64,000 bases of DNA. Origin: Micromonospora inositola. GTDB lineage: Bacteria; Actinomycetota; Actinomycetes; Mycobacteriales; Micromonosporaceae. This document shows, piece after piece, positions 1 to 64,000 of this stretch. A program made the translations under genes and the position numbers. The notes under the pieces are model-generated. The model saw only the letters and a program-made list of their open reading frames with translations, ran no database searches and was not told the DNA's origin. The stretch is from contig NZ_LT607754.1 in assembly GCF_900090285.1 (NCBI RefSeq), positions 4,800,001-4,864,000 on the forward strand, given 5' to 3'. Every line of letters starts with the position of its first letter. Position 1 is the stretch's first letter.

Positions 1-162
1 GAGGTGCTCGACCATCGCCTGGTGTACCGGCCGGGCGAGCAGGCCGCAGCCGGCGTTGTTGAAATGGATTACCGACTCGGAGCCGGGGGTGTCGGCCCGT
101 AGGGCGGTGAGGTCGAGGAGCGTTTCTCCAGAAGCGGTGATAGCGCTATCATGTTCTCTCAT
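1..162 (-). CDS. Class V aminotransferase / cysteine desulfurase-like, N-terminus only
   Basis: The minus strand carries an open frame that runs off the left edge. Its N-terminal residues include VIHFNNAGCGLLARPVHQAM, the typical opening of PLP enzymes of the class V (NifS-like) fold: a beta strand, the NNAG loop and a helix. The first in-frame ATG ends at 162, so it shares two bases with the start codon of the divergent MocR gene at 161; no later in-frame start is close. MocR regulators commonly control a divergent neighbour, so this is the likely target gene. The substrate cannot be told from 54 codons. Confidence 0.55.
   Translation of the reverse strand, partial: MREHDSAITASGETLLDLTALRADTPGSESVIHFNNAGCGLLARPVHQAMVEHL
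138..151. promoter_or_regulatory. Perfect 14-bp palindrome between divergent starts
   Basis: TGATAGCGCTATCA reads identically on both strands and lies 10 bases upstream of the MocR gene start. It also lies inside the first codons of the divergent aminotransferase. GntR-family winged-helix proteins bind short dyads, so this is a plausible operator for autoregulation and control of the divergent gene. Confidence 0.5.
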
Positions 163-1582
163 GGTCGAGAGTAGCACTATTGACGTCCTGGTCTCCACGA
201 TGCGGGCGGAGATCGCCCGCCTGGCACCCGGTGACCGGCTGCCCAGCAATCGTGACCTGGTGCGTAGTCACAGCGTGAGCCCAGTGACGGTGGCGCGGGC
301 AGTTGCGGCGCTGGCCGCCGAAGGCACAGTGGTGACCAGGCCCGGAAGCGGGACCTTCGTGGCGGCCCGCCGGTCGCGCCCGCCCCATGGCGCGGTTGAT
401 ACGTCGTGGCAGACGGTCGCGCTCGGCGACCGCAGCGTCGACGCCCGCACCGTCACCGACCTGCTCAGCCCGCCAGCGGCGAACACGATCACCCTGGCGG
501 GCGGCTACCTGCACCGCTCCCTGCAGCCGACCAAAGCCCTGGGCGGGGCGCTGAGCCGGGCAGCCCGGCGACCCGACGCCTGGGACCGTGCACCAACCGC
601 CGGATTGGAAACACTGCGTTCGCTGTTCGCCCGGCTCGTCGACGCCGACGTCGACGCCGACGACGTGCTGATCACCAGCGGCGGACAAGACGCCCTTTCC
701 ATGGCGTTTCGATCCATCGCCGCGCCCGGCAGCCCGATCCTGGTCGAGTCGCCCACCTACCAAGGCGCCCTGGCCGCCGCGCGTGCCGCCGGACTACGCC
801 CCATTCCCGTCCCGATCGACGCCGATGGCATCCGCCCCGACCTGCTCGCAGACGCGTTCGCGACGACCGGCGCCCGGCTGCTCTACTGCCAACCGACCTT
901 CCACAACCCAACCGGCGCGGTTCTGCCACCCGAGCGCCGCCGCCAGGTCCTCGACATCGCCCGCGCCGTCGGGGCGTTCATTCTCGAAGACGACTTCGCG
1001 CGACTGCTCGGCCACGGCGGACCGATGCCCCGCCCCCTGCTAGCCGACGACAACGACGGCACAGTGGTCTACCTGACCTCCCTGACCAAGCCCGCGTCAC
1101 CGAGCCTGCGCATCGGCGCACTGATAGCCCGCGGCCCCGTGGCCCACCGGCTGCGCGCGACCAGGCTCGTCGACGACTTCTTCCTCGCCCGACCGCTGCA
1201 GGAAGCCGCCGTCGAACTGATCAGCACACCGTCATGGGATCGGCACCTGCGCGGGCTGGCCACCGCGCTGCGCGAACGCTGCGCGGCCCTCGCCACCGCA
1301 CTCGCCACGGAGATTCCGGAATGGACGCTCTCCAGCGTCCCCCAGGGCGGCCTGCATCTGTGGGTACGCGTACCGGGACCCCTCCAGTCGGCTACCGCGA
1401 TCGCCGATGCTGCCCACGCCCGAGACGTCGCGGTCAGCGTCGGCAGCGGCTACTTTGCCGCCGAACCCACAGGGGCGTATCTACGTCTCGGCTTCGCGGC
1501 TACGGCCGACCTGGCGCAGCTATCCGAAGGCGTGCACCGACTGAGCAAGGCGACAAGACACATGCATAGTGCCGATTCGTAA
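161..1582 (+). CDS. MocR-type GntR regulator with aminotransferase domain
   Basis: Residues 1-70 form a GntR winged helix (PGDRLPSNRDLV, then SPVTVARAVAALAAEGTVVT and the wing PGSGTFVA). The rest is a fold-type I aminotransferase domain. The putative PLP-binding lysine is Lys310 in LTSLTKPASPSLRIG. At about 473 residues it has the usual length for MocR proteins, which use PLP or an aminated effector to control vitamin B6, amino-acid or GABA genes. The ATG at 161 is chosen because it begins just before the winged helix; an upstream extension to 56 adds only unstructured residues. It is divergent from the class V aminotransferase and has a perfect palindrome upstream. The effector is unknown. 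Confidence 0.85.
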   Translation: MVESSTIDVLVSTMRAEIARLAPGDRLPSNRDLVRSHSVSPVTVARAVAALAAEGTVVTRPGSGTFVAARRSRPPHGAVDTSWQTVALGDRSVDARTVTDLLSPPAANTITLAGGYLHRSLQPTKALGGALSRAARRPDAWDRAPTAGLETLRSLFARLVDADVDADDVLITSGGQDALSMAFRSIAAPGSPILVESPTYQGALAAARAAGLRPIPVPIDADGIRPDLLADAFATTGARLLYCQPTFHNPTGAVLPPERRRQVLDIARAVGAFILEDDFARLLGHGGPMPRPLLADDNDGTVVYLTSLTKPASPSLRIGALIARGPVAHRLRATRLVDDFFLARPLQEAAVELISTPSWDRHLRGLATALRERCAALATALATEIPEWTLSSVPQGGLHLWVRVPGPLQSATAIADAAHARDVAVSVGSGYFAAEPTGAYLRLGFAATADLAQLSEGVHRLSKATRHMHSADS

Positions 1583-1809
1583 AGTGCCCGTCGCTCGCCA
1601 GCACATCATGCTCCAACCCTGGGCCGGTGCCCTCTCCCGCAACCGGCCGGAAATCTGCTCCCACCAATCTGGGACGCTCAGTGGTGGCCCAACGTAACGA
1701 TCCGCCTGTTCGGCTCCGCTTGGCGGGGCCAGGCGGTCGTTGCTAGGCACCCGGGCGTAGAGTTCCGGCGGTCGATCGGTTCTTGGTTCGCCGGACTTGC
1801 TCCGGCCAC
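1583..1809. other. Short non-coding stretch
   Basis: No convincing reading frame, repeat or promoter was seen between the MocR stop codon and the VOC remnant. The minus-strand frames here lack recognisable motifs. Confidence 0.3.
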
Positions 1810-2057
1810 CCGCACAAATATGTCCGATTGTTCCTGTATGAGGCCGAGGGCAAGTCCGCCAAGAACCGTATGCATATCGATATCCGGGTGCCGGTCCAGG
1901 CCCCTGGGACATGGCCGAGCGCGCCCGACTGATCCGGCAGAAGGTGCCCGAGCTGGTTGCCGCCGACGCGACGGTGGTCCGCGAGGAGTGGTACGGCGAC
2001 GTCCTCGGGCACGTCGTCATGCATGACCCCGAGGGCAACGAGTTCTGCGTCGCTTGA
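1810..2057 (+). pseudogene. VOC (glyoxalase-like) C-terminal remnant
   Basis: One frame reads VRLFLYEAEGKSAKNRMHID, then the reading shifts and a second frame continues with MAERARLIRQKVPELVAADA and ends VMHDPEGNEFCVA before the stop at 2055-2057. The strand pairing HIDIRV and the ending DPEGNEFCV are hallmarks of actinobacterial glyoxalase-like VOC proteins. The N-terminal half is missing and a frameshift near 1900 breaks the remainder, so the fragment is dead. Confidence 0.6.
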
Positions 2058-2092
2058 TGCCATGATCAGTGCCGCATTCCGGCATCCGGATC

Positions 2093-2144
2093 TGCCGCAA
2101 TCAGGGCGCCGGCTCACCGGTCGCTGAACGACCGGATCTGCCGA
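2093..2144. repeat. 52-bp dispersed repeat, copy 1
   Basis: Nearly identical to 4388-4439 and 8136-8187; it differs from them by one base (CAATC instead of CGATC). All copies contain the perfect 7-bp inverted repeat CCGGTCG/CGACCGG around a CTGAA loop. Just upstream, around 2081-2104, a shorter run (CCGGATCTGCCG plus AATCAGGG) repeats the tail of the unit, so this copy may be a partial tandem. Confidence 0.8.
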
Positions 2145-2484
2145 GATGAGGGCGTCCGATCATAGCCGATGTGAGGGCGTGGCTGGGTCTTCAGCAGGGC
2201 TTCGTTGCGTCCTGGTATGCCTGGTTCGCGTGGGACCGCCCCCACAAGTTCGGGGTCAGCGAGCGGGCCGCGGTCGTGGCGCTCGCCGGCTACAGCGCCC
2301 ACGCGTTGCAAATGCTGTTGGACCTGCGCGACCGCGTCACCGTCGCCGAGACGCTCCAGCGGGGCGATGCTCACCACGCTGCCGGGCGCGTGCCGGGCGT
2401 GGAGCTGGCCACCCAGTACCGGCCAGCGCACGCCGGAAAGGTCGGCGACGCCCACAACAACCGCATGGGCGCCGGTAGCTGCGC
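2145..2484. other. No convincing gene
   Basis: Open frames exist on both strands, including a plus frame from GTG 2171 that would run into the convergent sigma gene. None shows a recognisable domain or a clear ribosome binding site. It may be remnant coding DNA; I cannot assign it. Confidence 0.25.
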
Positions 2485-3699
2485 TCAGGCGAGGCGGGCG
2501 GCGCGCAGCGTGAGGTAGTCGCGTTCGGGACGGCTCGCAGTCATCCGCGCCGCGCGCAGGTAGCTCTCGCGGGCCGCGGCCACGTCGCCGGCTTGGTCGA
2601 GCAGGTGGGCGCGGACCGCTTCGAGGCGGTGGGTGTGTGCCATCCGGTCGTCGCCGTCAAGCGTGCCGAGGAGTGCCAGCCCGGCGCGGGGGCCGCGCAC
2701 CATCGCGAGGGCGACGGCACGGCTCAGCGTGACGAGCGGGCCGGGCGCGACGTGGTTGAGGACGTCGTAGAGGGCGAGGATCTGCGGCCAGTCGGTGTCG
2801 TCGGCGGTCGCGGCCTCGTCGTGCAGCGCGGCGACGGCGGCCTGGATCTGGTACGGCCCGACCGGCCCCGTCCCCAATGTCCGGGTCACCAGCGCGATGC
2901 CCTCGGCGATCGCGGACGCGTCCCAGAGTTCGCGCCGCTGCTCGGCGAGGGGCACGATCGCGCCGGCGGCGTCGGTGCGGGTGGCCCGGCGGGCGTCGGT
3001 GAGCAACATCAGCGCGAGGAGCCCGGCGACCTCGCCCTCGACGGGCAGAAGCCGGTGCAGCAGCCGGGTCAGCCGGATCGCCTCGGCGGTGAGGTCGGTG
3101 CGATGCAGGACGGGTCCGGCGCTGGTGGTGTAGCCCTCGTTGAAGACCAGGTACAGCACGTGGAGGACGACGTCGAGCCGCGCCCGCCGCTGTTCGGCAG
3201 CGGGCAGCTCGAACCGGGCCCCGGACGCGCGGATGCGCTGCTTGGCCCGGACGATCCGCTTTGCGATCGTCGCCTCCGGCACCAGGAACGCGGCGGCGAT
3301 CTCGGCGGTGGTGAGACCGCCGACGGCGCGCAGCGTCAGGGCGAGCTGCGACGAGGGTGACAGGTCGGGATGGCAGCACAGGAACAGCAGGACGAGCGTG
3401 TCGTCGACGTCCGCCGTCTCCGAGACCCCGGCCGGCTCGAGCGCGGCGGCCTCCAGTTCGCGTCGCCGCCGGGCGCTGTCGCGGCGCCAGAAGTCGACCA
3501 GCGTCCGGGTCGCGACAGTCAGCAGCCAGGCGTGCGGCCGCTCCGGCACGCCGTCGGCCGGCCAGCGCTGGGCCGCCGCGAGCAACGCCTCCTGCACCGC
3601 GTCCTCGCACGCGTCGAACTGCCCGTGCCGGCGCACCAGCGTGCCGAGGACCCGCGGCGCGAACTCGCGCAGCAGGTCCCCGACGGACTGGTCGCTCAC
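2485..3699 (-). CDS. ECF42-type RNA polymerase sigma factor
   Basis: A 404-residue ECF sigma factor. Region 2 lies near residues 10-75 (DAVQEALLAAAQRWP, PHAWLLTVATRTLVDFWRR). Region 4 is near 125-170 (LALTLRAVGGLTTAEIAAAF, PEATIAKRIVRAKQRI). A long C-terminal extension begins at LDVVLHVLYLVFNEGYTTSA. That extension, resembling TPR helices, and the neighbouring DGPF gene four bases upstream (3704) are the known signature of group ECF42, which lacks a classical anti-sigma factor. The two genes probably form one operon, with the DGPF gene first. A second, separate ECF42/DGPF pair lies at 12421-14230. Regulon and inducing signal are unknown. Confidence 0.9.
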   Translation of the reverse strand: MSDQSVGDLLREFAPRVLGTLVRRHGQFDACEDAVQEALLAAAQRWPADGVPERPHAWLLTVATRTLVDFWRRDSARRRRELEAAALEPAGVSETADVDDTLVLLFLCCHPDLSPSSQLALTLRAVGGLTTAEIAAAFLVPEATIAKRIVRAKQRIRASGARFELPAAEQRRARLDVVLHVLYLVFNEGYTTSAGPVLHRTDLTAEAIRLTRLLHRLLPVEGEVAGLLALMLLTDARRATRTDAAGAIVPLAEQRRELWDASAIAEGIALVTRTLGTGPVGPYQIQAAVAALHDEAATADDTDWPQILALYDVLNHVAPGPLVTLSRAVALAMVRGPRAGLALLGTLDGDDRMAHTHRLEAVRAHLLDQAGDVAAARESYLRAARMTASRPERDYLTLRAARLA

Positions 3700-3703
3700 T
3701 CGG

Positions 3704-4066
3704 TTACGACTGGGGCGGCTGGTGGTCCATGAGGCGGCGGACCTCCATCGGAAACTCGATGTAGGCGACCGCCCGCGACGCGATCTCGATGGCCCGCTCC
3801 TCGCTCACATCGACGATCCAGAAGCCCGCGAGGGACTCCTTCACCTCGGCGAACGGCCCGTCCGTCGGCAGCGGCGCGCCGTTGTGGAAGCGCACCGTGG
3901 TCGCCTGCGCCGGGTCGACGAGCGCGTCGCTCGCCACCAGCTCGCCGTTCTCCCGCAGCTCACCGTCGATCTCCATCATGAGCTTCTGCATGCCGCTGAT
4001 CCACTCCGGCGACCGGTTCGCGAGCGTCTCACCGAGCCCACCAAACATCATGATCATATACTTCAT
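3704..4066 (-). CDS. DGPF (YCII-related) protein, ECF42 partner
   Basis: A 120-residue YCII-fold protein. It opens MKYMIMMFGG, has the DGPF motif (PTDGPFAEVKESLAGFWIVD) in the second half, and ends with a helix carrying RAVAYIEFPMEVRR. The internal ATG at 4066 is chosen because it begins exactly at the conserved first strand; upstream codons belong to a decayed TfoX-like frame. DGPF proteins are regular operon partners of ECF42 sigma factors; their biochemical role is not settled. The stop codon is four bases from the sigma gene start, consistent with co-transcription. Confidence 0.85.
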   Translation of the reverse strand: MKYMIMMFGGLGETLANRSPEWISGMQKLMMEIDGELRENGELVASDALVDPAQATTVRFHNGAPLPTDGPFAEVKESLAGFWIVDVSEERAIEIASRAVAYIEFPMEVRRLMDHQPPQS

Positions 4067-4164
4067 GCCGCATCCTCTCCGTCCGGCGCCCTCATCCGGG
4101 ACGCGGCTCCTGGTCGGAGCCGCCACCCTGTTCTGGACATCCTCGGCGGAACTATTCTCCGGCC

Positions 4165-4341
4165 GTCGACCCGGCGTGATCGCGCGCCTCGATTGGCAGG
4201 CCCGCCACCGCGTCCGCGACGCCTGGGGGACCGCCACCCTATCCGGAACACCCGCCCAGCCGGTGCGAACGGTTCGCCGTGCCCGGCCGCGATCAGCGCG
4301 ACGACACGCTCCCTCGGCAGCTTCACCAGCAAGCGCCGCTC
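4165..4341 (-). pseudogene. TfoX/YjbR-like remnant
   Basis: The minus strand reads RRLLVKLPRERVVALIAAGH followed by GEPFAPAGR. This matches the strand-helix LVKLP-RV-LVAAG-G-PF of small TfoX N-terminal/MmcQ-YjbR proteins. The expected next piece, VAVPQASRTRW, continues in another frame, so at least one frameshift is present and the N-terminal third is gone. No function is expected. Confidence 0.4.
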
Positions 4342-4387
4342 CGTATTCCCCCGGTCGAGGCGCGACCTCGTGCGCAACACGCTGTCA

Positions 4388-4439
4388 TGCCGCGATCAGG
4401 GCGCCGGCTCACCGGTCGCTGAACGACCGGATCTGCCGA
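4388..4439. repeat. 52-bp dispersed repeat, copy 2
   Basis: Identical to copy 3 (8136-8187) over the whole unit and one base different from copy 1. It carries the same CCGGTCG/CGACCGG hairpin. It lies between the TfoX-like remnant and the HxlR regulator gene, with no transposase nearby. Confidence 0.85.
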
Positions 4440-4550
4440 ATAGCGGGCGTTTCCGCCTCAGCTCCTCTTCGGCCATCCGCCGAAACCCGCTGGAACACGA
4501 ACCGCGGCTATTGCTGCCCGATCCCTGTCCCTGCAAGAGGAGCGCACGGT

Positions 4551-5177
4551 CTACGCCAGAGAGAAGACCCGCTGCAGCCGGACCAACGCGTCGGCGTCAC
4601 CGTCGATCCGCACGCGGTCTCCTGCGTGGCCCCGGGCAAGCTCCATGAAGCCCTGTCGATCGGTGACGATCCTGAGCGTGGCGTGTTCCCCGGCGCCACC
4701 TGATGTGACATCGACCGTGCCGTCGTGAACCCGAACGGTGACTCGTTCACCGTCCACCTCGATGTCGTAGGTCTCATCCAGGCCAACTGCGGCATCCGGG
4801 TGGAACGCTGCCTCAAAGCCGAGCAAGAGGGCGCTGTCGGGCAGGCGGTCGTCGGCGGGATCGCGCAGCAGCGGGCGTCCCCAGCGCGCGAGCTCGAGGA
4901 TCGTCGGCTTGAGCGCGTGGCCGCGCTCGGTCAGCTCGTACACCGTCGCCGGCGTCGGTGGCGGCACTTCGCGCCGATCGATCACACCGGCCTCCTGGAG
5001 TTCGCGCAGTCGCGCCGCAAGTAGATCGGTGGCCAGTCCCTCCAGTTCGTGCCGCAGGTCGGTGTACCGCTTCGGCCCGCTCAAGAGCTCACGGACGATC
5101 AGCAGGGTCCAACGCTCGCCGAGGACGTCGAGCGCCTTGGCGAGCGGGCAGAACTGTCTGTATCGGCGTCGAGACAT
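4551..5177 (-). CDS. HxlR-family regulator with SCP2-like C-terminal domain
   Basis: The first 100 residues form an HxlR winged helix (CPLAKALDVLGERWTLLIVR, then ELLSGPKRYTDLRHELEGLA, LLAARLRELQEAGVIDRR and the wing VYELTERGHAL). The C-terminal half, about residues 120-208, looks like an SCP2/sterol-carrier-type ligand domain (VTVRVHDGTVDVTSGGAGEH...LRIVTDRQGFMELARG). ATG 5177 starts the conserved MSRRRYRQFCPLA segment; an upstream ATG at 5240 would place the start inside the operator. It is divergent from the AhpD-like gene and an inverted repeat lies between them, so repression of that neighbour is the simplest model. The ligand is unknown. Confidence 0.85.
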   Translation of the reverse strand: MSRRRYRQFCPLAKALDVLGERWTLLIVRELLSGPKRYTDLRHELEGLATDLLAARLRELQEAGVIDRREVPPPTPATVYELTERGHALKPTILELARWGRPLLRDPADDRLPDSALLLGFEAAFHPDAAVGLDETYDIEVDGERVTVRVHDGTVDVTSGGAGEHATLRIVTDRQGFMELARGHAGDRVRIDGDADALVRLQRVFSLA

Positions 5178-5210
5178 GCGCCTAATGCTACCGAACAGTT
5201 GACGAGTAGT

Positions 5211-5231
5211 CCTATCGAAGAGTTTGATAGG
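5211..5231. promoter_or_regulatory. Inverted-repeat operator between HxlR gene and AhpD-like gene
   Basis: CCTATCGAA and TTTGATAGG are 9-base arms (one mismatch) around GAG. The element is 34 bases upstream of the HxlR start codon and 70 bases upstream of the divergent gene. Size, symmetry and position suit an HxlR dimer site. Confidence 0.55.
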
Positions 5232-5301
5232 TCGTGGCATAGCTTGGAAAACTTGTCTCTACCTACTTCTCCCGATCTAGCGGGATCTAGCGGAGGTAAC
5301 C

Positions 5302-6384
5302 ATGTCGATCCGCGACCTCCCGTTCCGACGCCAGGTCCGGCACCTCAATCCCGCCGTGCACGACCCGCATACGTCCGCCGTACGTCGGCAGATCGCGCGG
5401 GACTTCGGCATGCTGGTACCGCCGTTCGCGCTCCACCTGCCGGCGCCCGACGTCCTTTGCGCGTACTGGGCCATCGTTCGTGAACCGACCTGCGGCCGGC
5501 TTGTCGATCGCGCGAAGAAGGAAGCTGTTGCCGCCGCGGTATCAGCGATCAACGCGTGTCCCTACTGCGTGGACGTCCACACGACGATGCTCGACGCCCT
5601 TGGAGACCGAGCCCCGGCCGCGGCCATCGTTTCCGGAGACACGGACGGCATTGCGGATCCGGACCTGCGTGCGGTGGTTGCTTGGGCACGCGCGAACCGC
5701 CAGCCGGACGCGCCCATCCTGCAACAACGGCCGTTTCCTGACCAGCACGCGCCCGAGCTGATCGGCGTCGCCCTCGCGTACCACTACATCAACCGCATGG
5801 TCAACATCTTCGCTGTCGCATCGCCGTTCCCGTTCGGGGACTCGAAGATCAAGCCGATCGCCAGACGCATCGCCGTGCCGGTCTTCCGGAGGCTGCTCGC
5901 TCGCGAGGTACGACCCGGCGCGTCGCTCGACCTACTTCCCCCTGTCCCGCTGCCCGACGACCTCGGCTGGGCTCAAGGCGATCCGGTCATCGCCGATGCG
6001 TTCGGCCGAGCCGCGGCCGCGTTCGATGCGGTTGGCAAGCAGGCACTCCCAGAGCACGTGCGACAACTAGTGGCCACCCGGCTCAGCGCATGGCGTGGCG
6101 AGGAGCCAGGCATATCTCGCGGCTGGGTCGAAAGCGCCATCGAGACGCTGCCAGCACCACAACGGCCACTCGGGCGGCTCGCGCTGCTGGCCGCGCTCGC
6201 CTCCTACCAGGTCGACGCTCAGGTGCTCAACGACGCACGGGCGCGCCCCGGACCAGCCGGAGACGAAGCGCTCGTAGCGGCGGCCGGCTGGGCAAGCTTC
6301 GCTGCCGCTCGTCGGATCGGGTCGTGGCTCCACACCGCACCCGCAACACCAACCAGCGGTGGCGACCTCACCCCCCGACCGTAA
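5302..6384 (+). CDS. AhpD-like carboxymuconolactone decarboxylase family protein
   Basis: A 360-residue protein with one AhpD-type motif: Glu74, then Cys86-Pro-Tyr-Cys89 (NACPYCVDVH) and His93. The E-x11-C-x2-C-x3-H spacing is that of the alkylhydroperoxidase reductase proton-relay site. This suggests a thiol-based peroxidase or carboxymuconolactone-decarboxylase-like activity, probably cytosolic. It is longer than classical AhpD (about 175 residues), with an additional alpha-helical half after residue 190. A clear ribosome binding site (GGAGGTAACC) precedes the ATG. The divergent HxlR gene and shared inverted repeat suggest inducible expression, perhaps by oxidative or electrophile stress (inference). 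Confidence 0.75.
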   Translation: MSIRDLPFRRQVRHLNPAVHDPHTSAVRRQIARDFGMLVPPFALHLPAPDVLCAYWAIVREPTCGRLVDRAKKEAVAAAVSAINACPYCVDVHTTMLDALGDRAPAAAIVSGDTDGIADPDLRAVVAWARANRQPDAPILQQRPFPDQHAPELIGVALAYHYINRMVNIFAVASPFPFGDSKIKPIARRIAVPVFRRLLAREVRPGASLDLLPPVPLPDDLGWAQGDPVIADAFGRAAAAFDAVGKQALPEHVRQLVATRLSAWRGEEPGISRGWVESAIETLPAPQRPLGRLALLAALASYQVDAQVLNDARARPGPAGDEALVAAAGWASFAAARRIGSWLHTAPATPTSGGDLTPRP

Positions 6385-6689
6385 CGAGCCGCCCCCGGAC
6401 CGCGCGACGCTCGCAACCGGTGGCCGCGCCACGCCCAAACGCCGACCGAGCGGCGCTCGCAGCAACATCCGGTCATCAGCGTAAGTCGTTTTGTGTCAAG
6501 CTTTTGGTCGGTGCCTCGGCCGTCGTCTGTCCCTGCATAGCGGTGATGGGGTTGGTCCCCGGCAACGTGTAATCGGGTTGATGAGACGACGGGCCGGGGC
6601 TGCCCATGATGACCGGCGAGATCACAGTGCGTGTCTCAATGCCGCGTAGGGCTCGCCCCGGCCGTCAGCTTGAACGCCGCGACGAGGAA
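6385..6689. other. Intergenic, includes the 3' side of an IS110 element
   Basis: No gene is evident. The right part probably belongs to the non-coding end of the IS110-family element whose transposase stops at 6690. I could not fix the element boundary, because IS110 elements lack long terminal inverted repeats. Confidence 0.35.
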
Positions 6690-8042
6690 TCAGGCGGCTA
6701 GAGCCACCTGCCTGCGGTGGTGGCTGCCGTAGGTGGCGATGTCGGCGTTCCACGCTCGTCCGGTGGTGATGACGGCGTGCAACTGGCGCAGGATCGCCGC
6801 GGCGATGACGGTCTGGGCTTGGGTCGCCGTGAGTTTGTTGGTCTCCCGGGTGGTCAGATGCTGGTAGCGGGCGGCATAGACGGCATTGCTGCGCTGGGCG
6901 CCCCAGACCGCCCGCCAGGCGGCCAGACGCAGCGCGGGCCGGCCCTGGCCGGTGAGTTTGGTGCGGCCGACGAACGTCCCGGACAGTTTCTCCCGCGGTG
7001 CGAGGCCGGCGTGCTTGACCAGGGCGCGGGCGGTGGCGAACCGGTTCGGGTCACCGGTCTCGGCGAGGATCGCCGCCGCGCCGACCGCGGATAGGCCGGG
7101 GATGGAGGTGGCCAGTTCGGTCAGCTTGAGCTCGTCGAGGACGCGGGTCATCCGGGTGTCGGTGTCGGTGAGTTTGTCGGCGGCGGTGTGCCAGTCCTGC
7201 AGCAGGAACGCGACCCGCTCCAGCGCACCGGGCCGGTGGGCGGTCACCCCGGTGGGGTCGGTCAACGCGGTGAACAGGTGCCGCAGGATGCGCAGCGAGG
7301 GTTTGCACCCACCGCGGCGGGTGATCTCACGGCGCACGGCCTGCTCGAATCGGGCCGCACCGAGGCGTCGGGTGCGGGCGAGGTCACCGCCGTCACGCTG
7401 GCAGATCACCGTCATCGCCGCCGCCCAGGTGCGGGACCGCAACGGCTGCTTGGCGGTGTCGAGCGCGGCGGGCCACACACACTCGAGCAGCGCGCGGATC
7501 TGCTGGACCTGGCTGACCATCTCGATGATGAGCTGTTCGCGGCGGGCGCCCAGATGCCGCAGCCGGCCCCAGGTCTCATCGACCGGCTCGGGTACGTAGC
7601 AGCGCAGCTGCGCGGTCAGCCGGGCGATGAGCACCGCGTCCTTCTCATCGGTTTTGTCCGAGGTCAGGTCCTCGCTGCGCCGCGCCCACGAGGTCAGCAT
7701 CGGCTGCACACACACGAACGGCATCGCCCGGTCCGCAGCGAGCTGGCCGAGGACCCGCCACCGGTGCCCGGTCGGCTCGCACGCCACCGTCACCCCCGCC
7801 CAGCCTTTCGCCGTGGCCCGCTCGGCGGCCCAGTCCAGCGCTGCCCCGAGATTCCAGGCCCGGCAGCGGAATGTCTTACGGGCCAACACCTTCGAGTCGT
7901 GATCGGTGACTACGACCATCTGCTTCGCGTCGGCCAAATCGATCCCCACGATCGCGTTGGTCACCGGCACCAACGCCCGCAGCCGAGCAAGCCGGGCGTT
8001 GCGGTTGCGATCACCCCGGGACACACCGCTACCGTTACCCAT
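6690..8042 (-). CDS. IS110-family transposase (DEDD recombinase)
   Basis: A 450-residue protein with the IS110 layout. The N-terminal RuvC-like DEDD domain has IVGIDLADAKQMVVV (first Asp), VTVACEPTGHRW (Glu) and SDKTDEKDAVLIA (paired Asp). A coiled middle section follows. The C-terminal Transposase_20 domain has IPGLSAVGAAAILAETGD and KHAGLAPREKLSG. Start ATG 8042 is chosen because the conserved domain begins soon after; upstream in-frame codons are poorly supported. IS110 enzymes work with a bridge RNA made from the element's non-coding end, expected here upstream of the gene (8043 to about 8200). It appears intact. Confidence 0.88.
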   Translation of the reverse strand: MGNGSGVSRGDRNRNARLARLRALVPVTNAIVGIDLADAKQMVVVTDHDSKVLARKTFRCRAWNLGAALDWAAERATAKGWAGVTVACEPTGHRWRVLGQLAADRAMPFVCVQPMLTSWARRSEDLTSDKTDEKDAVLIARLTAQLRCYVPEPVDETWGRLRHLGARREQLIIEMVSQVQQIRALLECVWPAALDTAKQPLRSRTWAAAMTVICQRDGGDLARTRRLGAARFEQAVRREITRRGGCKPSLRILRHLFTALTDPTGVTAHRPGALERVAFLLQDWHTAADKLTDTDTRMTRVLDELKLTELATSIPGLSAVGAAAILAETGDPNRFATARALVKHAGLAPREKLSGTFVGRTKLTGQGRPALRLAAWRAVWGAQRSNAVYAARYQHLTTRETNKLTATQAQTVIAAAILRQLHAVITTGRAWNADIATYGSHHRRQVALAA

Positions 8043-8135
8043 GAACGTCCTCCTCCTGCGATGGGACACCAAGCCCGACAAGCGCATCAGGGGGACGTTC
8101 CTACGTCCTGCATCGACACGCAGAACGTCTTTCTA

Positions 8136-8187
8136 TGCCGCGATCAGGGCGCCGGCTCACCGGTCGCTGAACGACCGGATCTGCCGA
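8136..8187. repeat. 52-bp dispersed repeat, copy 3
   Basis: Identical to copy 2 and one base different from copy 1. It lies 94 bases upstream of the IS110 transposase start, where the non-coding end of the element is expected. It could be part of the element or its insertion target. Confidence 0.85.
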
Positions 8188-8402
8188 TGAGCGTGCGGTT
8201 CGCCATGGCCGAAACTCCGCAAAGAACGGCGCTGGCTGTCCTGGCGCGGTGAAGGTGGCGCGGCTCGCATCACAGTTGCGCCGGCTGGCGCGCCCGCGAC
8301 TAGCGGCCCGCCGAGACAGCCGAGTCCATCGCCTGGGCGAGCGACCACTCCCGGTCGCAGGGCGGCGGCGATCAGGTCGGCGACGTCCACTTCCGGCTTC
8401 CG

Positions 8403-8852
8403 TCAGGCGGCAACGATCACGCCGGGCGGCTCCGTGACGGTCGCGGGGGTGGGTCCAGTCCGCGACCGGTATTCGGATCTTGTGGGCAGGGGCTTCGGCT
8501 GGTCGATCGGGGCGGTGAGGACGCCGAGCAGCCCGGTCACTTCCAATACCCGGCGGACGATGGGTTGCGGGTGGGTGACCCGCATCTGGCGTCCGCCTTG
8601 GACGGCGGCGTTGCGCCCGGCGACGAGCGCGCCGAGCCCGGCGCAGTCCAGGAACGTAACCCCGGCGAGGTCGACGTCGAGTACAGCGGGAGTGTGATCG
8701 TGCAACACGCTGAGCAGCCTGTCGCGTAGGGCTGTTGCGGTTGCCAGGTCGACCTCTCCGACCACGGCGACCCGGGCCGTGGTCGGCGACGGGCAGGTCG
8801 TGGCGATGCGTAGCTGCGCCAACGCAGTCACGGGCGAAAACTTGGTGGACAT
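8403..8852 (-). CDS. STAS-domain protein (anti-sigma factor antagonist-like)
   Basis: A 149-residue protein whose residues 15-115 form a STAS domain: ARVAVVGEVDLATATALRDR, then AVLDVDLAGVTFLDCAGLGA and QMRVTHPQPIVRRVLEVTGL. Such proteins bind anti-sigma kinases and release sigma factors. The loop that normally holds the phosphorylated serine (D-S-S-G-L-G) reads D-C-A-G-L-G, so phosphorylation at that site is not possible. A strong ribosome binding site (GGAGG) precedes ATG 8852. A proline-rich tail of about 35 residues follows the domain. No anti-sigma kinase gene is adjacent. Confidence 0.85.
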   Translation of the reverse strand: MSTKFSPVTALAQLRIATTCPSPTTARVAVVGEVDLATATALRDRLLSVLHDHTPAVLDVDLAGVTFLDCAGLGALVAGRNAAVQGGRQMRVTHPQPIVRRVLEVTGLLGVLTAPIDQPKPLPTRSEYRSRTGPTPATVTEPPGVIVAA

Positions 8853-9181
8853 TGTGTTCCTCCGGCCCAACTGCTTACAGGGATTGCTTGGTGAGCGGGC
8901 GGGGGCTGGGCCCGGAGCCGGGGAGGCAACAAACCGAATGCAGCGGGGCGTTGCAGGCTCGACGAGCTGCGTGAATCGGTACGACGCAGCTACCCCGGAG
9001 ACTACTCGCAAAGGTGCTGGGAGCCGCATGGTTTCCGCCAACCCGGCTCGGCGCCACGCGCCGATGCGTGCCCAACGTCGGCGGGTACTGCTGATGGGAT
9101 GACCCCCGGGTTGGTGCCGCGGGTCACGGCGGGCTTCACGGGGGCGTGTCGCGTCTGGCGTGCAGACCACCCTCACGCAAC
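8853..9181. other. Leader region of the STAS gene
   Basis: No gene with recognisable features. It should carry the minus-strand promoter of the STAS gene, but no clear -35/-10 pair was identified. Confidence 0.3.
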
Positions 9182-9203
9182 GTCATGTCATGTCATGTCA
9201 TGT
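9182..9203 (+). repeat. Pentanucleotide tandem repeat (GTCAT)
   Basis: Four perfect GTCAT units and a partial fifth. It lies just beyond the reconstructed 3' end of the IS4-interrupted IS110 transposase gene. Confidence 0.9.
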
Positions 9204-9245
9204 AGGCACACCCCTCTGTGTCATCAAGAGGCGGCGAGGAGTGGT

Positions 9246-9255
9246 GTTCTAGGCT
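9246..9255. repeat. Target-site duplication, left copy
   Basis: GTTCTAGGCT directly abuts the left inverted repeat of the IS4-type element and is repeated exactly at 10761-10770. Confidence 0.95.
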
Positions 9256-10760
9256 CAACGCCGTTCAGTTAGGTCGGTGGTCGGCGTGTCAAGGCGTGTC
9301 TGAGACGTAAAGCAGCGGAGCTCCGGTATAGAGGGTGGTCACTCTAAGACGCCCTGACACCTGGAGCTCCGCTGGCAGATCAGATTGCCATATCCCGGTC
9401 GGTGACGGTAGCCGCAGGGGTGTTCGCGCCGGGTCATCTGGGCGAGCTGACCCGGCTGGTGCCGTTCGAGATGGTCGATGATGTTCTGGTCGCGACCGGG
9501 CGTACACAGTCGCGGGTCCGGCTGTTGCCGGCGCGGGTCGTGGTGTATCTGCTGCTCGCGGGATGCCTGTTCGCCGAACTCGGCTACCGGCAGGTGTGGT
9601 CGAAACTCACCAGCGGCCTGCGCGGCCTGCCGATCGCCTCGCCCAGCGGCAGCGCGTTACGTCAGGCCCGGCAACGCCTCGGCCCGCGACCGGTGCGCGC
9701 GTTGTTCGACCTGTTACGCGGCCCTGCCGCTACGAGCGCCAGGCAGGTGCGCTGGCGAGGTCTGCTGCTGACGGTGATCGACGGCACCACCCTGGTCGTC
9801 GCGGACTCGCCGGCGAACACCGGCCGATACACCAAGCATCGCTGCGCCAACGGTAGTTCCGGGTACCCCCAGCTGCGGTTGAGCGCCTTGCTGACCTGCG
9901 GCACCCGCTCGGTGATCGATGCCGTGTTCGACCCCGTCACCGTCGGTGAACTCGACCAGGCCCGGACGCTGACCCGTAGCCTGCAGCCAGGAATGCTGCT
10001 GCTGGCCGACCGCAACTACGCCGCCGCCGACCTGCTGACCACCATCGCCGCGACCGGCGCGCATCTGCTGATCCGCAGCAAAGCCAACCGTCGTCTGGCG
10101 ATGATCGCTCGCCTGCCCGACGGATCCTGGCTGTCCAAGATCGGCGCCCTCACGGTCCGGGTCGTCGAAGCCCGGATCAGTATCACCACCACCGCGGGCA
10201 CCCACACCGGCGACTACCGGCTGATCACCACCCTGCTCGACCCACACACTCATCCCGCCGCCGAGTTGATCCGGATCTACCACGAACGCTGGGAGATCGA
10301 GACCGCCTACCTCGAACTGAAATCCTCGATCCTCGCCGGACGTGTGTTACGCGCCCGCACCCCCGACGGCATCGACCAGGAAATCCACGCCCTGCTCATC
10401 GTCTACCAGCTCTTACGCACCGCCATGGCCGACGCCACCGACAGCCAGCCCGGCCTCGACCCCGACCGGGCCAGCTTCACCACCGCCCTGAACACCGCCC
10501 GTGACCAGATCGTGCACGCCGCCGGCGTCATCGCCGAGACCGTCATCGACCTGGTCGGCGTCATCGGCGCTCAGATCCTGGCCAACCTGCTACCCGAACG
10601 CCGCCTGCGCACCAAGACCCGCATGATCAAACGCTCGAACTCCAAATACCAAGCCCGCGGCCCGAACATCGACCGACACAGCTACAAAGCCACCACCAGC
10701 ATCGACATCATCAGCCCCGACCCTTGACACGCCGACCACCGCCCTAACTGAACGGCGTTG
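9256..10760 (+). mobile_element. Complete IS4-family insertion sequence, 1505 bp
   Basis: The 39-bp terminal inverted repeats at 9256-9294 and 10722-10760 differ at one position, and perfect 10-bp direct repeats flank the element. Near the left end an 11-bp inverted pair (9314-9324 and 9363-9373) upstream of the transposase start could form a hairpin that limits translation from outside transcripts, a common safeguard in insertion sequences. The intact ends, duplication and open transposase frame indicate a recent, probably active insertion. It landed inside the 3' end of an IS110-family transposase gene. Confidence 0.95.
9402..10727 (+). CDS. IS4-family DDE transposase
   Basis: A 441-residue transposase starting at GTG. 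An N-terminal IS4-type helical domain is present (VVVYLLLAGCLFAELGYRQV). The catalytic residues are the first Asp in LLTVIDGTTLVVAD, the second Asp in GMLLLADRNYAAADLL, and the Glu in YHERWEIETAYLELK (the YREK-like signature). The reading frame is intact and fills the element; its stop lies within the right inverted repeat. Confidence 0.93.
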   Translation: MTVAAGVFAPGHLGELTRLVPFEMVDDVLVATGRTQSRVRLLPARVVVYLLLAGCLFAELGYRQVWSKLTSGLRGLPIASPSGSALRQARQRLGPRPVRALFDLLRGPAATSARQVRWRGLLLTVIDGTTLVVADSPANTGRYTKHRCANGSSGYPQLRLSALLTCGTRSVIDAVFDPVTVGELDQARTLTRSLQPGMLLLADRNYAAADLLTTIAATGAHLLIRSKANRRLAMIARLPDGSWLSKIGALTVRVVEARISITTTAGTHTGDYRLITTLLDPHTHPAAELIRIYHERWEIETAYLELKSSILAGRVLRARTPDGIDQEIHALLIVYQLLRTAMADATDSQPGLDPDRASFTTALNTARDQIVHAAGVIAETVIDLVGVIGAQILANLLPERRLRTKTRMIKRSNSKYQARGPNIDRHSYKATTSIDIISPDP

Positions 10761-11902
10761 GTTCTAGGCTGGGTGTCGGCGGGTCCGGGAAGTGACTGTT
10801 CCGAAGTGTCGATCATGGGGATCGGGTCGGCCGCGCTGGATTGCAGAGTCGCCCCCACGTGTCCTCCCGGGCCCGTCCCGGCTTTCTTGGCGTCTTTGAT
10901 CATTTGCTTGTAGACGATGTCGGACAGCCGGCGCTTGAGTGCGCGCATGGCCTCCATCGACGTCTTGCCGGCGGCGAGTTTGCGCCGGTAGTAGGCGCGG
11001 CCTTCGGTGTCGTGGCGTAGCTGGACGACGGCCATGATGTGCAGGGCTCGGTTGATGCGCCGGTTCCCGGCCCGGGACAGTCGGTGGCGTTGCTGGTCAC
11101 CGGATGAGGCGTCCAGGGGTGCGGTGCCGTTCCAGGAGGCGAAGTGTCCGCGGGTGGCGAAGCGGTTGATGTCCGCGACGTCGCCGATCAGGCGGGCGGC
11201 GCCGGAGGGGCCGATGCCGTGGAGGTCCTGCAGGCTGCTGCCGGTGGTTGCGACGAGCTCGTTCAGTTCCTTGTCCGCGGCCTTGATCTTCTTGTCGACC
11301 TGGACCAGTTCGGTGATCAGCTCGGAGGTGAGCCGGCGGCGGGTGCGCCCGACCAGGTCACGGGGACGAACGGTATTGAGCAGGGCGCGGGCCTGCGGGG
11401 CGGACAGGAACTTCTTCGCTCCGCCGGGCAGCAGTTCCAGCAGCAGCTTGTGGATGCGGTTGAGCAGGTCGGTGCGGGCGTGGCCGAGACCGTCGCGGCG
11501 GTCGGCCAGCAGCCTCAACGCAACGGTCACATCGTCGACGGTGACCTGCCGTAAACCCTTGGCGCGCAGGGCTGCGACGGCGACGCTGTGGGCGTCGACC
11601 GGGTCGGTTTTGCGGCCCTGACCGGTGTCGAACACCCGGGCCCGGGCGGACAGTTTCGGCGGCACGTCCACCACGGTTTCGCCGTCTGCGACGAGGCGTT
11701 GGGCGATGTGCCGGCCGATGCCGTTGCAGCCCTCCACCGCCCAGACCCGGTCCTTGTGCTGCCGGCCGAGCTTCAGCATCGTCCGGTAGCCGTCGCGGTC
11801 GGTGCCGAACCGGCCCTGCGCGAGGACCTTCTCGCGGTCGTTGACCATCTCGATGGTCGCGGACCGCTTATGCGGGTCCATACCGATGATGACCTGTCCC
11901 AC
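10682..11902 (-). pseudogene. IS110-family transposase, C-terminus replaced by the IS4 insertion
   Basis: GTG 11902, preceded by GAGGAGGA, begins MGQVIIGMDPHKRSATIEMV, the first motif of an IS110 DEDD domain. Later motifs are WAVEGCNGIGRHIAQRL, GRKTDPVDAHSVAVAAL and LHGIGPSGAARLIGDV. After residue 373 (ADTQPR) the frame enters the IS4 inverted repeat and reads about 26 foreign residues. Removing the IS4 element and one target duplication restores TPLLAAS and a stop at 9224-9226. Only the last few residues are lost, so the protein may still be active. This transposase is distinct from the one at 6690-8042. Confidence 0.88.
10761..10770. repeat. Target-site duplication, right copy
   Basis: GTTCTAGGCT, an exact repeat of 9246-9255, directly follows the right inverted repeat of the IS4-type element. 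Confidence 0.95.
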
Positions 11903-12420
11903 GCTCGTCCTCCTCGATCAGACCGGGGCTGAATCCGGCGAGGAGGGCAGCGCTACTTCGAGCTGGGCAGACCCCTCTTGAGCCTCTCCGCGCCACGGTG
12001 ACCGGCAGGACGCATGCCATGAATGAGCCACACCAAACAGCGGTGGGCAGCCGATGTGAGAGCGAACCCGCCGGTCACCTCGACCAAGCCTGGCCGGGCT
12101 GCGGTCGTACCACCAGTAGATAAGTAGCCGATGACAGTGCACTTGATTGTCCTGTGGTGCAACGGTGTCCGGTTCCGGCGCGGCCGGGACGCGCGTGCGG
12201 TGCTGGTGGTGTTCGGCGCGGTGACCTGTGTAGGGCTGTGGCCGGACCTGCTGGTCGTTCCGGCCATCGTGTTGCAGCCAACGCTGGTTCTCGCTCCCGC
12301 ACGCCGACCCGCCGAGCCCGGCGTAGCGGGTCGGCGGAAAAAACTTCTGGCAGGGTGTCGAGTGGGCCGACCCCCGTTCGACGCGTAGGTGAGAAGGCAC
12401 CCTGACATGAGGAGACAGCG
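11903..12420. other. Upstream region of the second IS110 transposase
   Basis: No gene is recognised; a plus frame from 12131 is hydrophobic but has no ribosome binding site or known motif. In IS110 elements the 200-300 bases upstream of the transposase encode the bridge RNA, so the left part of this stretch is the place to look for it. The right part must hold the promoter of the DGPF/ECF42 pair. Confidence 0.35.
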
Positions 12421-12852
12421 ATGCGGTTCATGGTGATCACCAAGGCCACCGCGGAGAGCGAAGCCGGCGTGCTGCCCGCTACCGAAGATTTCGACACGAT
12501 GGGCAAGTTCATCCAGGAACTGGTCGACGCCGGCGTGCTGCTGGACGCCGGCGGCCTCCAGTCCAGCGCCAAGGGCGCCCGGATCTACTTCGACGGCGAC
12601 AAGAAGACCGTGGTGGACGGGCCGTTCACCGAGTCCAAGGAGCTCATCGGCGGTTACTACCTGGTAGAGATGAAGTCGCTCGAGGAGTGCGTCGAGTGGT
12701 TCAAGCGCTGCCCGATCCAGCCGGGCGTGGGGGCGCCGACCAACATCGAGATCCGGCGGGTCTTCCATGCCGAGGACTTCGGCGAGAACTTCACCGCCGA
12801 GCAGCAGGAGGCCGTGGAGAAGCGGCGCGCGAAGGTCGCCGGGAACAACTGA
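12421..12852 (+). CDS. DGPF (YCII-related) protein, second ECF42 partner
   Basis: A 143-residue YCII-fold protein. It opens MRFMVITKATAESEAGVLP, carries the DGPF motif in KTVVDGPFTESKELIGGYYL, and ends with a charged helix rich in Glu and Arg (AEQQEAVEKRRAKVAG). A ribosome binding site (GAGGAGACAG) precedes the ATG. The ECF42 sigma gene follows 100 bases downstream on the same strand. It is longer than, and only distantly similar to, the DGPF protein at 3704-4066. Confidence 0.88.
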   Translation: MRFMVITKATAESEAGVLPATEDFDTMGKFIQELVDAGVLLDAGGLQSSAKGARIYFDGDKKTVVDGPFTESKELIGGYYLVEMKSLEECVEWFKRCPIQPGVGAPTNIEIRRVFHAEDFGENFTAEQQEAVEKRRAKVAGNN

Positions 12853-12952
12853 TCAGCACAGCCTGGGAGACACGGGTTCGGCTCAAGAGCGAACCCGCCC
12901 GCGCGGCATGAGCACTGTTGCGTCCGATCGCGCGGTGGTGTAGACGGGGGCC

Positions 12953-14230
12953 GTGGCCACTGACACCCACCGTGCGATCGAGGCTGCCTGGCGGATCGAG
13001 GCGCCCCGGCTCATCGCCGGACTGACCAGGCTCGTCCGCGACGTCGGCGTGGCCGAGGAGCTGGCGCAGGACGCGCTGGTCGCGGCGCTGGAGCAGTGGC
13101 CGGCGGAGGGCGTGCCGCGCAATCCGGGCGCGTGGCTGATGACCACCGCCAGGCGCCGGGCCATCGACCAGATCCGGCGCACCGAGACCTTCAGGCGCAA
13201 GGTCGAGGAGGTCGGCCGGGAACTCGAGGAATCCATCCCGGACGTCGGCGCGATGGTCGCCGAGGACGACGGCATCGGCGACGACCTGCTGCGGCTGGTG
13301 TTCGTGGCCTGCCACCCGGTGCTGTCCGCGGAGGCCCGCGCCGCGCTGACCCTGCGGCTGCTCGGCGGCCTGACCACCGACGAGATCGCCCGGGCCTTCC
13401 TGGTGCCGGAACCGACCGTGGCGCAACGGATCGTGCGGGCCAAGAAGACCCTGGCCAACGCCCAGGTGCCGTTCGAGGTACCGCAGGGCGACGAGCTGGC
13501 GGCCCGGCTCTCCTCGGTGCTCGAGGTCGTCTACCTGATCTTCAACGAGGGCTACTCGGCCACCGCCGGCGACGACTGGATGCGCCCGGCGCTGTGCGAG
13601 GACGCCCTGCGGCTGGGCCGGATCCTGGCCCGGCTGGCCCCGCGCGAACCCGAGGTGCACGGCCTGGAGGCGCTGATGGAGATCCAGGCATCCCGGGCGG
13701 CCGCCCGCACCGGCCTGGGCGGCGAGCCGATCCTGCTGGCCGACCAGAACCGGGCCCGCTGGGACCAGCTGCTGATCCGCCGCGGCTTGGCCGCGCTGGA
13801 GCGGGCCGAGGCCCTGATCGACGGCAAGCCCGGCCCGTACGTGCTGCAGGCGGCCATCGCCGCCTGCCACGCCCGGGCCCGCCGCTTCGAGGACACCGAC
13901 TGGGAGCGCATCGCCTGGCTGTACGAGCAGCTGGCCGAGGCGATGCCGTCCCCGGTGGTCGAGCTGAACCGCGCGGTGGCGCTGTCCATGGCGTTCGGGC
14001 CGGAGACCGGGCTGGCGCTGTTGAACCAGCTGATGGCCTTCCCGGCCATGCAGAACTACCACCTGCTGCCCAGCGTGCGCGGCGACTTCCTGGCCAAGCT
14101 GGGCCGGCACGCCGAGGCGCGGGTGGAGTTCGAGCGGGCGGCGTCGCTGACCCGCAACGAGCGGGAGCGGACCCTGCTGCTGGACCGCGCCGCCGCCTGT
14201 GATCAGCCGGTGCGAACGGACCATTCCTAA
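12953..14230 (+). CDS. ECF42-type RNA polymerase sigma factor
   Basis: A 425-residue ECF sigma factor starting at GTG. Region 2 has VAEELAQDALVAALEQWP and AWLMTTARRRAIDQIRRTET. Region 4 has LTLRLLGGLTTDEIARAFLV and PTVAQRIVRAKKTLANAQ. The long helical C-terminal extension contains VYLIFNEGYSATAGDDW and later TPR-like helices (EFERAASLTRNERERTLLLD). The order DGPF gene then sigma gene is the standard ECF42 operon. Its stop codon lies inside the hairpin at 14222-14248. The 404-residue ECF42 factor at 2485 shares this layout but is in the opposite orientation. Confidence 0.92.
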   Translation: MATDTHRAIEAAWRIEAPRLIAGLTRLVRDVGVAEELAQDALVAALEQWPAEGVPRNPGAWLMTTARRRAIDQIRRTETFRRKVEEVGRELEESIPDVGAMVAEDDGIGDDLLRLVFVACHPVLSAEARAALTLRLLGGLTTDEIARAFLVPEPTVAQRIVRAKKTLANAQVPFEVPQGDELAARLSSVLEVVYLIFNEGYSATAGDDWMRPALCEDALRLGRILARLAPREPEVHGLEALMEIQASRAAARTGLGGEPILLADQNRARWDQLLIRRGLAALERAEALIDGKPGPYVLQAAIAACHARARRFEDTDWERIAWLYEQLAEAMPSPVVELNRAVALSMAFGPETGLALLNQLMAFPAMQNYHLLPSVRGDFLAKLGRHAEARVEFERAASLTRNERERTLLLDRAAACDQPVRTDHS

Positions 14231-14248
14231 ACTCCGAGTTTAGGAATG
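14222..14248. terminator. Perfect 12-bp-stem hairpin over the sigma gene stop codon
   Basis: Twelve-base arms (CATTCCTAAACT and AGTTTAGGAATG) flank a CCG loop. The TAA of the sigma gene lies within the left arm. There is no T-run, as is common for actinobacterial terminators. It sits between convergent reading directions, so it may act both ways. Confidence 0.6.
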
Positions 14249-14434
14249 TCTTCTGGCCTCCACCGCAGCCCCGGGCACAAACACATGCCGCGGGACCGCC
14301 AGCAGCGCCTCGACGACCGACTTGTCCTGAGCGCCACCCCGACCACGGACCACCGCGAGCAGATCTCGCCTCAGGCCCGCCACTTCGGGCATCACCGACC
14401 GCTTCCCATCATCGAGAAGACCCCTGCCACGCAA
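14240..14434 (-). pseudogene. Protein-L-isoaspartate methyltransferase-like N-terminal fragment
   Basis: The minus-strand frame reads GLRRDLLAVVRGRGGAQDKS followed by VVEALLAVPRHVFVPGAA and then stops. This is the characteristic N-terminal helix and RHVFVPG turn of PIMT-type methyltransferases. The SAM-binding core is absent, so only a fragment of about 64 codons remains. Its end overlaps the hairpin at 14222-14248. Confidence 0.45.
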
Positions 14435-14600
14435 ATACGCTACGCCAGAACGTGACCCCGGCAGCCGACCCGACCCACGCTCGCCATCGTCACCGACCGC
14501 CGCTCAGCAGGCCGAAGGCGGGCGGGCCGCGCCGCAAGGTGTCGCCGCGGCTCGAGGAAGTCGCCGGCGAGACGCCGGGTTATGATCTTCTCCTTGTGAG

Positions 14601-14618
14601 AGGCCCCTTCCGGGGCCT
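14601..14618 (+). terminator. Short hairpin followed by a T-rich stretch
   Basis: AGGCCCC and GGGGCCT pair around TTCC, followed by TTCGTCGTTC. It lies about 50 bases upstream of the small gene at 14671. It could end upstream transcription or act as an attenuator in that gene's leader. Confidence 0.5.
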
Positions 14619-14670
14619 TTCGTCGTTCCCAGCGACCAACGCCGTTTACACGGCCGTGAGGAGGCTGCCA

Positions 14671-14976
14671 GTGGGCTACCACGTGGTGATCGAGACGGAC
14701 ACCACCAGCGGTGAGCCGGTGGACGACGACCGGGCGGACCAAGCCGGCGGGCGCCTGGCCCCGCTGTGCCCGAGCTTCCTCGCCTCCACGCACGATCCGC
14801 AGGTGACCGTGACCCTGTACGTCGAGGGTGACGACGTCGGAGACGTGTTGCGGTCCGGGGTCGAGGCGGCGTTGCGGGCTTTCGAGTCGGTGGGGGAGCC
14901 GCTGACCTTGCGCTCCGCGAGCCTTTACACCGAAGCGGAGTTCGAGCGGGTCTTCCTGAGTGATGCCGTGTCGTAG
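14671..14976 (+). CDS. Hypothetical 101-residue protein
   Basis: I do not recognise the family. GTG 14671 is preceded by GGAGG at good spacing, which decides this start over upstream in-frame codons that run through the hairpin. The protein begins VGYHVVIETDTTSGEP, has no membrane segment or signal peptide, and contains a beta-rich middle (PQVTVTLYVEGDDVGDVLRS) followed by a helix. It sits alone between the PIMT fragment and the TnpB element. Confidence 0.55.
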   Translation: MGYHVVIETDTTSGEPVDDDRADQAGGRLAPLCPSFLASTHDPQVTVTLYVEGDDVGDVLRSGVEAALRAFESVGEPLTLRSASLYTEAEFERVFLSDAVS

Positions 14977-15148
14977 TGGCGCGGGCCGCGTCAACGCGCG
15001 GATTCGTTGACGCGGCCATCGCTGGGCCGGACGCGCGGCGGTCCACTCCGGCAAGCGGGCCGCGGCGGCGCTAGTGCCTTGACCACAAACGTTGGCCGGG
15101 TTGGTCGCCGGCGGGGAAACGTCATACCGGTGGTGTTGGCTTCGGTTC

Positions 15149-16570
15149 GTGCCTCGTCGTCGGGATCCCACAGCTCCGCGGGTCGTGCATCGCACCGCTC
15201 GTGTAGCGGTGCGGGTGACGCCGGGGCAGCGGCGGCGGTGTTTCGGGCTGTTGCGTTCGGCCGGTGATGTGTGGGCGTGTGTGTTGGAGGTCAACGCATG
15301 GCGGCGTCGCCGGCACGACGCGCCGCTGGTCGGCTTTCAGGAGTTGTGTCGGGAGCTGTCCGGGTCCGGGCCGGGCACGTTCGCCGAGCTGGACTCCGTC
15401 GGGGCCCGGTCGGTGTTGCGCCGGTTCTCCGATGCGTGGTTCGCGGCGGCGAAGCGCCGCAGCGCGGGTGACGTGTTGGCGCGGTTTCCGCGTCGTCGGC
15501 GGGGGTTGGTGCCGGTGCGCTGGTATCACGGCACGTTCACCCTCGACGGACTTCGGGTGCGGATCCCGACCGCGAAAGGCGGTGCGCCGTTGTGGGTGCG
15601 TCTGGCGCGGGAGGTGCCGTATCCGGCCGGGCAGGTCCGCTCGGTCACCTTGCTGTGTGAGGGTGGCCGGCTGTTCCTCGACGTGACCGCCGAGGTGCCG
15701 ATAGCGGTCTACCCACCCGGCCAGGAACCGGATCCGACCCGGGTGGCCGGGGTGGACCTGGGGATCATCCACCCCTACGCCGTGGCCGGCCCGGACGGGG
15801 AGGGGCTGTTGGTGTCGGGGCGGGCGATCCGCGCCGAGCACCGCATGCACCTCGCCGACACCAAATCCCGCCGTCGTGCTGTGGCGCGTCGGGCGCCGAA
15901 GCCGGGCCAGAAGGGATCCCGGCGGTGGCGGCAGTACCGCCGTCGGGTCCGCCTGGTGGAAGGCCGTCACCGGCGGCGGGTGCGTCAGGCCCAGCATGAG
16001 GCCGCCCGCACGGTCGTCTCGTGGGCGGTGCGGCAGCGGGTGGGTGTTTTGCATGTCGGTGACCCCAGAGGGGTGTTGGACCTGCCGGCGGGGCGGCGGC
16101 ACAACCTGCGGTTGCGGCAGTGGCAGATCGGCCGGCTCATCCAGGTCCTCACCGACAAGGCCGCGCTGGCCGGCATCACCGTCCGGCTGGTCGACGAGCG
16201 CGGCACCTCGTCGACCTGCCCCGCCTGCTGCCGGCGGGTGCCGAAACCCCGTGGGCGGACGTTGTCCTGCCCGCACTGCGCGTTCTCCGGGCACCGCGAC
16301 CTGGTCGCGGCTGCCAGCATCGCCACCCGTGTTCCGGGCGGCGGATCCACCACTCCCGCAGCGGTTGTGCTGCCGGAGGTGGTCACGCACCGTCGAGCCG
16401 GCCGGCACCTGCCCGGTGCCGGCCGGTCCCGACGTGACCCCCGCCGCCCACCCGGGGCGGCGCGAGGATCAGTTGGCCCGCGGAGGCCCGCCCCACCACC
16501 CGGTGGTGGGGAGTCGCTCGCCCCCACGGCGAGGATCCACAACACCCACCGGAAACCCGGTGAACGTTAG
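15149..16570 (+). CDS. tnpB: TnpB RNA-guided nuclease
   Basis: About 473 residues with the RuvC-like triad of TnpB: Asp203 in VAGVDLGIIHPYAV, Glu350 in RLVDERGTSSTCPAC and Asp384 in FSGHRDLVAAASIA. A zinc finger is formed by CPAC and CPHC between the last two. The N-terminal half matches the OrfB helix-turn-helix region (VRVTPGQRRRCFGLLRSAGD). GTG 15149 is the chosen start; the frame is open from 15092. The C-terminal 60 or so residues are Arg/Pro-rich because the frame runs through the structured 3' RNA region. TnpB uses an omega RNA to cut DNA next to a short transposon-associated motif. Confidence 0.85.
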   Translation: MPRRRDPTAPRVVHRTARVAVRVTPGQRRRCFGLLRSAGDVWACVLEVNAWRRRRHDAPLVGFQELCRELSGSGPGTFAELDSVGARSVLRRFSDAWFAAAKRRSAGDVLARFPRRRRGLVPVRWYHGTFTLDGLRVRIPTAKGGAPLWVRLAREVPYPAGQVRSVTLLCEGGRLFLDVTAEVPIAVYPPGQEPDPTRVAGVDLGIIHPYAVAGPDGEGLLVSGRAIRAEHRMHLADTKSRRRAVARRAPKPGQKGSRRWRQYRRRVRLVEGRHRRRVRQAQHEAARTVVSWAVRQRVGVLHVGDPRGVLDLPAGRRHNLRLRQWQIGRLIQVLTDKAALAGITVRLVDERGTSSTCPACCRRVPKPRGRTLSCPHCAFSGHRDLVAAASIATRVPGGGSTTPAAVVLPEVVTHRRAGRHLPGAGRSRRDPRRPPGAARGSVGPRRPAPPPGGGESLAPTARIHNTHRKPGER

Positions 16571-16585
16571 TGGACACCGCACTAG
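16390..16585 (+). ncRNA. Candidate omega RNA of the TnpB element
   Basis: The 3' end of tnpB and the element tail hold a series of strong hairpins. These include a 12-bp stem at 16398-16426 with a TGCCC loop, an 8-bp stem at 16442-16462, a long GC stem at 16491-16511, and further short stems to 16562. Known omega RNAs come from exactly this position, overlapping the tnpB 3' end with the guide downstream of the right element end. The guide would begin at or just after 16585. Exact ends are inferred. Confidence 0.5.
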
Positions 16586-17118
16586 CAGGCTGTGTCGGCT
16601 GTGCCGACAGTCTCGACTCCGAAGAGCGCCAGGACTGCTGCCCGTACCTCCTTCGAATCGTTGGCCATCGCCGTACGAGCCTGCGCGAGCTGTGCCTCGA
16701 CGTCGGCCTGCCGCTGCCGCTCAAGGTCGCCCAGCAGTTCCTCGACATCCGGCACGGACGGCTCGCCGGACAGCGCGCGCGGTGGCTGGAGGTCCATGAG
16801 GTGGCAGAGCAGGCGCAGCGGCCGGTGCCCGTACACCCGAGTGCCGCCGGGCAGGCGGGGAAGGCCGTAGGTGCGCAGCCGGGTCACGGCGCCGTCGAGC
16901 AGCGGCGTGGCCCAGTGGGCGTTGTCGAACAGGCTGTTCGAGGACGCCTCCGGCAGCCCGAGGCCGGCCACCACCTGGTCGACCTCCTGCGCCGCGATTT
17001 CAGCGACGACGAACACGTGGGGCGAGATGCGGCTGCGGCGGAAGACGTCCGACCAGGCGCGGCGCTGTTTCGGCGATGTCACCTGGGCAGTATCGGTACC
17101 GGCCGGCGCGGCGTTCAC
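16582..17118 (-). CDS. Hypothetical protein, 3' end probably altered by the TnpB element
   Basis: A 178-residue soluble protein that I do not recognise. It has helical segments (ISPHVFVVAEIAAQEVDQVV) and a Glu/Arg-rich region likely to form a coiled coil (PDVEELLGDLERQRQADVEA). The start overlaps the stop of the gene at 17115 by four bases (ATGA), so translation is coupled. The stop codon (16582-16584) lies within the last bases of the TnpB element, so the original C-terminus has probably been lost. Confidence 0.6.
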   Translation of the reverse strand: MNAAPAGTDTAQVTSPKQRRAWSDVFRRSRISPHVFVVAEIAAQEVDQVVAGLGLPEASSNSLFDNAHWATPLLDGAVTRLRTYGLPRLPGGTRVYGHRPLRLLCHLMDLQPPRALSGEPSVPDVEELLGDLERQRQADVEAQLAQARTAMANDSKEVRAAVLALFGVETVGTADTAC

Positions 17119-17621
17119 GCGGGGTGCCCATCGTGATCGTTCCGCTGGCGGGCCACCTCGAGCAGGTGGTCGAGGGCTTCCCGCGACCGGCCGGTCGCCG
17201 AGGCGAGCGCCGCGAGCGGGTCACCGTGCCCGCGACCGGCTACGTCCTGGAAGGCGGCCAGCAGGTCGGACTCGAAGCCCTCGGCCTTCGCACCCCGCGC
17301 CTGGGCGAGCTCGGCGAGCCGTCCCTCCAGGTAGCGCCGCACCATCACCTGGTACCCCCCGACGCTGGGCAGCTCGTGGAACTCGGCCACCATGTCGTCG
17401 ACCTGCCGGCCAATGCGGTGCAGGACCGCTGACGTGACGCCGCTCTCCCGGATCTCGGGCGCCGCGTCATCGGCGACGCGGATGACGACCTCGTCGGGCC
17501 CGGTGAGGTCGGACGGTCCGGGGTTGGTGTGCCATCGTGCCGTGATGATGCAGCCGGCGTCCTCGCGGGACAGCTCAGCGGGCCGGGCGGGCATGGCGCG
17601 ATCGCGATTCTCCTGGGACAT
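17115..17621 (-). CDS. Hypothetical 168-residue protein
   Basis: No family recognised. Soluble, with an N-terminal part containing DEVVIRVADDAAPEIRE and a helical C-terminal half (VRRYLEGRLAELAQARGAKA, EALDHLLEVARQRNDHDG). It lies 85 bases downstream of the DUF4190 gene and is translationally coupled to the gene at 16582-17118. Its role in the ATPase operon is unknown. Confidence 0.65.
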   Translation of the reverse strand: MSQENRDRAMPARPAELSREDAGCIITARWHTNPGPSDLTGPDEVVIRVADDAAPEIRESGVTSAVLHRIGRQVDDMVAEFHELPSVGGYQVMVRRYLEGRLAELAQARGAKAEGFESDLLAAFQDVAGRGHGDPLAALASATGRSREALDHLLEVARQRNDHDGHPA

Positions 17622-17706
17622 GCGTACCTTTCTTTCCGGCGCCTCGTGGGCACCTGTTTGCCCGCCCCGGTGGCGGTGGGAGTCGTACCTGTTGATCTGA
17701 CGGGGC

Positions 17707-18147
17707 TCAGGGAGCGGGGGTGGCCGCGCCCAGAACGCCGCCGAAGAACGCCATGACCGTGAAGGCGATCATCGGGCCGACGAAGACGTAGCCCAGGACG
17801 AGACCGGCGACGGCCATGCCGTGCCCCGACCTCGTGCCGTCCCGGGTCTCCCGGAGGGCGACGTGGCCGAGAATGACGGCCAGGATGCAGGGCAGCCCGA
17901 ACAGGCACCAACCGCCGAGCACGCCGAGAATCCCGAGCACCAGCGACGCCGTGGCCATGCCCGACGTCAGCGGCGGCTGCACGCTGATCCGCTGTGCGAC
18001 CTGCGGGTAGCCGCCGGGCTGGTAAGGCACGACCGAGACCGGCGGGTACGGGCCGGGCAGGCCGGACACCGGCGGGTACGGCCCCGGGACGCCGGAGACC
18101 GCCGGATGCGGGCGGGTGGCATCGTGGCCAGGCTGCGGGTACGTCAT
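17707..18147 (-). CDS. DUF4190 membrane protein
   Basis: A 146-residue protein with a proline-rich N-terminus carrying three GPYPPVS-like repeats. A DUF4190 domain follows, with two membrane helices: MATASLVLGILGVLGGWCLF continuing to about residue 93, and HGMAVAGLVLGYVFVGPMIA. ATG 18147 overlaps the stop of the upstream gene by four bases, so it is translated with the Rad50-like ATPase operon. DUF4190 proteins are common in actinobacteria and have no defined biochemical role. Confidence 0.8.
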   Translation of the reverse strand: MTYPQPGHDATRPHPAVSGVPGPYPPVSGLPGPYPPVSVVPYQPGGYPQVAQRISVQPPLTSGMATASLVLGILGVLGGWCLFGLPCILAVILGHVALRETRDGTRSGHGMAVAGLVLGYVFVGPMIAFTVMAFFGGVLGAATPAP

Positions 18148-18548
18148 CGTTTCGGTTCCGTTCTTCGGTCGAGTTCGGTGAGCAGGACACTCACCTCGGT
18201 GTGCAGGCGGCGCAGCTCGGCGGCCGTGGGCGCCAGCTCGTAGCAGTGGTGGTGGGCGGCGGCCGACAGGGTCGCCCAGGCGAACGCGACGCGGCGGGCG
18301 ACGCCGACCCCGGGCCCGAGCCGACCGCCCAGCATCAGCTGCTTCGCCCGGCCCTGCCGGCACGCGGCCACGGTCGGCTTGACCCGCCGCCAGTAGGCGT
18401 CGATGCCGCCCTCGAGAGCCAGCCGGATCAGGCAGGCGCACGCCCGTGGCCACCAGCCGACGGTCACCGCGGCCGTGCCGAGCGCGCCGGCGCCGCGCAG
18501 CATCTGGTCAGCCGCCGCCAGGCAGCGCAGGGGTGTCGGCGCGGTCAC
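18144..18548 (-). CDS. Hypothetical helical partner of the ATPase
   Basis: A 134-residue protein starting at GTG, which overlaps the ATPase stop codon as GTGA. It is all-helical in appearance, with no signal peptide, and contains RRVAFAWATLSAAAHHHCYE and RRLHTEVSVLLTELDRRTEP. It lacks a recognisable catalytic motif. The tight overlap on both sides suggests it works with the ATPase, perhaps as a small subunit (inference). Confidence 0.65.
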   Translation of the reverse strand: MTAPTPLRCLAAADQMLRGAGALGTAAVTVGWWPRACACLIRLALEGGIDAYWRRVKPTVAACRQGRAKQLMLGGRLGPGVGVARRVAFAWATLSAAAHHHCYELAPTAAELRRLHTEVSVLLTELDRRTEPKR

Positions 18549-20980
18549 GACAGGGCCGCCGCGAGGTGGCGGGCGTCCGCGACCAGGCCGGGCAGGTCCG
18601 CCAGGTACGCCCCGTGCACGCCCTCCCTGCACGCCTTGTACGCGGCCACCGCCCGCGACCCGTGCCGGCGACTCAGATGTCCGAGCACGTCACCGCCCCG
18701 GTCGGCGTCGTCGAAGAGCGCCAACGCGACCGTGGTGGTCAGCCGCCGTGATGCGTCCGCAATGGCCGCCTCGATGTCGTCGTGCGGCAATCCGCGGGCC
18801 ACCCGCCGCCGCCACACGATCCGGTGGCAGGCCGCCTCGATCGCCGAGCGGCAGAGCTCCGCCACCACCGGACCGCGCACCTCGGCGGCGATCTCCTCGT
18901 TGCGCGCGAGGGCGTGCGCGTCGTCGAGGTGGCGGGTCACCGGGTCGGAGCCGGGTCGCAGCGTCACCACCGACCGCTCGGCGCGGGTCACCTCGACGAT
19001 CCGGGCCCGGCCCAGGTTCAGCCGTTCCACCGCCTCGGGCAGCCGGGTGTCGTGGGTGAACACGACGACCTGCCGCTGCTCGGCCAGTTCGGCGAGGACC
19101 CGCGCCAGCCCGTCGACCTTCGACGGGTCCATGCTCTGCACCGGGTCGTCGACCACGATGAACCGGAACGGGCTCTCCGGCGCGCACCCGCGCGGCAGGA
19201 ACGTCGCCAGCCCCAGGGACTGCATCTCGCCCTGACTCATCACACCCAGGGCGGTGCCGTTGTCGGTGCCGTCCACACTGACCGGGAAGACCACCCGCCG
19301 CCGGGTGTTCGTGCCCTCCAGGGCCATCGCGCCCAGCTCGACGTTGCTCTCCTGACGCAGCTGCGCCCAGATCCGCTGCGAATGCTCGGCGAACGGCGCC
19401 ACCCGCTGGTTGCGAAGCTCGGTCGCCGTGGTCTTCAACCAGCTCCGGGCGGCCTTCAACCGGGCGAGGGTCCGCTCCCGCTCCGGCAGCCGCCCGGCCG
19501 CGACCAGCCACCCCCGCAGGTCCGCCGCCGCGGCCTGCCAGCCGGTGTCCCGCTGGCGGAGCAGCGCCCTCGCGTATGAGCGGACATCCTCCGCGGCCGC
19601 CACGACCGCCGGGTACCGGGCGGTCAGGTGCTCGGCCAGTTCCTCCGGCCCACCGGGGGCCAGCCGCAACGCCGCCACGGCGTCGCGCAGCCCGGCCAGC
19701 GGCACGTCCGGGGCATCCGCGTCGGGCACGTCCAGGTCGTCGATCAGGTGGTGGGCCCGCTGCACCACGGCGTTCAGCCGGGAGGCGGCGGCCTGCGCGG
19801 CGAGCGTACGGTCCCGCAGCTCGTCCAGGGACGCGGCGGCCCGGGTCCGCCAGTCCCCGTCGAGCTGGCCGGTGGCGCAGACCGGGCACGGTCCGTCGCC
19901 CCGGTCGTCGTGGTGCTCGATGGCCAGCCGCAGCAGCTCCGCGCTGCGCAACGAAGCGCGAGACCGCCCACCGTCGTGGCGGCGCGCCGCCACGACGGCG
20001 TCCCGCAGCTGCCCGGCGAGCGCGACAACCTGGTCGACGTCGGGCAGGACCATGGCGGCCAGCCGCCGGCACAGCAGCACGGTCGCGTCGGCGGTCGGGT
20101 CGTCCGGCTCGTCGAGGATCGCGGCCAGCGCGGTCAGGTCGGGCCGACTGGCGGTGAGCAGGGTGGCCGCCCGGCGGGCCCGGTCGTCATCCACCCTGCC
20201 GAGCGTCGCCGCGCTGGCGGCGCGCTGGGTGCGTACCTCCTTGATGGCCGCGTCGACGGGCCGGGCGGCGGCCATCAGCCGGCGGTCGGCGTCGGTGATG
20301 GCGTCCAGGCCGAGGATGGCGAAGAGCGCGTCGAAGAGCTGGCTCTGCGTGCCGGCGGCGAGGCGCCCCAGCTCGGCGGCGGTGAGGAACGGCCGGTACA
20401 GCTCCAGCGGCCGGGCGAGCCCCAGCTCGGCGAGATCCTTGTGGGTGCCGCGCGCGCTGGTGACGGTCACCTCGGCCGCGCCCAGCTCCGCCCGGGACGA
20501 CCAGGAGCGGACCACCCGAGTGGGCGTCGCGACCCCGTCGGCGCGCAGCTCGACGGCGACCCGGCACGGGTCGCCGTCGTGCAGGTTGCGCCACCCGGTA
20601 CGCCAGACGCTGTTGCGGTCGGCCCAGCGGGCGCTGTCCCCGGTCAGGGCCAGCTCCACCGCCTCCGCGAAGCTCGACTTGCCGGAGCCGTTGCGCCCGA
20701 CCACCACGGTCAGCCCCGGCCCGGGTTCGATGGCGAGGGTGCGCTCCGGGCCGACGCCGCGGAAGCCTGCGACGGTGACCGAGGAGAGCCAGATCCGCTC
20801 CCGCGGCTCGTCCGCCGCCGGGCGCTGCGGCTCCAGCGCGGTCGGCGCGCCGGCGAGCGCCGCGTCCAGGTCGGCCTCGCCGCTGAGCGCGGCGAGGACC
20901 ACCTCGGCGGTGTCGTCGGGTACGCGGTCGGCGGCGAGCCGGTCGAAGATCAGCTCGACCAGGGGTTCGGTGTGGTTCAT
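18545..20980 (-). CDS. Rad50/RecF-like AAA ATPase
   Basis: An 811-residue ABC-type ATPase of the SMC/Rad50/RecF class. Walker A is GRNGSGKSS at about residues 95-103. A central region carries a Rad50 hook-like CPVC (DGPCPVCATGQLDGD). The ABC signature is VMSQGEMQSLGLATFLPRG, and Walker B is FRFIVVDDPVQSMDPSK with the D-loop. The switch histidine is in VVVFTHDTRLPE. ATG 20980 is chosen because GGGAGGT lies just upstream. A partner nuclease is not fused, but an RNase H-fold gene lies upstream and two small genes are coupled downstream. DNA-end or structure sensing linked to defence or repair is plausible; the target is unknown. Confidence 0.88.
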   Translation of the reverse strand: MNHTEPLVELIFDRLAADRVPDDTAEVVLAALSGEADLDAALAGAPTALEPQRPAADEPRERIWLSSVTVAGFRGVGPERTLAIEPGPGLTVVVGRNGSGKSSFAEAVELALTGDSARWADRNSVWRTGWRNLHDGDPCRVAVELRADGVATPTRVVRSWSSRAELGAAEVTVTSARGTHKDLAELGLARPLELYRPFLTAAELGRLAAGTQSQLFDALFAILGLDAITDADRRLMAAARPVDAAIKEVRTQRAASAATLGRVDDDRARRAATLLTASRPDLTALAAILDEPDDPTADATVLLCRRLAAMVLPDVDQVVALAGQLRDAVVAARRHDGGRSRASLRSAELLRLAIEHHDDRGDGPCPVCATGQLDGDWRTRAAASLDELRDRTLAAQAAASRLNAVVQRAHHLIDDLDVPDADAPDVPLAGLRDAVAALRLAPGGPEELAEHLTARYPAVVAAAEDVRSYARALLRQRDTGWQAAAADLRGWLVAAGRLPERERTLARLKAARSWLKTTATELRNQRVAPFAEHSQRIWAQLRQESNVELGAMALEGTNTRRRVVFPVSVDGTDNGTALGVMSQGEMQSLGLATFLPRGCAPESPFRFIVVDDPVQSMDPSKVDGLARVLAELAEQRQVVVFTHDTRLPEAVERLNLGRARIVEVTRAERSVVTLRPGSDPVTRHLDDAHALARNEEIAAEVRGPVVAELCRSAIEAACHRIVWRRRVARGLPHDDIEAAIADASRRLTTTVALALFDDADRGGDVLGHLSRRHGSRAVAAYKACREGVHGAYLADLPGLVADARHLAAALS

Positions 20981-21094
20981 CAGGCGACCTCCCGGGGAGG
21001 GCATCGAAGCTGGATGGTTCCGGCTCGGTCCGGTTCGCTGGCGGTGGTGGTGCGACGACGCTGTGCGGTTGCCCTCTGTGAGAGTGATCGGCGG

Positions 21095-21262
21095 TCAAGC
21101 CGGCAGCGCAACAGGACAATCGGGGCTGGCCAGGCAGGCGAGGGCCGGTTGAGTGCCGCGGTGACCGATCGGGTCGACCGTCGGCGCGGCGGCCGGCAGG
21201 AGTCCCAGCGGCTGGTGCGGGTGAAATCCCGGACCGGCCCAGGCTGCTTGTACAGAGGTCAT
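21095..21262 (-). CDS. Small 55-residue protein between RNase H and ATPase genes
   Basis: ATG 21262 is preceded by a strong ribosome binding site (GGAGGAGAAGACG). The product starts MTSVQAAWAGPGFHPHQPLG, is Pro/Ala/Gly-rich, has two cysteines near its end (ACLASPDCPVALPA) and no membrane helix. It fills most of the otherwise empty gap in a closely packed operon. No family recognised; the ribosome binding site is the main support. Confidence 0.45.
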   Translation of the reverse strand: MTSVQAAWAGPGFHPHQPLGLLPAAAPTVDPIGHRGTQPALACLASPDCPVALPA

Positions 21263-21291
21263 CGTCTTCTCCTCCAGGCGTGTGGTGTCCG

Positions 21292-21314
21292 CGGGTCGAC
21301 GACTCGTCGACCCG
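21292..21314. terminator. 23-bp palindrome upstream of the small gene
   Basis: Eleven-base arms (CGGGTCGACGA and TCGTCGACCCG) surround a single C. It lies 43 bases beyond the RNase H gene stop and 29 bases before the small gene start. As RNA it could partly terminate or process the transcript; as DNA it could be an operator. Confidence 0.4.
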
Positions 21315-21357
21315 CCCGAGGGGTGGTGGGGAAGCTGGTGAGCTGTGTCGGCAGTGG

Positions 21358-22200
21358 TCAGCCGACGGGCCCGGCGGCCGGGTCAGTGGGGAGACCGGCG
21401 TGCCAGTCCCGCAGGAAGGCGCCGACCAGGGCGTGGGCCCGCGGGCGAACATCGAAGGTCTCCTCGACCCGGCGACGGGCCATGTGCGACAGGCCGTCGG
21501 CGGCCTCGTTGAGGGCGTGCCCGCTGTGCCCCTTGACGTGCGCGAAGGACAGGTCCGGCCGGCGGCTCACCTGATCGGCCAGCCGGACCAGCGTCGGCCG
21601 GTCGGCCCACCGGCGCTGGCGCAGGCTGTAGCCGGCCGGCATCGCCGACACCTCACCGGCCTGCCACCGGCGCAGCCAGCGCAGCGCCACCGTGCTGTCC
21701 AGCAGCACCGTCATCCCCGCCGGCGCCTCCTCGTACGCCGAGAGCAGGAAGTCGACCGCCCGCAACTCGTTGATCAGCACCCGCGACGCCCCGGTCGGGT
21801 CGAGCCGACCGGTGCCCCGGCCGCGCAGGCCGTAGTGGCCGTCGCTGACCACGTACGCGATGCCGCCGGCACGTCCCTTCCAGCTGGCGTCGGTCGCGGC
21901 GACGACCGGCGCGGACGCCGCCGCCCACCGCGTGACCCGGCCACGTCCGTGCTGCTGGTCCGGCAGCGGCCGGCAGGCCGCGCCGTGCGCGGCGGCGAGC
22001 TGTTCGGCGGTGTCGAGGAGCTGCTCGGCCGAGGCGAGCTCGTCGTAGTGGACGGCGGTGAGGGCGAGGGTGACCGCGTCGCCGGTCCGCTGGCAGTGCG
22101 CGCAAGTGGTGCGACGGACGTAGTGGCGCAGGGGGAGGGCGCGGGCGTGCAGGGGAGTAGGGAGCAGGTGCAGGGCGCGGAGGAACTCATCGGGACGCAC
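21358..22200 (-). CDS. RNase H-fold protein
   Basis: A 280-residue protein with a full RNase HI catalytic set after a 95-residue N-terminal extension. Asp104 is in VVAATDASWKGRAGGIAYVV, Glu145 in VLINELRAVDFLL, Asp168 in MTVLLDSTVALRWLRRW, and Asp235 with His225 in FAHVKGHSGHALNEAADGLS. The extension contains TCAHCQRTGDAV, a possible half zinc site. Activity on RNA-DNA hybrids is expected. GTG 22200 follows AGGAGG. The gene precedes the Rad50-like ATPase on the same strand. Confidence 0.82.
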   Translation of the reverse strand: MRPDEFLRALHLLPTPLHARALPLRHYVRRTTCAHCQRTGDAVTLALTAVHYDELASAEQLLDTAEQLAAAHGAACRPLPDQQHGRGRVTRWAAASAPVVAATDASWKGRAGGIAYVVSDGHYGLRGRGTGRLDPTGASRVLINELRAVDFLLSAYEEAPAGMTVLLDSTVALRWLRRWQAGEVSAMPAGYSLRQRRWADRPTLVRLADQVSRRPDLSFAHVKGHSGHALNEAADGLSHMARRRVEETFDVRPRAHALVGAFLRDWHAGLPTDPAAGPVG

Positions 22201-22228
22201 GACGCCTCCTGAAGTGTCGGGGAAAGAG

Positions 22229-22930
22229 TCAGAGCACCTTGATCGAGTCGACGAGGAGCAACGGAACCGTCGTCTCGCCGCCGATCTGCGTGTCGTAGCT
22301 GTACGAGCCGAGCACCGCGACGTTGGCCCGGAAGATGTCGTCCTCGACGAGGTCCGCCAGGTCCGACTCGGAGCCGGAGAGCATGGTGTTGGTCTCGTAG
22401 TCGTACTCGTCGGGCATCCGCCGGTGGGCGACGTCGGCGCGGAACGTGTCGGTGCCGGTCGCCGCGTCGAACTGGGTGACCCTGCCGTAGACGACGTAGT
22501 GCTTGCCGATGTACGCGTCCGGGTTCTTGGCGATGAGCTTCCACTGCCGGGCGCTCAGCGTCTTGTACGACGGCGGCTTCGGCGGCGGCGTGGTCTTCGT
22601 CGGCGACGGCGCGGCGCTGGTGGGAGCCGCCGTGGTGGGGGCGGCGCTGGTCGGCGCGGCGGTCGTCGGCGGGACGGTGCTCGGGCTGGCGGAGGTCAGG
22701 GTGGCGGCGGTGGTCTTCGGCTCGTCGCCGGAGGCGCCGATGACGGCACCGCCGACGCCGAGGGCGATGACGAGAGCGATGCCACCGACCGCCCAGGCCC
22801 GGGCGTTGGAGCGCTTGACGGGAGCGGCCGGGACGGCCACGGCGGGAAGGGTCCCGTCCTGAGGCTGAGCGGTGGGCGGGGGGACGGCGGGGGCCTCATC
22901 GGGCGGCACCGGGTTGGTCGGCTCGGTCAT
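22229..22930 (-). CDS. Single-pass membrane protein with extracytoplasmic domain
   Basis: A 233-residue protein. It has a Pro-rich cytoplasmic N-terminus, one membrane helix (WAVGGIALVIALGVGGAVIG, about residues 46-65), then a Ser/Thr/Pro/Ala-rich linker with TTAAPTSAAP repeats. A C-terminal folded domain of about 115 residues follows (QWKLIAKNPDAYIGKHYVVY, GRVTQFDAATGTDTFRADVA), resembling an OB-like or DUF4352-type surface domain. GAGGAGA precedes the ATG. The next gene upstream is a lipoprotein, so both act outside the membrane. Confidence 0.75.
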   Translation of the reverse strand: MTEPTNPVPPDEAPAVPPPTAQPQDGTLPAVAVPAAPVKRSNARAWAVGGIALVIALGVGGAVIGASGDEPKTTAATLTSASPSTVPPTTAAPTSAAPTTAAPTSAAPSPTKTTPPPKPPSYKTLSARQWKLIAKNPDAYIGKHYVVYGRVTQFDAATGTDTFRADVAHRRMPDEYDYETNTMLSGSESDLADLVEDDIFRANVAVLGSYSYDTQIGGETTVPLLLVDSIKVL

Positions 22931-23012
22931 GACGGTCTCCTCTGTGAACAGTGGTGGGGGATAGGGGAAGGGCGGGGCGGGCGGCGGCGCGCGCCCCGGG
23001 TTGAGCGGTGGA

Positions 23013-23546
23013 TCAGGCGAGGGAGACGGTCACACCGCCGGAGAACGGCGAGTCGTGCAGCTCGAGCTTGGCGAGCTTGACCTTCTTCGGGATGTCGAAG
23101 GCGACCACACCGGTGACCTGGTTGCCAGGGTTGATGTCGTTGAGGAACGTCTCGGCGTTCTTGTTGGCGTAGATGGCGGCCCCGCCGTCGGCGGAGTACT
23201 CGGTGCCGTTGGCGGCGTACGCCTTCTGGCTGCTGCCGTCGAACATCTGCGACTCCTTGCCGATGTTCTTGACGTTGACCGTGACCAGGCAGAACTGACC
23301 CTGGGCCTTGGCGCCGATCAGGTCGGTGCCGATCTTGGCGACGCCGCACTTGGACGACTTGACCGTGAACTCGAACTTGCCGTCCCGAGCCGGCTGGCCG
23401 ATCTTCGCGACCTTGGCGGGCTTGTCGTCGCCCTTGTCGTCGCCGGCTTCGGCCTTGCTGCTGGTGGCGTCGTCGGTGGAGCCGGCGCCGCAGCCCAGGG
23501 CGACGAGACCAGTGGCGAGCAGAGCGAGAGTGGTGGCCTTGCGCAT
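23013..23546 (-). CDS. DUF4352-type lipoprotein
   Basis: A 177-residue secreted lipoprotein. The signal peptide MRKATTLALLATGLVALGCG ends in a lipobox with Cys19. A Lys/Asp-rich linker follows, then a DUF4352 immunoglobulin-like domain (GKFEFTVKSSKCGVAKIGTD, GQFCLVTVNVKNIGKESQMF, TGVVAFDIPKKVKLAKLELH). The two cysteines inside the domain could form a disulfide. A strong GGAGGAAAAC ribosome binding site precedes the ATG. DUF4352 proteins are extracellular and of unknown function. Confidence 0.85.
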   Translation of the reverse strand: MRKATTLALLATGLVALGCGAGSTDDATSSKAEAGDDKGDDKPAKVAKIGQPARDGKFEFTVKSSKCGVAKIGTDLIGAKAQGQFCLVTVNVKNIGKESQMFDGSSQKAYAANGTEYSADGGAAIYANKNAETFLNDINPGNQVTGVVAFDIPKKVKLAKLELHDSPFSGGVTVSLA

Positions 23547-23602
23547 TGTTTTCCTCCTGCTATGAATGTGGCGGCGTCAATCAGAGCATCACGTGTGAAC
23601 GT

Positions 23603-23639
23603 TGTCAACACACATGCTGCTTGACAGGTGTGACACACT
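23603..23639 (+). promoter_or_regulatory. Promoter region of the decayed methyltransferase gene
   Basis: It contains TGTCAACA (23603-23610), the run GCTTGACAGGTGTGACACACT, and the -10-like CACACT seven bases before GTG 23647, consistent with a leaderless transcript. The GCTTGAC...ACACT arrangement is shared with the promoter of the intact paralogue near 27928-27947. Confidence 0.45.
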
Positions 23640-23646
23640 CCGAAAC

Positions 23647-24389
23647 GTGCAGGAGACAACGACCATCACCGCAGCGGAGACCGCCCGGCTCGCCGGTGTC
23701 GGTCGGGCCGCAGTCAGCAACGGGCGCAAACGGCACGCCGACTTCCCAACTCGGGTGGGCGGCACCGCGGCCAGCCCCGAGTTCGACCTGGGGCAGGTCG
23801 AGCAGTGGCTCCACGCCCAGGGGAAACTTCCCGAGTTGGCCAGCGCCGACCGGCTGTGGCGGCACCTCGCCGCCGCCAGCCAGTCACCCGCCGCCGGCCT
23901 GGCCGCCGTCGGCGCCCTGCTCCTCGCTCAGCAACGCGGTCAAGGCCCCGGTCGATCAGCCGACCGCAGCTCAAGCCGCTGCTGCCCGACATCGACGCCC
24001 TCGCCGATGAACTCGGACCGCAGGGCGCCTTCGACGCGCTGTGGCAACGGTTCTCCGCCCCCGGGCCCGGCCGCCCCTTCGCCACCCCGGACGACCTGGC
24101 CGATCTGATGGCCGGGCTCGCCGGCGTCGGTGGCGAGCCCGTGCTCGACCCGGCCGCCGGCTCCGGCGCCACGCTCCGAGCCGCCGTCCGGGCCGGTTGC
24201 ACCTCCGCGTGTGGCCAGGAAATCGACGAGGACTTGGCCCGGCTCGCCGGATTGTGGCTGGCGCTGCGCTTCGGTAACGCCGTGGATCAGTCGACCAGCC
24301 GACGATGCGGTGGACCGGCTGACCAACGCCCGGCTCGACGGCGGGCGCCTGCCTCGCTTCGCGACCCGTCCGAGAGCTCAGAACTCTAG
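23647..24389 (+). pseudogene. Decayed N6 DNA methyltransferase, N-terminal half
   Basis: From GTG 23647 the frame reads an HTH (AAETARLAGVGRAAVSN) and then RVGGTAASPEFDLGQVEQWL, closely paralleling the intact protein at 27954. Around 23930-23950 the frame shifts. The 23805 frame continues with LLPDIDALADELGPQGAFDA and the SAM motif region VLDPAAGSGATLRAAVRAG. It breaks again before the catalytic NPPF-type motif and the target recognition region. The gene is truncated and dead, but its sequence divergence from the intact copy shows it is not a recent duplication. Confidence 0.75.
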
Positions 24390-24754
24390 AAGAACAGGCG
24401 ACCGATGCCGTCACCCAGGATGCGTGCGGCCGTATCGGCCATGAAGGCCGACACGCCTCCGTCGGCCACTTCGACGAGGAGGTAGCGGATGGCGCGTACC
24501 TGCGTATCCACGCCCGCGAGGTCCAGCGGAGTCGCCCGGGCGGCCTGCGGGGCTCGGGCCACGTGCTCGAGAAGATCCGGCTCCTCCGCTTCCGTCAAGC
24601 CGAGCAAGCCCTTCGCCCCCCGCAGCGCTGTGCAGAGACTCAGGACCTCATCTGCGGTGCCGGCAGGACTGTTCATGTGTTCTGCAATTCGGACCGGGGC
24701 CCTCGCGGGCCGATGATCGAGGCCGATACGCGGCCTGCGGCGCTCATCCGTCAC
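24386..24754 (-). CDS. Hypothetical protein coupled to the NaeI gene
   Basis: Up to 122 residues from GTG 24754, which overlaps the end of the restriction gene by 11 bases; an internal ATG (24676, MNSPAGTADEVLSLC) would give a 96-residue form. Soluble and helical, with DLAGVDTQVRAIRYLLVEVA and FMADTAARILGDGIGRLFF. No DNA-binding helix-turn-helix is clear. Overlap with the restriction gene suggests co-expression, so an accessory role in the restriction-modification cassette is possible but unproven. Confidence 0.5.
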   Translation of the reverse strand: MTDERRRPRIGLDHRPARAPVRIAEHMNSPAGTADEVLSLCTALRGAKGLLGLTEAEEPDLLEHVARAPQAARATPLDLAGVDTQVRAIRYLLVEVADGGVSAFMADTAARILGDGIGRLFF

Positions 24755-25835
24755 TGCCCTGGCTGGGCAGCGTCGGAGCCGGCACCACCGGGTCCCGCTG
24801 CCGCGCGCGCCGCCACAGCGATCCCTCGATCTCGGTGTGCGGCTCCTCGTCGCCGGGCTTCCACGGGTGCAGTCGGATGCTGACGAACCTGCCCAACGTG
24901 GGCGCCGGGAGGTGGAGTTCCGCGGCCATCCGCGGATGCGGCTGGTAGTGGCCGAAGATCACGATGCCTTCGGGTTGGAGTTTGCGGCGGGCGTCCCGTA
25001 CTCGCTTGGCGCTGTCGACCTGCTGAGCGGCGGTGAGTACGGTCGCTCGGTTGATCAGCTCGCCGGTCAGCTCCTGGAATAGGTTCGTGACCGCCGTCTG
25101 CCCGTGTGTGGCGTAGGCGATGAGCTCGAGTTTTCTCGGGTCGCTGATGTGTAGAAGGGTGTTCTTGACCAGGTCCGCGCCTGGATGGATCCAGAGGATG
25201 CGGTCTCGGCCTCGATCGTTCAGCCGGCGCTTGCCGTCGCGTTGTCTGCCGAGCGGTCGGAGCACGTCCTCGCTGATGCGGACGAGGCCCGACGCCCAGC
25301 GGGCGGTGTACTCGTTCGCCCAGACCAGGAGGGCGATCTTGTCGCCCCGGCTGTACATCTCCTGAGGGATCTCCCAGTCGTACAGATTCAGTGACCACTT
25401 GCAGTCCACGTCGACGCCGGCGATCCGGTAGTCGAGGTCCTGGCCGTCGTCGAACCCGAACTCTCGCTGCAGCCAGATCTCGACGAGAGTGCCGACGTGC
25501 GTCTTCTCCGTCTTCAGCAGCTGGGTGTAGTCCCACCGCCCGGTGCGCTGGCCGTCGTAGATCTGGTCGAGCGCTTCCCGGATGGCGTATCCCGTCCGAA
25601 CGCCGTCGGGATCGGCCGAGCGAATCGCCGCGTGGACCGCCTGGATCTCGGGATCCTCGGCTGGCGACGGCGGTCGGGCGTCGGTGCGGAACGCCGACGG
25701 CCCGGTCAGCATCCGCGGCCTGCCGACGGTCGACGGGCGGACCGGCAGGACCCTGCTGCGGTGGACGCGCAGCGTGCGCGGAAGTGCGGCCCAGACCGCA
25801 TCGTCTTCGAACAGCTCACCCTGGACGCTCGACAC
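24744..25835 (-). CDS. naeIR: NaeI-type type IIE restriction endonuclease
   Basis: A 363-residue protein whose N-terminal domain carries the NaeI active site. Glu119 is in KTHVGTLVEIWLQREF, Asp135 in GQDLDYRIAG, then Asp144 and Lys146 in VDVDCKWS. The spacings of 16, 9 and 2 residues equal those of the known NaeI residues Glu70, Asp86, Asp95 and Lys97. The KTEKT segment next to the NaeI Leu43 position is present. The C-terminal half would be the effector-binding winged-helix domain of type IIE enzymes. GCCGGC is the expected target by homology. It starts at GTG, 73 bases after its methyltransferase gene. Confidence 0.9.
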   Translation of the reverse strand: MSSVQGELFEDDAVWAALPRTLRVHRSRVLPVRPSTVGRPRMLTGPSAFRTDARPPSPAEDPEIQAVHAAIRSADPDGVRTGYAIREALDQIYDGQRTGRWDYTQLLKTEKTHVGTLVEIWLQREFGFDDGQDLDYRIAGVDVDCKWSLNLYDWEIPQEMYSRGDKIALLVWANEYTARWASGLVRISEDVLRPLGRQRDGKRRLNDRGRDRILWIHPGADLVKNTLLHISDPRKLELIAYATHGQTAVTNLFQELTGELINRATVLTAAQQVDSAKRVRDARRKLQPEGIVIFGHYQPHPRMAAELHLPAPTLGRFVSIRLHPWKPGDEEPHTEIEGSLWRRARQRDPVVPAPTLPSQGSDG

Positions 25836-25908
25836 GTGGGCAGGGTGTCAGAGCGGCGAACCGCCGGTCAATCACCTCGGTGCCGGATGCCGCTGCCGGA
25901 GCGGCGGG

Positions 25909-27015
25909 TCAGTTCAGATACTTCTTGAGGTGTTTCGCGATGGCCGCGGCCAGACCGGAGGGAACGGCGTTGCCGATCTGCTTGGCGATCTCCGTCTTGG
26001 ATCCGCACCACTTGTAGTCCTTCGGGAAGTCCTGCAGCAGCGACGCCTCGTAGTGAGTGATGACCCGGTTCACGCGCCGCTCCGGGCGGTCCGGTTCCCA
26101 TTGCGGGTGCAGGTACTGGCCCTTCTCCGGCTTGAAGAACTCGGTGCGGATCGTCAACGACGGCGCGTCCCAGCGCATACGGCCCATGACGTCGGTCGTG
26201 CCGGTCTTCTTCTCCCGCCAGCATCGCGACAGCAGGTGATCCGGCAGGTTGAACCGGCCGCCACCGGGAGGGATGTGGTCGTAGCGCGCGAGCGACATCG
26301 GGGTCGGCTGTCGCCCGAAGTGGATGTCGTATCCCGAGAAGTCGCCGCGAATGCTGTGTCCGAAGAACAAGCTGTCCTTCTGCGGAAGTTCGGTGGTCGT
26401 CGGGTGTTCGTCGACCCATCCGATCGCGTCGCGTACCGTCCTCCACGGCTTCAGGTCCCCGGAGGGAACCTTCGCGTGCGTCGGGTCGGGGAGCGGGATC
26501 CTGCCGATCCGGGACCCGATGACGATGGTGCGCGGTCGGCGTTGCGAGACGCCGTAGTCGGCCGCCAGCAGGACGCCGGGGGTGAGTTTGTAGCCTTTGA
26601 GGATGCCGTGGTCGGCCTCCTCCATCAACAACTCGAACTCGTTGGTGCGCGAGAACCGTTCGACGTTCTCGATCACGAAGACCTGCGGGTTCGCCTTGAC
26701 GACGAAGCGTAGGTACTGCTTCCACAGTTTGTTGCGTGGGTCCTCGACCGACTTGGTGCCGAGGTTGGAGAAGCCCTGACATGGCGGCCCACCGATGATG
26801 ACGTCCGCGTCGGGGATATCGTCATCCTTGATCTTCTCGATGTCCTCCCACCGGGTGTGCTCCTCGCCGAAGTTCGCGGCGTAGGTGGAGGCCGCGGCAC
26901 GATCCCACTCGACCGAGAGAATCGGACGGAAGCCCTCATTATGGAAGCCGACGGTCATGCCGCCGCATCCGGCGAAGAGGTCGATCATGCTCAAGCGATC
27001 ACTCACGTGCGACAT
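25909..27015 (-). CDS. naeIM: C5-cytosine DNA methyltransferase (M.NaeI-like)
   Basis: A 368-residue m5C methyltransferase with ordered motifs: I (IDLFAGCGGMTVGFHNEGF), IV (IIGGPPCQGFSNLGT, catalytic Cys), VI (VFVIENVERF), VIII (VSQRRPRTIVIGSR) and X (EIAKQIGNAVPSGLAAAI). The target recognition region lies between VIII and IX. ATG 27015 follows GGGAGGGG at good spacing. It protects host DNA against the adjacent NaeI-type enzyme and is divergent from the Vsr gene, so the 53-base gap at 27016-27068 must hold both promoters. Confidence 0.93.
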   Translation of the reverse strand: MSHVSDRLSMIDLFAGCGGMTVGFHNEGFRPILSVEWDRAAASTYAANFGEEHTRWEDIEKIKDDDIPDADVIIGGPPCQGFSNLGTKSVEDPRNKLWKQYLRFVVKANPQVFVIENVERFSRTNEFELLMEEADHGILKGYKLTPGVLLAADYGVSQRRPRTIVIGSRIGRIPLPDPTHAKVPSGDLKPWRTVRDAIGWVDEHPTTTELPQKDSLFFGHSIRGDFSGYDIHFGRQPTPMSLARYDHIPPGGGRFNLPDHLLSRCWREKKTGTTDVMGRMRWDAPSLTIRTEFFKPEKGQYLHPQWEPDRPERRVNRVITHYEASLLQDFPKDYKWCGSKTEIAKQIGNAVPSGLAAAIAKHLKKYLN

Positions 27016-27068
27016 GATAGTTCCCCTCCCGTCTGCGACACGCCAGCCGCGCGGGTGAGGTAGAACGC

Positions 27069-27506
27069 ATGTCCGAAAGTTCCTGGGCGTCCTCGATCGG
27101 CGTCCGCAAGTCGATGCAGGCCAATACCGGTCGCGACACCAAGCCTGAGCTGGCGTTGCGGCGTGCCGTCCACGCACTGGGTCTGCGCTACTACGTCAAC
27201 CGCCGGCCGATCAAGGCGGTGCGACGCACCGCTGACCTGCTGTTCCCGAAGCTCAAGCTGGCGGTGTTCCTCGACGGCTGCTTCTGGCATGGATGCCCCG
27301 AACATCACACGGTCGCCAAGACCAACGCGCCGTTCTGGGCGGAGAAGGTCGCCACGAATCGCCGCCGCGACGCCGACACGAACGAGCGGCTGGCCGCCCA
27401 GGGCTGGACCGTCATCCGGATCTGGGAGCACGAACCGGTCGCCGAGGCCGCGGCCCGGATCGCCGAGACGATCACCGCGATGCGCGGCACCTCTTCGCAC
27501 CGTTGA
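27069..27506 (+). CDS. vsr: Very short patch repair endonuclease
   Basis: A 145-residue Vsr protein with the usual motifs: MQANTGRDTKPELALRRAVH, then RRTADLLFPKLKLAVFLDGC, FWHGCPEHHTVAKTNAPFW, and GWTVIRIWEHEP. The aspartate in TADLLF and the FWHGC zinc ligands are present. Vsr nicks beside T-G mismatches created when 5-methylcytosine deaminates, so it offsets the mutagenic effect of the divergent m5C methyltransferase. Confidence 0.93.
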   Translation: MSESSWASSIGVRKSMQANTGRDTKPELALRRAVHALGLRYYVNRRPIKAVRRTADLLFPKLKLAVFLDGCFWHGCPEHHTVAKTNAPFWAEKVATNRRRDADTNERLAAQGWTVIRIWEHEPVAEAAARIAETITAMRGTSSHR

Positions 27507-27649
27507 CATCGATTTCACTCCTAGGGCGGCGTGGCCTTCTGAGCCGCCACCGGTCCCGGCGACTTTCCGCGGCACCACGCTGCCGTCACGACATTCACCC
27601 TCTCAGGGCTCAGGAGGTCAAGCCGGAGATCGGACCCTGCGGAGGCGAG

Positions 27650-27664
27650 GATCGGTATCCGATC
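27650..27664. promoter_or_regulatory. 15-bp palindrome GATCGG-TAT-CCGATC
   Basis: Perfect six-base arms around TAT, 18 bases before the small frame at 27683. Possible operator; no known binding protein. Confidence 0.35.
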
Positions 27665-27682
27665 TGAGATCTGGAGGGAGAC

Positions 27683-27757
27683 ATGGAGCCACTGATAGGG
27701 GACTCGGAGCAGCGCGGCATGCTCCCGTCGCCGGCGCCGGTGACCCGCTTCCGGTAA
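27683..27757 (+). CDS. Possible 24-residue peptide
   Basis: ATG 27683 is preceded by GGAGGGAGAC at ideal spacing; the product starts MEPLIGDSEQRGMLPSPAPV and ends in Arg. It lies just downstream of a palindrome. A leader peptide or chance frame are both possible; only the ribosome binding site supports it. Confidence 0.2.
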   Translation: MEPLIGDSEQRGMLPSPAPVTRFR

Positions 27758-27907
27758 CGGGTAGCATCGATGGGCGTGCGTATCCGTTGACGAGGACACA
27801 GGACCCCGCCATCCCGGCGATGCGGGTCTGGGGGCGCTCCTGACGCCATGAGCATGTTCACGCCACGGCAAGCGATACGACGTTGAAAATGGGGTCAAGC
27901 TGCGAAA

Positions 27908-27953
27908 CCTGTGTAAACAGGCGAGTAGCTTGACGGCCCTGTACACTGCTGTC
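27908..27953 (+). promoter_or_regulatory. Leaderless promoter with TGTAAACA element
   Basis: CCTGTGTAAACAGG (27908-27921) has five-base inverted arms and contains TGTAAACA (27912-27919). TACACT (27942-27947) is a good -10, six bases before GTG 27954, so the transcript probably starts at the start codon. There is no standard -35 at 17 bases; the dyad occupies roughly that position, so an activator may be needed. Confidence 0.5.
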
Positions 27954-29804
27954 GTGCATCAGAGAGCGAGGGTCACCGCGGCTGACATCGCCCGCCTCGC
28001 CGGCGTGGGGCGGGCGGCGGTCAGCAACTGGCGCAAGCGGTACGACGACTTCCCCGTACCGGTGGGTGGGACTGCTGCGTCCCCTCAGTTCGACCTCGAA
28101 GAGGTCGAGCAGTGGCTCGCTGGTCAGGGCAAGGCGCCCGCGGTCGCGGACGAGGACCGGCTCTGGCGCAATCTGCTGGCGGCAGCCGGCGACCCCGCCG
28201 AGGCGCTCGCCGCAGCCGGTGAGCACCTACTCGGCCGACGAGCTCTGCCGCGCGGTTTCCCGCGGCCGGGACTCGACGACCTCGCGAAGGTTCATGGGCC
28301 GGTGGCGACGTTCGACGAGTTGTGGGGTCGCTACGCCGCCCTACCCGCGCAACGTTCCGTGGTCACCCCCGACGATCTGGCCGACCTGATGGCCACGGTG
28401 GCGGGTGTCGCCGGAGGGGCCGTCTTCGATCCGGCCTGTGGTGCCGGTGGCATGCTGCGTGCCGCCGCCCGGGCCGGTGCCGCACACCTGTACGGGCAGG
28501 ACGACGAACCGACCCTGACCCGCCTCGCCGACCTGTGGCTCGCCCTCAACGGCAGGACCGGCGAGATCTGCACCGGTGACTCCTTACGCGCAGACGCCTT
28601 CCCCGACCTCGCCGCGGACGCCGTCCTGTCGAACCTGCCGTTCGGCCAGACCAACTGGGGACACGAGGAGCTGGGCAACGCACCGTGGGAGTTCGGGCCG
28701 CCGCCGCGCACCGAACCGGAACTGGCCTGGGCACAGCACGCGATCGCCCACCTGAGACCGGGCGGGCGCGCCGTGCTGCTCATGCCGCCGTCAGTGGCGA
28801 CGAGACGTGCGGGGCGCCGTATCCGCGCCAACATGTTGCGCCGAGGTGCCCTGCGCGCGGTGATCGCACTGCCGCCCGGCGCCGCACCACCGCACGCGGT
28901 GCCCTTGCACCTGTGGATCCTGCAGAAGGCGAACAGGGGGGCAGCGGAGGTGTTGCTGCTGGACACCACCGACTGCGATCTCGACGCGGCCTATCGGAGC
29001 ATCGCTGACATCGTCACGGCGTTCCTTAGCTCCGAAGACCGTTCGGAATCCGTCGAAGCGCACACGGTCCCCGTGCTCGACCTGCTCGACGAGGAGGTCG
29101 ACCTGTCACCCGGGCGTCGCCACCTCGACGATGCCGACCTCGCCGACATCGGATCGCGACTGGCCGATGCCAACCGGCGTCTGACGGATTCCGCCGCACG
29201 GATGCCCGGCCTGCTGTCCGACCTGGTGGACGGCCCGGCCGAGGCCGGTGTCTCCCCGTTCACCGTCGGCGACCTGCTCCGCAGCAGATCGCTACAGATC
29301 CTCGGACCCGTCCGTGGTGGTGAGGGGCAGCAGGCTGAGGGACTGACCCTCACCGTGCAGGACCTGATGGTCGGCCGGCCCGCCTCGGGAACGGCCGACG
29401 ATCGACTCACCCCGCGGATCGCCCTGCAGCCGGGGGACGTGGTGGTGTCCGTCAGCGAACGACGACTCGCCGCCCGGGTCAACACCGAGTCGGGTCCGCT
29501 GCTCGGCAGACACCTCTGGCTGCTACGTCCGGACCCGCAGGCCCTCGACTCCTGGTTCCTCGCCGGCCACCTGCTCACGACGGTTAACCAGAGACTGGCC
29601 GGAAGCCTTTTGGGCACGTCGCGTTTCGATGTGCGCCGGATACAGCTGCCGAGGGCGGCGATCGGCGAGCAGCGGCGACAGGGCGAGGTCTTCCGCCGTC
29701 TGAACGAGTTGACCGAGACGATCCGTGAGGCCGCGGCGCTGGGCGCCGACATCACGCGGCTCACGGCGGACGGTCTGGCCTCGGGCAGGTTGCAGCCGAC
29801 CTGA
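27954..29804 (+). CDS. HTH-containing N6-adenine DNA methyltransferase with recognition domain
   Basis: A 616-residue HsdM-like protein. Residues 1-60 form an HTH of the excisionase/phage-regulator type (AADIARLAGVGRAAVSNWRK, then VGGTAASPQFDLEEVEQWL). The SAM-binding motif is FDPACGAGGMLRAAARAG near residue 158. The catalytic motif is SNLPFGQTNWG near 225, a variant of NPPF. The C-terminal 200 residues, with a helix near the end (RLNELTETIREAAALGADIT), look like a fused target-recognition domain. No HsdR gene is adjacent. In DISARM, DrmMI is an N6 methyltransferase, and this gene could fill that role in the island. GTG 27954 suits the leaderless promoter. Confidence 0.85.
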   Translation: MHQRARVTAADIARLAGVGRAAVSNWRKRYDDFPVPVGGTAASPQFDLEEVEQWLAGQGKAPAVADEDRLWRNLLAAAGDPAEALAAAGEHLLGRRALPRGFPRPGLDDLAKVHGPVATFDELWGRYAALPAQRSVVTPDDLADLMATVAGVAGGAVFDPACGAGGMLRAAARAGAAHLYGQDDEPTLTRLADLWLALNGRTGEICTGDSLRADAFPDLAADAVLSNLPFGQTNWGHEELGNAPWEFGPPPRTEPELAWAQHAIAHLRPGGRAVLLMPPSVATRRAGRRIRANMLRRGALRAVIALPPGAAPPHAVPLHLWILQKANRGAAEVLLLDTTDCDLDAAYRSIADIVTAFLSSEDRSESVEAHTVPVLDLLDEEVDLSPGRRHLDDADLADIGSRLADANRRLTDSAARMPGLLSDLVDGPAEAGVSPFTVGDLLRSRSLQILGPVRGGEGQQAEGLTLTVQDLMVGRPASGTADDRLTPRIALQPGDVVVSVSERRLAARVNTESGPLLGRHLWLLRPDPQALDSWFLAGHLLTTVNQRLAGSLLGTSRFDVRRIQLPRAAIGEQRRQGEVFRRLNELTETIREAAALGADITRLTADGLASGRLQPT

Positions 29805-29855
29805 GAGGTGTGCCACCGAACCTCGTCCTCGCGGCGTCTCCGTTGCGAGGACGGG

Positions 29856-31334
29856 TCAGCCGCGTGCGCCACGCGCGGGTGGCACGTAGCGGCGTACGGG
29901 TGCACGCACGAGCATCAACGCGTCGACGGTGGCTATGACCTGTTCGTCGTCGACGTGTGCCGCATCGCGCAGGTCCGCGAGCAGCCCCGTCAGGATCGCT
30001 TCGGCCCCAGCCCTGTCGCCCGCGCCCGCCTGCATGATCGCCAGCTCGCGTGTGGCGGTCGCCCGTTCGGAACGCGTCGACGCCTGCCCGCCGAGATCTT
30101 CTGCGACGGTGGCGTACAGGTCGGCGGCCGTCGTGACGTCACCGGCGCGGGCGTGCAGGCGGGCCAGCGTCAGACGTAGGGAGACGACCGCGGGGTGGTC
30201 CTCAGGCAGCCGGCGGGTCATGACGGTGAGCGCGTCGTTGCAGGCGCGTAGGGCGTCGCCGGTCTCACCGGCCTCGACGAGCAGGTTCGCGAGATCACGG
30301 CGGACGTCCATGAGGGCGTCTTCGGGTGCGTGGGGGTCGTCGAGGACGGTGCGCAGCAGATCGACCGCTCGGCCGGGTCGGCCCTGCTCGGCGTGCTCGG
30401 CGGCGGAGGCGCGTATCCGTCGCAACGCCGCCGGGGTCCACTCGGGGTGTCCGGTCTGACCGCGGCGGGAGGCCCCGCCGGTCAGGCCGGTTGTGGTCTC
30501 GACGTATCCCTCGGGTGTCGTGGCCGTCACGAAGCCGGGCAGTGGTGACGGACGGCGCAGCAGGGGTGTCAGGGGCGCGAGGACGTCGGTGGCGTCCTTG
30601 GGTCGGTCTTGAGGGCGGTTGTGGGTGAGCAAGGCGGCCAGCTCCCACAGGTCGTCGTCGGCGGGTGTCTGCTCGAGCAGCTCCTCGAGGATGCGTCCGA
30701 CGGCGTAGAGGTCGGTGCGGGACGACGCGATGCCCAGGTCACACTCGGGTGCCCGATAGCGCCAGTCGCCGGTCACCACTCCGGGTGGGGTCAGGTGGGT
30801 CGAGCTGCTGTCGGTGACGATGGCCAACCCGAAGTCCACGACCTTCACGGTGCCGTCGGCGCACAGCAGCACGTTGTCCGGCTTCAGGTCGCGGTGTACG
30901 AGCGACAACTCGTGCGCGCGGGCCAGCACGGCACAGATCTGCGCGATGACGTATACCGTCCAGTCTCGGGGGACCGGCTGCACCTCGTCGATCAGATTGC
31001 GTAGCGTCGCACCCTCCACGTACTCCATCACGAGGAACGGTCGGCCGTCGTCCTCTCCGGTGTCGAACACCGCAGGCGTTCCGGGGTGCCGCATCCTGGC
31101 CAGCAGCCTCGCCTCGCGGCGGAAGCGGCGCACGAGTTCGGTGCGCTGGTCGTCGTCGGCCAGGTCTGCACGCATCAGTTTGACCGCGACCTCGCGGTCG
31201 AGGGACAGGTCGTAGGCCCGGTAGAGGTCGCCCATGCCGCCCCGCAGAGGGGGGCCCGACAACTCGTAGCGCTGCCCGATCGTCTGCGGGCTCGTCGACG
31301 TTGTCCTCGCTGCACCGGATGTCGTGACGCTCAT
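29856..31334 (-). CDS. Ser/Thr protein kinase with C-terminal TPR repeats
   Basis: A 492-residue cytosolic kinase without a membrane helix. The Gly-rich loop is LRGGMGDLYRA, the catalytic Lys52 is in REVAVKLMRAD, the catalytic loop HRDLKPDN is at 147-154 and DFG at 167-169. From about residue 315 the protein is helical with TPR-like repeats (RPGRAVDLLRTVLDDPHAPE, ALRACNDALTVMTRRLPEDH). ATG 31334 overlaps the stop of the kinase-helicase fusion as ATGA, so both are made together. All catalytic residues are kept, so an active kinase is likely. PglW in BREX type 2 shows that kinases can be part of defence systems, but its architecture differs. Confidence 0.88.
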   Translation of the reverse strand: MSVTTSGAARTTSTSPQTIGQRYELSGPPLRGGMGDLYRAYDLSLDREVAVKLMRADLADDDQRTELVRRFRREARLLARMRHPGTPAVFDTGEDDGRPFLVMEYVEGATLRNLIDEVQPVPRDWTVYVIAQICAVLARAHELSLVHRDLKPDNVLLCADGTVKVVDFGLAIVTDSSSTHLTPPGVVTGDWRYRAPECDLGIASSRTDLYAVGRILEELLEQTPADDDLWELAALLTHNRPQDRPKDATDVLAPLTPLLRRPSPLPGFVTATTPEGYVETTTGLTGGASRRGQTGHPEWTPAALRRIRASAAEHAEQGRPGRAVDLLRTVLDDPHAPEDALMDVRRDLANLLVEAGETGDALRACNDALTVMTRRLPEDHPAVVSLRLTLARLHARAGDVTTAADLYATVAEDLGGQASTRSERATATRELAIMQAGAGDRAGAEAILTGLLADLRDAAHVDDEQVIATVDALMLVRAPVRRYVPPARGARG

Positions 31335-34300
31335 GCGCCGGTGACCTGACGGTGGGTCAGGAACGGGCTCGGCGTGGCGTGCCACGAGATCACCAGGTCG
31401 TCCCGGGCGCGGGTCGCGGCCACGAACAGCAGGGAGCGGTAGCGCTGCCGTTCCCGCTGGTAGCGGGTGGGGTCCGACTCCCGGAAGCCGTTGATGCGCT
31501 GGTGCGGGACCAGCCCTTCACGGACCCCGGCGATGATCATCCGGCGATACTCCAGACCTTTGAACCGGTGCATGGTGCCCAGGTGCACTCCGCCGGTTCG
31601 AACGGGACCGTCCGAGCCGACCTCGACGACGTCGACGCCGTCGGCGCTCAGGCGGGCCGCCAGATCGGCGGCCAGATCGTGGGTGGGTACGCAGATGGCG
31701 ACGGAGCCGTCGGACTCGTCGCCCCAGGCCTTGAGCTGCCGCCGAATCAGGTCCATCTCCTGCGGCCAGTCGGCGGCTCGGCGCAGAGCCGGGTGTCCGC
31801 CGCTGAGCAGGGAGCGGTAGCCGTCGAGTGTGTCGGTCGCGCCGTTCATGTCGTCGTACCGTTCGCCGCTCATCAGCTCCAGAGCGGTGGCGAGGATCTG
31901 GCGGGTCGTGCGGTAGTTGAGGGTGAGCCGGTGTGAGCGGCCGCGGATGTCGATGCCCAACCGGGACAGACTGACCCGGTTGTCGTAGATGCGTTGGTGG
32001 GTGTCGCCGACGACGAACAAGTCGTCGGGTCCGGCCGGTGCCATGCACCGCAGCAGACGCCAGTGCGCCGTGCTGAGGTCCTGGGCCTCGTCGACGACGA
32101 TATGGCGGTAGCGGGCGGCCGTGCCGGGCCGTCGCGTGCGTGCCTGCTCGGCGCGGGCGGCGTGGACGGCGATCTGCGCATGCGTCCAGACGCCTTGTTC
32201 GGCGGTCCACTCCTCGAAGCGTCGGCACAGCTCCCAGATCCTGGCCCGGTCCGGCCGGCTCAGCGGGCGTCCGCGTCCCGGCCGGCGTGCGGTGGCGTAC
32301 TCATCGCCACTGTCGAGCATCTGCCCGAGCACGACCTGGGTCCACTCGGCGGACAGGAACTCCGGCGTCCAGTCGGAATCCTCCCGGCCGAGGAAAGCCC
32401 GCCAGTAGTCGGTGATGCGATGGTCGTCGACGAGGGTGCGGCCGGCGTCGTCCGGCGACTGGGTCGCGATCCTCCTCGCGAGCCGGTCGATGTTGATCAC
32501 GTCGACGTGCTGCAGCGCCTCGACGCCGGCCAGGGATTCGAGGCGGCTGCGGAGATCGACGGCGAGGTTTCGGCTGAAGGTGGTCAGCAGGATCCGACCG
32601 TCGCCCGGCTTGAGCCCGGCGGCCAGGTGTGCGACCCGGTGCAGGGCCACGATCGTCTTGCCGGTGCCGGGCCCGCCACTGACGCGGGTCGGTCCGCTGG
32701 TCGCCCGGTCGACGAGCCTGCGCTGGGTCGGGTGCAGGAACACCTGCCACGACTCGAACGACTCCGACAGGACGGCCTGCAATGCCTTGTCGTCGGAGGT
32801 CACCTGGGTGGCGGGGCGCACCAGCGCGGCGGCGAGGTCGTCGGGGTCGACCTGCTCGGTGACGCGCACGGGTTCGGTGATCAGCCGTCGCACGTCCTCG
32901 ACGTGCATGCCGTCGTAGAGCGAGAGCAGCACGTCCGCGGTCAGTTGCGGTGCGCCCTCGACGAGCTCCAACAGTTCGTCCTCGGTGCGCAGGGAGCGGA
33001 TCCGTGGCAGCAGTGGTTCGGCGACGCCGAGGTCCAGCAGCACGGTGTCGGCGTGGTCGTCGAACAGTGGGGGCGCCTCGGGCGGCAGGACGTCGACGAG
33101 CACGGTGTCGGGAACGGGTTCGAGGTCGACCACCTCGAGGGCGCCGGTGACCCGGTTGACCCGGTAGGCGTAACGGTCCAGCTCCTCGTAGACCTCGCCG
33201 CGGTGTTTGACGTCGACCAGCAGATACTCGCGGTCGGCGATGTGCAGCAGGATCGCGCGCAGGTCGGCGTTGACCCGGGCCGACCACAACCGGTCGCCGC
33301 CCTTGAGCTGTTTGAGCCGCAGTCCGGGGTTCTCGGGGTTGGAACGGAACTTGTGCTGGAACTCGTAGACGGCGCCGACGTCGGCCCGGGAGAGTTTGAG
33401 GATCTCCTTCTCTGCGCTCTGCAGCACGCGCAGTCGTCCCCCTGTGGTCATGGGCTGCTCCTTCGACGGCGTGGGCGGACCGTGGTGCACGGTCGTGCGA
33501 GGTGCTCGCACGGACGTGCCGGTGATGACGAGTTCGGTGGGTCCCTCCGGCCACGGGTCGGTCTCGTCGGTGACGGCGACGGACCGAAGCGACTCGGGAA
33601 GCGGTTCGGCGGGCGTATGGTCCTGCAGTCGGCGACGTACGGCGGCGAACCCGCCGGGGTGGGCCTCGACGATGCGGGAGAACTCGGCGATGAGGTCGGC
33701 GACGCCGGGGCGGGCGCCGGGATGGTGCGCCAGCATGGCGGTCAGCAGGGGGTCGAGGTCGCGGGGCACCCCGGTCAGGTCGGGGCTGTGGGCGGGGTCG
33801 GTGATCCAGCCGGTGAGCACGAGGGGGGTGGCCTGCGGGTAGGGGTGGCGCCGGGTGCTCGCGTACAGCAGCGTGGCGCCGAGGGCGTAGACGTCGACCG
33901 CCTCGGTCAGCTCGGTCTCGCCGACCGCCTGTTCAGGGGGCATGTAGGCGACGGTGCCGACCGCGTGACCGAGCTGCGTCAGACGGTCGTCGCGCTCACG
34001 CAGGACCGCCAGGCCGAGGTCGATGATTCGGGGTGAGTCGGGACCCAGCATGACATTGCTGGGTTTGAGGTCCCGGTGCAGCAGTCCGGCGCCGTGGATG
34101 GTCTCCAGACCCTCGGCGAGCATCGCGCCGAGGGCGGCGGTGGCCGCGCCGTCGAGCACGCCGTTGTCCGCGACGTACCGACGCAGTGTCGAGCCGGGCA
34201 CGTACTCCACCGCCAGCCACGGGTTGTCCCGGTTCAGTTCGCAACCGCGGTAGTGCGCGACCCGTAGACCCTGGGCGCGGCGCAGGTGCGCGATCTCGGC

Positions 34301-34489
34301 GCGGAAGCGGCGCAGGACGGTGTCGTCGTCGAGCAGGTGGGACTGGATGACCTTGACGGCGACCAGCTCCGCGGTGCGTGATCGACCGAGGTAGACCTTC
34401 CCCATGCCGCCCGCGCCCAACTCGGCGAGGATCTCGTATCGCCGGTTACGGCCGATCCAGCGCGGGTCCCGGCTCGTCAGTGCTCGCAC
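31331..34489 (-). CDS. Protein kinase - RelE-like - UvrD helicase fusion
   Basis: A 1052-residue three-part protein. Residues 17-285 form a Ser/Thr kinase (GAGGMGKVYLGR, VAVKV, HRDLKPSN at 138-145, DLG in place of DFG, APE-like MPPEQ). Residues 350-450 resemble a RelE/ParE toxin fold (LQSAEKEILKLSRADVGAVY, GGDRLWSARVNADLRAILLH). Residues 575-1045 form a UvrD/Rep-type SF1 helicase (Walker A SGGPGTGKTIVALHR, Walker B IVVDEAQDLSTAHW, later GTMHRFKGLEYRRMI and VAATRARDDLVIS). The RelE-UvrD pairing exists as a stand-alone protein; the added kinase is unusual. GTG 34489 overlaps the frame at 34477. DLG may lower but need not abolish kinase activity. Confidence 0.87.
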   Translation of the reverse strand: MRALTSRDPRWIGRNRRYEILAELGAGGMGKVYLGRSRTAELVAVKVIQSHLLDDDTVLRRFRAEIAHLRRAQGLRVAHYRGCELNRDNPWLAVEYVPGSTLRRYVADNGVLDGAATAALGAMLAEGLETIHGAGLLHRDLKPSNVMLGPDSPRIIDLGLAVLRERDDRLTQLGHAVGTVAYMPPEQAVGETELTEAVDVYALGATLLYASTRRHPYPQATPLVLTGWITDPAHSPDLTGVPRDLDPLLTAMLAHHPGARPGVADLIAEFSRIVEAHPGGFAAVRRRLQDHTPAEPLPESLRSVAVTDETDPWPEGPTELVITGTSVRAPRTTVHHGPPTPSKEQPMTTGGRLRVLQSAEKEILKLSRADVGAVYEFQHKFRSNPENPGLRLKQLKGGDRLWSARVNADLRAILLHIADREYLLVDVKHRGEVYEELDRYAYRVNRVTGALEVVDLEPVPDTVLVDVLPPEAPPLFDDHADTVLLDLGVAEPLLPRIRSLRTEDELLELVEGAPQLTADVLLSLYDGMHVEDVRRLITEPVRVTEQVDPDDLAAALVRPATQVTSDDKALQAVLSESFESWQVFLHPTQRRLVDRATSGPTRVSGGPGTGKTIVALHRVAHLAAGLKPGDGRILLTTFSRNLAVDLRSRLESLAGVEALQHVDVINIDRLARRIATQSPDDAGRTLVDDHRITDYWRAFLGREDSDWTPEFLSAEWTQVVLGQMLDSGDEYATARRPGRGRPLSRPDRARIWELCRRFEEWTAEQGVWTHAQIAVHAARAEQARTRRPGTAARYRHIVVDEAQDLSTAHWRLLRCMAPAGPDDLFVVGDTHQRIYDNRVSLSRLGIDIRGRSHRLTLNYRTTRQILATALELMSGERYDDMNGATDTLDGYRSLLSGGHPALRRAADWPQEMDLIRRQLKAWGDESDGSVAICVPTHDLAADLAARLSADGVDVVEVGSDGPVRTGGVHLGTMHRFKGLEYRRMIIAGVREGLVPHQRINGFRESDPTRYQRERQRYRSLLFVAATRARDDLVISWHATPSPFLTHRQVTGA

Positions 34490-34908
34490 TCGGTTCCTCG
34501 CCCCCCGTCGACCGACCGCTCATCGAGCGTCTGCGGTTCGCCGCTCGGTGAGGTTCCCGCCGAGCAGTCTCCTGTATCCGTCGTTGGCGAGGACACCGCC
34601 CCGCTACAGGTCGTGTGCGGGGCATGGCGCACTCCCCCCGCGCGGCGAGCGGCCACGCCGGCCTCCGGACCCCGGATGCCCGAGGTGGTTGCATCCCCCG
34701 GTCCCTCGGGACGGTTGTCACGGTGAGACGATACGGCGGCCTCGCTCGCGAGATCGAGGTCCTCCTGTGCAGGTCGCGGGCTTCTGGGGGTCTTACAGCG
34801 GGGTGGCCGGTCCTCACGGCTGGCGGGAGTGGCGCCGCTGCGAGATGCTCGGTGAGGCATGCGCCGGCCCCCGCTTGTCAGTTCGGGCCAGTGGGGCCTG
34901 GACCGCAT
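34477..34908 (-). CDS. Possible 143-residue protein upstream of the kinase-helicase
   Basis: ATG 34908 is preceded by GAGGAGG at seven bases and by a -10-like TAGTAT (34939-34944 on this strand). Its stop overlaps the GTG start of the fusion gene by 13 bases. The product is Arg/Ser/Pro-rich and low in complexity (MRSRPHWPELTSGGRRMPHR at its start), with no known domain. The translation signals are good but the sequence is not protein-like, so it may be a leader frame that couples translation. Confidence 0.35.
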   Translation of the reverse strand: MRSRPHWPELTSGGRRMPHRASRSGATPASREDRPPRCKTPRSPRPAQEDLDLASEAAVSSHRDNRPEGPGDATTSGIRGPEAGVAARRAGGVRHAPHTTCSGAVSSPTTDTGDCSAGTSPSGEPQTLDERSVDGGRGTECEH

Positions 34909-35225
34909 CGTGCGCCTCCTCGGTGGACTGCCACCGCCATACTAGCGGTGTTTACACACGCGGCCCGAAATTCTTCTGTTGACTTGGTTCACAGCCGGGT
35001 TTAAAGTGAGCGCCAGCCGCGACGGAAGGCGGTCCTCCCACCCGGTCGAGCCGCTGAAACGACACGGGGCGCACTCGCCTGCCGGTCGAGCGGAGCGTGT
35101 CGGTGCGAAGGACGAGAGGTCAGTCTGACCGCGGCGTGGTCGGGCGAACAAGCACGCAGCTCCGACCGGGCCGGCCGAGACCGCGCGCCCGGGGCGGGGC
35201 ACTCGAGGCACGGTGGGGAGCTGGT
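34909..35225. promoter_or_regulatory. Divergent promoter region of the two island operons
   Basis: Plus strand: TTGACT (34979-34984), a 17-base spacer and TAAAGT (35002-35007), a good promoter for the UvrD-DrmA operon. Minus strand: TAGTAT (complement of 34939-34944) as a -10 for the kinase operon. Between them, TGTTTACA at 34949-34956 (TGTAAACA on the other strand) is placed to affect both directions. The plus transcript would have a leader of about 210 bases if translation begins at 35226. Confidence 0.5.
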
Positions 35226-37085
35226 GTGGGCGGACTCATAGACGACGTGGGGCATCCGGTGAGCGCGGGCCGAGCCGGTGAGGATCAGGCGACCACAGAG
35301 CAGCGGCAGGTCGTTGACCAGCCGTGGGACGCCCGCACGCTGGTGATCGCCCCCGCGGGCACCGGCAAGACGTTCACGCTGGTCCAGCGTCTGGACCGGC
35401 TGTCGGCGCTGGGTCTCGACGCCGACGAGGTGTTGGTGCTGTCGTTCTCCCGCGCCGCCGTGCAGGAGTTGGAGCGGCGCTCCAGCCGATCCACCGGCGC
35501 AGGCCGTTTCGTCAAACCCCGCACCTTCGACGCCTGGGCGTTGGAGCTGTTGACTCAGACCTACGCAGGGGAGTGGCAGCTGCTCGGCTTCGACGAGCGG
35601 ATCCGCACGGCGACCGAGGCGATCCTCGCCGGGGACGCCGAGGAGTTCCTCGACGGTCTGCGGCACGTGATGCTCGACGAGGTCCAGGACCTGGTGGGCG
35701 ACCGCCGACGACTCGTGCAGGCGCTGCTCGAGGCCCTGGACACCGGTTTCACCGCCGTCGGTGATCCCGCCCAGGCCGTCTACGACTTCCAGTCCCGCGG
35801 CGGGCGCGACACCGGTGACGTCTTCTCGTGGCTGCGGGGCCGCTACCGAGACGACCTGGTCGAGCTGTCGCTGACCCGCGACTTCCGGGCCGTGACCCCG
35901 CGCCCGGCGGGACTGCTCGCGTGCGGGGAGGCGCTGCGGTCACAGACCGGGATCGTGGACCCCCGGCAGATCGCCTCGTCCATGCGGCGCGAGCTGCTCG
36001 ACGTGCAGACGGCCGGGGCGTTGCAGGACATCGTCACCGGTTTCTCCTATCTTGACGGGGACTGCGCGGTGCTGTGCCGCGACAACGGTCAGGCACTGGA
36101 GGTCTCCGCGGTCCTGCACGCCGCCGGTGTCGCGCACCAGCTGCAGCGCCGATCCGGCGACGACCTCAACCCCCGCTGGTTGCTGGAGCTGTTCGGTAGC
36201 GGGTCCGCGCTCAGCGTCACCCACGACGAGTTCCTCGCCGCCTGCGGTCTGGACGCCGACACCGCGGAGTCGGCCTGGCAGGCCCTGCGGGCGCTCGGGC
36301 GCGGTCGTGACCGCATCGATCTGGCCCGGTTGCGTGCCCTGATCGCCGCACGCGGCATCGGTCGCCTGCGGCTGCCCGCACCGGCGGTCGCGGTGACGGT
36401 ATCCTCGCTGCACCGGGCGAAGGGTCTGGAGTTCGACCGGGTGTTCCTGCTCGACAGCGACCCCCGCGACGACGAGGACCCGCTGGAGCAGGCCCGGCTG
36501 ACGTACATGGCCATGACCCGGTCGCGTAGGGAACTGTTCCGGCTCGAGGCGCTGCCCGCCCGGGGACGGGTGTACCGCAGGAAGTCCGCAGAGTCCGGGC
36601 GGTGGGGGCTGGCTATGCACGGCCGCACCGTGAGTCGGCGTCCCTTCCTGGGGATGGCCGTCGAAGGGCAGGACGTCGACCACGAGTTCCCGGCCGGTGT
36701 GCGCGGCTTCAGCGACGACCCCGCCGCCCTGCAGCGGTACCTGGCCGACGTGGTCCGGCCGGGCGACGAGGTGCGGATGGCGGTGCTCGCCCGCGACGTC
36801 GACGACTGCCCCGTACCGCTGTACGGCGCCGAACACCGGGGCCGCTTCATCGCCGTCATGTCGCGGGCGTTCCGAGAGGCGATGGGCAGGCATCTGGGCG
36901 GCCGCACGGCCGGGGACCGTCGGAGCTGGCCGGCGACGATCACCGACTGCCGTGTCGAGGCGGTCGAGGTGGCCGCGGGCAGTACCGCGGCGGGCGCCCG
37001 TGCGGGTCTGGGCGAGCATGGGGTCTGGCTGGCTCCGCGGATCAGCGGCCTGAGCCGTTTCCACTACGAGAAGGCAGAAGGGTGA
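35226..37085 (+). CDS. UvrD-like SF1 helicase
   Basis: About 619 residues. It has Walker A APAGTGKTFTLVQRL, motif Ia VLVLSFSRAAVQELERRS, Walker B HVMLDEVQDLVGDRRRL, the DPAQAVYDF motif, and later VSSLHRAKGLEFDRVFLLDS and YMAMTRSRRELFRL. It is shorter than UvrD and ends in a helicase-independent tail with no nuclease motif that I can see. GTG 35226 is chosen because GGGGAG lies five bases upstream and it begins near the domain; an in-frame GTG at 35097 would add 43 basic residues. It is the first gene of a five-gene operon; the next start follows after seven bases. Confidence 0.85.
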   Translation: MGGLIDDVGHPVSAGRAGEDQATTEQRQVVDQPWDARTLVIAPAGTGKTFTLVQRLDRLSALGLDADEVLVLSFSRAAVQELERRSSRSTGAGRFVKPRTFDAWALELLTQTYAGEWQLLGFDERIRTATEAILAGDAEEFLDGLRHVMLDEVQDLVGDRRRLVQALLEALDTGFTAVGDPAQAVYDFQSRGGRDTGDVFSWLRGRYRDDLVELSLTRDFRAVTPRPAGLLACGEALRSQTGIVDPRQIASSMRRELLDVQTAGALQDIVTGFSYLDGDCAVLCRDNGQALEVSAVLHAAGVAHQLQRRSGDDLNPRWLLELFGSGSALSVTHDEFLAACGLDADTAESAWQALRALGRGRDRIDLARLRALIAARGIGRLRLPAPAVAVTVSSLHRAKGLEFDRVFLLDSDPRDDEDPLEQARLTYMAMTRSRRELFRLEALPARGRVYRRKSAESGRWGLAMHGRTVSRRPFLGMAVEGQDVDHEFPAGVRGFSDDPAALQRYLADVVRPGDEVRMAVLARDVDDCPVPLYGAEHRGRFIAVMSRAFREAMGRHLGGRTAGDRRSWPATITDCRVEAVEVAAGSTAAGARAGLGEHGVWLAPRISGLSRFHYEKAEG

Positions 37086-37092
37086 ATCGCCG

Positions 37093-40000
37093 GTGAGCGG
37101 TTTCGACGAACACTACGGGTTCCGTGACGAACTGACCCGACGACTCGTGCTGGACCTGCTCGGGCCCGCAGACGGCGACGAGGAGATCCTGACCGATCCA
37201 CCGGTCAACAGCTACCTGACCGGGGTGCTGTTCCCGCAGCGCGACATCGAACTGCGGATCGAGGACGTGGCCGAGTCGGACGTGGACCTGGCCTCCGCCC
37301 GGCTCGACACCGACGAACGACCCGACACCGGCGTGTCGATGGCCAACGTGCAGAGCCCGTCCTCGATGGGGCTGACGTTCGTGGCGGACCCCCGCGCCGG
37401 CGGCCTCGAGGTGCGGGTCGCCGCCGGTGTGTACGAGCCGATCGACGAGGCGGGGCGCCCGGCCGAGGCGCAGTCGGAGGCGGCGCGCTCCACCGAGGAG
37501 TCGGACGTGCGGTGGCGCCGGCACGGCGTGTCGGTGCCGGCGATCCCGCTGGACCCGACCCGGACCGGCGCCGACACGGTGCAGGCGGCGCCCGGGCTCG
37601 AGGTGCGCACCCTGGTGCGGCCCGCCGACGAGCGAGGCTTCGTGACCGTCACCGTCACCCTCGTCGACGTCCACGTCGCCGCCGGGGCGATGCGCGACCC
37701 GTACTGCTTCTTCCAATGCGAGCTGGCGGTGGCCTCGCAGGGCACCGTACCGGCGATCATCCAACAGTCGGCGCCGGTCGTCGGCGACGACCAGGAGACG
37801 CTGCTGGCCGAACTGCTCTACCGGCACGCCCCGTCGTTCGCCACCGGACACGGCTGCGCGGGCGAATGGAGCGATCCCGTCGAGCCGGACGGCGCCGGCC
37901 TGCCCCGGCGGGTGGCCGAGGTGCGCTCGTCGTTCGTGCCGTCGTTCGACGTGCTGCTGTCGGAGTCCAACAGCGGCATCGACGCCTCCGGCCTCGGCAT
38001 GTGGGCGCTGGCCACCGGCGACCGTGACGACGTCGTCGGCCGGCTGCGGACGCTGCTGTCCGGATACGGGGAGTGGGTTCGGGACCTGCAGGACCGGGCC
38101 GCGGCGTTGGCCGACACGCCCCACGGCGGCGTCGCCGCCGAGCAGGCGCGGCTGTGCGCCACGGCGCACGACCGGATGGTGGCGGGCATCGACCTGCTCG
38201 CCCGCGACGCGCAGGTGCTGCGAGCCTTCCAGCTGGCCAACCGGGCCATGGCGCTGCAACGCGCCCGCACGCTGCACCTGCGCGACCGGACCGCGGCCCT
38301 GGACCTGACGGCCGGGCGGTGGTATCCGTTCCAACTCGGCTTCATCCTGCTGTGCCTACAGGGGATCGCCGATCCCGACCACGAGGACCGGCAGGTCGCC
38401 GATCTGCTGTGGTTCCCCACGGGTGGCGGCAAGACCGAGGCGTATCTGGGGCTGGTCGCCTTCACCGTCTTCCTGCGCCGCCTGCGCCGGGGCGACGGTG
38501 GCGCCGGGGTGACCGTCCTGATGCGCTACACGCTGCGGCTGCTCACCCTGCAGCAGTTCGAGCGCGCCGCGACGCTGATCTGCGCGATGGACCGGATCAG
38601 ACACGACGAGCCGGACCTGGGCGCCGAGGAGGTGTCGATCGGCATGTGGGTGGGCGCCAGCGCCACCCCGAACGACCTCGACGACGCCGAGGCGGCGCTG
38701 CGCAAGCTGCGCAACCAGGAGACCCTGCGCGAGAAGAACCCGGTCCAGCTGCGGCGCTGCCCCTGGTGCGGGATCGAGATCGACGCGGTCCACTACCGGG
38801 TCGATCGCCGCATCACCAGGATGGTCGTCGCGTGCGGTAACGACGAGTGCGAGTTCGGCGACGGTCTGCCGGTGCACCTGGTCGACGAGGCGGTGTACGC
38901 GTACCGCCCGACGCTGATCATCGCCACGGTGGACAAGTTCGCCCAGATGGCGTGGAAGCCGGAGCCGGCGGCGTTGTTCAACCGGGTCGGCGCGCCGGCG
39001 GACACACCGCCTCCGGAGCTGATCATCCAGGACGAGCTGCACCTGATCTCGGGTCCGCTGGGAACCCTGGTCGGGTTGTACGAGTCCGCTCTCGACATCG
39101 CCTGCGACCGGCCCAAGGTGGTCGCGTCGACGGCGACGATCCGGCGGGCCCGGGAACAGGGCAAGGCGCTTTTCGACCGGGACGTGCACCAGTTCCCGCC
39201 GTCCGGGCTCGACGCCCGTGACTCGTGGTTCGCGGTGCAGGCGCCGGCGGACCGTAAGCCGACGCGTCGCTACGTCGGCCTGTTCGCGCCGGGAACCAGC
39301 CAGGCGACGCTGCTGGTACGGGCGTACGCCGCCCTGCTGCATCACGCCGCGCAGATCGACGCCAAGGACGAGGTCCGGGACGCCTACTGGACGCTGGTCG
39401 GCTACTTCAACAGTCTGCGCCTGTTGGCGGCTGCGGAACTGCAGGTCAACGACGACGTGGTGCTGCGGTTGCAGCGCCTGGCCGGAGAGGGCGAGGGCGA
39501 GCCGCGTGAGGTGGAGACCCGCGAGTTGACCAGCCGGGCCAACGCAAGCGAGATCCCGCGCCTGCTGCGCCAGCTCGACGTGCCGTACGGGCAGCCCGAT
39601 GCGCTGGACGTCATGCTGGCCACGAACATGATCTCGGTCGGGGTGGACGTGGACCGTCTCGGACTCATGGCGGTCACCGGTCAGCCGCAGACGACCGCCG
39701 AGTACATCCAGGCCACCAGCCGGGTGGGGCGCAAGCACCCCGGGATCGTGGTGATGCTCTACAACGCCGCACGTTCGCGCGACCGTTCGCACTACGAGAA
39801 CTTCCGCTCGTATCACTCGGCGCTGTACCGGCAGGTGGAGTCGACCAGCGTCACGCCGTTCTCCGCCCGTGCCCGGGACCGGGCGCTGCACGCGGCGCTG
39901 ATCAGCGCCGTGCGCATGACGGTCGCGGACGCCCGTGACAACGACGCCGCCGGGAACCTGGACATGTTCGAGGCCGATCTGAGGGACCTGGCCGACCGGA

Positions 40001-40275
40001 TCCTGGAGCGGGTGCGCCGGGTCGCTCCCGACGAGGTGCAGGCGACCGCCGAACACCTCGACGACATCATCCGACGCTGGGTCGGGATGGTCGACTGGAA
40101 CAGCGGCTTGAAGTACCGGGTCAACAGGAGTCCGAACGACCCCAGAGCCCGCCCGGAGAACTCGGCGCTGCTGTGCACCTTCGAGGACGACGACCTGCCG
40201 CTTTCCTTCGAGACGATGAACAGTCTCCGCGACGTCGACGTGGAGACCAGCCTGTTCCCACGAGAGGGGCGATAA
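37093..40275 (+). CDS. drmA: DrmA-like SF2 helicase
   Basis: A 1060-residue helicase of the DISARM DrmA type. Motif I is DLLWFPTGGGKTEAYLGL near residue 441. A zinc-binding insertion follows (RRCPWCGIEIDAVHYRVD with CGNDEC). The DEAD-box position reads IIQDELHLISGPLGTL near 647. The C-terminal helicase motifs are TNMISVGVDVDRLGLM and EYIQATSRVGR. The N-terminal 400 residues are DrmA-type and helical. The DELH variant and the CPWC insert separate this family from other SF2 helicases. It is followed after two bases by DrmB, the normal DISARM order; in DISARM the pair forms the core that recognises incoming DNA. Confidence 0.88.
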   Translation: MSGFDEHYGFRDELTRRLVLDLLGPADGDEEILTDPPVNSYLTGVLFPQRDIELRIEDVAESDVDLASARLDTDERPDTGVSMANVQSPSSMGLTFVADPRAGGLEVRVAAGVYEPIDEAGRPAEAQSEAARSTEESDVRWRRHGVSVPAIPLDPTRTGADTVQAAPGLEVRTLVRPADERGFVTVTVTLVDVHVAAGAMRDPYCFFQCELAVASQGTVPAIIQQSAPVVGDDQETLLAELLYRHAPSFATGHGCAGEWSDPVEPDGAGLPRRVAEVRSSFVPSFDVLLSESNSGIDASGLGMWALATGDRDDVVGRLRTLLSGYGEWVRDLQDRAAALADTPHGGVAAEQARLCATAHDRMVAGIDLLARDAQVLRAFQLANRAMALQRARTLHLRDRTAALDLTAGRWYPFQLGFILLCLQGIADPDHEDRQVADLLWFPTGGGKTEAYLGLVAFTVFLRRLRRGDGGAGVTVLMRYTLRLLTLQQFERAATLICAMDRIRHDEPDLGAEEVSIGMWVGASATPNDLDDAEAALRKLRNQETLREKNPVQLRRCPWCGIEIDAVHYRVDRRITRMVVACGNDECEFGDGLPVHLVDEAVYAYRPTLIIATVDKFAQMAWKPEPAALFNRVGAPADTPPPELIIQDELHLISGPLGTLVGLYESALDIACDRPKVVASTATIRRAREQGKALFDRDVHQFPPSGLDARDSWFAVQAPADRKPTRRYVGLFAPGTSQATLLVRAYAALLHHAAQIDAKDEVRDAYWTLVGYFNSLRLLAAAELQVNDDVVLRLQRLAGEGEGEPREVETRELTSRANASEIPRLLRQLDVPYGQPDALDVMLATNMISVGVDVDRLGLMAVTGQPQTTAEYIQATSRVGRKHPGIVVMLYNAARSRDRSHYENFRSYHSALYRQVESTSVTPFSARARDRALHAALISAVRMTVADARDNDAAGNLDMFEADLRDLADRILERVRRVAPDEVQATAEHLDDIIRRWVGMVDWNSGLKYRVNRSPNDPRARPENSALLCTFEDDDLPLSFETMNSLRDVDVETSLFPREGR

Positions 40276-40277
40276 GC

Positions 40278-42059
40278 ATGCCCGTACGCAGGCCGCAGCG
40301 GCCGACGCGGAGCGCACCGGCCAGAAAGCCGACGATCGGTAAGGCCCGTCGCGCCCAGATGATCACCACGTACGGCGTCGGATCGATGATCGCGATCGAC
40401 GAGGCCTCCTACATCGTGCTGGGCCTGGACAGCTGGCGGATCAACAATCGGGAGGAGACTAGCGAGCCGCGGCTGCAGCGTGCTTTGCGCGTCGACAAGC
40501 TCTACCTGCCGCCGGCGGAGAGCGAAGACTACGGTGCGGGCCTCAAGCGGTTCCCGGAGTTCTACACCTGTCACGAGTGCCGGCTGCTGCAGCCCTACGG
40601 GGGCTTCGGCGGCCGCGGCTCGACGTGCGCCTGCGGCGGCTCGCTCATCCCCAGCCGATTCGTGCTGGCCTGCGACGACGGGCATCTGGAGGACTTCCCC
40701 TACCGCAAGTGGGTGCACCGCGGATCTCCGGACGGTGCCGTGTCGTGCATGCGGGACCTCAAGATGGTGACCACGGGACGCACGGCGAGCCTGCGGTCCA
40801 TCCAGATCGAGTGCGGGTGCGGCCGCAAGGCGTCGATGGAGGGCGCGTTCCGGCGCAGCGAGCTGCGCAGACTGGGGATCCGCTGCTCGGGGGCGCGTCC
40901 GTGGCTGCGCGACGCGGGCAAGGTGGACTGCGCCCGACCGCCGCGGACCCTGCAACGCGGTTCCTCGGCGGCGTGGTTCGGCATGGTGCGTTCCTCGTTG
41001 GCGATCCCCCCGTGGTCGGAGAAGGTGCAGACGGCCATCGACCGCTATTACACGATGTGGCGCACGTCCAGCGATGAGGTCATCGCCCAGCAGGCGGAGG
41101 CCGTCGGCATCCTGAAGAGGGGCATCACCGGCACGCAGGTCGTCGACGCCGTGCGCAAGCGGGCGCGCTTCGAGGAGGAGGGGACCACCGCGGAGCCGGG
41201 CGACCTGGACGCCGAACTGCGCGCCGAGGAGTACGAGCAGCTGTGCACCGGCACCAGTGGTGACGAGGAGTACGACGACTTCGAGTGCCGCCCCGTCGAG
41301 GGTGATCCGCCGATGCCGCAGATCGGTCAGGTGATGAAGGTGACCCGGCTGCGGGAGGTGCGCGTGCTGCAGTCGTTCACCAGAGTGGAGCCGCCGAGCG
41401 CGGCGGACGCGGCCACCCGACACGCCGCGTTGACCGTGGGCGACCCGGAGTGGCTGCCGGCGATGGAGGTCATCGGGGAGGGCGTCTTCCTGCGGATCAG
41501 CGAGCCGCTGTTGCGGGAATGGGAGCAGCGTGAGGCCGTCGTCGACCGTGCCGGGCTGCTCATCGCCAACCACGCCGCCCTGCTTCGCCGGCGGGCGGAG
41601 GCCGCTGGTCGTCCCGCCCCGCCGACCCGGCTGACGGCGCGGGCGATCCTGCTGCACACCTTGGCGCACCTGCTGATCAACGAGTGGAGTCTGGACTCCG
41701 GATACTCTGCGTCGGCGATGCGCGAGCGGCTGTACACCGACGGTGAGACGGCCGGTCTGCTCATCTACACCGCCACCAGCGACTCCGCCGGCAGCCTCGG
41801 CGGCATCGTCCGCCAGGCGGACCCGGACCGTCTGGCCCGCACGCTGCGCTCGGCGCTGCGACGGGCTCAATGGTGCTCGGCGGACCCGCTGTGCATGGAG
41901 TCGGAGACCGGAGGGGCCGACAGCCTCAACCTCGCCGCCTGTCACGTGTGCAGCCTGCTGCCGGAGACCAGCTGCGAGCACAACAACACACTGTTGGACC
42001 GGGGTCTGCTGATCGGCTGGCCGACGCATCCCGACGGCGGGTTCTTCAGCGTCCGCTGA
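40278..42059 (+). CDS. drmB: DrmB-like DUF1998 protein
   Basis: A 593-residue protein. An N-terminal basic stretch leads into QMITTYGVGSMIAIDEASYI. Cys clusters follow (YTCHECRLLQPYGGFGGRG, STCACGGSL). The C-terminal DUF1998 domain has ILLHTLAHLLINEWSLDSGY, then SDSAGSLGGIVRQAD, CSADPLC and the closing zinc-binding CHVCSLLPETSCEHNNTLLD. These are the DrmB signatures. ATG 40278 is chosen because the upstream in-frame part overlaps drmA. DrmB is the partner of DrmA in DISARM; both are expected to act together on DNA in the cytosol. Confidence 0.88.
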   Translation: MPVRRPQRPTRSAPARKPTIGKARRAQMITTYGVGSMIAIDEASYIVLGLDSWRINNREETSEPRLQRALRVDKLYLPPAESEDYGAGLKRFPEFYTCHECRLLQPYGGFGGRGSTCACGGSLIPSRFVLACDDGHLEDFPYRKWVHRGSPDGAVSCMRDLKMVTTGRTASLRSIQIECGCGRKASMEGAFRRSELRRLGIRCSGARPWLRDAGKVDCARPPRTLQRGSSAAWFGMVRSSLAIPPWSEKVQTAIDRYYTMWRTSSDEVIAQQAEAVGILKRGITGTQVVDAVRKRARFEEEGTTAEPGDLDAELRAEEYEQLCTGTSGDEEYDDFECRPVEGDPPMPQIGQVMKVTRLREVRVLQSFTRVEPPSAADAATRHAALTVGDPEWLPAMEVIGEGVFLRISEPLLREWEQREAVVDRAGLLIANHAALLRRRAEAAGRPAPPTRLTARAILLHTLAHLLINEWSLDSGYSASAMRERLYTDGETAGLLIYTATSDSAGSLGGIVRQADPDRLARTLRSALRRAQWCSADPLCMESETGGADSLNLAACHVCSLLPETSCEHNNTLLDRGLLIGWPTHPDGGFFSVR

Positions 42060-42083
42060 CACGGTGAGAGGAAGGGGGAGGCT

Positions 42084-42740
42084 GTGTCGAGGAAGGCCGC
42101 GGTGTCGAGGAAGAACGTCGCCGATCACCTGGACGTGTTGGAACGCCGGCTGAGGGAGGCGCTGGACCTGGTACACCGGGCCCAGCGAACCGAGCAGACG
42201 GCCACCGGATGGTTGACGACCTCCGCGGACATCGGGCGTCTGGTCGCAGGCGAACGTGACGCCTTGAGCGGCGTTCGCCAGGAACTGCTGGGCGGGGCGC
42301 GCACGGCCGTCCTGGCGTACCTGCGGCAACGGGTCGGCCACGCGGTCACGGCGGGCGAGCTGGAGGGTGTCTCCGGGATCGAGGAGTGGACGCGTCGTAT
42401 CCGCGAACTGCGTGACCTCGGCTGGGACATCGAGGCGCTCGGCAGCGGGCCGGGGCGTTCCTACCGGCTCAGAGCCGACCAGCTGGACCGGTCGGTCGTC
42501 GACGACGACGCGCTGATCGCGCAGATCAGGGGTGGAAACCCCAAGGACCGCCTCATCGAATACCTCTTCCACGTCGCGCCCTGGCCGGTCGCCGCAGCCC
42601 GACTGGAACGCGTGGCGAGGTCGGCGGGGTGGCGCACCGACCTGCAGACGTTGATCGACGAGGGCTGGCTGATCCACAGCCACGAGGACGACCCGGAGAT
42701 CCCCCCGGGCTTCTACCGGCTCGCCCGCCTGGAGGACTGA
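42084..42740 (+). CDS. Winged-helix protein in the DrmC position
   Basis: A 218-residue protein. The N-terminus is a coiled coil (VADHLDVLERRLREALDLVH). The middle carries a winged helix (VLAYLRQRVGHAVTAGELEG, VSGIEEWTRRIRELRDLGWD, ending GPGRSYRL) of a type seen in restriction and HNH proteins. A second winged helix may follow (DRLIEYLFHVAPWPVAAARL). There is no HxK phospholipase D motif, so it is not DrmC although it occupies the same place after DrmB. It is a candidate DNA-recognition or regulatory subunit. GTG 42084 follows GGGGAGGC. Confidence 0.75.
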   Translation: MSRKAAVSRKNVADHLDVLERRLREALDLVHRAQRTEQTATGWLTTSADIGRLVAGERDALSGVRQELLGGARTAVLAYLRQRVGHAVTAGELEGVSGIEEWTRRIRELRDLGWDIEALGSGPGRSYRLRADQLDRSVVDDDALIAQIRGGNPKDRLIEYLFHVAPWPVAAARLERVARSAGWRTDLQTLIDEGWLIHSHEDDPEIPPGFYRLARLED

Positions 42741-42744
42741 GACC

Positions 42745-45700
42745 ATGGCACCGGAGCCGCTCTGGGAGGGACCCGACAGCGCCGTCGCCCGTCGGGTGAC
42801 GGAGCTGTCGGATCAGTACCTTCGGGCCTATGCGGCCCATCCCGGACTGATCGAGGAACACGCCAACATCGAGCGGTCGATCACCCAGGGCGGCTACGGC
42901 CGGCGTCAGCTCTACGAGCTGATCCAGAACGGTGCCGACGAGCTGCAACGCGAACCGGGCGGCGGGATCCACGTCGTGCTGACCCCCGACGCGTTGTACT
43001 GCGCGAACCGGGGGACGGCGATCACGCAGGACGGCGCGGAGACCATCCTGGCCTCACATCTGTCCCGCAAGCGCGGGACCGAGATCGGACGTTTCGGGCT
43101 CGGCTTCAAGTCCGTGCTGTCGATCAGCGACAGCCCGGACTTCTTCAGCCGCAGTGGATCGTTCGGGTGGGATCGGCGCCACGCCGAGGCGACGATCCGC
43201 ACCCACACGGGCACGACGGGGCCGACGCCGGTGCTGCGGGTGGCGCGGGTGCTGGACGCGGACGCGGCCCGCGCCGGCGACCCGGTGCTCGACGAGCTCA
43301 TGTGCTGGGCGACGACGGTGATCCGGCTGCCTCTGCTCGAGGGGCACCTGGACCGGCTCGCCCAGGACCTGCGCGACTTCCCCAGTGACTTCGTGATCTT
43401 CTCCCCCCACATCGGCCGCTTGGATCTCGACGACCGGACCGGGCTCGTGCCACAGCGGAAGACCGTCACCGTCAGCGGAGACGGCACCGACCGGGTCGTC
43501 GTCGAGCAGTCCGGCGGCGCGGAGCGCACCGTTACGTGGAAGGTCTTCGAACGGATCCACCGCCCCAGTGAGCAGGCGCGCCGCGACGCCGGGGAGTTCC
43601 ACGACCGTGACGAGATCCCGTTGTCCTGGGCCGTGCCGGTCTCCGGCGGCGGCCAGGGGACCGGTGCGTTCTGGGCCTTCTTCCCGACGACGTATGAGAC
43701 GACGCTCAGCGGCATCCTGAACGCCCCGTGGAAGACCAACGAGGACAGGCAGAACCTGCTCAAGGACAACCTGTTCAACGATGAGCTGATGACCGCCGCG
43801 GCGGAGCTGATCGTGGACTCGTTGCCGGAGTTGAGCACCGACGAGGACCCGGCCCGCCACCTGCTGTTCATCACCGCCCGCGGCCGTGAGGCCCGCAACT
43901 GGGCCGACAAGGAATTGAGCGCCGCGATCTACCGGCTCGCCGCGCGGCGTCCGAGCCTGCCGGATCAAACCGGTCGTCTGCGCACCCCCACCGAGGTCCG
44001 GCTGCATCCCGCCCGGCTCGATCCAGAGTGGCTTTCGCGGTGGCGCGGCGTGCCCGGACGTCCCGACGACTGGTGTCATCACTCCGTCGAGGAGACGGTG
44101 CGGCGATCACGGGCGGAACAGATCCTGGCCGGAGCCGGTAGAGGGCCGGCCACGCTTCGGCACTGGTTGGAGGCCGTGGCGCTGCCCGGCTCCCCGCCGG
44201 GGACGGCGGCGGCGCTGCGCATCGTCGCGCAGATGAGCGACCGCAGGCATCCCCTGCTCGACGACGGTCACATCGCGCGGATCGTGCTCGTCGCCGACGG
44301 CCGGGTCCTGACACTGTCGGACCAGGTCTTCCGCCGCACACCGGGTGAGCCCGAAGCCGACGGGCTCACCTACATCGACCGGCGCCTCGACGAGGACCCG
44401 GAGCTCGACGAGGTTCTGACCGATCTCGGGATCTACGAGGCCGATGCCGCCGGGCGGCTGCTGTCCCTGCTGCAGAGCGACCTGTCGGATGCCGACGACG
44501 AGTCGTGGGAGACGTTCTGGGCCCTGACCCGACGCCTCGTCCCGTCCGTCGCCGCCGAGATGATCGACGAGCAGGGGTTCACCGCACGGGTGCGGGTCCG
44601 CGTCGGCTCGGGTGCGTTCATGGGGCTGCGTGAGTGCCTGATGCCCGGTCGCGTGGTGCTGGCCGGCTCCTCGGTCGCCGTCGACGTCGACTTCCACCGC
44701 GAGGATGTGGCGCTGCTGGGGCTGCTGGATGTGAGCGACGTGCCGAGGGAGTCCGACGATCCGGGCCGGGACGGGTGGCTCGACGAGTACCGACGAAAGA
44801 TGATCTTGGCCTTCTACGCGTCACTGCCGCCGTCGGCGAGCAGGCCGGTCGAGCGCGGTATCAAGGTCGCAGGCGTCGCACCTGCAGGCCCCCTCGGATT
44901 GCTGACCACCCTCACCCCGTCGGAGACGGCGCGGTTCCTCCGACATGTGCCACCCGCCGGCGTCGTCACGACGTGGCACGTCACCGCGACCACCCGCGTC
45001 GACCGGCGGCTCGACGTGCCGTCGCCGCTGGTGTGGGCGGCGCGTCGCTACGGACATCTGCAGACCGCGTGGGGTCTCCTGCCCGTCGACGACAGTGTGG
45101 GTCCCGGGCTGGCTCTCCCGACGGGAGTGCTGCCGGCGGCCGACATCGGCGCCGACCTGGCGACGGCTCTGGGACTGCCGCAACACACCGACGAGATCGG
45201 CGAGGCCCGGTGGCGGCGGATGGTCGCTCATGCCGAGGAGCACCTTCAGGTCGAGCAGGTGGGTGAACTCTACGGGCTGGCCTGCTCGTATCTGCCCGTC
45301 GCGCCGCCCCGGATCCGTTGCCTGGTCGGCGCCGACCCGGGGTGGGCCGCGCCCGGCGAGGTCACCATGGCCGCCGACGCCGGGCAACGGCGGCGGCTGC
45401 GCGACCACGACGTCCCGGTGCTGCCGGTACCGCCGGAGGCGGTCGACGGGTTGAGGGCCGCGTGGGGTCTGTCAGTCCTCGACGACGTGCTCAGCAACGA
45501 GGTGAGGGCGGTTCCCGTGCGCGAGCCGGTGCCGGTGGAGGACCTGTTCCCGCGGCTGCGTTTCCTCCCGGGCCGGCCCCTGCACGGCGTGCGGGTCGTC
45601 GCGTGCAGTGAGTTGGAGGAGCTGGTCAGCGGGCCGAACGGGCGGCGGGCGCGGCCGGCGTCGGTGCTGAGGTCCGACGACGTCGTCTACAGCCTGGAAC

Positions 45701-47391
45701 CCTATGACGACGCGACGTTGCTGCGTCGGCTTCGGGAGCGGTTCGGTCTGCAGTTGACCGATCAGCAGGTCGAGCAGATCTTGGCCCACAACGAGCAGGT
45801 GCGACGGGACGCGCGTCTGGTCGCCGTCCGTGACCAGCCCGACGACGCTGCTCGGCTGCTCGTCCTGCTCGGCGCCGACGTTCTGCGCACCCGCATCCCG
45901 CAGCCGGTCCTGGAGGCCGTGGCCGCCGCCGAGGGGCCGCTCGACGATCGCACGGTGGCCGAGCTCGCCCTGGATGTGTTCGGTTCCACGGTGCTGCGGG
46001 AGTACCGCAGCGACCTGGACCGTCTGGGTCTCGACGTGCCGGAGCAGTGGGCCGGCGGCCATCGGGCCCGTCGACTCGTGACCGACCTGGGCTTCCCCGT
46101 GACGTTCGCCGGGGAGCGGCAGCCTTCCTTGGAGGCCAGCGTCGTGGTCGACGGCCCGGCCGCGTTCCCGCCGCTGCACGAGTACCAGGAGATCATGGTG
46201 CGGCGGGTCCGTTCGGTCGCCGAGTCGCGGCCGCCGCTGCGCGGCATGCTGTGTCTGCCCACCGGTGCCGGCAAGACCCGCACCGCGGTCCAGGCTCTCA
46301 TCGAGTCCATGCGCGACGAGGCGTTGCCGCGTTTGCGGCCGATCCTGTGGATCGCGCAGTCGGAGGAGCTGTGCGAACAGGCGGTGCACAGCTGGCAGAG
46401 CGCGTGGCGCAGCCTCGGCGGCGCCGCGCGGCTGACCATCAGCAGGCTCTGGTCCGGCAACACGGCCGATCCGGTCACGGACGGCTTCCATCTGGTGGTC
46501 GCCACCGACGCGAAACTGGCGTTGATCATCGACTCGCCGGACTACGAGTGGCTGCGGGACGCCCAGTGCGTGATCATCGACGAGGCGCACACGTCCCTGA
46601 GCCCGCGTTACACGTCGGTGCTGGCGTCGCTGGGTATCACGCCGCATCGCACGAGGTGCCCGTTGATCGGGCTGACCGCGACCCCGTTCATCGGCACCAA
46701 TGCGCCGGAGACCGAGCGTCTGACCCGCCGCTACAACCGCAACCGGCTCGACTTCGACGTCGACGGGCGGGAGGTGCTGGCGCCGCGGCCGTACGAGAGC
46801 CTGCAGGAGATGGGCGTCCTGGCACGCATACGTCATCGTGAGCTGGACGGGGCGACCATCCAGCTGTCGGAGAGCGAACGCGCCGAAGCCGCGGTTCATC
46901 CGTGGCTGCCGACCAGCGCGGAGAACCGTCTGGCGGCCGATCAGGAGCGCACCGCGATGCTGGTCAAGGAGATCACGGCACTGCCGCAGCAGTGGCCGAT
47001 CCTGGTGTTCGCGACCTCCGTCGAGCACGCCCACGTCCTCGCCGCCCTGCTCAATCGGCGGGGGGTGAGGTCGGCGGCCGTCACCGGGTCGACCGAGCAT
47101 GGTCTGCGCCGGCAGACGATCCGTCGCTTCCGTGACGGGGAGATCAGGGTGCTGACGAACTACAGCGTGCTGACCCAGGGCTTCGACGCACCGGCGACGA
47201 GGGCGATCGTGGTGGCCCGGCCCACCTTCAGCCCGAACGTGTATCAGCAGATGATCGGGCGAGGTCTGCGCGGTCCCAGGAACCGCGGCAAGGAGGAGTG
47301 CCTGGTGCTGGACGTGGCCGACAACATCACCCACTTCGGTGCGGAACTCGCGTTCCGCGACTTCGAGTATCTGTGGCGTTCTCCGGGGTGA
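42745..47391 (+). CDS. HSP90-type ATPase fused to SF2 helicase, first copy
   Basis: A 1548-residue protein. Residues 45-250 form a GHKL/sacsin-type ATPase: Glu58, Asn62 and Asp65 in LYELIQNGADEL, then ALYCANRG (83-90) and GRFGLGFKSVL (115-125). About 800 residues without a recognised domain follow. The C-terminal 400 residues form an SF2 helicase: motif I LPTGAGKTRTAVQAL near 1172, DEAH near 1277 in CVIIDEAHTSLSP, LIGLTATPF, LVFATSVEHAHVLAALL, and motif VI YQQMIGRGLRGPRN. It is the last gene of the UvrD-DrmA operon, four bases after the winged-helix gene. The design suggests an ATP-gated switch controlling a translocase (inference). Confidence 0.87.
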   Translation: MAPEPLWEGPDSAVARRVTELSDQYLRAYAAHPGLIEEHANIERSITQGGYGRRQLYELIQNGADELQREPGGGIHVVLTPDALYCANRGTAITQDGAETILASHLSRKRGTEIGRFGLGFKSVLSISDSPDFFSRSGSFGWDRRHAEATIRTHTGTTGPTPVLRVARVLDADAARAGDPVLDELMCWATTVIRLPLLEGHLDRLAQDLRDFPSDFVIFSPHIGRLDLDDRTGLVPQRKTVTVSGDGTDRVVVEQSGGAERTVTWKVFERIHRPSEQARRDAGEFHDRDEIPLSWAVPVSGGGQGTGAFWAFFPTTYETTLSGILNAPWKTNEDRQNLLKDNLFNDELMTAAAELIVDSLPELSTDEDPARHLLFITARGREARNWADKELSAAIYRLAARRPSLPDQTGRLRTPTEVRLHPARLDPEWLSRWRGVPGRPDDWCHHSVEETVRRSRAEQILAGAGRGPATLRHWLEAVALPGSPPGTAAALRIVAQMSDRRHPLLDDGHIARIVLVADGRVLTLSDQVFRRTPGEPEADGLTYIDRRLDEDPELDEVLTDLGIYEADAAGRLLSLLQSDLSDADDESWETFWALTRRLVPSVAAEMIDEQGFTARVRVRVGSGAFMGLRECLMPGRVVLAGSSVAVDVDFHREDVALLGLLDVSDVPRESDDPGRDGWLDEYRRKMILAFYASLPPSASRPVERGIKVAGVAPAGPLGLLTTLTPSETARFLRHVPPAGVVTTWHVTATTRVDRRLDVPSPLVWAARRYGHLQTAWGLLPVDDSVGPGLALPTGVLPAADIGADLATALGLPQHTDEIGEARWRRMVAHAEEHLQVEQVGELYGLACSYLPVAPPRIRCLVGADPGWAAPGEVTMAADAGQRRRLRDHDVPVLPVPPEAVDGLRAAWGLSVLDDVLSNEVRAVPVREPVPVEDLFPRLRFLPGRPLHGVRVVACSELEELVSGPNGRRARPASVLRSDDVVYSLEPYDDATLLRRLRERFGLQLTDQQVEQILAHNEQVRRDARLVAVRDQPDDAARLLVLLGADVLRTRIPQPVLEAVAAAEGPLDDRTVAELALDVFGSTVLREYRSDLDRLGLDVPEQWAGGHRARRLVTDLGFPVTFAGERQPSLEASVVVDGPAAFPPLHEYQEIMVRRVRSVAESRPPLRGMLCLPTGAGKTRTAVQALIESMRDEALPRLRPILWIAQSEELCEQAVHSWQSAWRSLGGAARLTISRLWSGNTADPVTDGFHLVVATDAKLALIIDSPDYEWLRDAQCVIIDEAHTSLSPRYTSVLASLGITPHRTRCPLIGLTATPFIGTNAPETERLTRRYNRNRLDFDVDGREVLAPRPYESLQEMGVLARIRHRELDGATIQLSESERAEAAVHPWLPTSAENRLAADQERTAMLVKEITALPQQWPILVFATSVEHAHVLAALLNRRGVRSAAVTGSTEHGLRRQTIRRFRDGEIRVLTNYSVLTQGFDAPATRAIVVARPTFSPNVYQQMIGRGLRGPRNRGKEECLVLDVADNITHFGAELAFRDFEYLWRSPG

Positions 47392-47729
47392 GGCGGTGTC
47401 TTCGCTCGATCGATCCGAGGTGGAGACCGCTCGTCGGTAACGCCGTGGGGGAGTGGCGCGCTTCTCCATGATGTACGGAGGATCGCGATCGTCGTGGCGG
47501 CCATCACCGGACCGATTTCGTTGACAAAACTCTACCCGTTTTCCGATGTTGACAATGTTAACAGCGGTGCTACGGTGAGCGGGCGTAGGGCACAAGCGCT
47601 CGGCCGGTCGGCCGGGCCGGGACATCCGGACGGCGGAGCCGTCAAGATCGAAGTCCGAGCGCGCATCCGGAGAATCGATGTCGCGTCGTGCGCCGCGTGT
47701 TCGTTCTGTTCGGCTCGAGGCGGGATCTG
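47392..47729. other. Intergenic region between the two giant helicase genes
   Basis: No gene. It holds the promoter at 47547-47576 and a leader of about 145 bases to ATG 47730. A GTG at 47688 in the same frame is an alternative start. Confidence 0.6.
47547..47576 (+). promoter_or_regulatory. Promoter with two TGTNAACA-type elements
   Basis: TTGACA (47549-47554), 16 bases, TACGGT (47571-47576). TGTTGACA (47547-47554, TGTCAACA on the other strand) overlaps the -35 and TGTTAACA (47556-47563) follows one base later, so a bound protein would probably repress. A second TTGACA lies at 47521-47526. Confidence 0.55.
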
Positions 47730-50700
47730 ATGAGTTCTTCCACCCCATCGTCGTACGCGTCCGTCCGTGAGACCGTCGAAGCGCTCTCCGCCGTCGCGCT
47801 CCGGCATTACGAGATCGACGCCGGGATGGTCCAGGAGCACGCCAACGGCGAGCGACGTATCACCCAGGGCGGATACGGCGACCGTCAGGTCTACGAGCTG
47901 GTGCAGAACGGCGCCGACGAGATGCGAGGCCTGCCGGACGGTGAGATTCGGGTGATCCTCACCGACGACTACCTCTACTGCGCCAACGCCGGTAACCCGA
48001 TGACCCCGGCAGGGGCGGACACGATCCTGCGCATGGGCGTCTCCCGCAAGCGAGGCGGGCAGATCGGCCGCTTCGGCGTGGGTGTCAAGTCCGTGCTCAG
48101 CGTCAGCGACACCCCCCAGTTCTTCAGCACCGGCGGCTCCTTCGGCTTCGACCGGGCCTGGGCCGAACAGACCATCCGAGCCGTGGTACCTGGCGCCGTC
48201 GACATCCCCATCCTGCGGATGGGGAAAGTCCTGGACACGGCCGGGGAGGCCGCGTCCGACCCGATCCTCGCCGAGCTGCTCGGGTGGGCCGCCACCGTCG
48301 TGCGGCTGCCGCTGCTACCCGGGAAGGCCGCCCGGCTCAGCCTCGACCTGCGCGGCTTTCCCGCCGAGTTCCAACTGTTCTCACCCCACGTCGGGTCGTT
48401 GATCCTCGAGGACCGCTCCGGGCCCCGCCCGCCGCTGGTCCGGGAGCTGTTCGTGCGCAACGACGGCAACCGCTTCACCCTCCAGAGCAGTGCCACCACG
48501 GGTAGGGACGAGACCAGCCGCTGGCGGGTCTTCACCCGCACGTTCCACCCCTCTGCGACCGCGCAGCAGGGTGCCGGTGAACTGCACGACCGCCCCCGGA
48601 TCGACGTCTCCTGGGCGGTGCCGGAGGACAAGGGCCGCGGTGAGCGGGGCACCTTCTGGGCGTTCTTCCCCACCAACTACGCCACCACCCTGCGCGGCCT
48701 GCTCAACGCACCCTGGAAGACCAGCGAGGACCGGCAGAACCTCTACGACAACAACCCGTTCAACGAGGAACTCATCGAGCAGGCGGCGCTGCTCATCGTC
48801 GAGTCCTTGCCGGAACTGGTCGACATCGCCGATCCCGGCTCCTACCTGACGCTGCTGCCGGGCCGGGGAAGGGAGGCACCGCAGTGGGCCGACGACCGGC
48901 TGACCAAGGAGGTCTGGAAGACCACGGCGGTGCGTCCGTCGCTGCCTGACCAGCTCGGTGTGCTGCGCATTCCCGACGAGCTGTCCATGCCGCCGGAGAA
49001 CATCCCCGCCCCCCTGATGCAGCTGTGGGTCGGCTACAGCGGGCGCCCGCACGACTGGACCCACCCGTCGATCGAGCAGCGCGAACGGCGTGCCCGCGCG
49101 CGTCTGATCTTCGAGACCGCCGGCTTGAGCGAGGCGCCGATCGTGCGGTGGCTGCAGTCGCTGGTGCACGACGGCACCGCCGAAGCGTCCATCTGCGCGA
49201 TCCGCATCCTCGCCGGGCTGCGCCGCGAGAACTCCGAGCACGCCGACGCCGCGCGCCGGGCCCGGATCGTGTTGACCGAGTCCCACGGCATGGTCTCCGT
49301 CGACCACCCCGGCCTGTACCAGCGCAGCGGCCTCGACGAACTCGCCGACGATCTGATCTACGTCGACGCGACGGTCACCGACGAGATCGGTCTGCGCAGC
49401 GACCTCAACGAACTGGGGGTCCGGGAGGCGACGCCGATGGGCAAGCTCAAGGCGGTCCTGGACCGCGGTGTCGACGGCTACGGCGACAAGGACTGGCAGG
49501 CCCTGTGGGGGCTCGTGGGCCGGGTGACACCCCACGACGCCGCCGACGCCATCCGCAAGGCCCTCCCCGATCCCATGCGCGCGATCCGGGTGCGCACCAT
49601 GGCGGGCCGGTTCCGGCCGCTGGCCGAGTGCCTGCTGCCCGGGCGGGTCATCCCCGCCGACGGCAGCCGCGACCAGGACCTGGTCGTCGACCTGCGCGTC
49701 CACGGCGCCGACCGGCCGGCTCTGACGGCACTGGGCATGTCCGACGTGCCGGAGATGAGCGTCGACCCACGCGAGGACGACTGGTTCGAGGAGTACCGCG
49801 AGTTCGCGTTGAAGCGTCTGAACGACAGCCTGGACAAGCACGTCCGGCTGCGCAAACTGTCCGCTCTCGAGGTCGACGGGACCACCCCGCCCGGCCCGCT
49901 CGGCGTCCTTACCGAACTCAGCGACGAAGGCAAGGCACTGTTCGTCAAACACCTGCCCGCCGGGCGACTGGTGCGCGACTGGACCGCCCGGGCGCACAGC
50001 AGCACGCTGCACGTCCCGTCGCCGCTGGTGTGGATGGTCCGCCAGCACGGCAAGATCGACAGTAGTCAGGGGCTGCTGCCCGTGCGCATGACGGTCAACC
50101 CGGGCCTGCAGGAGTACGACGACGTGCTGCCCGTGGCGAGCGTCGACCGCGATGTCGCCGACGTCCTCAACCTGCCGTCTACCGTCGACCGGATTCAGGA
50201 ACCGCTGTGGCGGTACGTGGTGCAGACGGTAGAAAAGTCACAGGACGACGTGGTCCCCGGGAAGGCCTACGCGCTCGTCCTGCGCTCGGGCATCGAATGG
50301 CCCGGAGGCGAGACCCGGTGCCGGATCGGGGACACCTGGGGCACGCGACCCGACGACCAGATCTGCGTCACAGCCGACCGGGTCGAGTACGACACCCTCG
50401 TTATGGAGCGGGTCCCCGCACTGCTGGCACCTACCGTGACCGACGTCGAGAACATGGTCGAGACGTGGGGGATGCTGCGATACGCCGACGCCGTCAGCAT
50501 GGAGATCCGCACCGCCGAGGAGACCGAACCGGTCGCCGTCGTCACCGAGTTCCCGCACTTGGCCGTCCTGCGCAGCCGGCTCGCCAACGGCTGGTCCTAC
50601 GTGGTGTGCGGCGAACTCGACGAGGTGAAGCGCACCCCCGCCGGCATGCGGACGACCCCGCTGGAGTCGGCGAACCGGGACCGCGTGGTCTACGTGCGCC

Positions 50701-52388
50701 ACCCCGCCGACGAACGGCGCATCCTGCAGGCCGTCTCGAAGGAACTCGACCTGCGCCTATCGCCCGCCGAGGTGCAGAAGATCCTCGACATGCGGGAGGA
50801 GGCCAAGAACCAGGACATCCTCAAGCAGGTCCGCGCCACGGACAGCGACATCGAGAAGATCCTGCTGCTCGTCGGCGCCGAACGGCTGCGGCGGGGACTC
50901 CCTGAGGGCCTGCTCGCCTGGGAACAGGCGCAGAGGGGCGCAGTGGTCGAGGACCTGCGCATCGCCGAGCTCGCGTTGCACGCCCACGGGGACGCCATCC
51001 TGCGTCACCACCGCGGCGACCTGAAACTGATCGACGAGAGCCTGAAACTGCCGTTCACCGGGGACACCAAGTCCCGGCAGAAGGTCGCCGACCTCGGATT
51101 CGACGACCGGTACGCGGGCACCAAGGAGGAGACCCCGCCGCCGCTGGAGACCGCCGAGGGACCCACGCCGCACTACCCGCTGCACGACTACCAGGAAGTG
51201 CTCGCCTCCCGAATGCTGCAGCTGCTGATGCAGAAGCAACCGATGCGGGGCATGCTCAGCCTCCCCACCGGTGCTGGCAAGACCCGTGTCGCAGCCGAGG
51301 CCGTCATCCGCTACCTCAAGACCTTCGGCGCCGATGGCCCGGGCCGGCCGATCCTGTGGATCGCCCAGTCCACCGAGCTGTGCGAGCAGGCCGTACAGAG
51401 CTGGAAGTACGTCTGGGAGAAGAGCGGCCTCGGCGGCACCCGCCTCAGCATCAGCCGCTTCTGGAACAGCCGCGACGCGACCCAGATCACCGGCAACCCG
51501 CACCTGGTCGTGGCCACCGACGACCAGCTGACCGCCCGGCTGCACCAGCCTGCCTACCAGTGGTTGCGCGAGCCCCTGCTGGTGATCGTGGACGAGGCCC
51601 ACGGATCGACCACCAAGGGCTACACCGCGCTGCTCGAACAGATGGGCATCACCCACCACCGCCTGACACGACCGCTGATCGGACTCACCGCCACCCCGTT
51701 CCGCGGCAAGAGCACCGACGAGACGAAACGACTGATCGTTCGCTACGGCAGCAACCGACTCGACGACGGAGCGCTGGGCGAGAACCCCTACGCCCGGCTT
51801 CAGGACATGGGCATCCTCGCCCGCACCGACCACGCCGTCCTGGAAGGCGGCGAGCTCGAACTCACGTCCCAGGAACTGCACATGATGTCCATGGGCCGAG
51901 GCACCCTCCCGCCGAACGCCGAACGGCGTCTCGCCGAAGACCACTCCCGGAACCGGACCCTGATCAATGCTCTACTCGGCCTCGACCGGGAATGGCCGGT
52001 GCTCGTCTTCGCCACCTCCGTCAACCACGCGCGGTTCCTGGCGGCCGTCCTCAACGACCAGGGCGTGCACTCCGCCTCCGTCGACTCCGAGACACCCACG
52101 AAGCGGCGGCAACAGATCATCGAACAGTTCGGCAAGGGCAGGCTCAGAGTCCTCACCAACTACGGCGTCCTCCACCAAGGCTTCGACGCGCCGGCGACCC
52201 GAGTCGTCGTCGTGGCACGGCCCACCTATAGCCCGAACGTGTACCAGCAGATGATCGGTCGTGGCCTACGTGGGCCCCGGAACAACGGCACCGAGCGCTG
52301 CCTGATCCTCAACGTGAGAGACAACGTGATCAACCATCAGCAACAGCTCGCCTTCACCGACTTCGAGCAGATGTGGCGGGAGGCCTGA
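47730..52388 (+). CDS. HSP90-type ATPase fused to SF2 helicase, second copy
   Basis: About 1552 residues with the same order as the upstream paralogue. The GHKL ATPase has Glu56, Asn60 and Asp63 in VYELVQNGADEM, LYCANAG (82-88) and GRFGVGVKSVLSV. A long middle section follows, then the SF2 helicase: LPTGAGKTRVAAEAV near 1180, DEAH near 1287 in LLVIVDEAHGSTTKG, LIGLTATPFRGKS, and YQQMIGRGLRGPRN. ATG 47730 is preferred because the distance to the shared ITQGGYG motif then matches the paralogue. The two proteins align along their whole length but are clearly diverged, so they may form a heteromer or have different targets. It is transcribed from its own promoter. Confidence 0.87.
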   Translation: MSSSTPSSYASVRETVEALSAVALRHYEIDAGMVQEHANGERRITQGGYGDRQVYELVQNGADEMRGLPDGEIRVILTDDYLYCANAGNPMTPAGADTILRMGVSRKRGGQIGRFGVGVKSVLSVSDTPQFFSTGGSFGFDRAWAEQTIRAVVPGAVDIPILRMGKVLDTAGEAASDPILAELLGWAATVVRLPLLPGKAARLSLDLRGFPAEFQLFSPHVGSLILEDRSGPRPPLVRELFVRNDGNRFTLQSSATTGRDETSRWRVFTRTFHPSATAQQGAGELHDRPRIDVSWAVPEDKGRGERGTFWAFFPTNYATTLRGLLNAPWKTSEDRQNLYDNNPFNEELIEQAALLIVESLPELVDIADPGSYLTLLPGRGREAPQWADDRLTKEVWKTTAVRPSLPDQLGVLRIPDELSMPPENIPAPLMQLWVGYSGRPHDWTHPSIEQRERRARARLIFETAGLSEAPIVRWLQSLVHDGTAEASICAIRILAGLRRENSEHADAARRARIVLTESHGMVSVDHPGLYQRSGLDELADDLIYVDATVTDEIGLRSDLNELGVREATPMGKLKAVLDRGVDGYGDKDWQALWGLVGRVTPHDAADAIRKALPDPMRAIRVRTMAGRFRPLAECLLPGRVIPADGSRDQDLVVDLRVHGADRPALTALGMSDVPEMSVDPREDDWFEEYREFALKRLNDSLDKHVRLRKLSALEVDGTTPPGPLGVLTELSDEGKALFVKHLPAGRLVRDWTARAHSSTLHVPSPLVWMVRQHGKIDSSQGLLPVRMTVNPGLQEYDDVLPVASVDRDVADVLNLPSTVDRIQEPLWRYVVQTVEKSQDDVVPGKAYALVLRSGIEWPGGETRCRIGDTWGTRPDDQICVTADRVEYDTLVMERVPALLAPTVTDVENMVETWGMLRYADAVSMEIRTAEETEPVAVVTEFPHLAVLRSRLANGWSYVVCGELDEVKRTPAGMRTTPLESANRDRVVYVRHPADERRILQAVSKELDLRLSPAEVQKILDMREEAKNQDILKQVRATDSDIEKILLLVGAERLRRGLPEGLLAWEQAQRGAVVEDLRIAELALHAHGDAILRHHRGDLKLIDESLKLPFTGDTKSRQKVADLGFDDRYAGTKEETPPPLETAEGPTPHYPLHDYQEVLASRMLQLLMQKQPMRGMLSLPTGAGKTRVAAEAVIRYLKTFGADGPGRPILWIAQSTELCEQAVQSWKYVWEKSGLGGTRLSISRFWNSRDATQITGNPHLVVATDDQLTARLHQPAYQWLREPLLVIVDEAHGSTTKGYTALLEQMGITHHRLTRPLIGLTATPFRGKSTDETKRLIVRYGSNRLDDGALGENPYARLQDMGILARTDHAVLEGGELELTSQELHMMSMGRGTLPPNAERRLAEDHSRNRTLINALLGLDREWPVLVFATSVNHARFLAAVLNDQGVHSASVDSETPTKRRQQIIEQFGKGRLRVLTNYGVLHQGFDAPATRVVVVARPTYSPNVYQQMIGRGLRGPRNNGTERCLILNVRDNVINHQQQLAFTDFEQMWREA

Positions 52389-52575
52389 GCCTCCCCACCT
52401 CCGACGCTGGCGAATGCCCCTGTGGGGGCACCCGATACGGCGCGGCGGATGAGAACGCCCTGATAGGGGCCCTCGACGACCGTGGACGAGGCCGAACCGG
52501 CCGTCTTCGGAAGCCTGTCGGACCGCCTTACATGGTCGACTCTAGCCAGCACCCTGGGCGCAGGGCCAGGGCGCC
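52389..52575. other. Convergent intergenic region
   Basis: Between the convergent ends of the second ATPase/helicase and the DUF2075 gene. No clear terminator hairpin with a T-run was found. Confidence 0.4.
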
Positions 52576-54489
52576 TCAGCTGTGCAGCGCGGCTCCGTCG
52601 ACGACGGGTTCGTAAGTCGTCTCTACTAGACGCTTCACGTGGACCAATGCAGCCAGATAGGCGCGTGTCTCGGGGTCGGTGGAGTAGAGGATCGTGCCGC
52701 GCATGCCTCGGGTCATCAACACCTTGTAGGTGTTCCGGATCAGCCGGTCCGCCTCGAAGTCGCTTAGCTGCTTCCGACTGCGGAAGGCCGGGTCTTTCGA
52801 TTCCGTCCGCTGGGTCACCAGCCGGCCGTCGCGGGCAACGAGGTCGGGCCCGATGATGACGCCCGACCACTCGTACTCGAAGCCCTGGGCCGTGTAGACG
52901 CACCCCACCTGGCCGAAGCCGTTCGGGTCGGTGGCCCAGAACGCGCTACCCGGCGCGTCACCGACGCTGCGGTCGCTTTTAACGTTCCAGGGCCGGGTCC
53001 AGCCACCGACCTGCACGTCCGGGACCAGGGAATCGTCCGGTCGCGGGTCGCTCCACGGCCAGCAGTAGCCCGCGGACATGCGAGCGGTCTCTCCGGCGGT
53101 CTGCTTCGCCTGCAGGAACGCCTCCATTTCCTCCGGCGATTCCGCCAGCCGCAGGTCGAACCGACCGTCACCGGTCCATACCGACGGCTCACCGCCATCG
53201 AGGCCGAGCAGGTCGAGGACCCACTCTTCGTACGCCTCGCTGCCGCCGCACCGGAACTGGTCGTGCAGCGACACGACCTCCACGTCCAGGTTGAGCTGCT
53301 TTGCGTACGCGGAGATGACGTCGACGCTGCCGAGCTCGCCCGGCTTGACGACCTGGTGCTCGTCGAGGAGGAAGACCGGTACCCGAGCGGCGGCGATCAG
53401 CTCGTCGATCTGCGGGCGAGCCTTGTCCCGCTTCGCCTTGGGCGTGAAGCGGTTGACCGACGTCTCCCGGATCCGGTGCGCCTCGTCGCAGATCAGCACG
53501 TCAAGGCCGTTCCGCTCGGCCGCCATGAAGCTGTTGAAGTAGCCGAATAGATTCTTCAAGCGGGTTGAGCCCTTGCCAGCGTATCTGCGCAGGGTCTGGG
53601 TGAACGAGCGCGAGCCGGTGGCGTGCATGACCGAGCGCTGCTGGCGGGCCAACTCCCCGAGAACCGACAGCGCGATCACGCTCTTGCCGCTGCCCGGCCC
53701 ACCCGACACCACCACGACCGACTTGCGGTCCGCGGCGCGGGCGCGCTCCACCGCGTGCAACACCAGCTCGTACGCCAGGCGCTGCTCGTCCAGCAGCGTG
53801 AAGTGCGACCGTTCCTTCAGCTCCTGCGCCGCGTACGTCAGCAGATGCTTGCTGGGCCGGACGGCGCTGGTGAGGAAGCGGTCGGCGGCGGCCGCGCCCG
53901 ACGTGGGCGCCAGGTGGGTGCGGAGGTAATCGAGGAACTGGCCGCGCCGCTGCTTGGTGAAGATCCGGCTCTGCTCGGTCGGACGGCGCGCGAAGAGGTC
54001 GTTGACGTCCCGGTCGACGGCGTTGTGCAGGTACGCGGCGCCGACGATCGGGCTGCGCCGGTGGGAGAGCACGCCGAGGAAGTCGGTGAGGTACTCGCAG
54101 TAGTCACCGACCTGGACGCCCGGGTGGAGGCGCGGCCCGCGCGCATGCTCGACCAGGACCAGCCGGTCGGAGCCCTCGTAGGACTCCGCCTGCGACCATT
54201 GCTTCAGCTCGACCACCACGTAGGAGTCGTCGGCATTCTTGGGGTGCACCCCGGCGAGCACCACGTCGACCCGCTTGCTGGTCAACGGGAGTTGGTACTC
54301 GACCAGCATCTCCACCTGCCCCAGACCCGCATCGGCGAGATCCTGCGCCAGCATGGGGAGGCTGCGTTCCCAAGACCGGCGCTCGCTGGGGCTCACGGCG
54401 TGCCCGACCTGTTCGGCGATCCGATCGGCGAGGGTGCCGCTGGTGGCCAGGCGCAGGAGACCGTCGGCGGAGGTGCGGAACGCTGACAA
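52576..54489 (-). CDS. DUF2075 ATPase with N-terminal nuclease-like domain
   Basis: A 637-residue protein starting at TTG. The N-terminal 200 residues contain a possible PD-(D/E)xK site (KRVDVVLAG, then SYVVVELKQWSQAESYEG). The central part is the DUF2075 P-loop ATPase: Walker A VVSGGPGSGKSVIALSVLGE, Walker B LDVLICDEAHRIRETS, VFLLDEHQVVKPGE, and the closing VLMTRGMRGTILYSTDPETR typical of helicase motif VI. DUF2075 proteins are frequent in defence islands. It converges on the giant helicase operon and lies just downstream of a MazG-like gene on the same strand. Confidence 0.83.
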   Translation of the reverse strand: MSAFRTSADGLLRLATSGTLADRIAEQVGHAVSPSERRSWERSLPMLAQDLADAGLGQVEMLVEYQLPLTSKRVDVVLAGVHPKNADDSYVVVELKQWSQAESYEGSDRLVLVEHARGPRLHPGVQVGDYCEYLTDFLGVLSHRRSPIVGAAYLHNAVDRDVNDLFARRPTEQSRIFTKQRRGQFLDYLRTHLAPTSGAAAADRFLTSAVRPSKHLLTYAAQELKERSHFTLLDEQRLAYELVLHAVERARAADRKSVVVVSGGPGSGKSVIALSVLGELARQQRSVMHATGSRSFTQTLRRYAGKGSTRLKNLFGYFNSFMAAERNGLDVLICDEAHRIRETSVNRFTPKAKRDKARPQIDELIAAARVPVFLLDEHQVVKPGELGSVDVISAYAKQLNLDVEVVSLHDQFRCGGSEAYEEWVLDLLGLDGGEPSVWTGDGRFDLRLAESPEEMEAFLQAKQTAGETARMSAGYCWPWSDPRPDDSLVPDVQVGGWTRPWNVKSDRSVGDAPGSAFWATDPNGFGQVGCVYTAQGFEYEWSGVIIGPDLVARDGRLVTQRTESKDPAFRSRKQLSDFEADRLIRNTYKVLMTRGMRGTILYSTDPETRAYLAALVHVKRLVETTYEPVVDGAALHS

Positions 54490-54617
54490 CAGTTGCCCCC
54501 GGGCAGCACGAAGTGATCGTGCGCATGGGGGGCGTGTCCGGCGACAGCCGGAAGCCCGTCGAAACGCGCTTCTATGAGGTGGACTGTAGCGAAGAGATCA
54601 ACTCCTCGCATGCCCGC

Positions 54618-54953
54618 TCACCGCTTGGCGGCGGACCCTTTCGACTGATGGACGGGATAGCGGACGGCGACCTCGTCGAGCTTGGTGAGGGCTGCCTCGA
54701 CCAGGTCGATGCCGAGGACGTCGGCGAGTCGGGTCAGATAGATCATTACGTCACCGATCTCGGCCCTCACCCTGGCAGCGGCCTCCGGGTCTTCCATCAC
54801 GGCGGCCGCCTGCTCGGGAGTGAGCCACTGCAACTCGGCCAGCAGCTCGCCGACCTCGCCGGCGAGGGCCATGGCGAGGTTCTTTGGCGTGTGGAACTGC
54901 TGCCAGTCCCGCTCCTCGGCGAAGGCCCTCACCTGAGTAGTCAGGTCGCTCAC
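54618..54953 (-). CDS. MazG-like nucleotide pyrophosphohydrolase
   Basis: A 111-residue all-alpha NTP pyrophosphohydrolase of the iMazG/dCTPase type. It carries the metal-binding motif NLAMALAGEVGELLAELQWL (ExxE) and the second ExxD in VRAEIGDVMIYLTRLADVLG. Such enzymes hydrolyse (d)NTPs, often dCTP or modified nucleotides, to the monophosphate. ATG 54953 begins MSDLTTQVRAFAEERDWQQF. It is 128 bases upstream of the DUF2075 gene on the same strand; a joint role in nucleotide-based defence is possible but unproven. Confidence 0.88.
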   Translation of the reverse strand: MSDLTTQVRAFAEERDWQQFHTPKNLAMALAGEVGELLAELQWLTPEQAAAVMEDPEAAARVRAEIGDVMIYLTRLADVLGIDLVEAALTKLDEVAVRYPVHQSKGSAAKR

Positions 54954-55026
54954 GGTAGAGAGGCTCTCATGCGACGGGTCCTCAGGCTGGACCGCCCAGG
55001 AGCCATCAGTGGCGCTCTCACTGCTA

Positions 55027-55242
55027 TCAGCCGCACTCTTCTCCGATGAAGCCGGGAGCGCTGGCCTGCGTTACAAAGCTGGCCCAAGCCGTCGGCGTGA
55101 ACGCCAAAACTGCGCCAAGCTGGTCTTTGGAGTCACGTACGGCGACTATGCCGGGGAGGTTGGTGGCGACCTCGACACACTCGCCGCCGTTGCCACCGCT
55201 GCGGGTGCTCTTGCGCCAGACGGCGCGCGTCAGGTCAGTCAT
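55027..55242 (-). CDS. DUF397 protein
   Basis: A 71-residue DUF397 protein ([20 protein letters not shown], then [20 protein letters not shown] and W-FV). ATG 55242 is chosen because the domain begins right after it; it overlaps the upstream XRE gene by eight bases. DUF397 proteins are the standard partner of XRE-DUF5753 regulators in actinomycetes and are thought to modulate them, in some pairs like toxin-antitoxin modules. Confidence 0.9.
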
Positions 55243-56125
55243 GTCGATGCTCCCCGATGATCCTCTTGATCGTGTCCCTTGATTCTGCCTCACCTTGCGA
55301 CAGTCGAGCTGCGCTGTTGAAGGCGTCTTCATATGCCCGCAGCTCGGCAGGTTTGTCGAGGTAGAGCGCACCGGTGAGCGACTCGCTGTAGACGACGGAC
55401 GGTTCAGGTGCGGCTCGGCCGCCCTTGGTGGTGGGGAAATCCAGGATGACGAACGAGCCGGCGACGGCCCCGATGTGCGGCCCGGCGGCGAGCGGTACCA
55501 CCCGCAGCGAGACGTTGGGTCGATCGGAGGCTTCGAGAAGCCCGTTGAGCTGCCCGATCATGACCGCCTGCCCGCCAACTCGCCGCCGCAGCACGGCCTC
55601 GGAGATGACCGCGTCCAAGCGGGGCGGTTGCGGCAGCCGACGAGTCAGCAGGTTCTGCCGCTGCAGGCGCACCTGCACGGCGTGCTCGCGTTCCTCATCG
55701 TTCGCCGACGGCTGGTCGACGCACGCCAGGGCCTGGATGTACTCCCGGGTCTGCAGTAGGCCCGGGATGACGGTCTCCTGATACTGCCGAAGGGAAGCGG
55801 CGGCGGATTCCAGGCCGACGTACAGCTCGAACCAGCTCGGCACCGCGTCCCCGTACGCGTGCCACCAGCCCTTCGACTTCGTCTCTGCGGCCAGCCCGCG
55901 CATCGCCTCGGTCATCTCCGCCGACACGTGGTACAGCTCGCACATCGCCTTGACGTCGAGCACCCGGACCGCGCCCAGGCCGCACTCGATGCGCCAGATC
56001 TTCTGCCGGCTGTATTCGAGCGCCTCGGCGGCGGCGTCGAGCGTCACGCCGGCCTCGGTGCGGAACTGGCGCAGGAGCCGGCCCAGCTGCCGGCGCGGCA
56101 CGGTCGATCCGATGTCCTCTGCCAT
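55235..56125 (-). CDS. XRE-family regulator with DUF5753 domain
   Basis: A 296-residue protein. The N-terminal HTH ([20 protein letters not shown], then [19 protein letters not shown]) is followed by DUF5753, starting near [20 protein letters not shown] and containing [23 protein letters not shown] 56125 is chosen because the in-frame extension to 56179 has no features. It is co-transcribed with DUF397 and is a typical actinomycete developmental or antibiotic-linked regulator pair. The inverted repeats at 56197-56224 are its probable operator. Confidence 0.9.
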
Positions 56126-56196
56126 CCGAGCACTCCCTGATTCCGTCCTGCAACACTGCGTGACGCCGCACTGCAACACGTACAGGTTTCAGTAAA

Positions 56197-56224
56197 AGAA
56201 GTCAATACTTCTGGCAAGAATTCT
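56197..56224. promoter_or_regulatory. Twin inverted repeats upstream of the XRE gene
   Basis: AGAAGT-CAAT-ACTTCT (56197-56212) and the 8-base palindrome AGAATTCT (56217-56224). The related half-site AGAA occurs in both. Position 72 bases upstream of the XRE start fits an autoregulatory operator. Confidence 0.5.
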
Positions 56225-56449
56225 GCCGTGGAACGTTGCGCTTCCACTTCGCACTGTCACATGCTGACTACAAGGACGCGGCCCGGTGCGGCGCCGACGG
56301 TAGCTACCAGGACCGACAAGCACAGTCCATGAGCAGCCCTGGTGCCGTACCGCTGATCGAAGCTGCGGTGGCAGGGCGGGGTGGGTCCGCCGGTGCGGGG
56401 AGGGCGGGTGGCCCACCCCTTCCAATCACGACGAGAGGCAGGCCAGCGA

Positions 56450-56749
56450 ATGAGCGTCCGCAACCAGCGACCGACGCGGGGGAGCGCAGCGACCTACCGC
56501 TCCGGCGCGTACACCAGTCTGCTGCCGTGGCAGGTGCGCGAGCGCAGCTTCAAGCTGGTCGGGCTCGGACGCCGCGGCCTTGAGCCCGACGACGTGTACG
56601 CCTTCCTCGACCGGGTCGCCGGCGACCTGGCCGCCGTCTACGCGGCCCTGGCCGCCAGCCGCCGGGAGACCGGCGTCATCAAGGACGCGCTGCGCCGCTG
56701 GCAGTCCGACCAGGCCCGCGCCCGCGACGCCCGGGGAAACGAGCGGTGA
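56450..56749 (+). CDS. Small DivIVA-like protein
   Basis: A 99-residue protein whose middle matches the DivIVA N-terminal domain: VRERSFKLVGLGRRGLEPDD and VYAFLDRVAGDLAAVYAALA, followed by an amphipathic helix. Full DivIVA has long coiled coils that are absent here, so this is the short actinomycete form often found opposite XRE-DUF5753 genes. The downstream gene overlaps by four bases. Confidence 0.8.
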   Translation: MSVRNQRPTRGSAATYRSGAYTSLLPWQVRERSFKLVGLGRRGLEPDDVYAFLDRVAGDLAAVYAALAASRRETGVIKDALRRWQSDQARARDARGNER

Positions 56750-56997
56750 CCCAGCGGTACGTCATCCACCTGCCGGTCGTCGCGACCGACCTGCTCGCCG
56801 CGCAGCGCCTGGCCCGGGTGGTCGGCCGCTGGCTGCTCGTGCTGCCGCAGACCGACCCGGGGGAGACCACCGTCTCGGCCGAGGACGACCAGAACGTACG
56901 CCATCGGGTCTTCTGTGACCTGCTGATGCCTGGCGGCCGGCGCTGCCTGCTCCGCGCCGACCACGACGGCCCCTGCACCCGCCGGCTGCGCCGCTGA
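56746..56997 (+). CDS. Conserved hypothetical 83-residue protein
   Basis: GTG 56746 overlaps the stop of the DivIVA-like gene (GTGA). The protein has a strand-rich first half (YVIHLPVVATDLLAAQRLAR) and a C-terminal pattern CDLLMPGGRRCLLRADHDGP followed by Cys, with histidine and cysteine that could bind metal. It looks like the usual partner of this DivIVA-like gene in Micromonosporaceae; function unknown. Confidence 0.65.
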   Translation: MTQRYVIHLPVVATDLLAAQRLARVVGRWLLVLPQTDPGETTVSAEDDQNVRHRVFCDLLMPGGRRCLLRADHDGPCTRRLRR

Positions 56998-57323
56998 CAA
57001 CTCCGCGGGCGTGTCGGTTGTCCGTCACGTCGCTGGCCGCGTCTGGTTGGTCTGGTTCCGTAGCGCGGTGGATCTCATCGACCAGCCCAGGAACTGGGGA
57101 AGCGCTGGTGACCGTGATGCCCGGCGTGGACGAGGACCACGGTCACAACGTCCTGTTGGAGTAGGCTAGGGAAAGTGGTCGTCTGACCATGTTTCTTGAC
57201 TCAGGGTGGCCAACCGCCGGGCATCGCCTGTTGTTCATGGTTTCGTCCGGCGGATCGCATTTGGCAGGGCACCGAAGTCGCCGCAGCGGACCGCCATCCT
57301 GACATTGTGTGGGAAAGGTCGAC
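56998..57323. other. Intergenic region
   Basis: No gene with recognisable features. It must hold the promoter of the small gene at 57324. Confidence 0.35.
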
Positions 57324-57449
57324 ATGTCCGACAAGTCTCCCCAGAAGAGCAGTATGAAGAAGCCAGCCATGACTTTGAAGGAAAAGCGGGCGGCGAAGAA
57401 GGCCAAGCATGCGGACAAACCTTCGGCGATCCCGCCAACTGGCCACTGA
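57324..57449 (+). CDS. Small basic 41-residue protein (MSDKSP type)
   Basis: It starts MSDKSPQKSSMKKPAMTLKE, continues with a Lys/Ala-rich helix (KRAAKKAKHADK) and ends IPPTGH. This pattern is recurrent in small actinobacterial proteins with no assigned role, possibly nucleic-acid binding. The ATG is preceded by GGAAAGG. Confidence 0.65.
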   Translation: MSDKSPQKSSMKKPAMTLKEKRAAKKAKHADKPSAIPPTGH

Positions 57450-57478
57450 AAGAACGGTACGACCGCCGCTCGCGCGAG

Positions 57479-57890
57479 CTAGGAAACGGTGATGCCGAGT
57501 TTGCCGAGTGCACCGGAGAAGTCGGCGAGTGCCTGGGGCACCTCGGCCAGGTCATAGCGTCTGGTGATCGGTACGCGCAGTCGACCGGCTACGACGTCGC
57601 TGGCGAGCCGGTCGAGGGTTGCCGGCTGTGGGCTGGCCATGATCGAGGTGGCGGCCGGGTGCTGGTCGGGGCCGAAGCCGATGGTGGAGGCGAGGCGCCC
57701 GTCGGGGGTGAGCAGCCCGGCCAGCTGCGCGCCGTCGCCGGCCAGGTGCACCACCGCGGGTACGCCGTCCGGGGCGACCGCCCGGACCTGGCCGCTGAGG
57801 TCGGCGGTGTGGTCCACCGCCTCGGCAGCGCCCAGCTGTCGTACGAAGTCGGTGGCGGCACCGGGGCGAGCGGTGGCGATGACGCTCAGC
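57479..57890 (-). pseudogene. Medium-chain (zinc-type) oxidoreductase, C-terminal fragment
   Basis: The frame reads SVIATARPGAATDFVRQLGA, then AEAVDHTADLSGQ and ends RRYDLAEVPQALADFSGALG with KLGITVS. This is the C-terminal half of a quinone reductase-like NADPH enzyme. The N-terminal catalytic domain is missing; at about 57890 the sequence joins a VOC fragment on the other strand. Confidence 0.65.
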
Positions 57891-57896
57891 AGCGCG

Positions 57897-58087
57897 ATGA
57901 ATGTCCGCGTAACCGACGTCCGCGCGGTCTATGAGCAGTGGCGGTCACGGGGTGGCGAGTTCCTGACCGAGCCAAGGACCACGGCGTGGAGATCCGGTGC
58001 TACCTCCGGGATCCGGACGGCTACCTGATCGAGCTTGGTCAGGCCACCGGGATCCTCGCCGAGATGGGTCGGGCAGCTTCCGCCTGA
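57897..58087 (+). pseudogene. VOC-family C-terminal fragment with frameshift
   Basis: Reads MNVRVTDVRAVYEQWRSRGG followed by EFLTEP, then shifts frame near 57978 and continues HGVEIRCYLRDPDGYLIELG to a stop at 58085-58087. The ending DPDGYLIELGQ is a glyoxalase/bleomycin-resistance signature. The N-terminal half is gone. Confidence 0.65.
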
Positions 58088-58173
58088 GCCTGACGATCGG
58101 CGCGGCCGGCAGTCCAGGTCATGGCCAGACCGGCCGTCGTGATCGGGCCCATGGTGATCAGGCGGCGGGTACC

Positions 58174-58533
58174 GTGAACGTCGTGGAGGATCTCGGCGCG
58201 AAGGTCTCGTACCTCGCGCTCGCCGTCGGCACCCGGGTCTACGACGTCGACTCGGCACCCGTCGGCGTGGTCGAGCACGTGGTCGCCGACGAACGGCAGG
58301 ACATCTTCCACGGCGTCATCGTGGCACCGCCCGGGCCGGACCAGTCCCACCGCTTCGCCCACCGGGAGCAGATCGCCGACCTGTACGAGCGGGGCGTCGT
58401 GCTGTCGGTACCCGGTGCCGAGATGCACGAACCGGGCGACGACCCGCCGGTAGGAGTGGTCGAGAACGCGGATCACAACCCGGTGCAGGCGGACCTGCGC
58501 CGCGCCTGGCAGCGGCTGAGCCGACCCCGCTGA
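58174..58533 (+). CDS. PRC-barrel-like protein
   Basis: A 119-residue protein starting GTG. Residues 10-60 look like a PRC-barrel (VGTRVYDVDSAPVGVVEHVV, then DERQDIFHGVIVAPPGPDQS), followed by an acidic tail. Similar small proteins in actinomycetes often bind RNA or act in metabolism; no specific role can be given. The GTG is chosen because the PRC strand begins soon after. Confidence 0.6.
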   Translation: MNVVEDLGAKVSYLALAVGTRVYDVDSAPVGVVEHVVADERQDIFHGVIVAPPGPDQSHRFAHREQIADLYERGVVLSVPGAEMHEPGDDPPVGVVENADHNPVQADLRRAWQRLSRPR

Positions 58534-58585
58534 ACCGTGCAGCCGGAGTTCACCCGCCACCTGACGGGCCGGTCGCACCCGGGTT

Positions 58586-59455
58586 TCAGGCTGATCGGGC
58601 AGCGTCGGTGATGTGCGCGATTACGGCCGAGTAGTCCCCGTCGCCGAGGCCGGCTTCCTGGGCTGCCACGACCCATTGCCGGGCGGCGGCCGCGACCGGC
58701 AGTTCGACACTTGCCGACTCGGCGGCAGACAGGACCAGATCGACGTCCTTACGGGCGAGTGACAGCGCGAACCGCAGCGGGAACTGACCGGACTCGATCG
58801 CTGGCCGCCGCCGATCCGCTTGCGAGCCGACGGGAGTCGCGGACAGGACCTCGAACGCGATGTCCCGCGGCAGCCCAAGCCCGTCCGCGAGAGCGAGCGC
58901 CTCACCGAGAACAGCGAGCACCCCGAAGAGGGTCGAATTGGCGACCAGTTTGGCGGCCGCGCCGGCACCGAGCGGCCCGACATGCTGCGGCGAGCCGAGC
59001 GCGCCCAACACCGGCATCCACCGTTGGACAAGCGGCTCCGGCCCTCCGACGAATATCCGCAGCGAACCCGACTCGGCCTCCGAGACGCTGCCCAGCACCG
59101 GCGCATCGAGCAGGCCAACGCCATCCGGCAGCATCCCTGCCAACCGTCGCACGGCAGCCGGCCCGACCGTGGACATCTCAACGAGCGTCGTCGACGCGGT
59201 GACACCGGCGAGGATGCCCTGCGGGCCCTCGGCCACATCTTGGAGGGCCGCCGGGTCGGACAGCATGGTGATCACCATGTCGGCGCGGCGGGCAGCCTCT
59301 GCCGGGCTGTCGGCAGGGACCGCGCCACGCGCCACAAGATCGCTGGCCCGCTGCGGCGTGCGGTTCCAGACAACGAGGTCATGGCCGGCATCGAGCAGCC
59401 GGCCCGCCATCCGGCTACCCATCCCACCCAGACCGATCACAGCGACCGTGGCCAT
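58586..59455 (-). CDS. NAD(P)-dependent beta-hydroxyacid dehydrogenase-type protein
   Basis: A 289-residue enzyme of the 6-phosphogluconate dehydrogenase/3-hydroxyisobutyrate dehydrogenase class. The Rossmann motif VAVIGLGGMGSRMAGRLLDA is near the N-terminus. The domain junction has LLDAPVLGSVSEAESGSLRI in place of the usual DAPVSGG. The catalytic Lys is in GAGAAAKLVANSTLFGVLAV. The C-terminal helices include ARKDVDLVLSAAESASVELP. It could be an imine reductase or hydroxyacid dehydrogenase. ATG 59455 is chosen because the Rossmann fold starts there. Confidence 0.85.
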   Translation of the reverse strand: MATVAVIGLGGMGSRMAGRLLDAGHDLVVWNRTPQRASDLVARGAVPADSPAEAARRADMVITMLSDPAALQDVAEGPQGILAGVTASTTLVEMSTVGPAAVRRLAGMLPDGVGLLDAPVLGSVSEAESGSLRIFVGGPEPLVQRWMPVLGALGSPQHVGPLGAGAAAKLVANSTLFGVLAVLGEALALADGLGLPRDIAFEVLSATPVGSQADRRRPAIESGQFPLRFALSLARKDVDLVLSAAESASVELPVAAAARQWVVAAQEAGLGDGDYSAVIAHITDAARSA

Positions 59456-59519
59456 GGCCCCATCCTGCCAATTTCCCCTGAGCAATGCCGCATGCAGCGC
59501 CGATTCACCTCAGGTGCGT

Positions 59520-59857
59520 TCGTAGACGACGGCCGACGCTGACCTACGGGGGTGGTGTGGGTGGACAGGTTGTCCAGCAACACATGGATCTCTCGGCCGG
59601 CATGCGGGGCGACGGCCTTTTTGAGGAAGGCCACGAACGCGGCTCCGTTGTGGCTGGGCATGCAGTCACCGACGACCTCGCCGGTGTTCATGTTCAAGGC
59701 GGCGAACAAGTTGGTCGTGCCGTGCCGCACGTAGTCGTGGATGCGCCGCCGACACCTCCGTGCTGGTCATGAGCGCAGGGAGCTCAGCACGCTGCTCCGC
59801 CGTCAACTCCCCCCGAGTGCCAACCACACCGTCGTCACGTAGAGACAACAGCATCAC
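59520..59857 (-). pseudogene. IS630-family transposase remnant
   Basis: One frame has RHGTTNLFAALNMNTGEVVG and HVLLDNLSTHTTP, the IS630 DDE core with the second Asp in LLDNLSTH. The upstream part (LRDDGVVGTRGELTAEQRAE) lies in another frame. The C-terminus is missing and the frame runs into unrelated sequence, so the copy is dead. Confidence 0.75.
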
Positions 59858-59863
59858 GTGACA

Positions 59864-60511
59864 TCAGCCGCCGCTGACGTGGCGGAGGACGGCCAGGACC
59901 CGGCGGTTGTCGCTATCCGAGGACGGCAAACCGAGTTTCGCGAAGATGTTCGCCACGTGCTTCTCCACGACTCCGGAGGTGATGACAAGAGCCGCCGCGA
60001 TCCCGGCGTTGGATCGTCCCTCGGCCATCAGCGAAAGCACCTCACGCTCCCGGGGGGTCAGCGACGCCCTCCCGGCCGTGTCCTGCCCGGCCCGCATCAG
60101 GTGGCCGACCACCTCCGGATCCAGCGCGGTGCCACCGGATGCCACCCGGGTCAGCGCGTCCACGAAATCGGCGACGTCGGCGACGCGGTCCTTGAGCAGG
60201 TATCCGACGCCGGTCGGCCGGTCGGCGAGCAGGCGGGTCGCGTAGCGGGTCTCCACGTACTGGGAGAACACCAGCACACCGACGTCGGGATGGTCGCGTC
60301 GGATGTCGATCGCGGCGCGCAGTCCCTCGTCGGTGTGCGTCGGTGGCATCCGGATGTCGATGATGGCTACATTCGGTACGCTGGCGGCAATCGCGGACCG
60401 CAACGCATCCGCGTCGGCCACCGCCGCGCATACCTCGAAACCGCGGTCGGTGAGCAGCCGGACCAGCCCCTCGCGCATCATCGCGGCATCCTCCGCGATC
60501 ACCACCCGCAT
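59864..60511 (-). CDS. LuxR-type response regulator
   Basis: A 215-residue NarL/LuxR-family regulator. The receiver domain has the acidic pair in MRVVIAEDAAMMREGLVRLL, the phosphorylated Asp in NVAIIDIRMPPTHTDEG and the Lys in GVGYLLKDRVADV. The C-terminal HTH is SLTPREREVLSLMAEGRSNA, then IAAALVITSGVVEKHVANIF. ATG 60511 is chosen for its GGAGG ribosome binding site; an upstream GTG at 60529 overlaps the kinase stop. It forms an operon with the histidine kinase and ABC transporter genes. Confidence 0.92.
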   Translation of the reverse strand: MRVVIAEDAAMMREGLVRLLTDRGFEVCAAVADADALRSAIAASVPNVAIIDIRMPPTHTDEGLRAAIDIRRDHPDVGVLVFSQYVETRYATRLLADRPTGVGYLLKDRVADVADFVDALTRVASGGTALDPEVVGHLMRAGQDTAGRASLTPREREVLSLMAEGRSNAGIAAALVITSGVVEKHVANIFAKLGLPSSDSDNRRVLAVLRHVSGG

Positions 60512-60525
60512 GTCGTCGCCTCCGT

Positions 60526-61872
60526 TCACACGTGTGTGGGCAGCTCGATCTCGACCCGGGTCGGACCGCCGGTCGGACTGTGTACGCGCATCCGGCCGTC
60601 CACGACGGCGATGCGGCGGGCCAGGCCGGACAGGCCGGGACCGTCCGGGTTCGCCCCGCCGATGCCGTCGTCCTTGACGGTCAACATCAGGCGCTCGCCG
60701 GATCGGACGACGCCGAGCCCGATACGGGTCGCCCGGCTGTGTTTGGCCGCGTTCGCGAGCAGCTCGGAGGCGCAGAAGTACGCGATGGTCTCGATCGCGG
60801 GCGCCGGGCGGTCGGGCAGCTCGACGTTCACCGCGACCGGGATGGCGCTGCTCGTCGCGAGCGTCGCCAGCGCGTCGCCGAGACCGTTGTCGAGGACCGG
60901 CGGGTGGATCCCGCGCACCAGGTCGCGCAGGTCGGCGAGGGCATCCTTCGCTCCGCGGTGGGCGAGCGCGACCAGTTCGCGGGCCTGTGCGAGGTCGGGT
61001 GGCGGGCCGTCGCCACCGAGCTTCTCGGTCGCCATGCCGAGGTTCATCGCCAGCGTGGCCAGCCGGATCTGCGCGCCGTCGTGCAGGTCCCGTTCCAGCC
61101 TACGCATCATCGCGGCCGCGTCGTCGATCGCGCGGGCCCGGCTGACCTGCAGTTCGCGTACCCGCTCGGCGAGCCGACGCGGACCGAGCAGCCGTCGCAT
61201 CGCGGCAAGGTCCAGTGTCGTACCGGCCCGCATCAACCACGGTGCGACCAGCAGCATGGCGAGGCCGGCCGCGGCGATGAGGAACGTTCCGGCGAACGTC
61301 CGCGTACCGATAGTGCCGAACGGCGTCAGCGCCCACACCGGTCCGAGGCGCGTTCCGGCCGGGTGGTTGCGAAACAGCGGCCACCACACCGGGTAGCTGA
61401 GGTTGACCAGGCCGAACACGTAGCAGAACGCGCCGTAGCCCTCGGGGATGGCCAGTGGCACCTTGAGCAGGCCGTACCCGACGGCGCGCCAGCCCGGTCC
61501 GTCGGAGACCACGGCGCTGATCCGCTTCGAGAGCCGGGGCGGCGGGGCGTCCACGTGCACGTCGAGCAGCCGGTCGGCGAGTGAGCGATGCACGGCTCCC
61601 ATCGCGCGCCCGATCGGGGCGGCCAGCACGACCAGGAGCGCGATGGTGAGCGGAAACAGGACCAGGAACACCGGTGCGACGGTAGGTGCGGGCTGGTTGG
61701 ACATGGCTCCGGTCGCCCAGAGGATGAGGACGCCCAGGGCCGGCACGATCGCCGGTACGCTCAGGATCGCGGCCGCACTGACCACGCCGACGACGCAGAA
61801 CACCGCCCGGCGCAGGGCCAGTGTGGTGAACGAAGCGCGCAGCGTGGTCATCAGCCCATTGTCGCTGGTCAC
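60526..61872 (-). CDS. Membrane histidine kinase (HisKA_3 type)
   Basis: About 448 residues. Four or more membrane segments are seen, including RAVFCVVGVVSAAAILSVPA and APVFLVLFPLTIALLVVLAA. The dimerisation/phosphoacceptor box is RRLERDLHDGAQIRLATLAM with the His in DLHDGAQ. The HATPase motifs are ELLANAAKHSRATRIGLGVV and VKDDGIGGANPDGPGLSGLA. GTG 61872 overlaps the permease stop as GTGA; an internal ATG at 61851 is an alternative. It senses an unknown signal and phosphorylates the adjacent LuxR regulator. Confidence 0.9.
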   Translation of the reverse strand: MTSDNGLMTTLRASFTTLALRRAVFCVVGVVSAAAILSVPAIVPALGVLILWATGAMSNQPAPTVAPVFLVLFPLTIALLVVLAAPIGRAMGAVHRSLADRLLDVHVDAPPPRLSKRISAVVSDGPGWRAVGYGLLKVPLAIPEGYGAFCYVFGLVNLSYPVWWPLFRNHPAGTRLGPVWALTPFGTIGTRTFAGTFLIAAAGLAMLLVAPWLMRAGTTLDLAAMRRLLGPRRLAERVRELQVSRARAIDDAAAMMRRLERDLHDGAQIRLATLAMNLGMATEKLGGDGPPPDLAQARELVALAHRGAKDALADLRDLVRGIHPPVLDNGLGDALATLATSSAIPVAVNVELPDRPAPAIETIAYFCASELLANAAKHSRATRIGLGVVRSGERLMLTVKDDGIGGANPDGPGLSGLARRIAVVDGRMRVHSPTGGPTRVEIELPTHV

Positions 61873-62639
61873 GCGTCGCGATGGCGGAGCAGCATGCCGC
61901 CGCACAGAATCGCTACCGCCGCGTACCCGCACATCAGCAGCGCGCTGATCCAGCTGGAGAACAGCCCCGGTACCGGCGAGGTCACCGCGATCGAGTTGAG
62001 CAGCATCAACAGCGGGACGAAGCGGCCGACCCGGATTCCGCTCTCGCCGAAGAGGCCGGCCACGATCATCGGGACGAACATCAGACCGAACAGCGTGCCG
62101 ATCGCGGCGCCCGAGTGCCGCACGATCGTCCCGATGCCGACCCCGATCAGCGCGGTGACGCCCAGATACACGCCGGTCAGCACGACCGCGCGCAGGATCG
62201 CCGGGTCTCCGAGGGAAGCGGCCGGGATGGCGGTGCCGCGGATCGCGAGCTGCCCGCTCAGATAGCCGGCGAAGCTCGCGACCAGGCCGACGGTCAGAGC
62301 CGCGCCGCCGCACACGGCGACCTTCGCGGCCAAGACGATCCGACGCCGCGGGACGGCGGCGAACGTCGAGCGGATCATCCCGGTGCCGTATTCGCCGGTC
62401 ACCATCAGGACGCCGAGCGCTCCGAGGAGCAGCTGGGCCACAATGGCGCCGCCGAGGCTGTTGTTCAGGATCTGGGCGGCGGTGGCGACCGGGGTGTGCG
62501 ATCGGTACCCGAGTCCCACCCCGGCCCCGGCCGCGGCCATCGAGACCACCGCAGCGATCGCCAGCCACCACGTCGACCGGACGCTGCCCAGCTTGATCCG
62601 CTCCATCCGGGCCGCGTGCCGGAATCCGTACCCGTTCAT
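61869..62639 (-). CDS. ABC transporter permease
   Basis: A 256-residue ABC-2-type permease with about six membrane helices, for example LAIAAVVSMAAAGAGVGLGY, AIVAQLLLGALGVLMVTGEY and VVLTGVYLGVTALIGVGIG. GEYGTGMIRSTFAAVPRR is the typical cytosolic loop of this family. ATG 62639 overlaps the ATPase stop. The transporter probably exports a peptide or drug; genes of this type are often regulated by an adjacent two-component system, as here. Confidence 0.9.
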   Translation of the reverse strand: MNGYGFRHAARMERIKLGSVRSTWWLAIAAVVSMAAAGAGVGLGYRSHTPVATAAQILNNSLGGAIVAQLLLGALGVLMVTGEYGTGMIRSTFAAVPRRRIVLAAKVAVCGGAALTVGLVASFAGYLSGQLAIRGTAIPAASLGDPAILRAVVLTGVYLGVTALIGVGIGTIVRHSGAAIGTLFGLMFVPMIVAGLFGESGIRVGRFVPLLMLLNSIAVTSPVPGLFSSWISALLMCGYAAVAILCGGMLLRHRDA

Positions 62640-63361
62640 GACGCTCCCACTCCGCGATAGTCGGTGGCCTGTGAGGTGAGCCGGAAGAACGCGTCCTCCA
62701 GGCTGTCGTCGCCGGCGGCGAGTTCGGCGACGGTCGTCTCGGCCAGCAGCCGGCCGCGGCCGATGACCACCAGCCGGTCGGCGGTCAGCGCCATCTCGGC
62801 GATCAGGTGGCTGGACACAAACACCGTCCGGCCTTCGGCGGCGAGTCCGCGCAGCAGGTCCCGGATCCAGCGGATGCCCTCCGGATCCAGTCCGTTGACC
62901 GGCTCGTCGAGCAGGAGGACGCCCGGGTCGCCGAGCAGGGCCACAGCGACGCCGAGCCGCTGGCGCATGCCGAGCGAGTACGTACCGGCACGCCGCGTTG
63001 CCGCGTCGGACAGACCGACGATGCGCAGCGCCTGCTCGACCCGGGAACCGGCGATGTCGTTGCTCGCGGCCAGCGCGGTCAGGTGCGCACGGGCGCTGCG
63101 GCCGGGATGGAACGCCCCGGCATCGAGGAGCGCGCCGACCGACTTCAACGGCCAGTTCAGGTCCGGGTACCGGACGCCGCCGATCAGTGCCTCGCCATGG
63201 TCCGGGGCATCCAGGCCGAGGATCATCCGCATCGTCGTCGACTTGCCGGATCCGTTCGGGCCGAGGAAGCCGGTCACCACCCCCGGCTGCACCTGGACGC
63301 TCAGCCCGTCGACGGCGACCCGATCGCCGTAGCGTTTCGTCAGCTCACGTAGTTCGATCAC
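62636..63361 (-). CDS. ABC transporter ATP-binding protein
   Basis: A 241-residue ABC ATPase: Walker A FLGPNGSGKSTTMRMILGLD, signature YSLGMRQRLGVAVALLGDPG, Walker B VLLLDEPVNGLDPEGIRW and the H-loop TVFVSSHLIAEM. GTG 63361 is the start because the first strand (VIELRELTKRYGDRVAVDGL) begins there; the upstream in-frame extension is not conserved-looking. It is the first gene of the four-gene operon ATPase, permease, kinase, regulator. Confidence 0.92.
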   Translation of the reverse strand: MIELRELTKRYGDRVAVDGLSVQVQPGVVTGFLGPNGSGKSTTMRMILGLDAPDHGEALIGGVRYPDLNWPLKSVGALLDAGAFHPGRSARAHLTALAASNDIAGSRVEQALRIVGLSDAATRRAGTYSLGMRQRLGVAVALLGDPGVLLLDEPVNGLDPEGIRWIRDLLRGLAAEGRTVFVSSHLIAEMALTADRLVVIGRGRLLAETTVAELAAGDDSLEDAFFRLTSQATDYRGVGAS

Positions 63362-63472
63362 ACGATCGACGCTAGGCAACGCCGTCGGCGGTCGGAAGCC
63401 GGAAACCATCCGACTCCGCCTGGAGGTTTTCCGCCCCCATCGCGGTCCCGACCCAGGCGTGTCGTCAAAGGG

Positions 63473-63560
63473 TTACCACCATTGCAGTAGCGCGGCGACC
63501 GTGACCGCCGCCTGGTACGAGGTGGCGGTCTTGTCGTACCCGGTGGCGACAGGGCAGACG
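63473..63560 (-). pseudogene. IS5-family transposase C-terminal remnant
   Basis: The minus strand reads GYDKTATSYQAAVTVAALLQ and ends WW before a stop at 63473-63475. This is the final helix of IS5-family transposases (DKTATSYQAAVTIAALL). Only the last 25 or so codons remain. Confidence 0.65.
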
Positions 63561-63598
63561 AGCTGCATCGACAGCCGGCTGTGGGATCGTTCGGTACG

Positions 63599-64000
63599 TC
63601 AGCTCCAGCGAATCTGGATCTGTGATCGCCACTGGTCGACGACGTCGGATCGGCCCTCCGTGGCGATCTCGTCCGCCCGGTTCCAGAGGCTCAGGTAGAC
63701 CTGCACCGCGGTGCCGGAGAACACCACGTCCGCCCGCTTGGCCTCCCCCGGGGTCGTCACGATCGGACCTTCGCTGATCCGTACCATCCAGGCGTGACCG
63801 GTGTCGTCGGTCCTCACCATCACGCTGTACGGCTCGACCGAGTGGAGCCGGCCCTTGCCTCGGGTGATGAAGCCGGTCAGAAGCTCATCGATCCCGTCGG
63901 CAGCCAGCACCGGATCGATGTCCACGTCCGACGCTCCCGGCCACCGTCCATGGACGGCCGAGATCGCGTCGACGCTGTGGATGGTCGTCTCGTGTGCCTG
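63599..64000 (-). CDS. Maleylpyruvate isomerase-family protein, C-terminal part
   Basis: The gene enters from the right edge; only the 3' 133 codons are present. AHETTIHSVDAISAVHG is the end of the DinB-like metal-binding domain with the metal-ligand His of AHE. The C-terminal SCP2-like domain follows (DIDPVLAADGIDELLTGF, then PYSVMVRTDDTGHAWMVRIS and RADVVFSGTAVQVYLSLWNR). This matches mycothiol-dependent maleylpyruvate isomerase-family enzymes, in keeping with an actinobacterial host. Substrate unknown. Confidence 0.8.
   Translation of the reverse strand, partial: QAHETTIHSVDAISAVHGRWPGASDVDIDPVLAADGIDELLTGFITRGKGRLHSVEPYSVMVRTDDTGHAWMVRISEGPIVTTPGEAKRADVVFSGTAVQVYLSLWNRADEIATEGRSDVVDQWRSQIQIRWS

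Follow-up and report, generated by a model that had tools for sequence, protein, structure and literature searches.

The locus described here is probably part of a DISARM branch that has no name of its own, in which the conserved unit consists of a GHKL-SF2 helicase, UvrD, DrmA and DrmB. It lies in a window of 64,000 nucleotides from Micromonospora inositola (contig NZ_LT607754.1), for which an earlier sequence-only reading had named nine ORFs and proposed that all belong to one DISARM-derived system. Scans with Pfam, PADLOC and NCBIfam recovered all nine (Table 1), and the ATPase and helicase motifs of the window proteins are intact. A NaeI-like restriction endonuclease, a C5 methyltransferase and a Vsr gene occupy 24744-27506, beyond the range covered by that reading. 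In an empty-site comparison of 21 genomes, the left-flank gene of the island was found in 6 (its own genome included, and one of the same genus at 73%) and the right-flank gene in its own genome only (1/21); the island borders were not located.

Table 1. Genes of the locus and its neighbouring restriction-modification unit, in window coordinates
Feature	Position	Strand	Evidence
P1, HTH + N6 DNA methylase-like	27930..29804	+	PF02384 3.7e-32; mad1-like HTH; motif IV NLPF
P2, Ser/Thr kinase with TPR	29856..31385	-	Pkinase + TPR by Pfam
P3, Ser/Thr kinase + RelE-like + UvrD fusion, ArmD-like	31331..34489	-	PF00069, PF00580
P4, UvrD-family SF1 helicase, core	35097..37085	+	PF00580 4.5e-20
DrmA helicase, core, short form	37093..40275	+	NF038325 1006.8 bits (cut-off 950); 7s9v E 6e-179
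DrmB, core, DUF1998/MZB	40173..42059	+	NF038324 464.7 bits (cut-off 240); PF09369
P7, 218 aa, no family assigned	42084..42740	+	5′ neighbour of GHKL-helicase
P8, second GHKL(sacsin)-SF2 helicase	42745..47391	+	NF047352; nearest L133 (55%)
P9, core GHKL(sacsin)-SF2 helicase	47688..52388	+	NF047352; nearest L123 (65%)
C5 DNA methyltransferase of NaeI-type RM unit	25909..27177	-	PF00145 3e-60
Vsr endonuclease-like gene	27069..27506	+	PF03852 5.4e-17
NaeI-like restriction endonuclease, neighbouring RM system	24744..25835	-	PF09126 2e-124

The GHKL-helicase, UvrD, DrmA and DrmB core

The proposal that the GHKL-helicase belongs with DrmA and DrmB, for which co-occurrence across genomes had been suggested as a check, is borne out by co-occurrence, gene order and correlated distances. 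In a 397-genome sample of the order, DrmA is present in 76 genomes and in all 21 that carry the GHKL-helicase, which is thus found in 21 of the 76. Of 59 DrmA loci with a GHKL-helicase, 57 keep GHKL-UvrD (or NERD-UvrD)-DrmA-DrmB in this order on a single strand. The window is one of the two that do not, with the order UvrD-DrmA-DrmB-P7-P8-P9; given this atypical order and a gap of ~300 bp after P8, P9 is possibly transcribed apart. Distances among GHKL-helicases and among DrmA proteins correlate (r=0.91), which is no proof of interaction since common vertical descent gives the same pattern. DrmA of GHKL loci forms a separate clade in the DrmA tree, built without L161 and L181, whose DrmA was read as fragments only; one GHKL-positive locus with the helicase on the opposite strand (L169) groups with DrmC/D loci. 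Because the survey that started from DrmA used 13 DrmA proteins of GHKL loci as queries and retained the best 80 matches, the 40 GHKL loci among these 80 are no estimate of prevalence. Genes near DrmA were labelled by matches of at least 55 bits within 14 kb, and named loci extend for no more than 10 kb to either side; L105 and L183 are one locus, and G067, G262 and G317 are identical to L148, L149 and L154, respectively, and enter the counts a single time.

The start of P4 is uncertain and may lie near 35250, many homologues aligning only from residues 63-66. Its AlphaFold model (pLDDT 83) matches UvrD/Rep/GajB folds in the PDB and has a predicted beta-rich C-terminal domain. A nuclease hidden in P4 was considered and rejected, the model being that of a UvrD helicase and the 50 PDB matches listed for the whole model all being helicases. 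GajB models of PADLOC match P4 and P3 as UvrD helicases only, and no GajA name appears among the PADLOC matches listed for the ten proteins scanned.

The two sacsin/GHKL-SF2 helicases score 59.5 and 65.2 bits with NF047352 (cut-off 50), and in P9 the predicted structure places a GHKL+S5 fold at residues 28-465. The middle of P9 (about residues 466-1147 of the model) was considered as a possible site of a nuclease. Both helicases named in the sequence-only reading are present; one per locus is the norm, and P8 comes from a different lineage. P9 and the window DrmA share L123 as their nearest locus, and a P7 homologue also stands 5′ of the GHKL-helicase in Streptomyces luteolifulvus (L133). By its sequence relationships, P7-P8 is a second GHKL unit from another lineage than P9; a simple tandem duplication was rejected, as P8 and P9 are each nearer to genes of other genera than to each other. 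P7 has no match in Pfam, PADLOC, NCBIfam, the PDB or the viral contigs searched, and the winged helix once assigned to it finds no support in any search. None of the 213 plasmid or 485 phage records matching P9 covers 80% of it. Arthrobacter plasmid NZ_KJ410765.1 matches P9 residues 37-981 at 31%.

Differences from DISARM and other GHKL systems

The window shares with class 1 and 2 DISARM its DrmA and DrmB homologues, which pass the curated cut-offs, and GHKL loci often have a C5 methyltransferase nearby. Those classes carry DrmC, DrmD or DrmE, and DrmMI or DrmMII, whereas at a threshold of E 1e-3 the window as a whole yields nothing for reference DrmC, DrmD (of L204 and L208) and DrmMI, and none of the three occurs in the 40 named GHKL loci. 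One DrmC reference (L204) also has no match in the genome that holds the window, in a search run without a positive control. Derivation from DISARM with DrmC and DrmD lacking, as read from the sequence alone, is supported, and of the outcomes named beforehand as refuting it, neither a failure of the homologues to co-occur nor a DrmC or DrmD gene was seen for the core. For DrmE the result is narrower: no such name occurs among the NCBIfam and PADLOC matches listed for P4, P8 and P9, a comparison of names only that for P4 took in the best 25 of 39 PADLOC matches. Unlike in DISARM class 1 and 2, UvrD and the GHKL-SF2 helicase are fixed partners in the GHKL branch, and DrmA falls in its separate clade, with no match in the window protein to residues 1-136 of Serratia DrmA. 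It would be very surprising if the locus were ordinary class 1 or 2 DISARM with DrmC, DrmD or DrmE overlooked: the DrmA and DrmB scores would fit, but the separate DrmA clade speaks against it, and a version with missed DrmC, DrmD or DrmMI was rejected on the searches of the window and the 40 loci. DrmC is described as often missing from DISARM and dispensable (PMC9142583).

Both methyltransferase genes, that of the NaeI unit and the N6 methylase-like one, stand beside the core operon, not inside it. A C5 methyltransferase recurs near 14 of the 40 named GHKL loci and is unmatched in the other 26, in the ~3 kb seen 5′ of the GHKL gene, so methylation-based self-recognition need not be general.

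The N-terminal GHKL part of P8 and P9 matches TmtA models of Tmn, but the best matches stop before about residue 445 and the rest differs. In restriction systems, MORC and paraMORC ATPases of the GHKL-S5 type are likewise combined with an SFII helicase; in the portions of PMC2292703 covered, which do not use the term YprA, the helicase is a separate gene, whereas in the window both parts form one protein of 1550 aa that is linked to DrmAB. The HTH, N6 methyltransferase and kinase resemble mad1, mad2 and mad6, but membership in MADS was rejected, the scores being far under curated cut-offs (NF047738, 23 of 720 bits; NF047741, 115 and 99 of 460). Open-access PubMed Central texts, seen in part and with most subscription papers outside their scope, hold no description of a GHKL-helicase with UvrD and DrmAB; the nearest are PMC12458937, PMC2292703, PMC9142583, PMC11090510, PMC10952713, PMC3710099 and PMC12904381. 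The branch can be called a putative variant of DISARM without description in the open-access texts covered.

The P1-P2-P3 accessory module

The idea that all genes form one system is not supported by comparison across loci. Among the 59 GHKL-positive loci, 2 have P1-like genes and 5 have RelE-UvrD genes at up to 14 kb from DrmA, while 55 have no P2/P3-type kinase in that range; genes of the P1-P2-P3 type adjoin the core as a set in two (the window and L123), and the same classes occur in ARMADA II loci, those of P1 and the TPR kinase also in G012. As judged from these homologous genes, the N6 methylase-like protein, the TPR kinase and the kinase-RelE-UvrD protein are add-ons, unequal in rank to the core. 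Of the fusion described for P3, Pfam supports the kinase and UvrD parts; the RelE-like domain is weakly supported, its best PDB match being 2khe ('Toxin-like protein', E 0.012), with no Pfam match. Some sources name homologues of the P3 fusion 'RelE endonuclease/helicase'.

Somewhat short of an even chance is the reading that GHKL-UvrD-DrmAB is one system and that P1-P2-P3, the NaeI unit and an SLFN helicase are independent neighbours in a defence island. The module is rare beside the GHKL core, relatives of P1, P2 and P3 recur in ARMADA loci, P2 and P3 run divergently from the core with P1 beyond them, and of the 31 genomes of the genus in which P1 has a match, 29 yield none to the GHKL-helicase. 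Against mere juxtaposition, L123 has the TPR kinase, N6 methyltransferase and RelE-UvrD genes co-directional and directly 3′ of DrmB; RelE-UvrD is immediately 3′ of DrmB in L154 (= G317; 22 bp), L124 and L161; L106 carries N6 methyltransferase and RelE-UvrD genes 3′ of DrmA-DrmB; and P7 and the P3 fusion are reported from equally long contigs in two Actinoplanes species.

P3 is a RelE-UvrD protein of the ArmD kind, as found in ARMADA type II, and in three Micromonospora loci (G359, G151 and G163) N6 methyltransferase and kinase genes of the same classes flank ArmD, in the order N6MT-kinase-ArmA-ArmB-ArmC-ArmD-TPR kinase. The C-terminal part of P3 is 61-63% identical to genes in the ArmD position beside the YprA gene in Micromonospora, and P2 is 34-36% identical to kinases 3′ of ArmD. 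These loci raise the possibility, which we consider unlikely, that P1-P2-P3 is a type II remnant that lost ArmA, ArmB and ArmC and fused the 5′ kinase to ArmD. In searches without a positive control, neither ArmA (BrxHII-like helicase) nor ArmC (fused YprA helicase) has a match in the genome; in the window, ArmA and the TsukM reference for ArmB (PglX-like methyltransferase) have none, and ArmC only a 62-residue match inside DrmA. The window differs from ARMADA in these absences, in its GHKL-helicase and in having, like DISARM, DrmA and DrmB as separate proteins in place of one YprA-type helicase. A remnant fits poorly with the differing order and strands of the genes and with the P3 fusion, which is kept in 5 of 96 database matches (59-93% identity, including Micromonospora and Actinoplanes) with its kinase and helicase motifs intact here; it is thus maintained, not decaying. 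Motif IV of P1 is NLPF, not NPPF, which puts methylation by P1 in doubt; NLPF is common to P1, L123 and L210, unlike the ARMADA-linked L273 (NPPF). The best relative of P1 in the sample (59%, G012) lies together with a TPR kinase gene in a third type of locus, DrmA and YprA both being absent from the 20 kb read.

Domains of the kinase and RelE-like types are characteristic of toxic effectors, and both occur here, the latter by a weak match, so activated kinases and a RelE-like RNase might halt host growth in abortive infection. This is quite improbable, given the 55 loci without such a kinase and a report that ARMADA with a RelE-UvrD ArmD is non-abortive (PMC12458937; the word 'kinase' is not used in its main text). 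That phosphorylation replaces the usual effector, as the sequence-only reading had it, is not directly supported.

A proposed exchangeable 5′ partner and mechanism

In 17 UvrD-DrmA loci without GHKL, UvrD is preceded on its 5′ side by an Hsp70-like gene in 9, by a ZorC-like gene after ZorAB in 1, by a RelA/SpoT gene in 1, and by an unread gene or one of another kind in 6. The ZorABC case is a single locus (L171) with a weak ZorC match (E 2.9e-4); its likeness to Zorya is one of operon position only, and no Zor genes were seen in the window. With nearly as much confidence as doubt, we tentatively read UvrD-DrmA-DrmB as a portable DNA-acting effector with one swappable activator slot, which may be filled, depending on lineage, by an Hsp90-fold ATPase-helicase, an Hsp70-like ATPase, a Zorya membrane motor or a RelA/SpoT protein, and which here may also be cross-wired to an ARMADA-type kinase module.

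As the best explanation of the observed fixed order, co-occurrence, correlated divergence, separate DrmA clade, intact motifs and predicted GHKL-S5 fold, we infer the following mechanism. DrmAB would load on 5′-overhang or single-stranded phage DNA, by analogy with reported Serratia DrmAB. The GHKL module, whose predicted fold is that of ATP-gated dimeric clamps such as GyrB, Hsp90 and MORC, may sense the state of DNA or of the complex and license or clamp both the SF2 helicase to which it is fused and UvrD-DrmAB. Acting jointly, the helicases would strip, unwind and stall phage DNA with no separate DrmC nuclease, and methylation by a linked methyltransferase may spare self DNA. The window core would have gained the second GHKL unit (P7-P8) and the ARMADA-like module (N6 methyltransferase-like protein, TPR kinase and kinase-RelE-UvrD), expected to act as regulators or backups of the core.

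Accounts of DISARM centre on a methyltransferase, a nuclease, and an SNF2 helicase or DrmE, with roles that are poorly understood. A coherent branch that lacks DrmC and DrmD while having UvrD and a predicted ATP-gated clamp fold lends itself to testing how DrmAB becomes active and what stops phage DNA. Our results suggest that parts pass between ARMADA and DISARM, kinases being accessories common to both, and that bacteria swap the parts that switch a DNA-attacking machine on. Should the 5′ gene prove to be an activator that can be exchanged, DISARM-type cores could be coupled to the sensing of protein state, membranes or alarmones, and comparing Hsp90-, Hsp70- and Zorya-type operons would make DISARM sensing directly testable.

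Genes of the window

The window sits within a single 6.7-Mb chromosome, and the genes listed by the sequence-only reading are confirmed as real (Table), with their kinase, helicase and GHKL module motifs intact. The exception is motif IV of the N6 methyltransferase-like P1, which reads NLPF instead of NPPF. This motif is common to L123, L210 and G012 from other genomes, and an NLPF-bearing P1 is perhaps a non-methylating DNA reader. A short stretch with its own open frame is 63% identical to P1 residues 9-104, the HTH end. An SLFN group 3 helicase-like gene (PF09848, 1.3e-87) adjoins the system, and an SMC/RecF-like ATPase (819 aa) beside an RNase H-domain protein makes a possible pair of further defence genes.

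Table. Positions of genes in the window and of side features in other sequences
Feature	Sequence	Position	Strand
SMC/RecF-like ATPase, RNase H-domain protein	window	18545-22200	
Stretch similar to P1 HTH end	window	23647-23934	
NaeI-type unit: REase, C5 MTase, Vsr (adjoins P1-P3 group)	window	24744-27506	
P1, HTH-N6 MTase	window	27930-29804	+
P2, TPR kinase	window	29856-31385	-
P3, kinase-RelE-UvrD	window	31331-34489	-
P4, UvrD	window	35097-37085	+
P5, DrmA	window	37093-40275	+
P6, DrmB	window	40173-42059	+
P7	window	42084-42740	+
P8, GHKL-SF2	window	42745-47391	+
P9, GHKL-SF2 (~300 bp 3′ of P8)	window	47688-52388	+
SLFN group 3 helicase-like gene	window	52576-54489	
Hypothetical protein similar to P9	NZ_KJ410765.1	8464-11268	
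Hsp70-like ATPase-UvrD-DrmA(-DrmB) cassette	L163	6118-14963	
Zor-like genes, UvrD-DrmA-DrmB	L171	3616-14872	
Sigma-70-domain gene	L106	7314-8510	
Sigma-70-domain gene	L207	6117-9938	

Conservation and ancestry of the GHKL core

Using the GHKL ATPase-SF2 helicase P9 as query against 397 genomes of the order, matches were found in 26, covering the GHKL part in 21 (divided between two contigs in one) and the SF2 helicase alone in 5. DrmA is present in all 21 GHKL genomes versus 76 of 397 overall (P 7e-17), and GHKL is found in 21 of these 76 DrmA-bearing genomes. The genes are adjacent, as GHKL-(UvrD)-DrmA-DrmB, in 19 of the 20 loci fetched around full-length P9 matches, while in the remaining locus (G067) DrmA lies 29 kb from GHKL. 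The association of DrmA and DrmB with the GHKL helicases that the sequence-only reading had proposed holds across genomes. A DrmA-led survey of named genomes, of which the best 80 of 590 confirmed stretches were used, is tilted towards GHKL loci because all 13 DrmA seeds came from such loci. Among these 80, GHKL occurs in 40, with UvrD 5′ of DrmA in 39 and DrmC, DrmD or DrmMI in none of the 40; the latter genes occur in 13 other loci, and 27 have neither these nor GHKL. With all loci pooled, the co-directional order GHKL-UvrD (or NERD-UvrD)-DrmA-DrmB is kept in 57 of 59 GHKL-positive loci, the exceptions being the window and L169. Hosts include Streptomyces, Rhodococcus, Mycolicibacterium, Nocardia, Actinomadura, Lentzea and Sinomonas, as well as a Dehalococcoidia MAG. 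On an Arthrobacter plasmid, a hypothetical protein aligns with P9 over residues 37-981 (31%), a span that takes in the GHKL and middle parts.

In a DrmA tree of 119 rows, built by a quick method with SH-aLRT support, all 47 GHKL+UvrD rows fall within one 49-row clade (support 100), whose other two members are L148 (the G067 locus) and L203 from a Tsukamurella plasmid. Separate clades hold 11 GHKL+NERD-UvrD rows (99) and nine Hsp70 rows together with L171 (10 rows, 100), and the 19 DrmC/DrmD/DrmMI rows lie inside a group of 24 rows with weaker support (88) that also takes in L169. By this tree, gene content largely tracks the ancestry of DrmA. GHKL and DrmA distances correlate at 0.914 (n=55), and at 0.927 within UvrD loci (n=45), which fits co-inheritance of the two genes; vertical descent would give the same. 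The core very probably represents a distinct, conserved branch of the DISARM family, and the full explanation of the locus, with its proposed mechanism, is likely.

The second GHKL protein of the window has a history of its own. L123 is the nearest relative for both P9 (65%) and DrmA (70%), P8 is nearest to L133 (55%), and a homologue of P7 lies directly 5′ in L133 too; P7-P8 therefore form a second unit rather than a duplicate of P9. P7 has its closest homologue in M. tulbaghiae, and distant ones (P0047-P0052) bear an HNH endonuclease domain (PF01844).

An ARMADA-like module beside the core

Three loci (G359, G151, G163) share a P1-like methyltransferase (51-54% to P1), ArmA-like SNF2, ArmB-like methyltransferase, YprA ArmC, RelE-UvrD ArmD (61-62% by tblastn) plus a TPR kinase (34-36% to P2); in two of the three, further genes separate ArmB from ArmC. 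A kinase resembling that of P3 (45-51%) lies 5′ of ArmA in each (in G151 as L219). P2 and P3 thus resemble the surroundings of ARMADA type II and its ArmD, the difference being that ArmA-C are missing here. The main text on ARMADA reports a four-gene system and does not contain the word ‘kinase’ (PMC12458937). Three Micromonospora ARMADA type II loci (L269/L270, L271/L272, L273/L274) have HTH-N6 methyltransferase and Ser/Thr kinases at their flanks. Judged by its matches, the affinity of P1 to these surroundings is less clear: the best are G012 (59%), which has a TPR kinase and neither DrmA nor YprA within 20 kb, and L123 (58%).

Across 29 other RelE-UvrD loci, YprA matches alongside in 16, a kinase in 16 (3′ of an ArmD-like gene next to YprA in 10 of them) and DrmB in 2, and in none of the 29 is a kinase fused to RelE-UvrD. 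The full-length P3 fusion was seen in 5 of 96 database matches, from Micromonospora, Actinoplanes and one further source, in a search scoring only the 7994 candidates that share most words.

Module genes also stand beside DISARM-type cores. L123 reads GHKL-UvrD-DrmA-DrmB-TPR kinase-N6 methyltransferase-RelE-UvrD on a single strand, and L106 DrmA-DrmB-(367 aa)-N6 methyltransferase-RelE-UvrD; RelE-UvrD immediately follows DrmB in L154, L124 and L161, and one small predicted ORF intervenes in G230. For Actinoplanes xinjiangensis and A. sichuanensis, a P7 homologue and the P3 fusion are listed on contigs of equal length (Q0Z83_001440 and Q0Z83_001570 in the latter), from which the hybrid is taken as probably recurring. 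A single DISARM-derived system of all these genes, as first proposed, is not borne out in that form; we lean slightly towards an ARMADA-like regulatory or back-up module that works with the core in this host.

The gene 5′ of UvrD as a putative activator slot

UvrD lies 5′ of DrmA without GHKL in 17 loci. Nine of these have an Hsp70-like gene 5′ of UvrD (seven Bacillota, one Gastranaerophilales, one Synergistaceae), called by Pfam in L163, L159, L174 and L165 and by BLAST to L163 in L164, L173, L166, L168 and L182. The L163 cassette and its relatives are mostly from Bacillota, and four of the nine have NERD-UvrD 3′ of DrmB. In L171, from an Acetatifactor MAG, genes like ZorA (6e-25), ZorB (8e-75) and, weakly, ZorC (3e-4) directly precede UvrD-DrmA-DrmB, an apparent Zorya-DISARM hybrid as judged from these matches. 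Elsewhere the slot holds a RelA/SpoT-domain protein (L203), a divergent pair (L181), a 1013-aa protein without family (L185) or an SNF2 helicase (L189); nothing adjoining UvrD matches the panel in L148, and the contig ends there in L161 and L202. In L106 and L207, both without 5′ UvrD, a sigma-70-domain protein lies directly 5′ of DrmA-DrmB, that of L106 also matching MzaA.

Zorya keeps a membrane sensor apart from cytosolic DNA effectors. Given this division and the varying 5′ gene, we tentatively read the position 5′ of UvrD as a slot for an activator, with UvrD-DrmAB as the effector that it would control.
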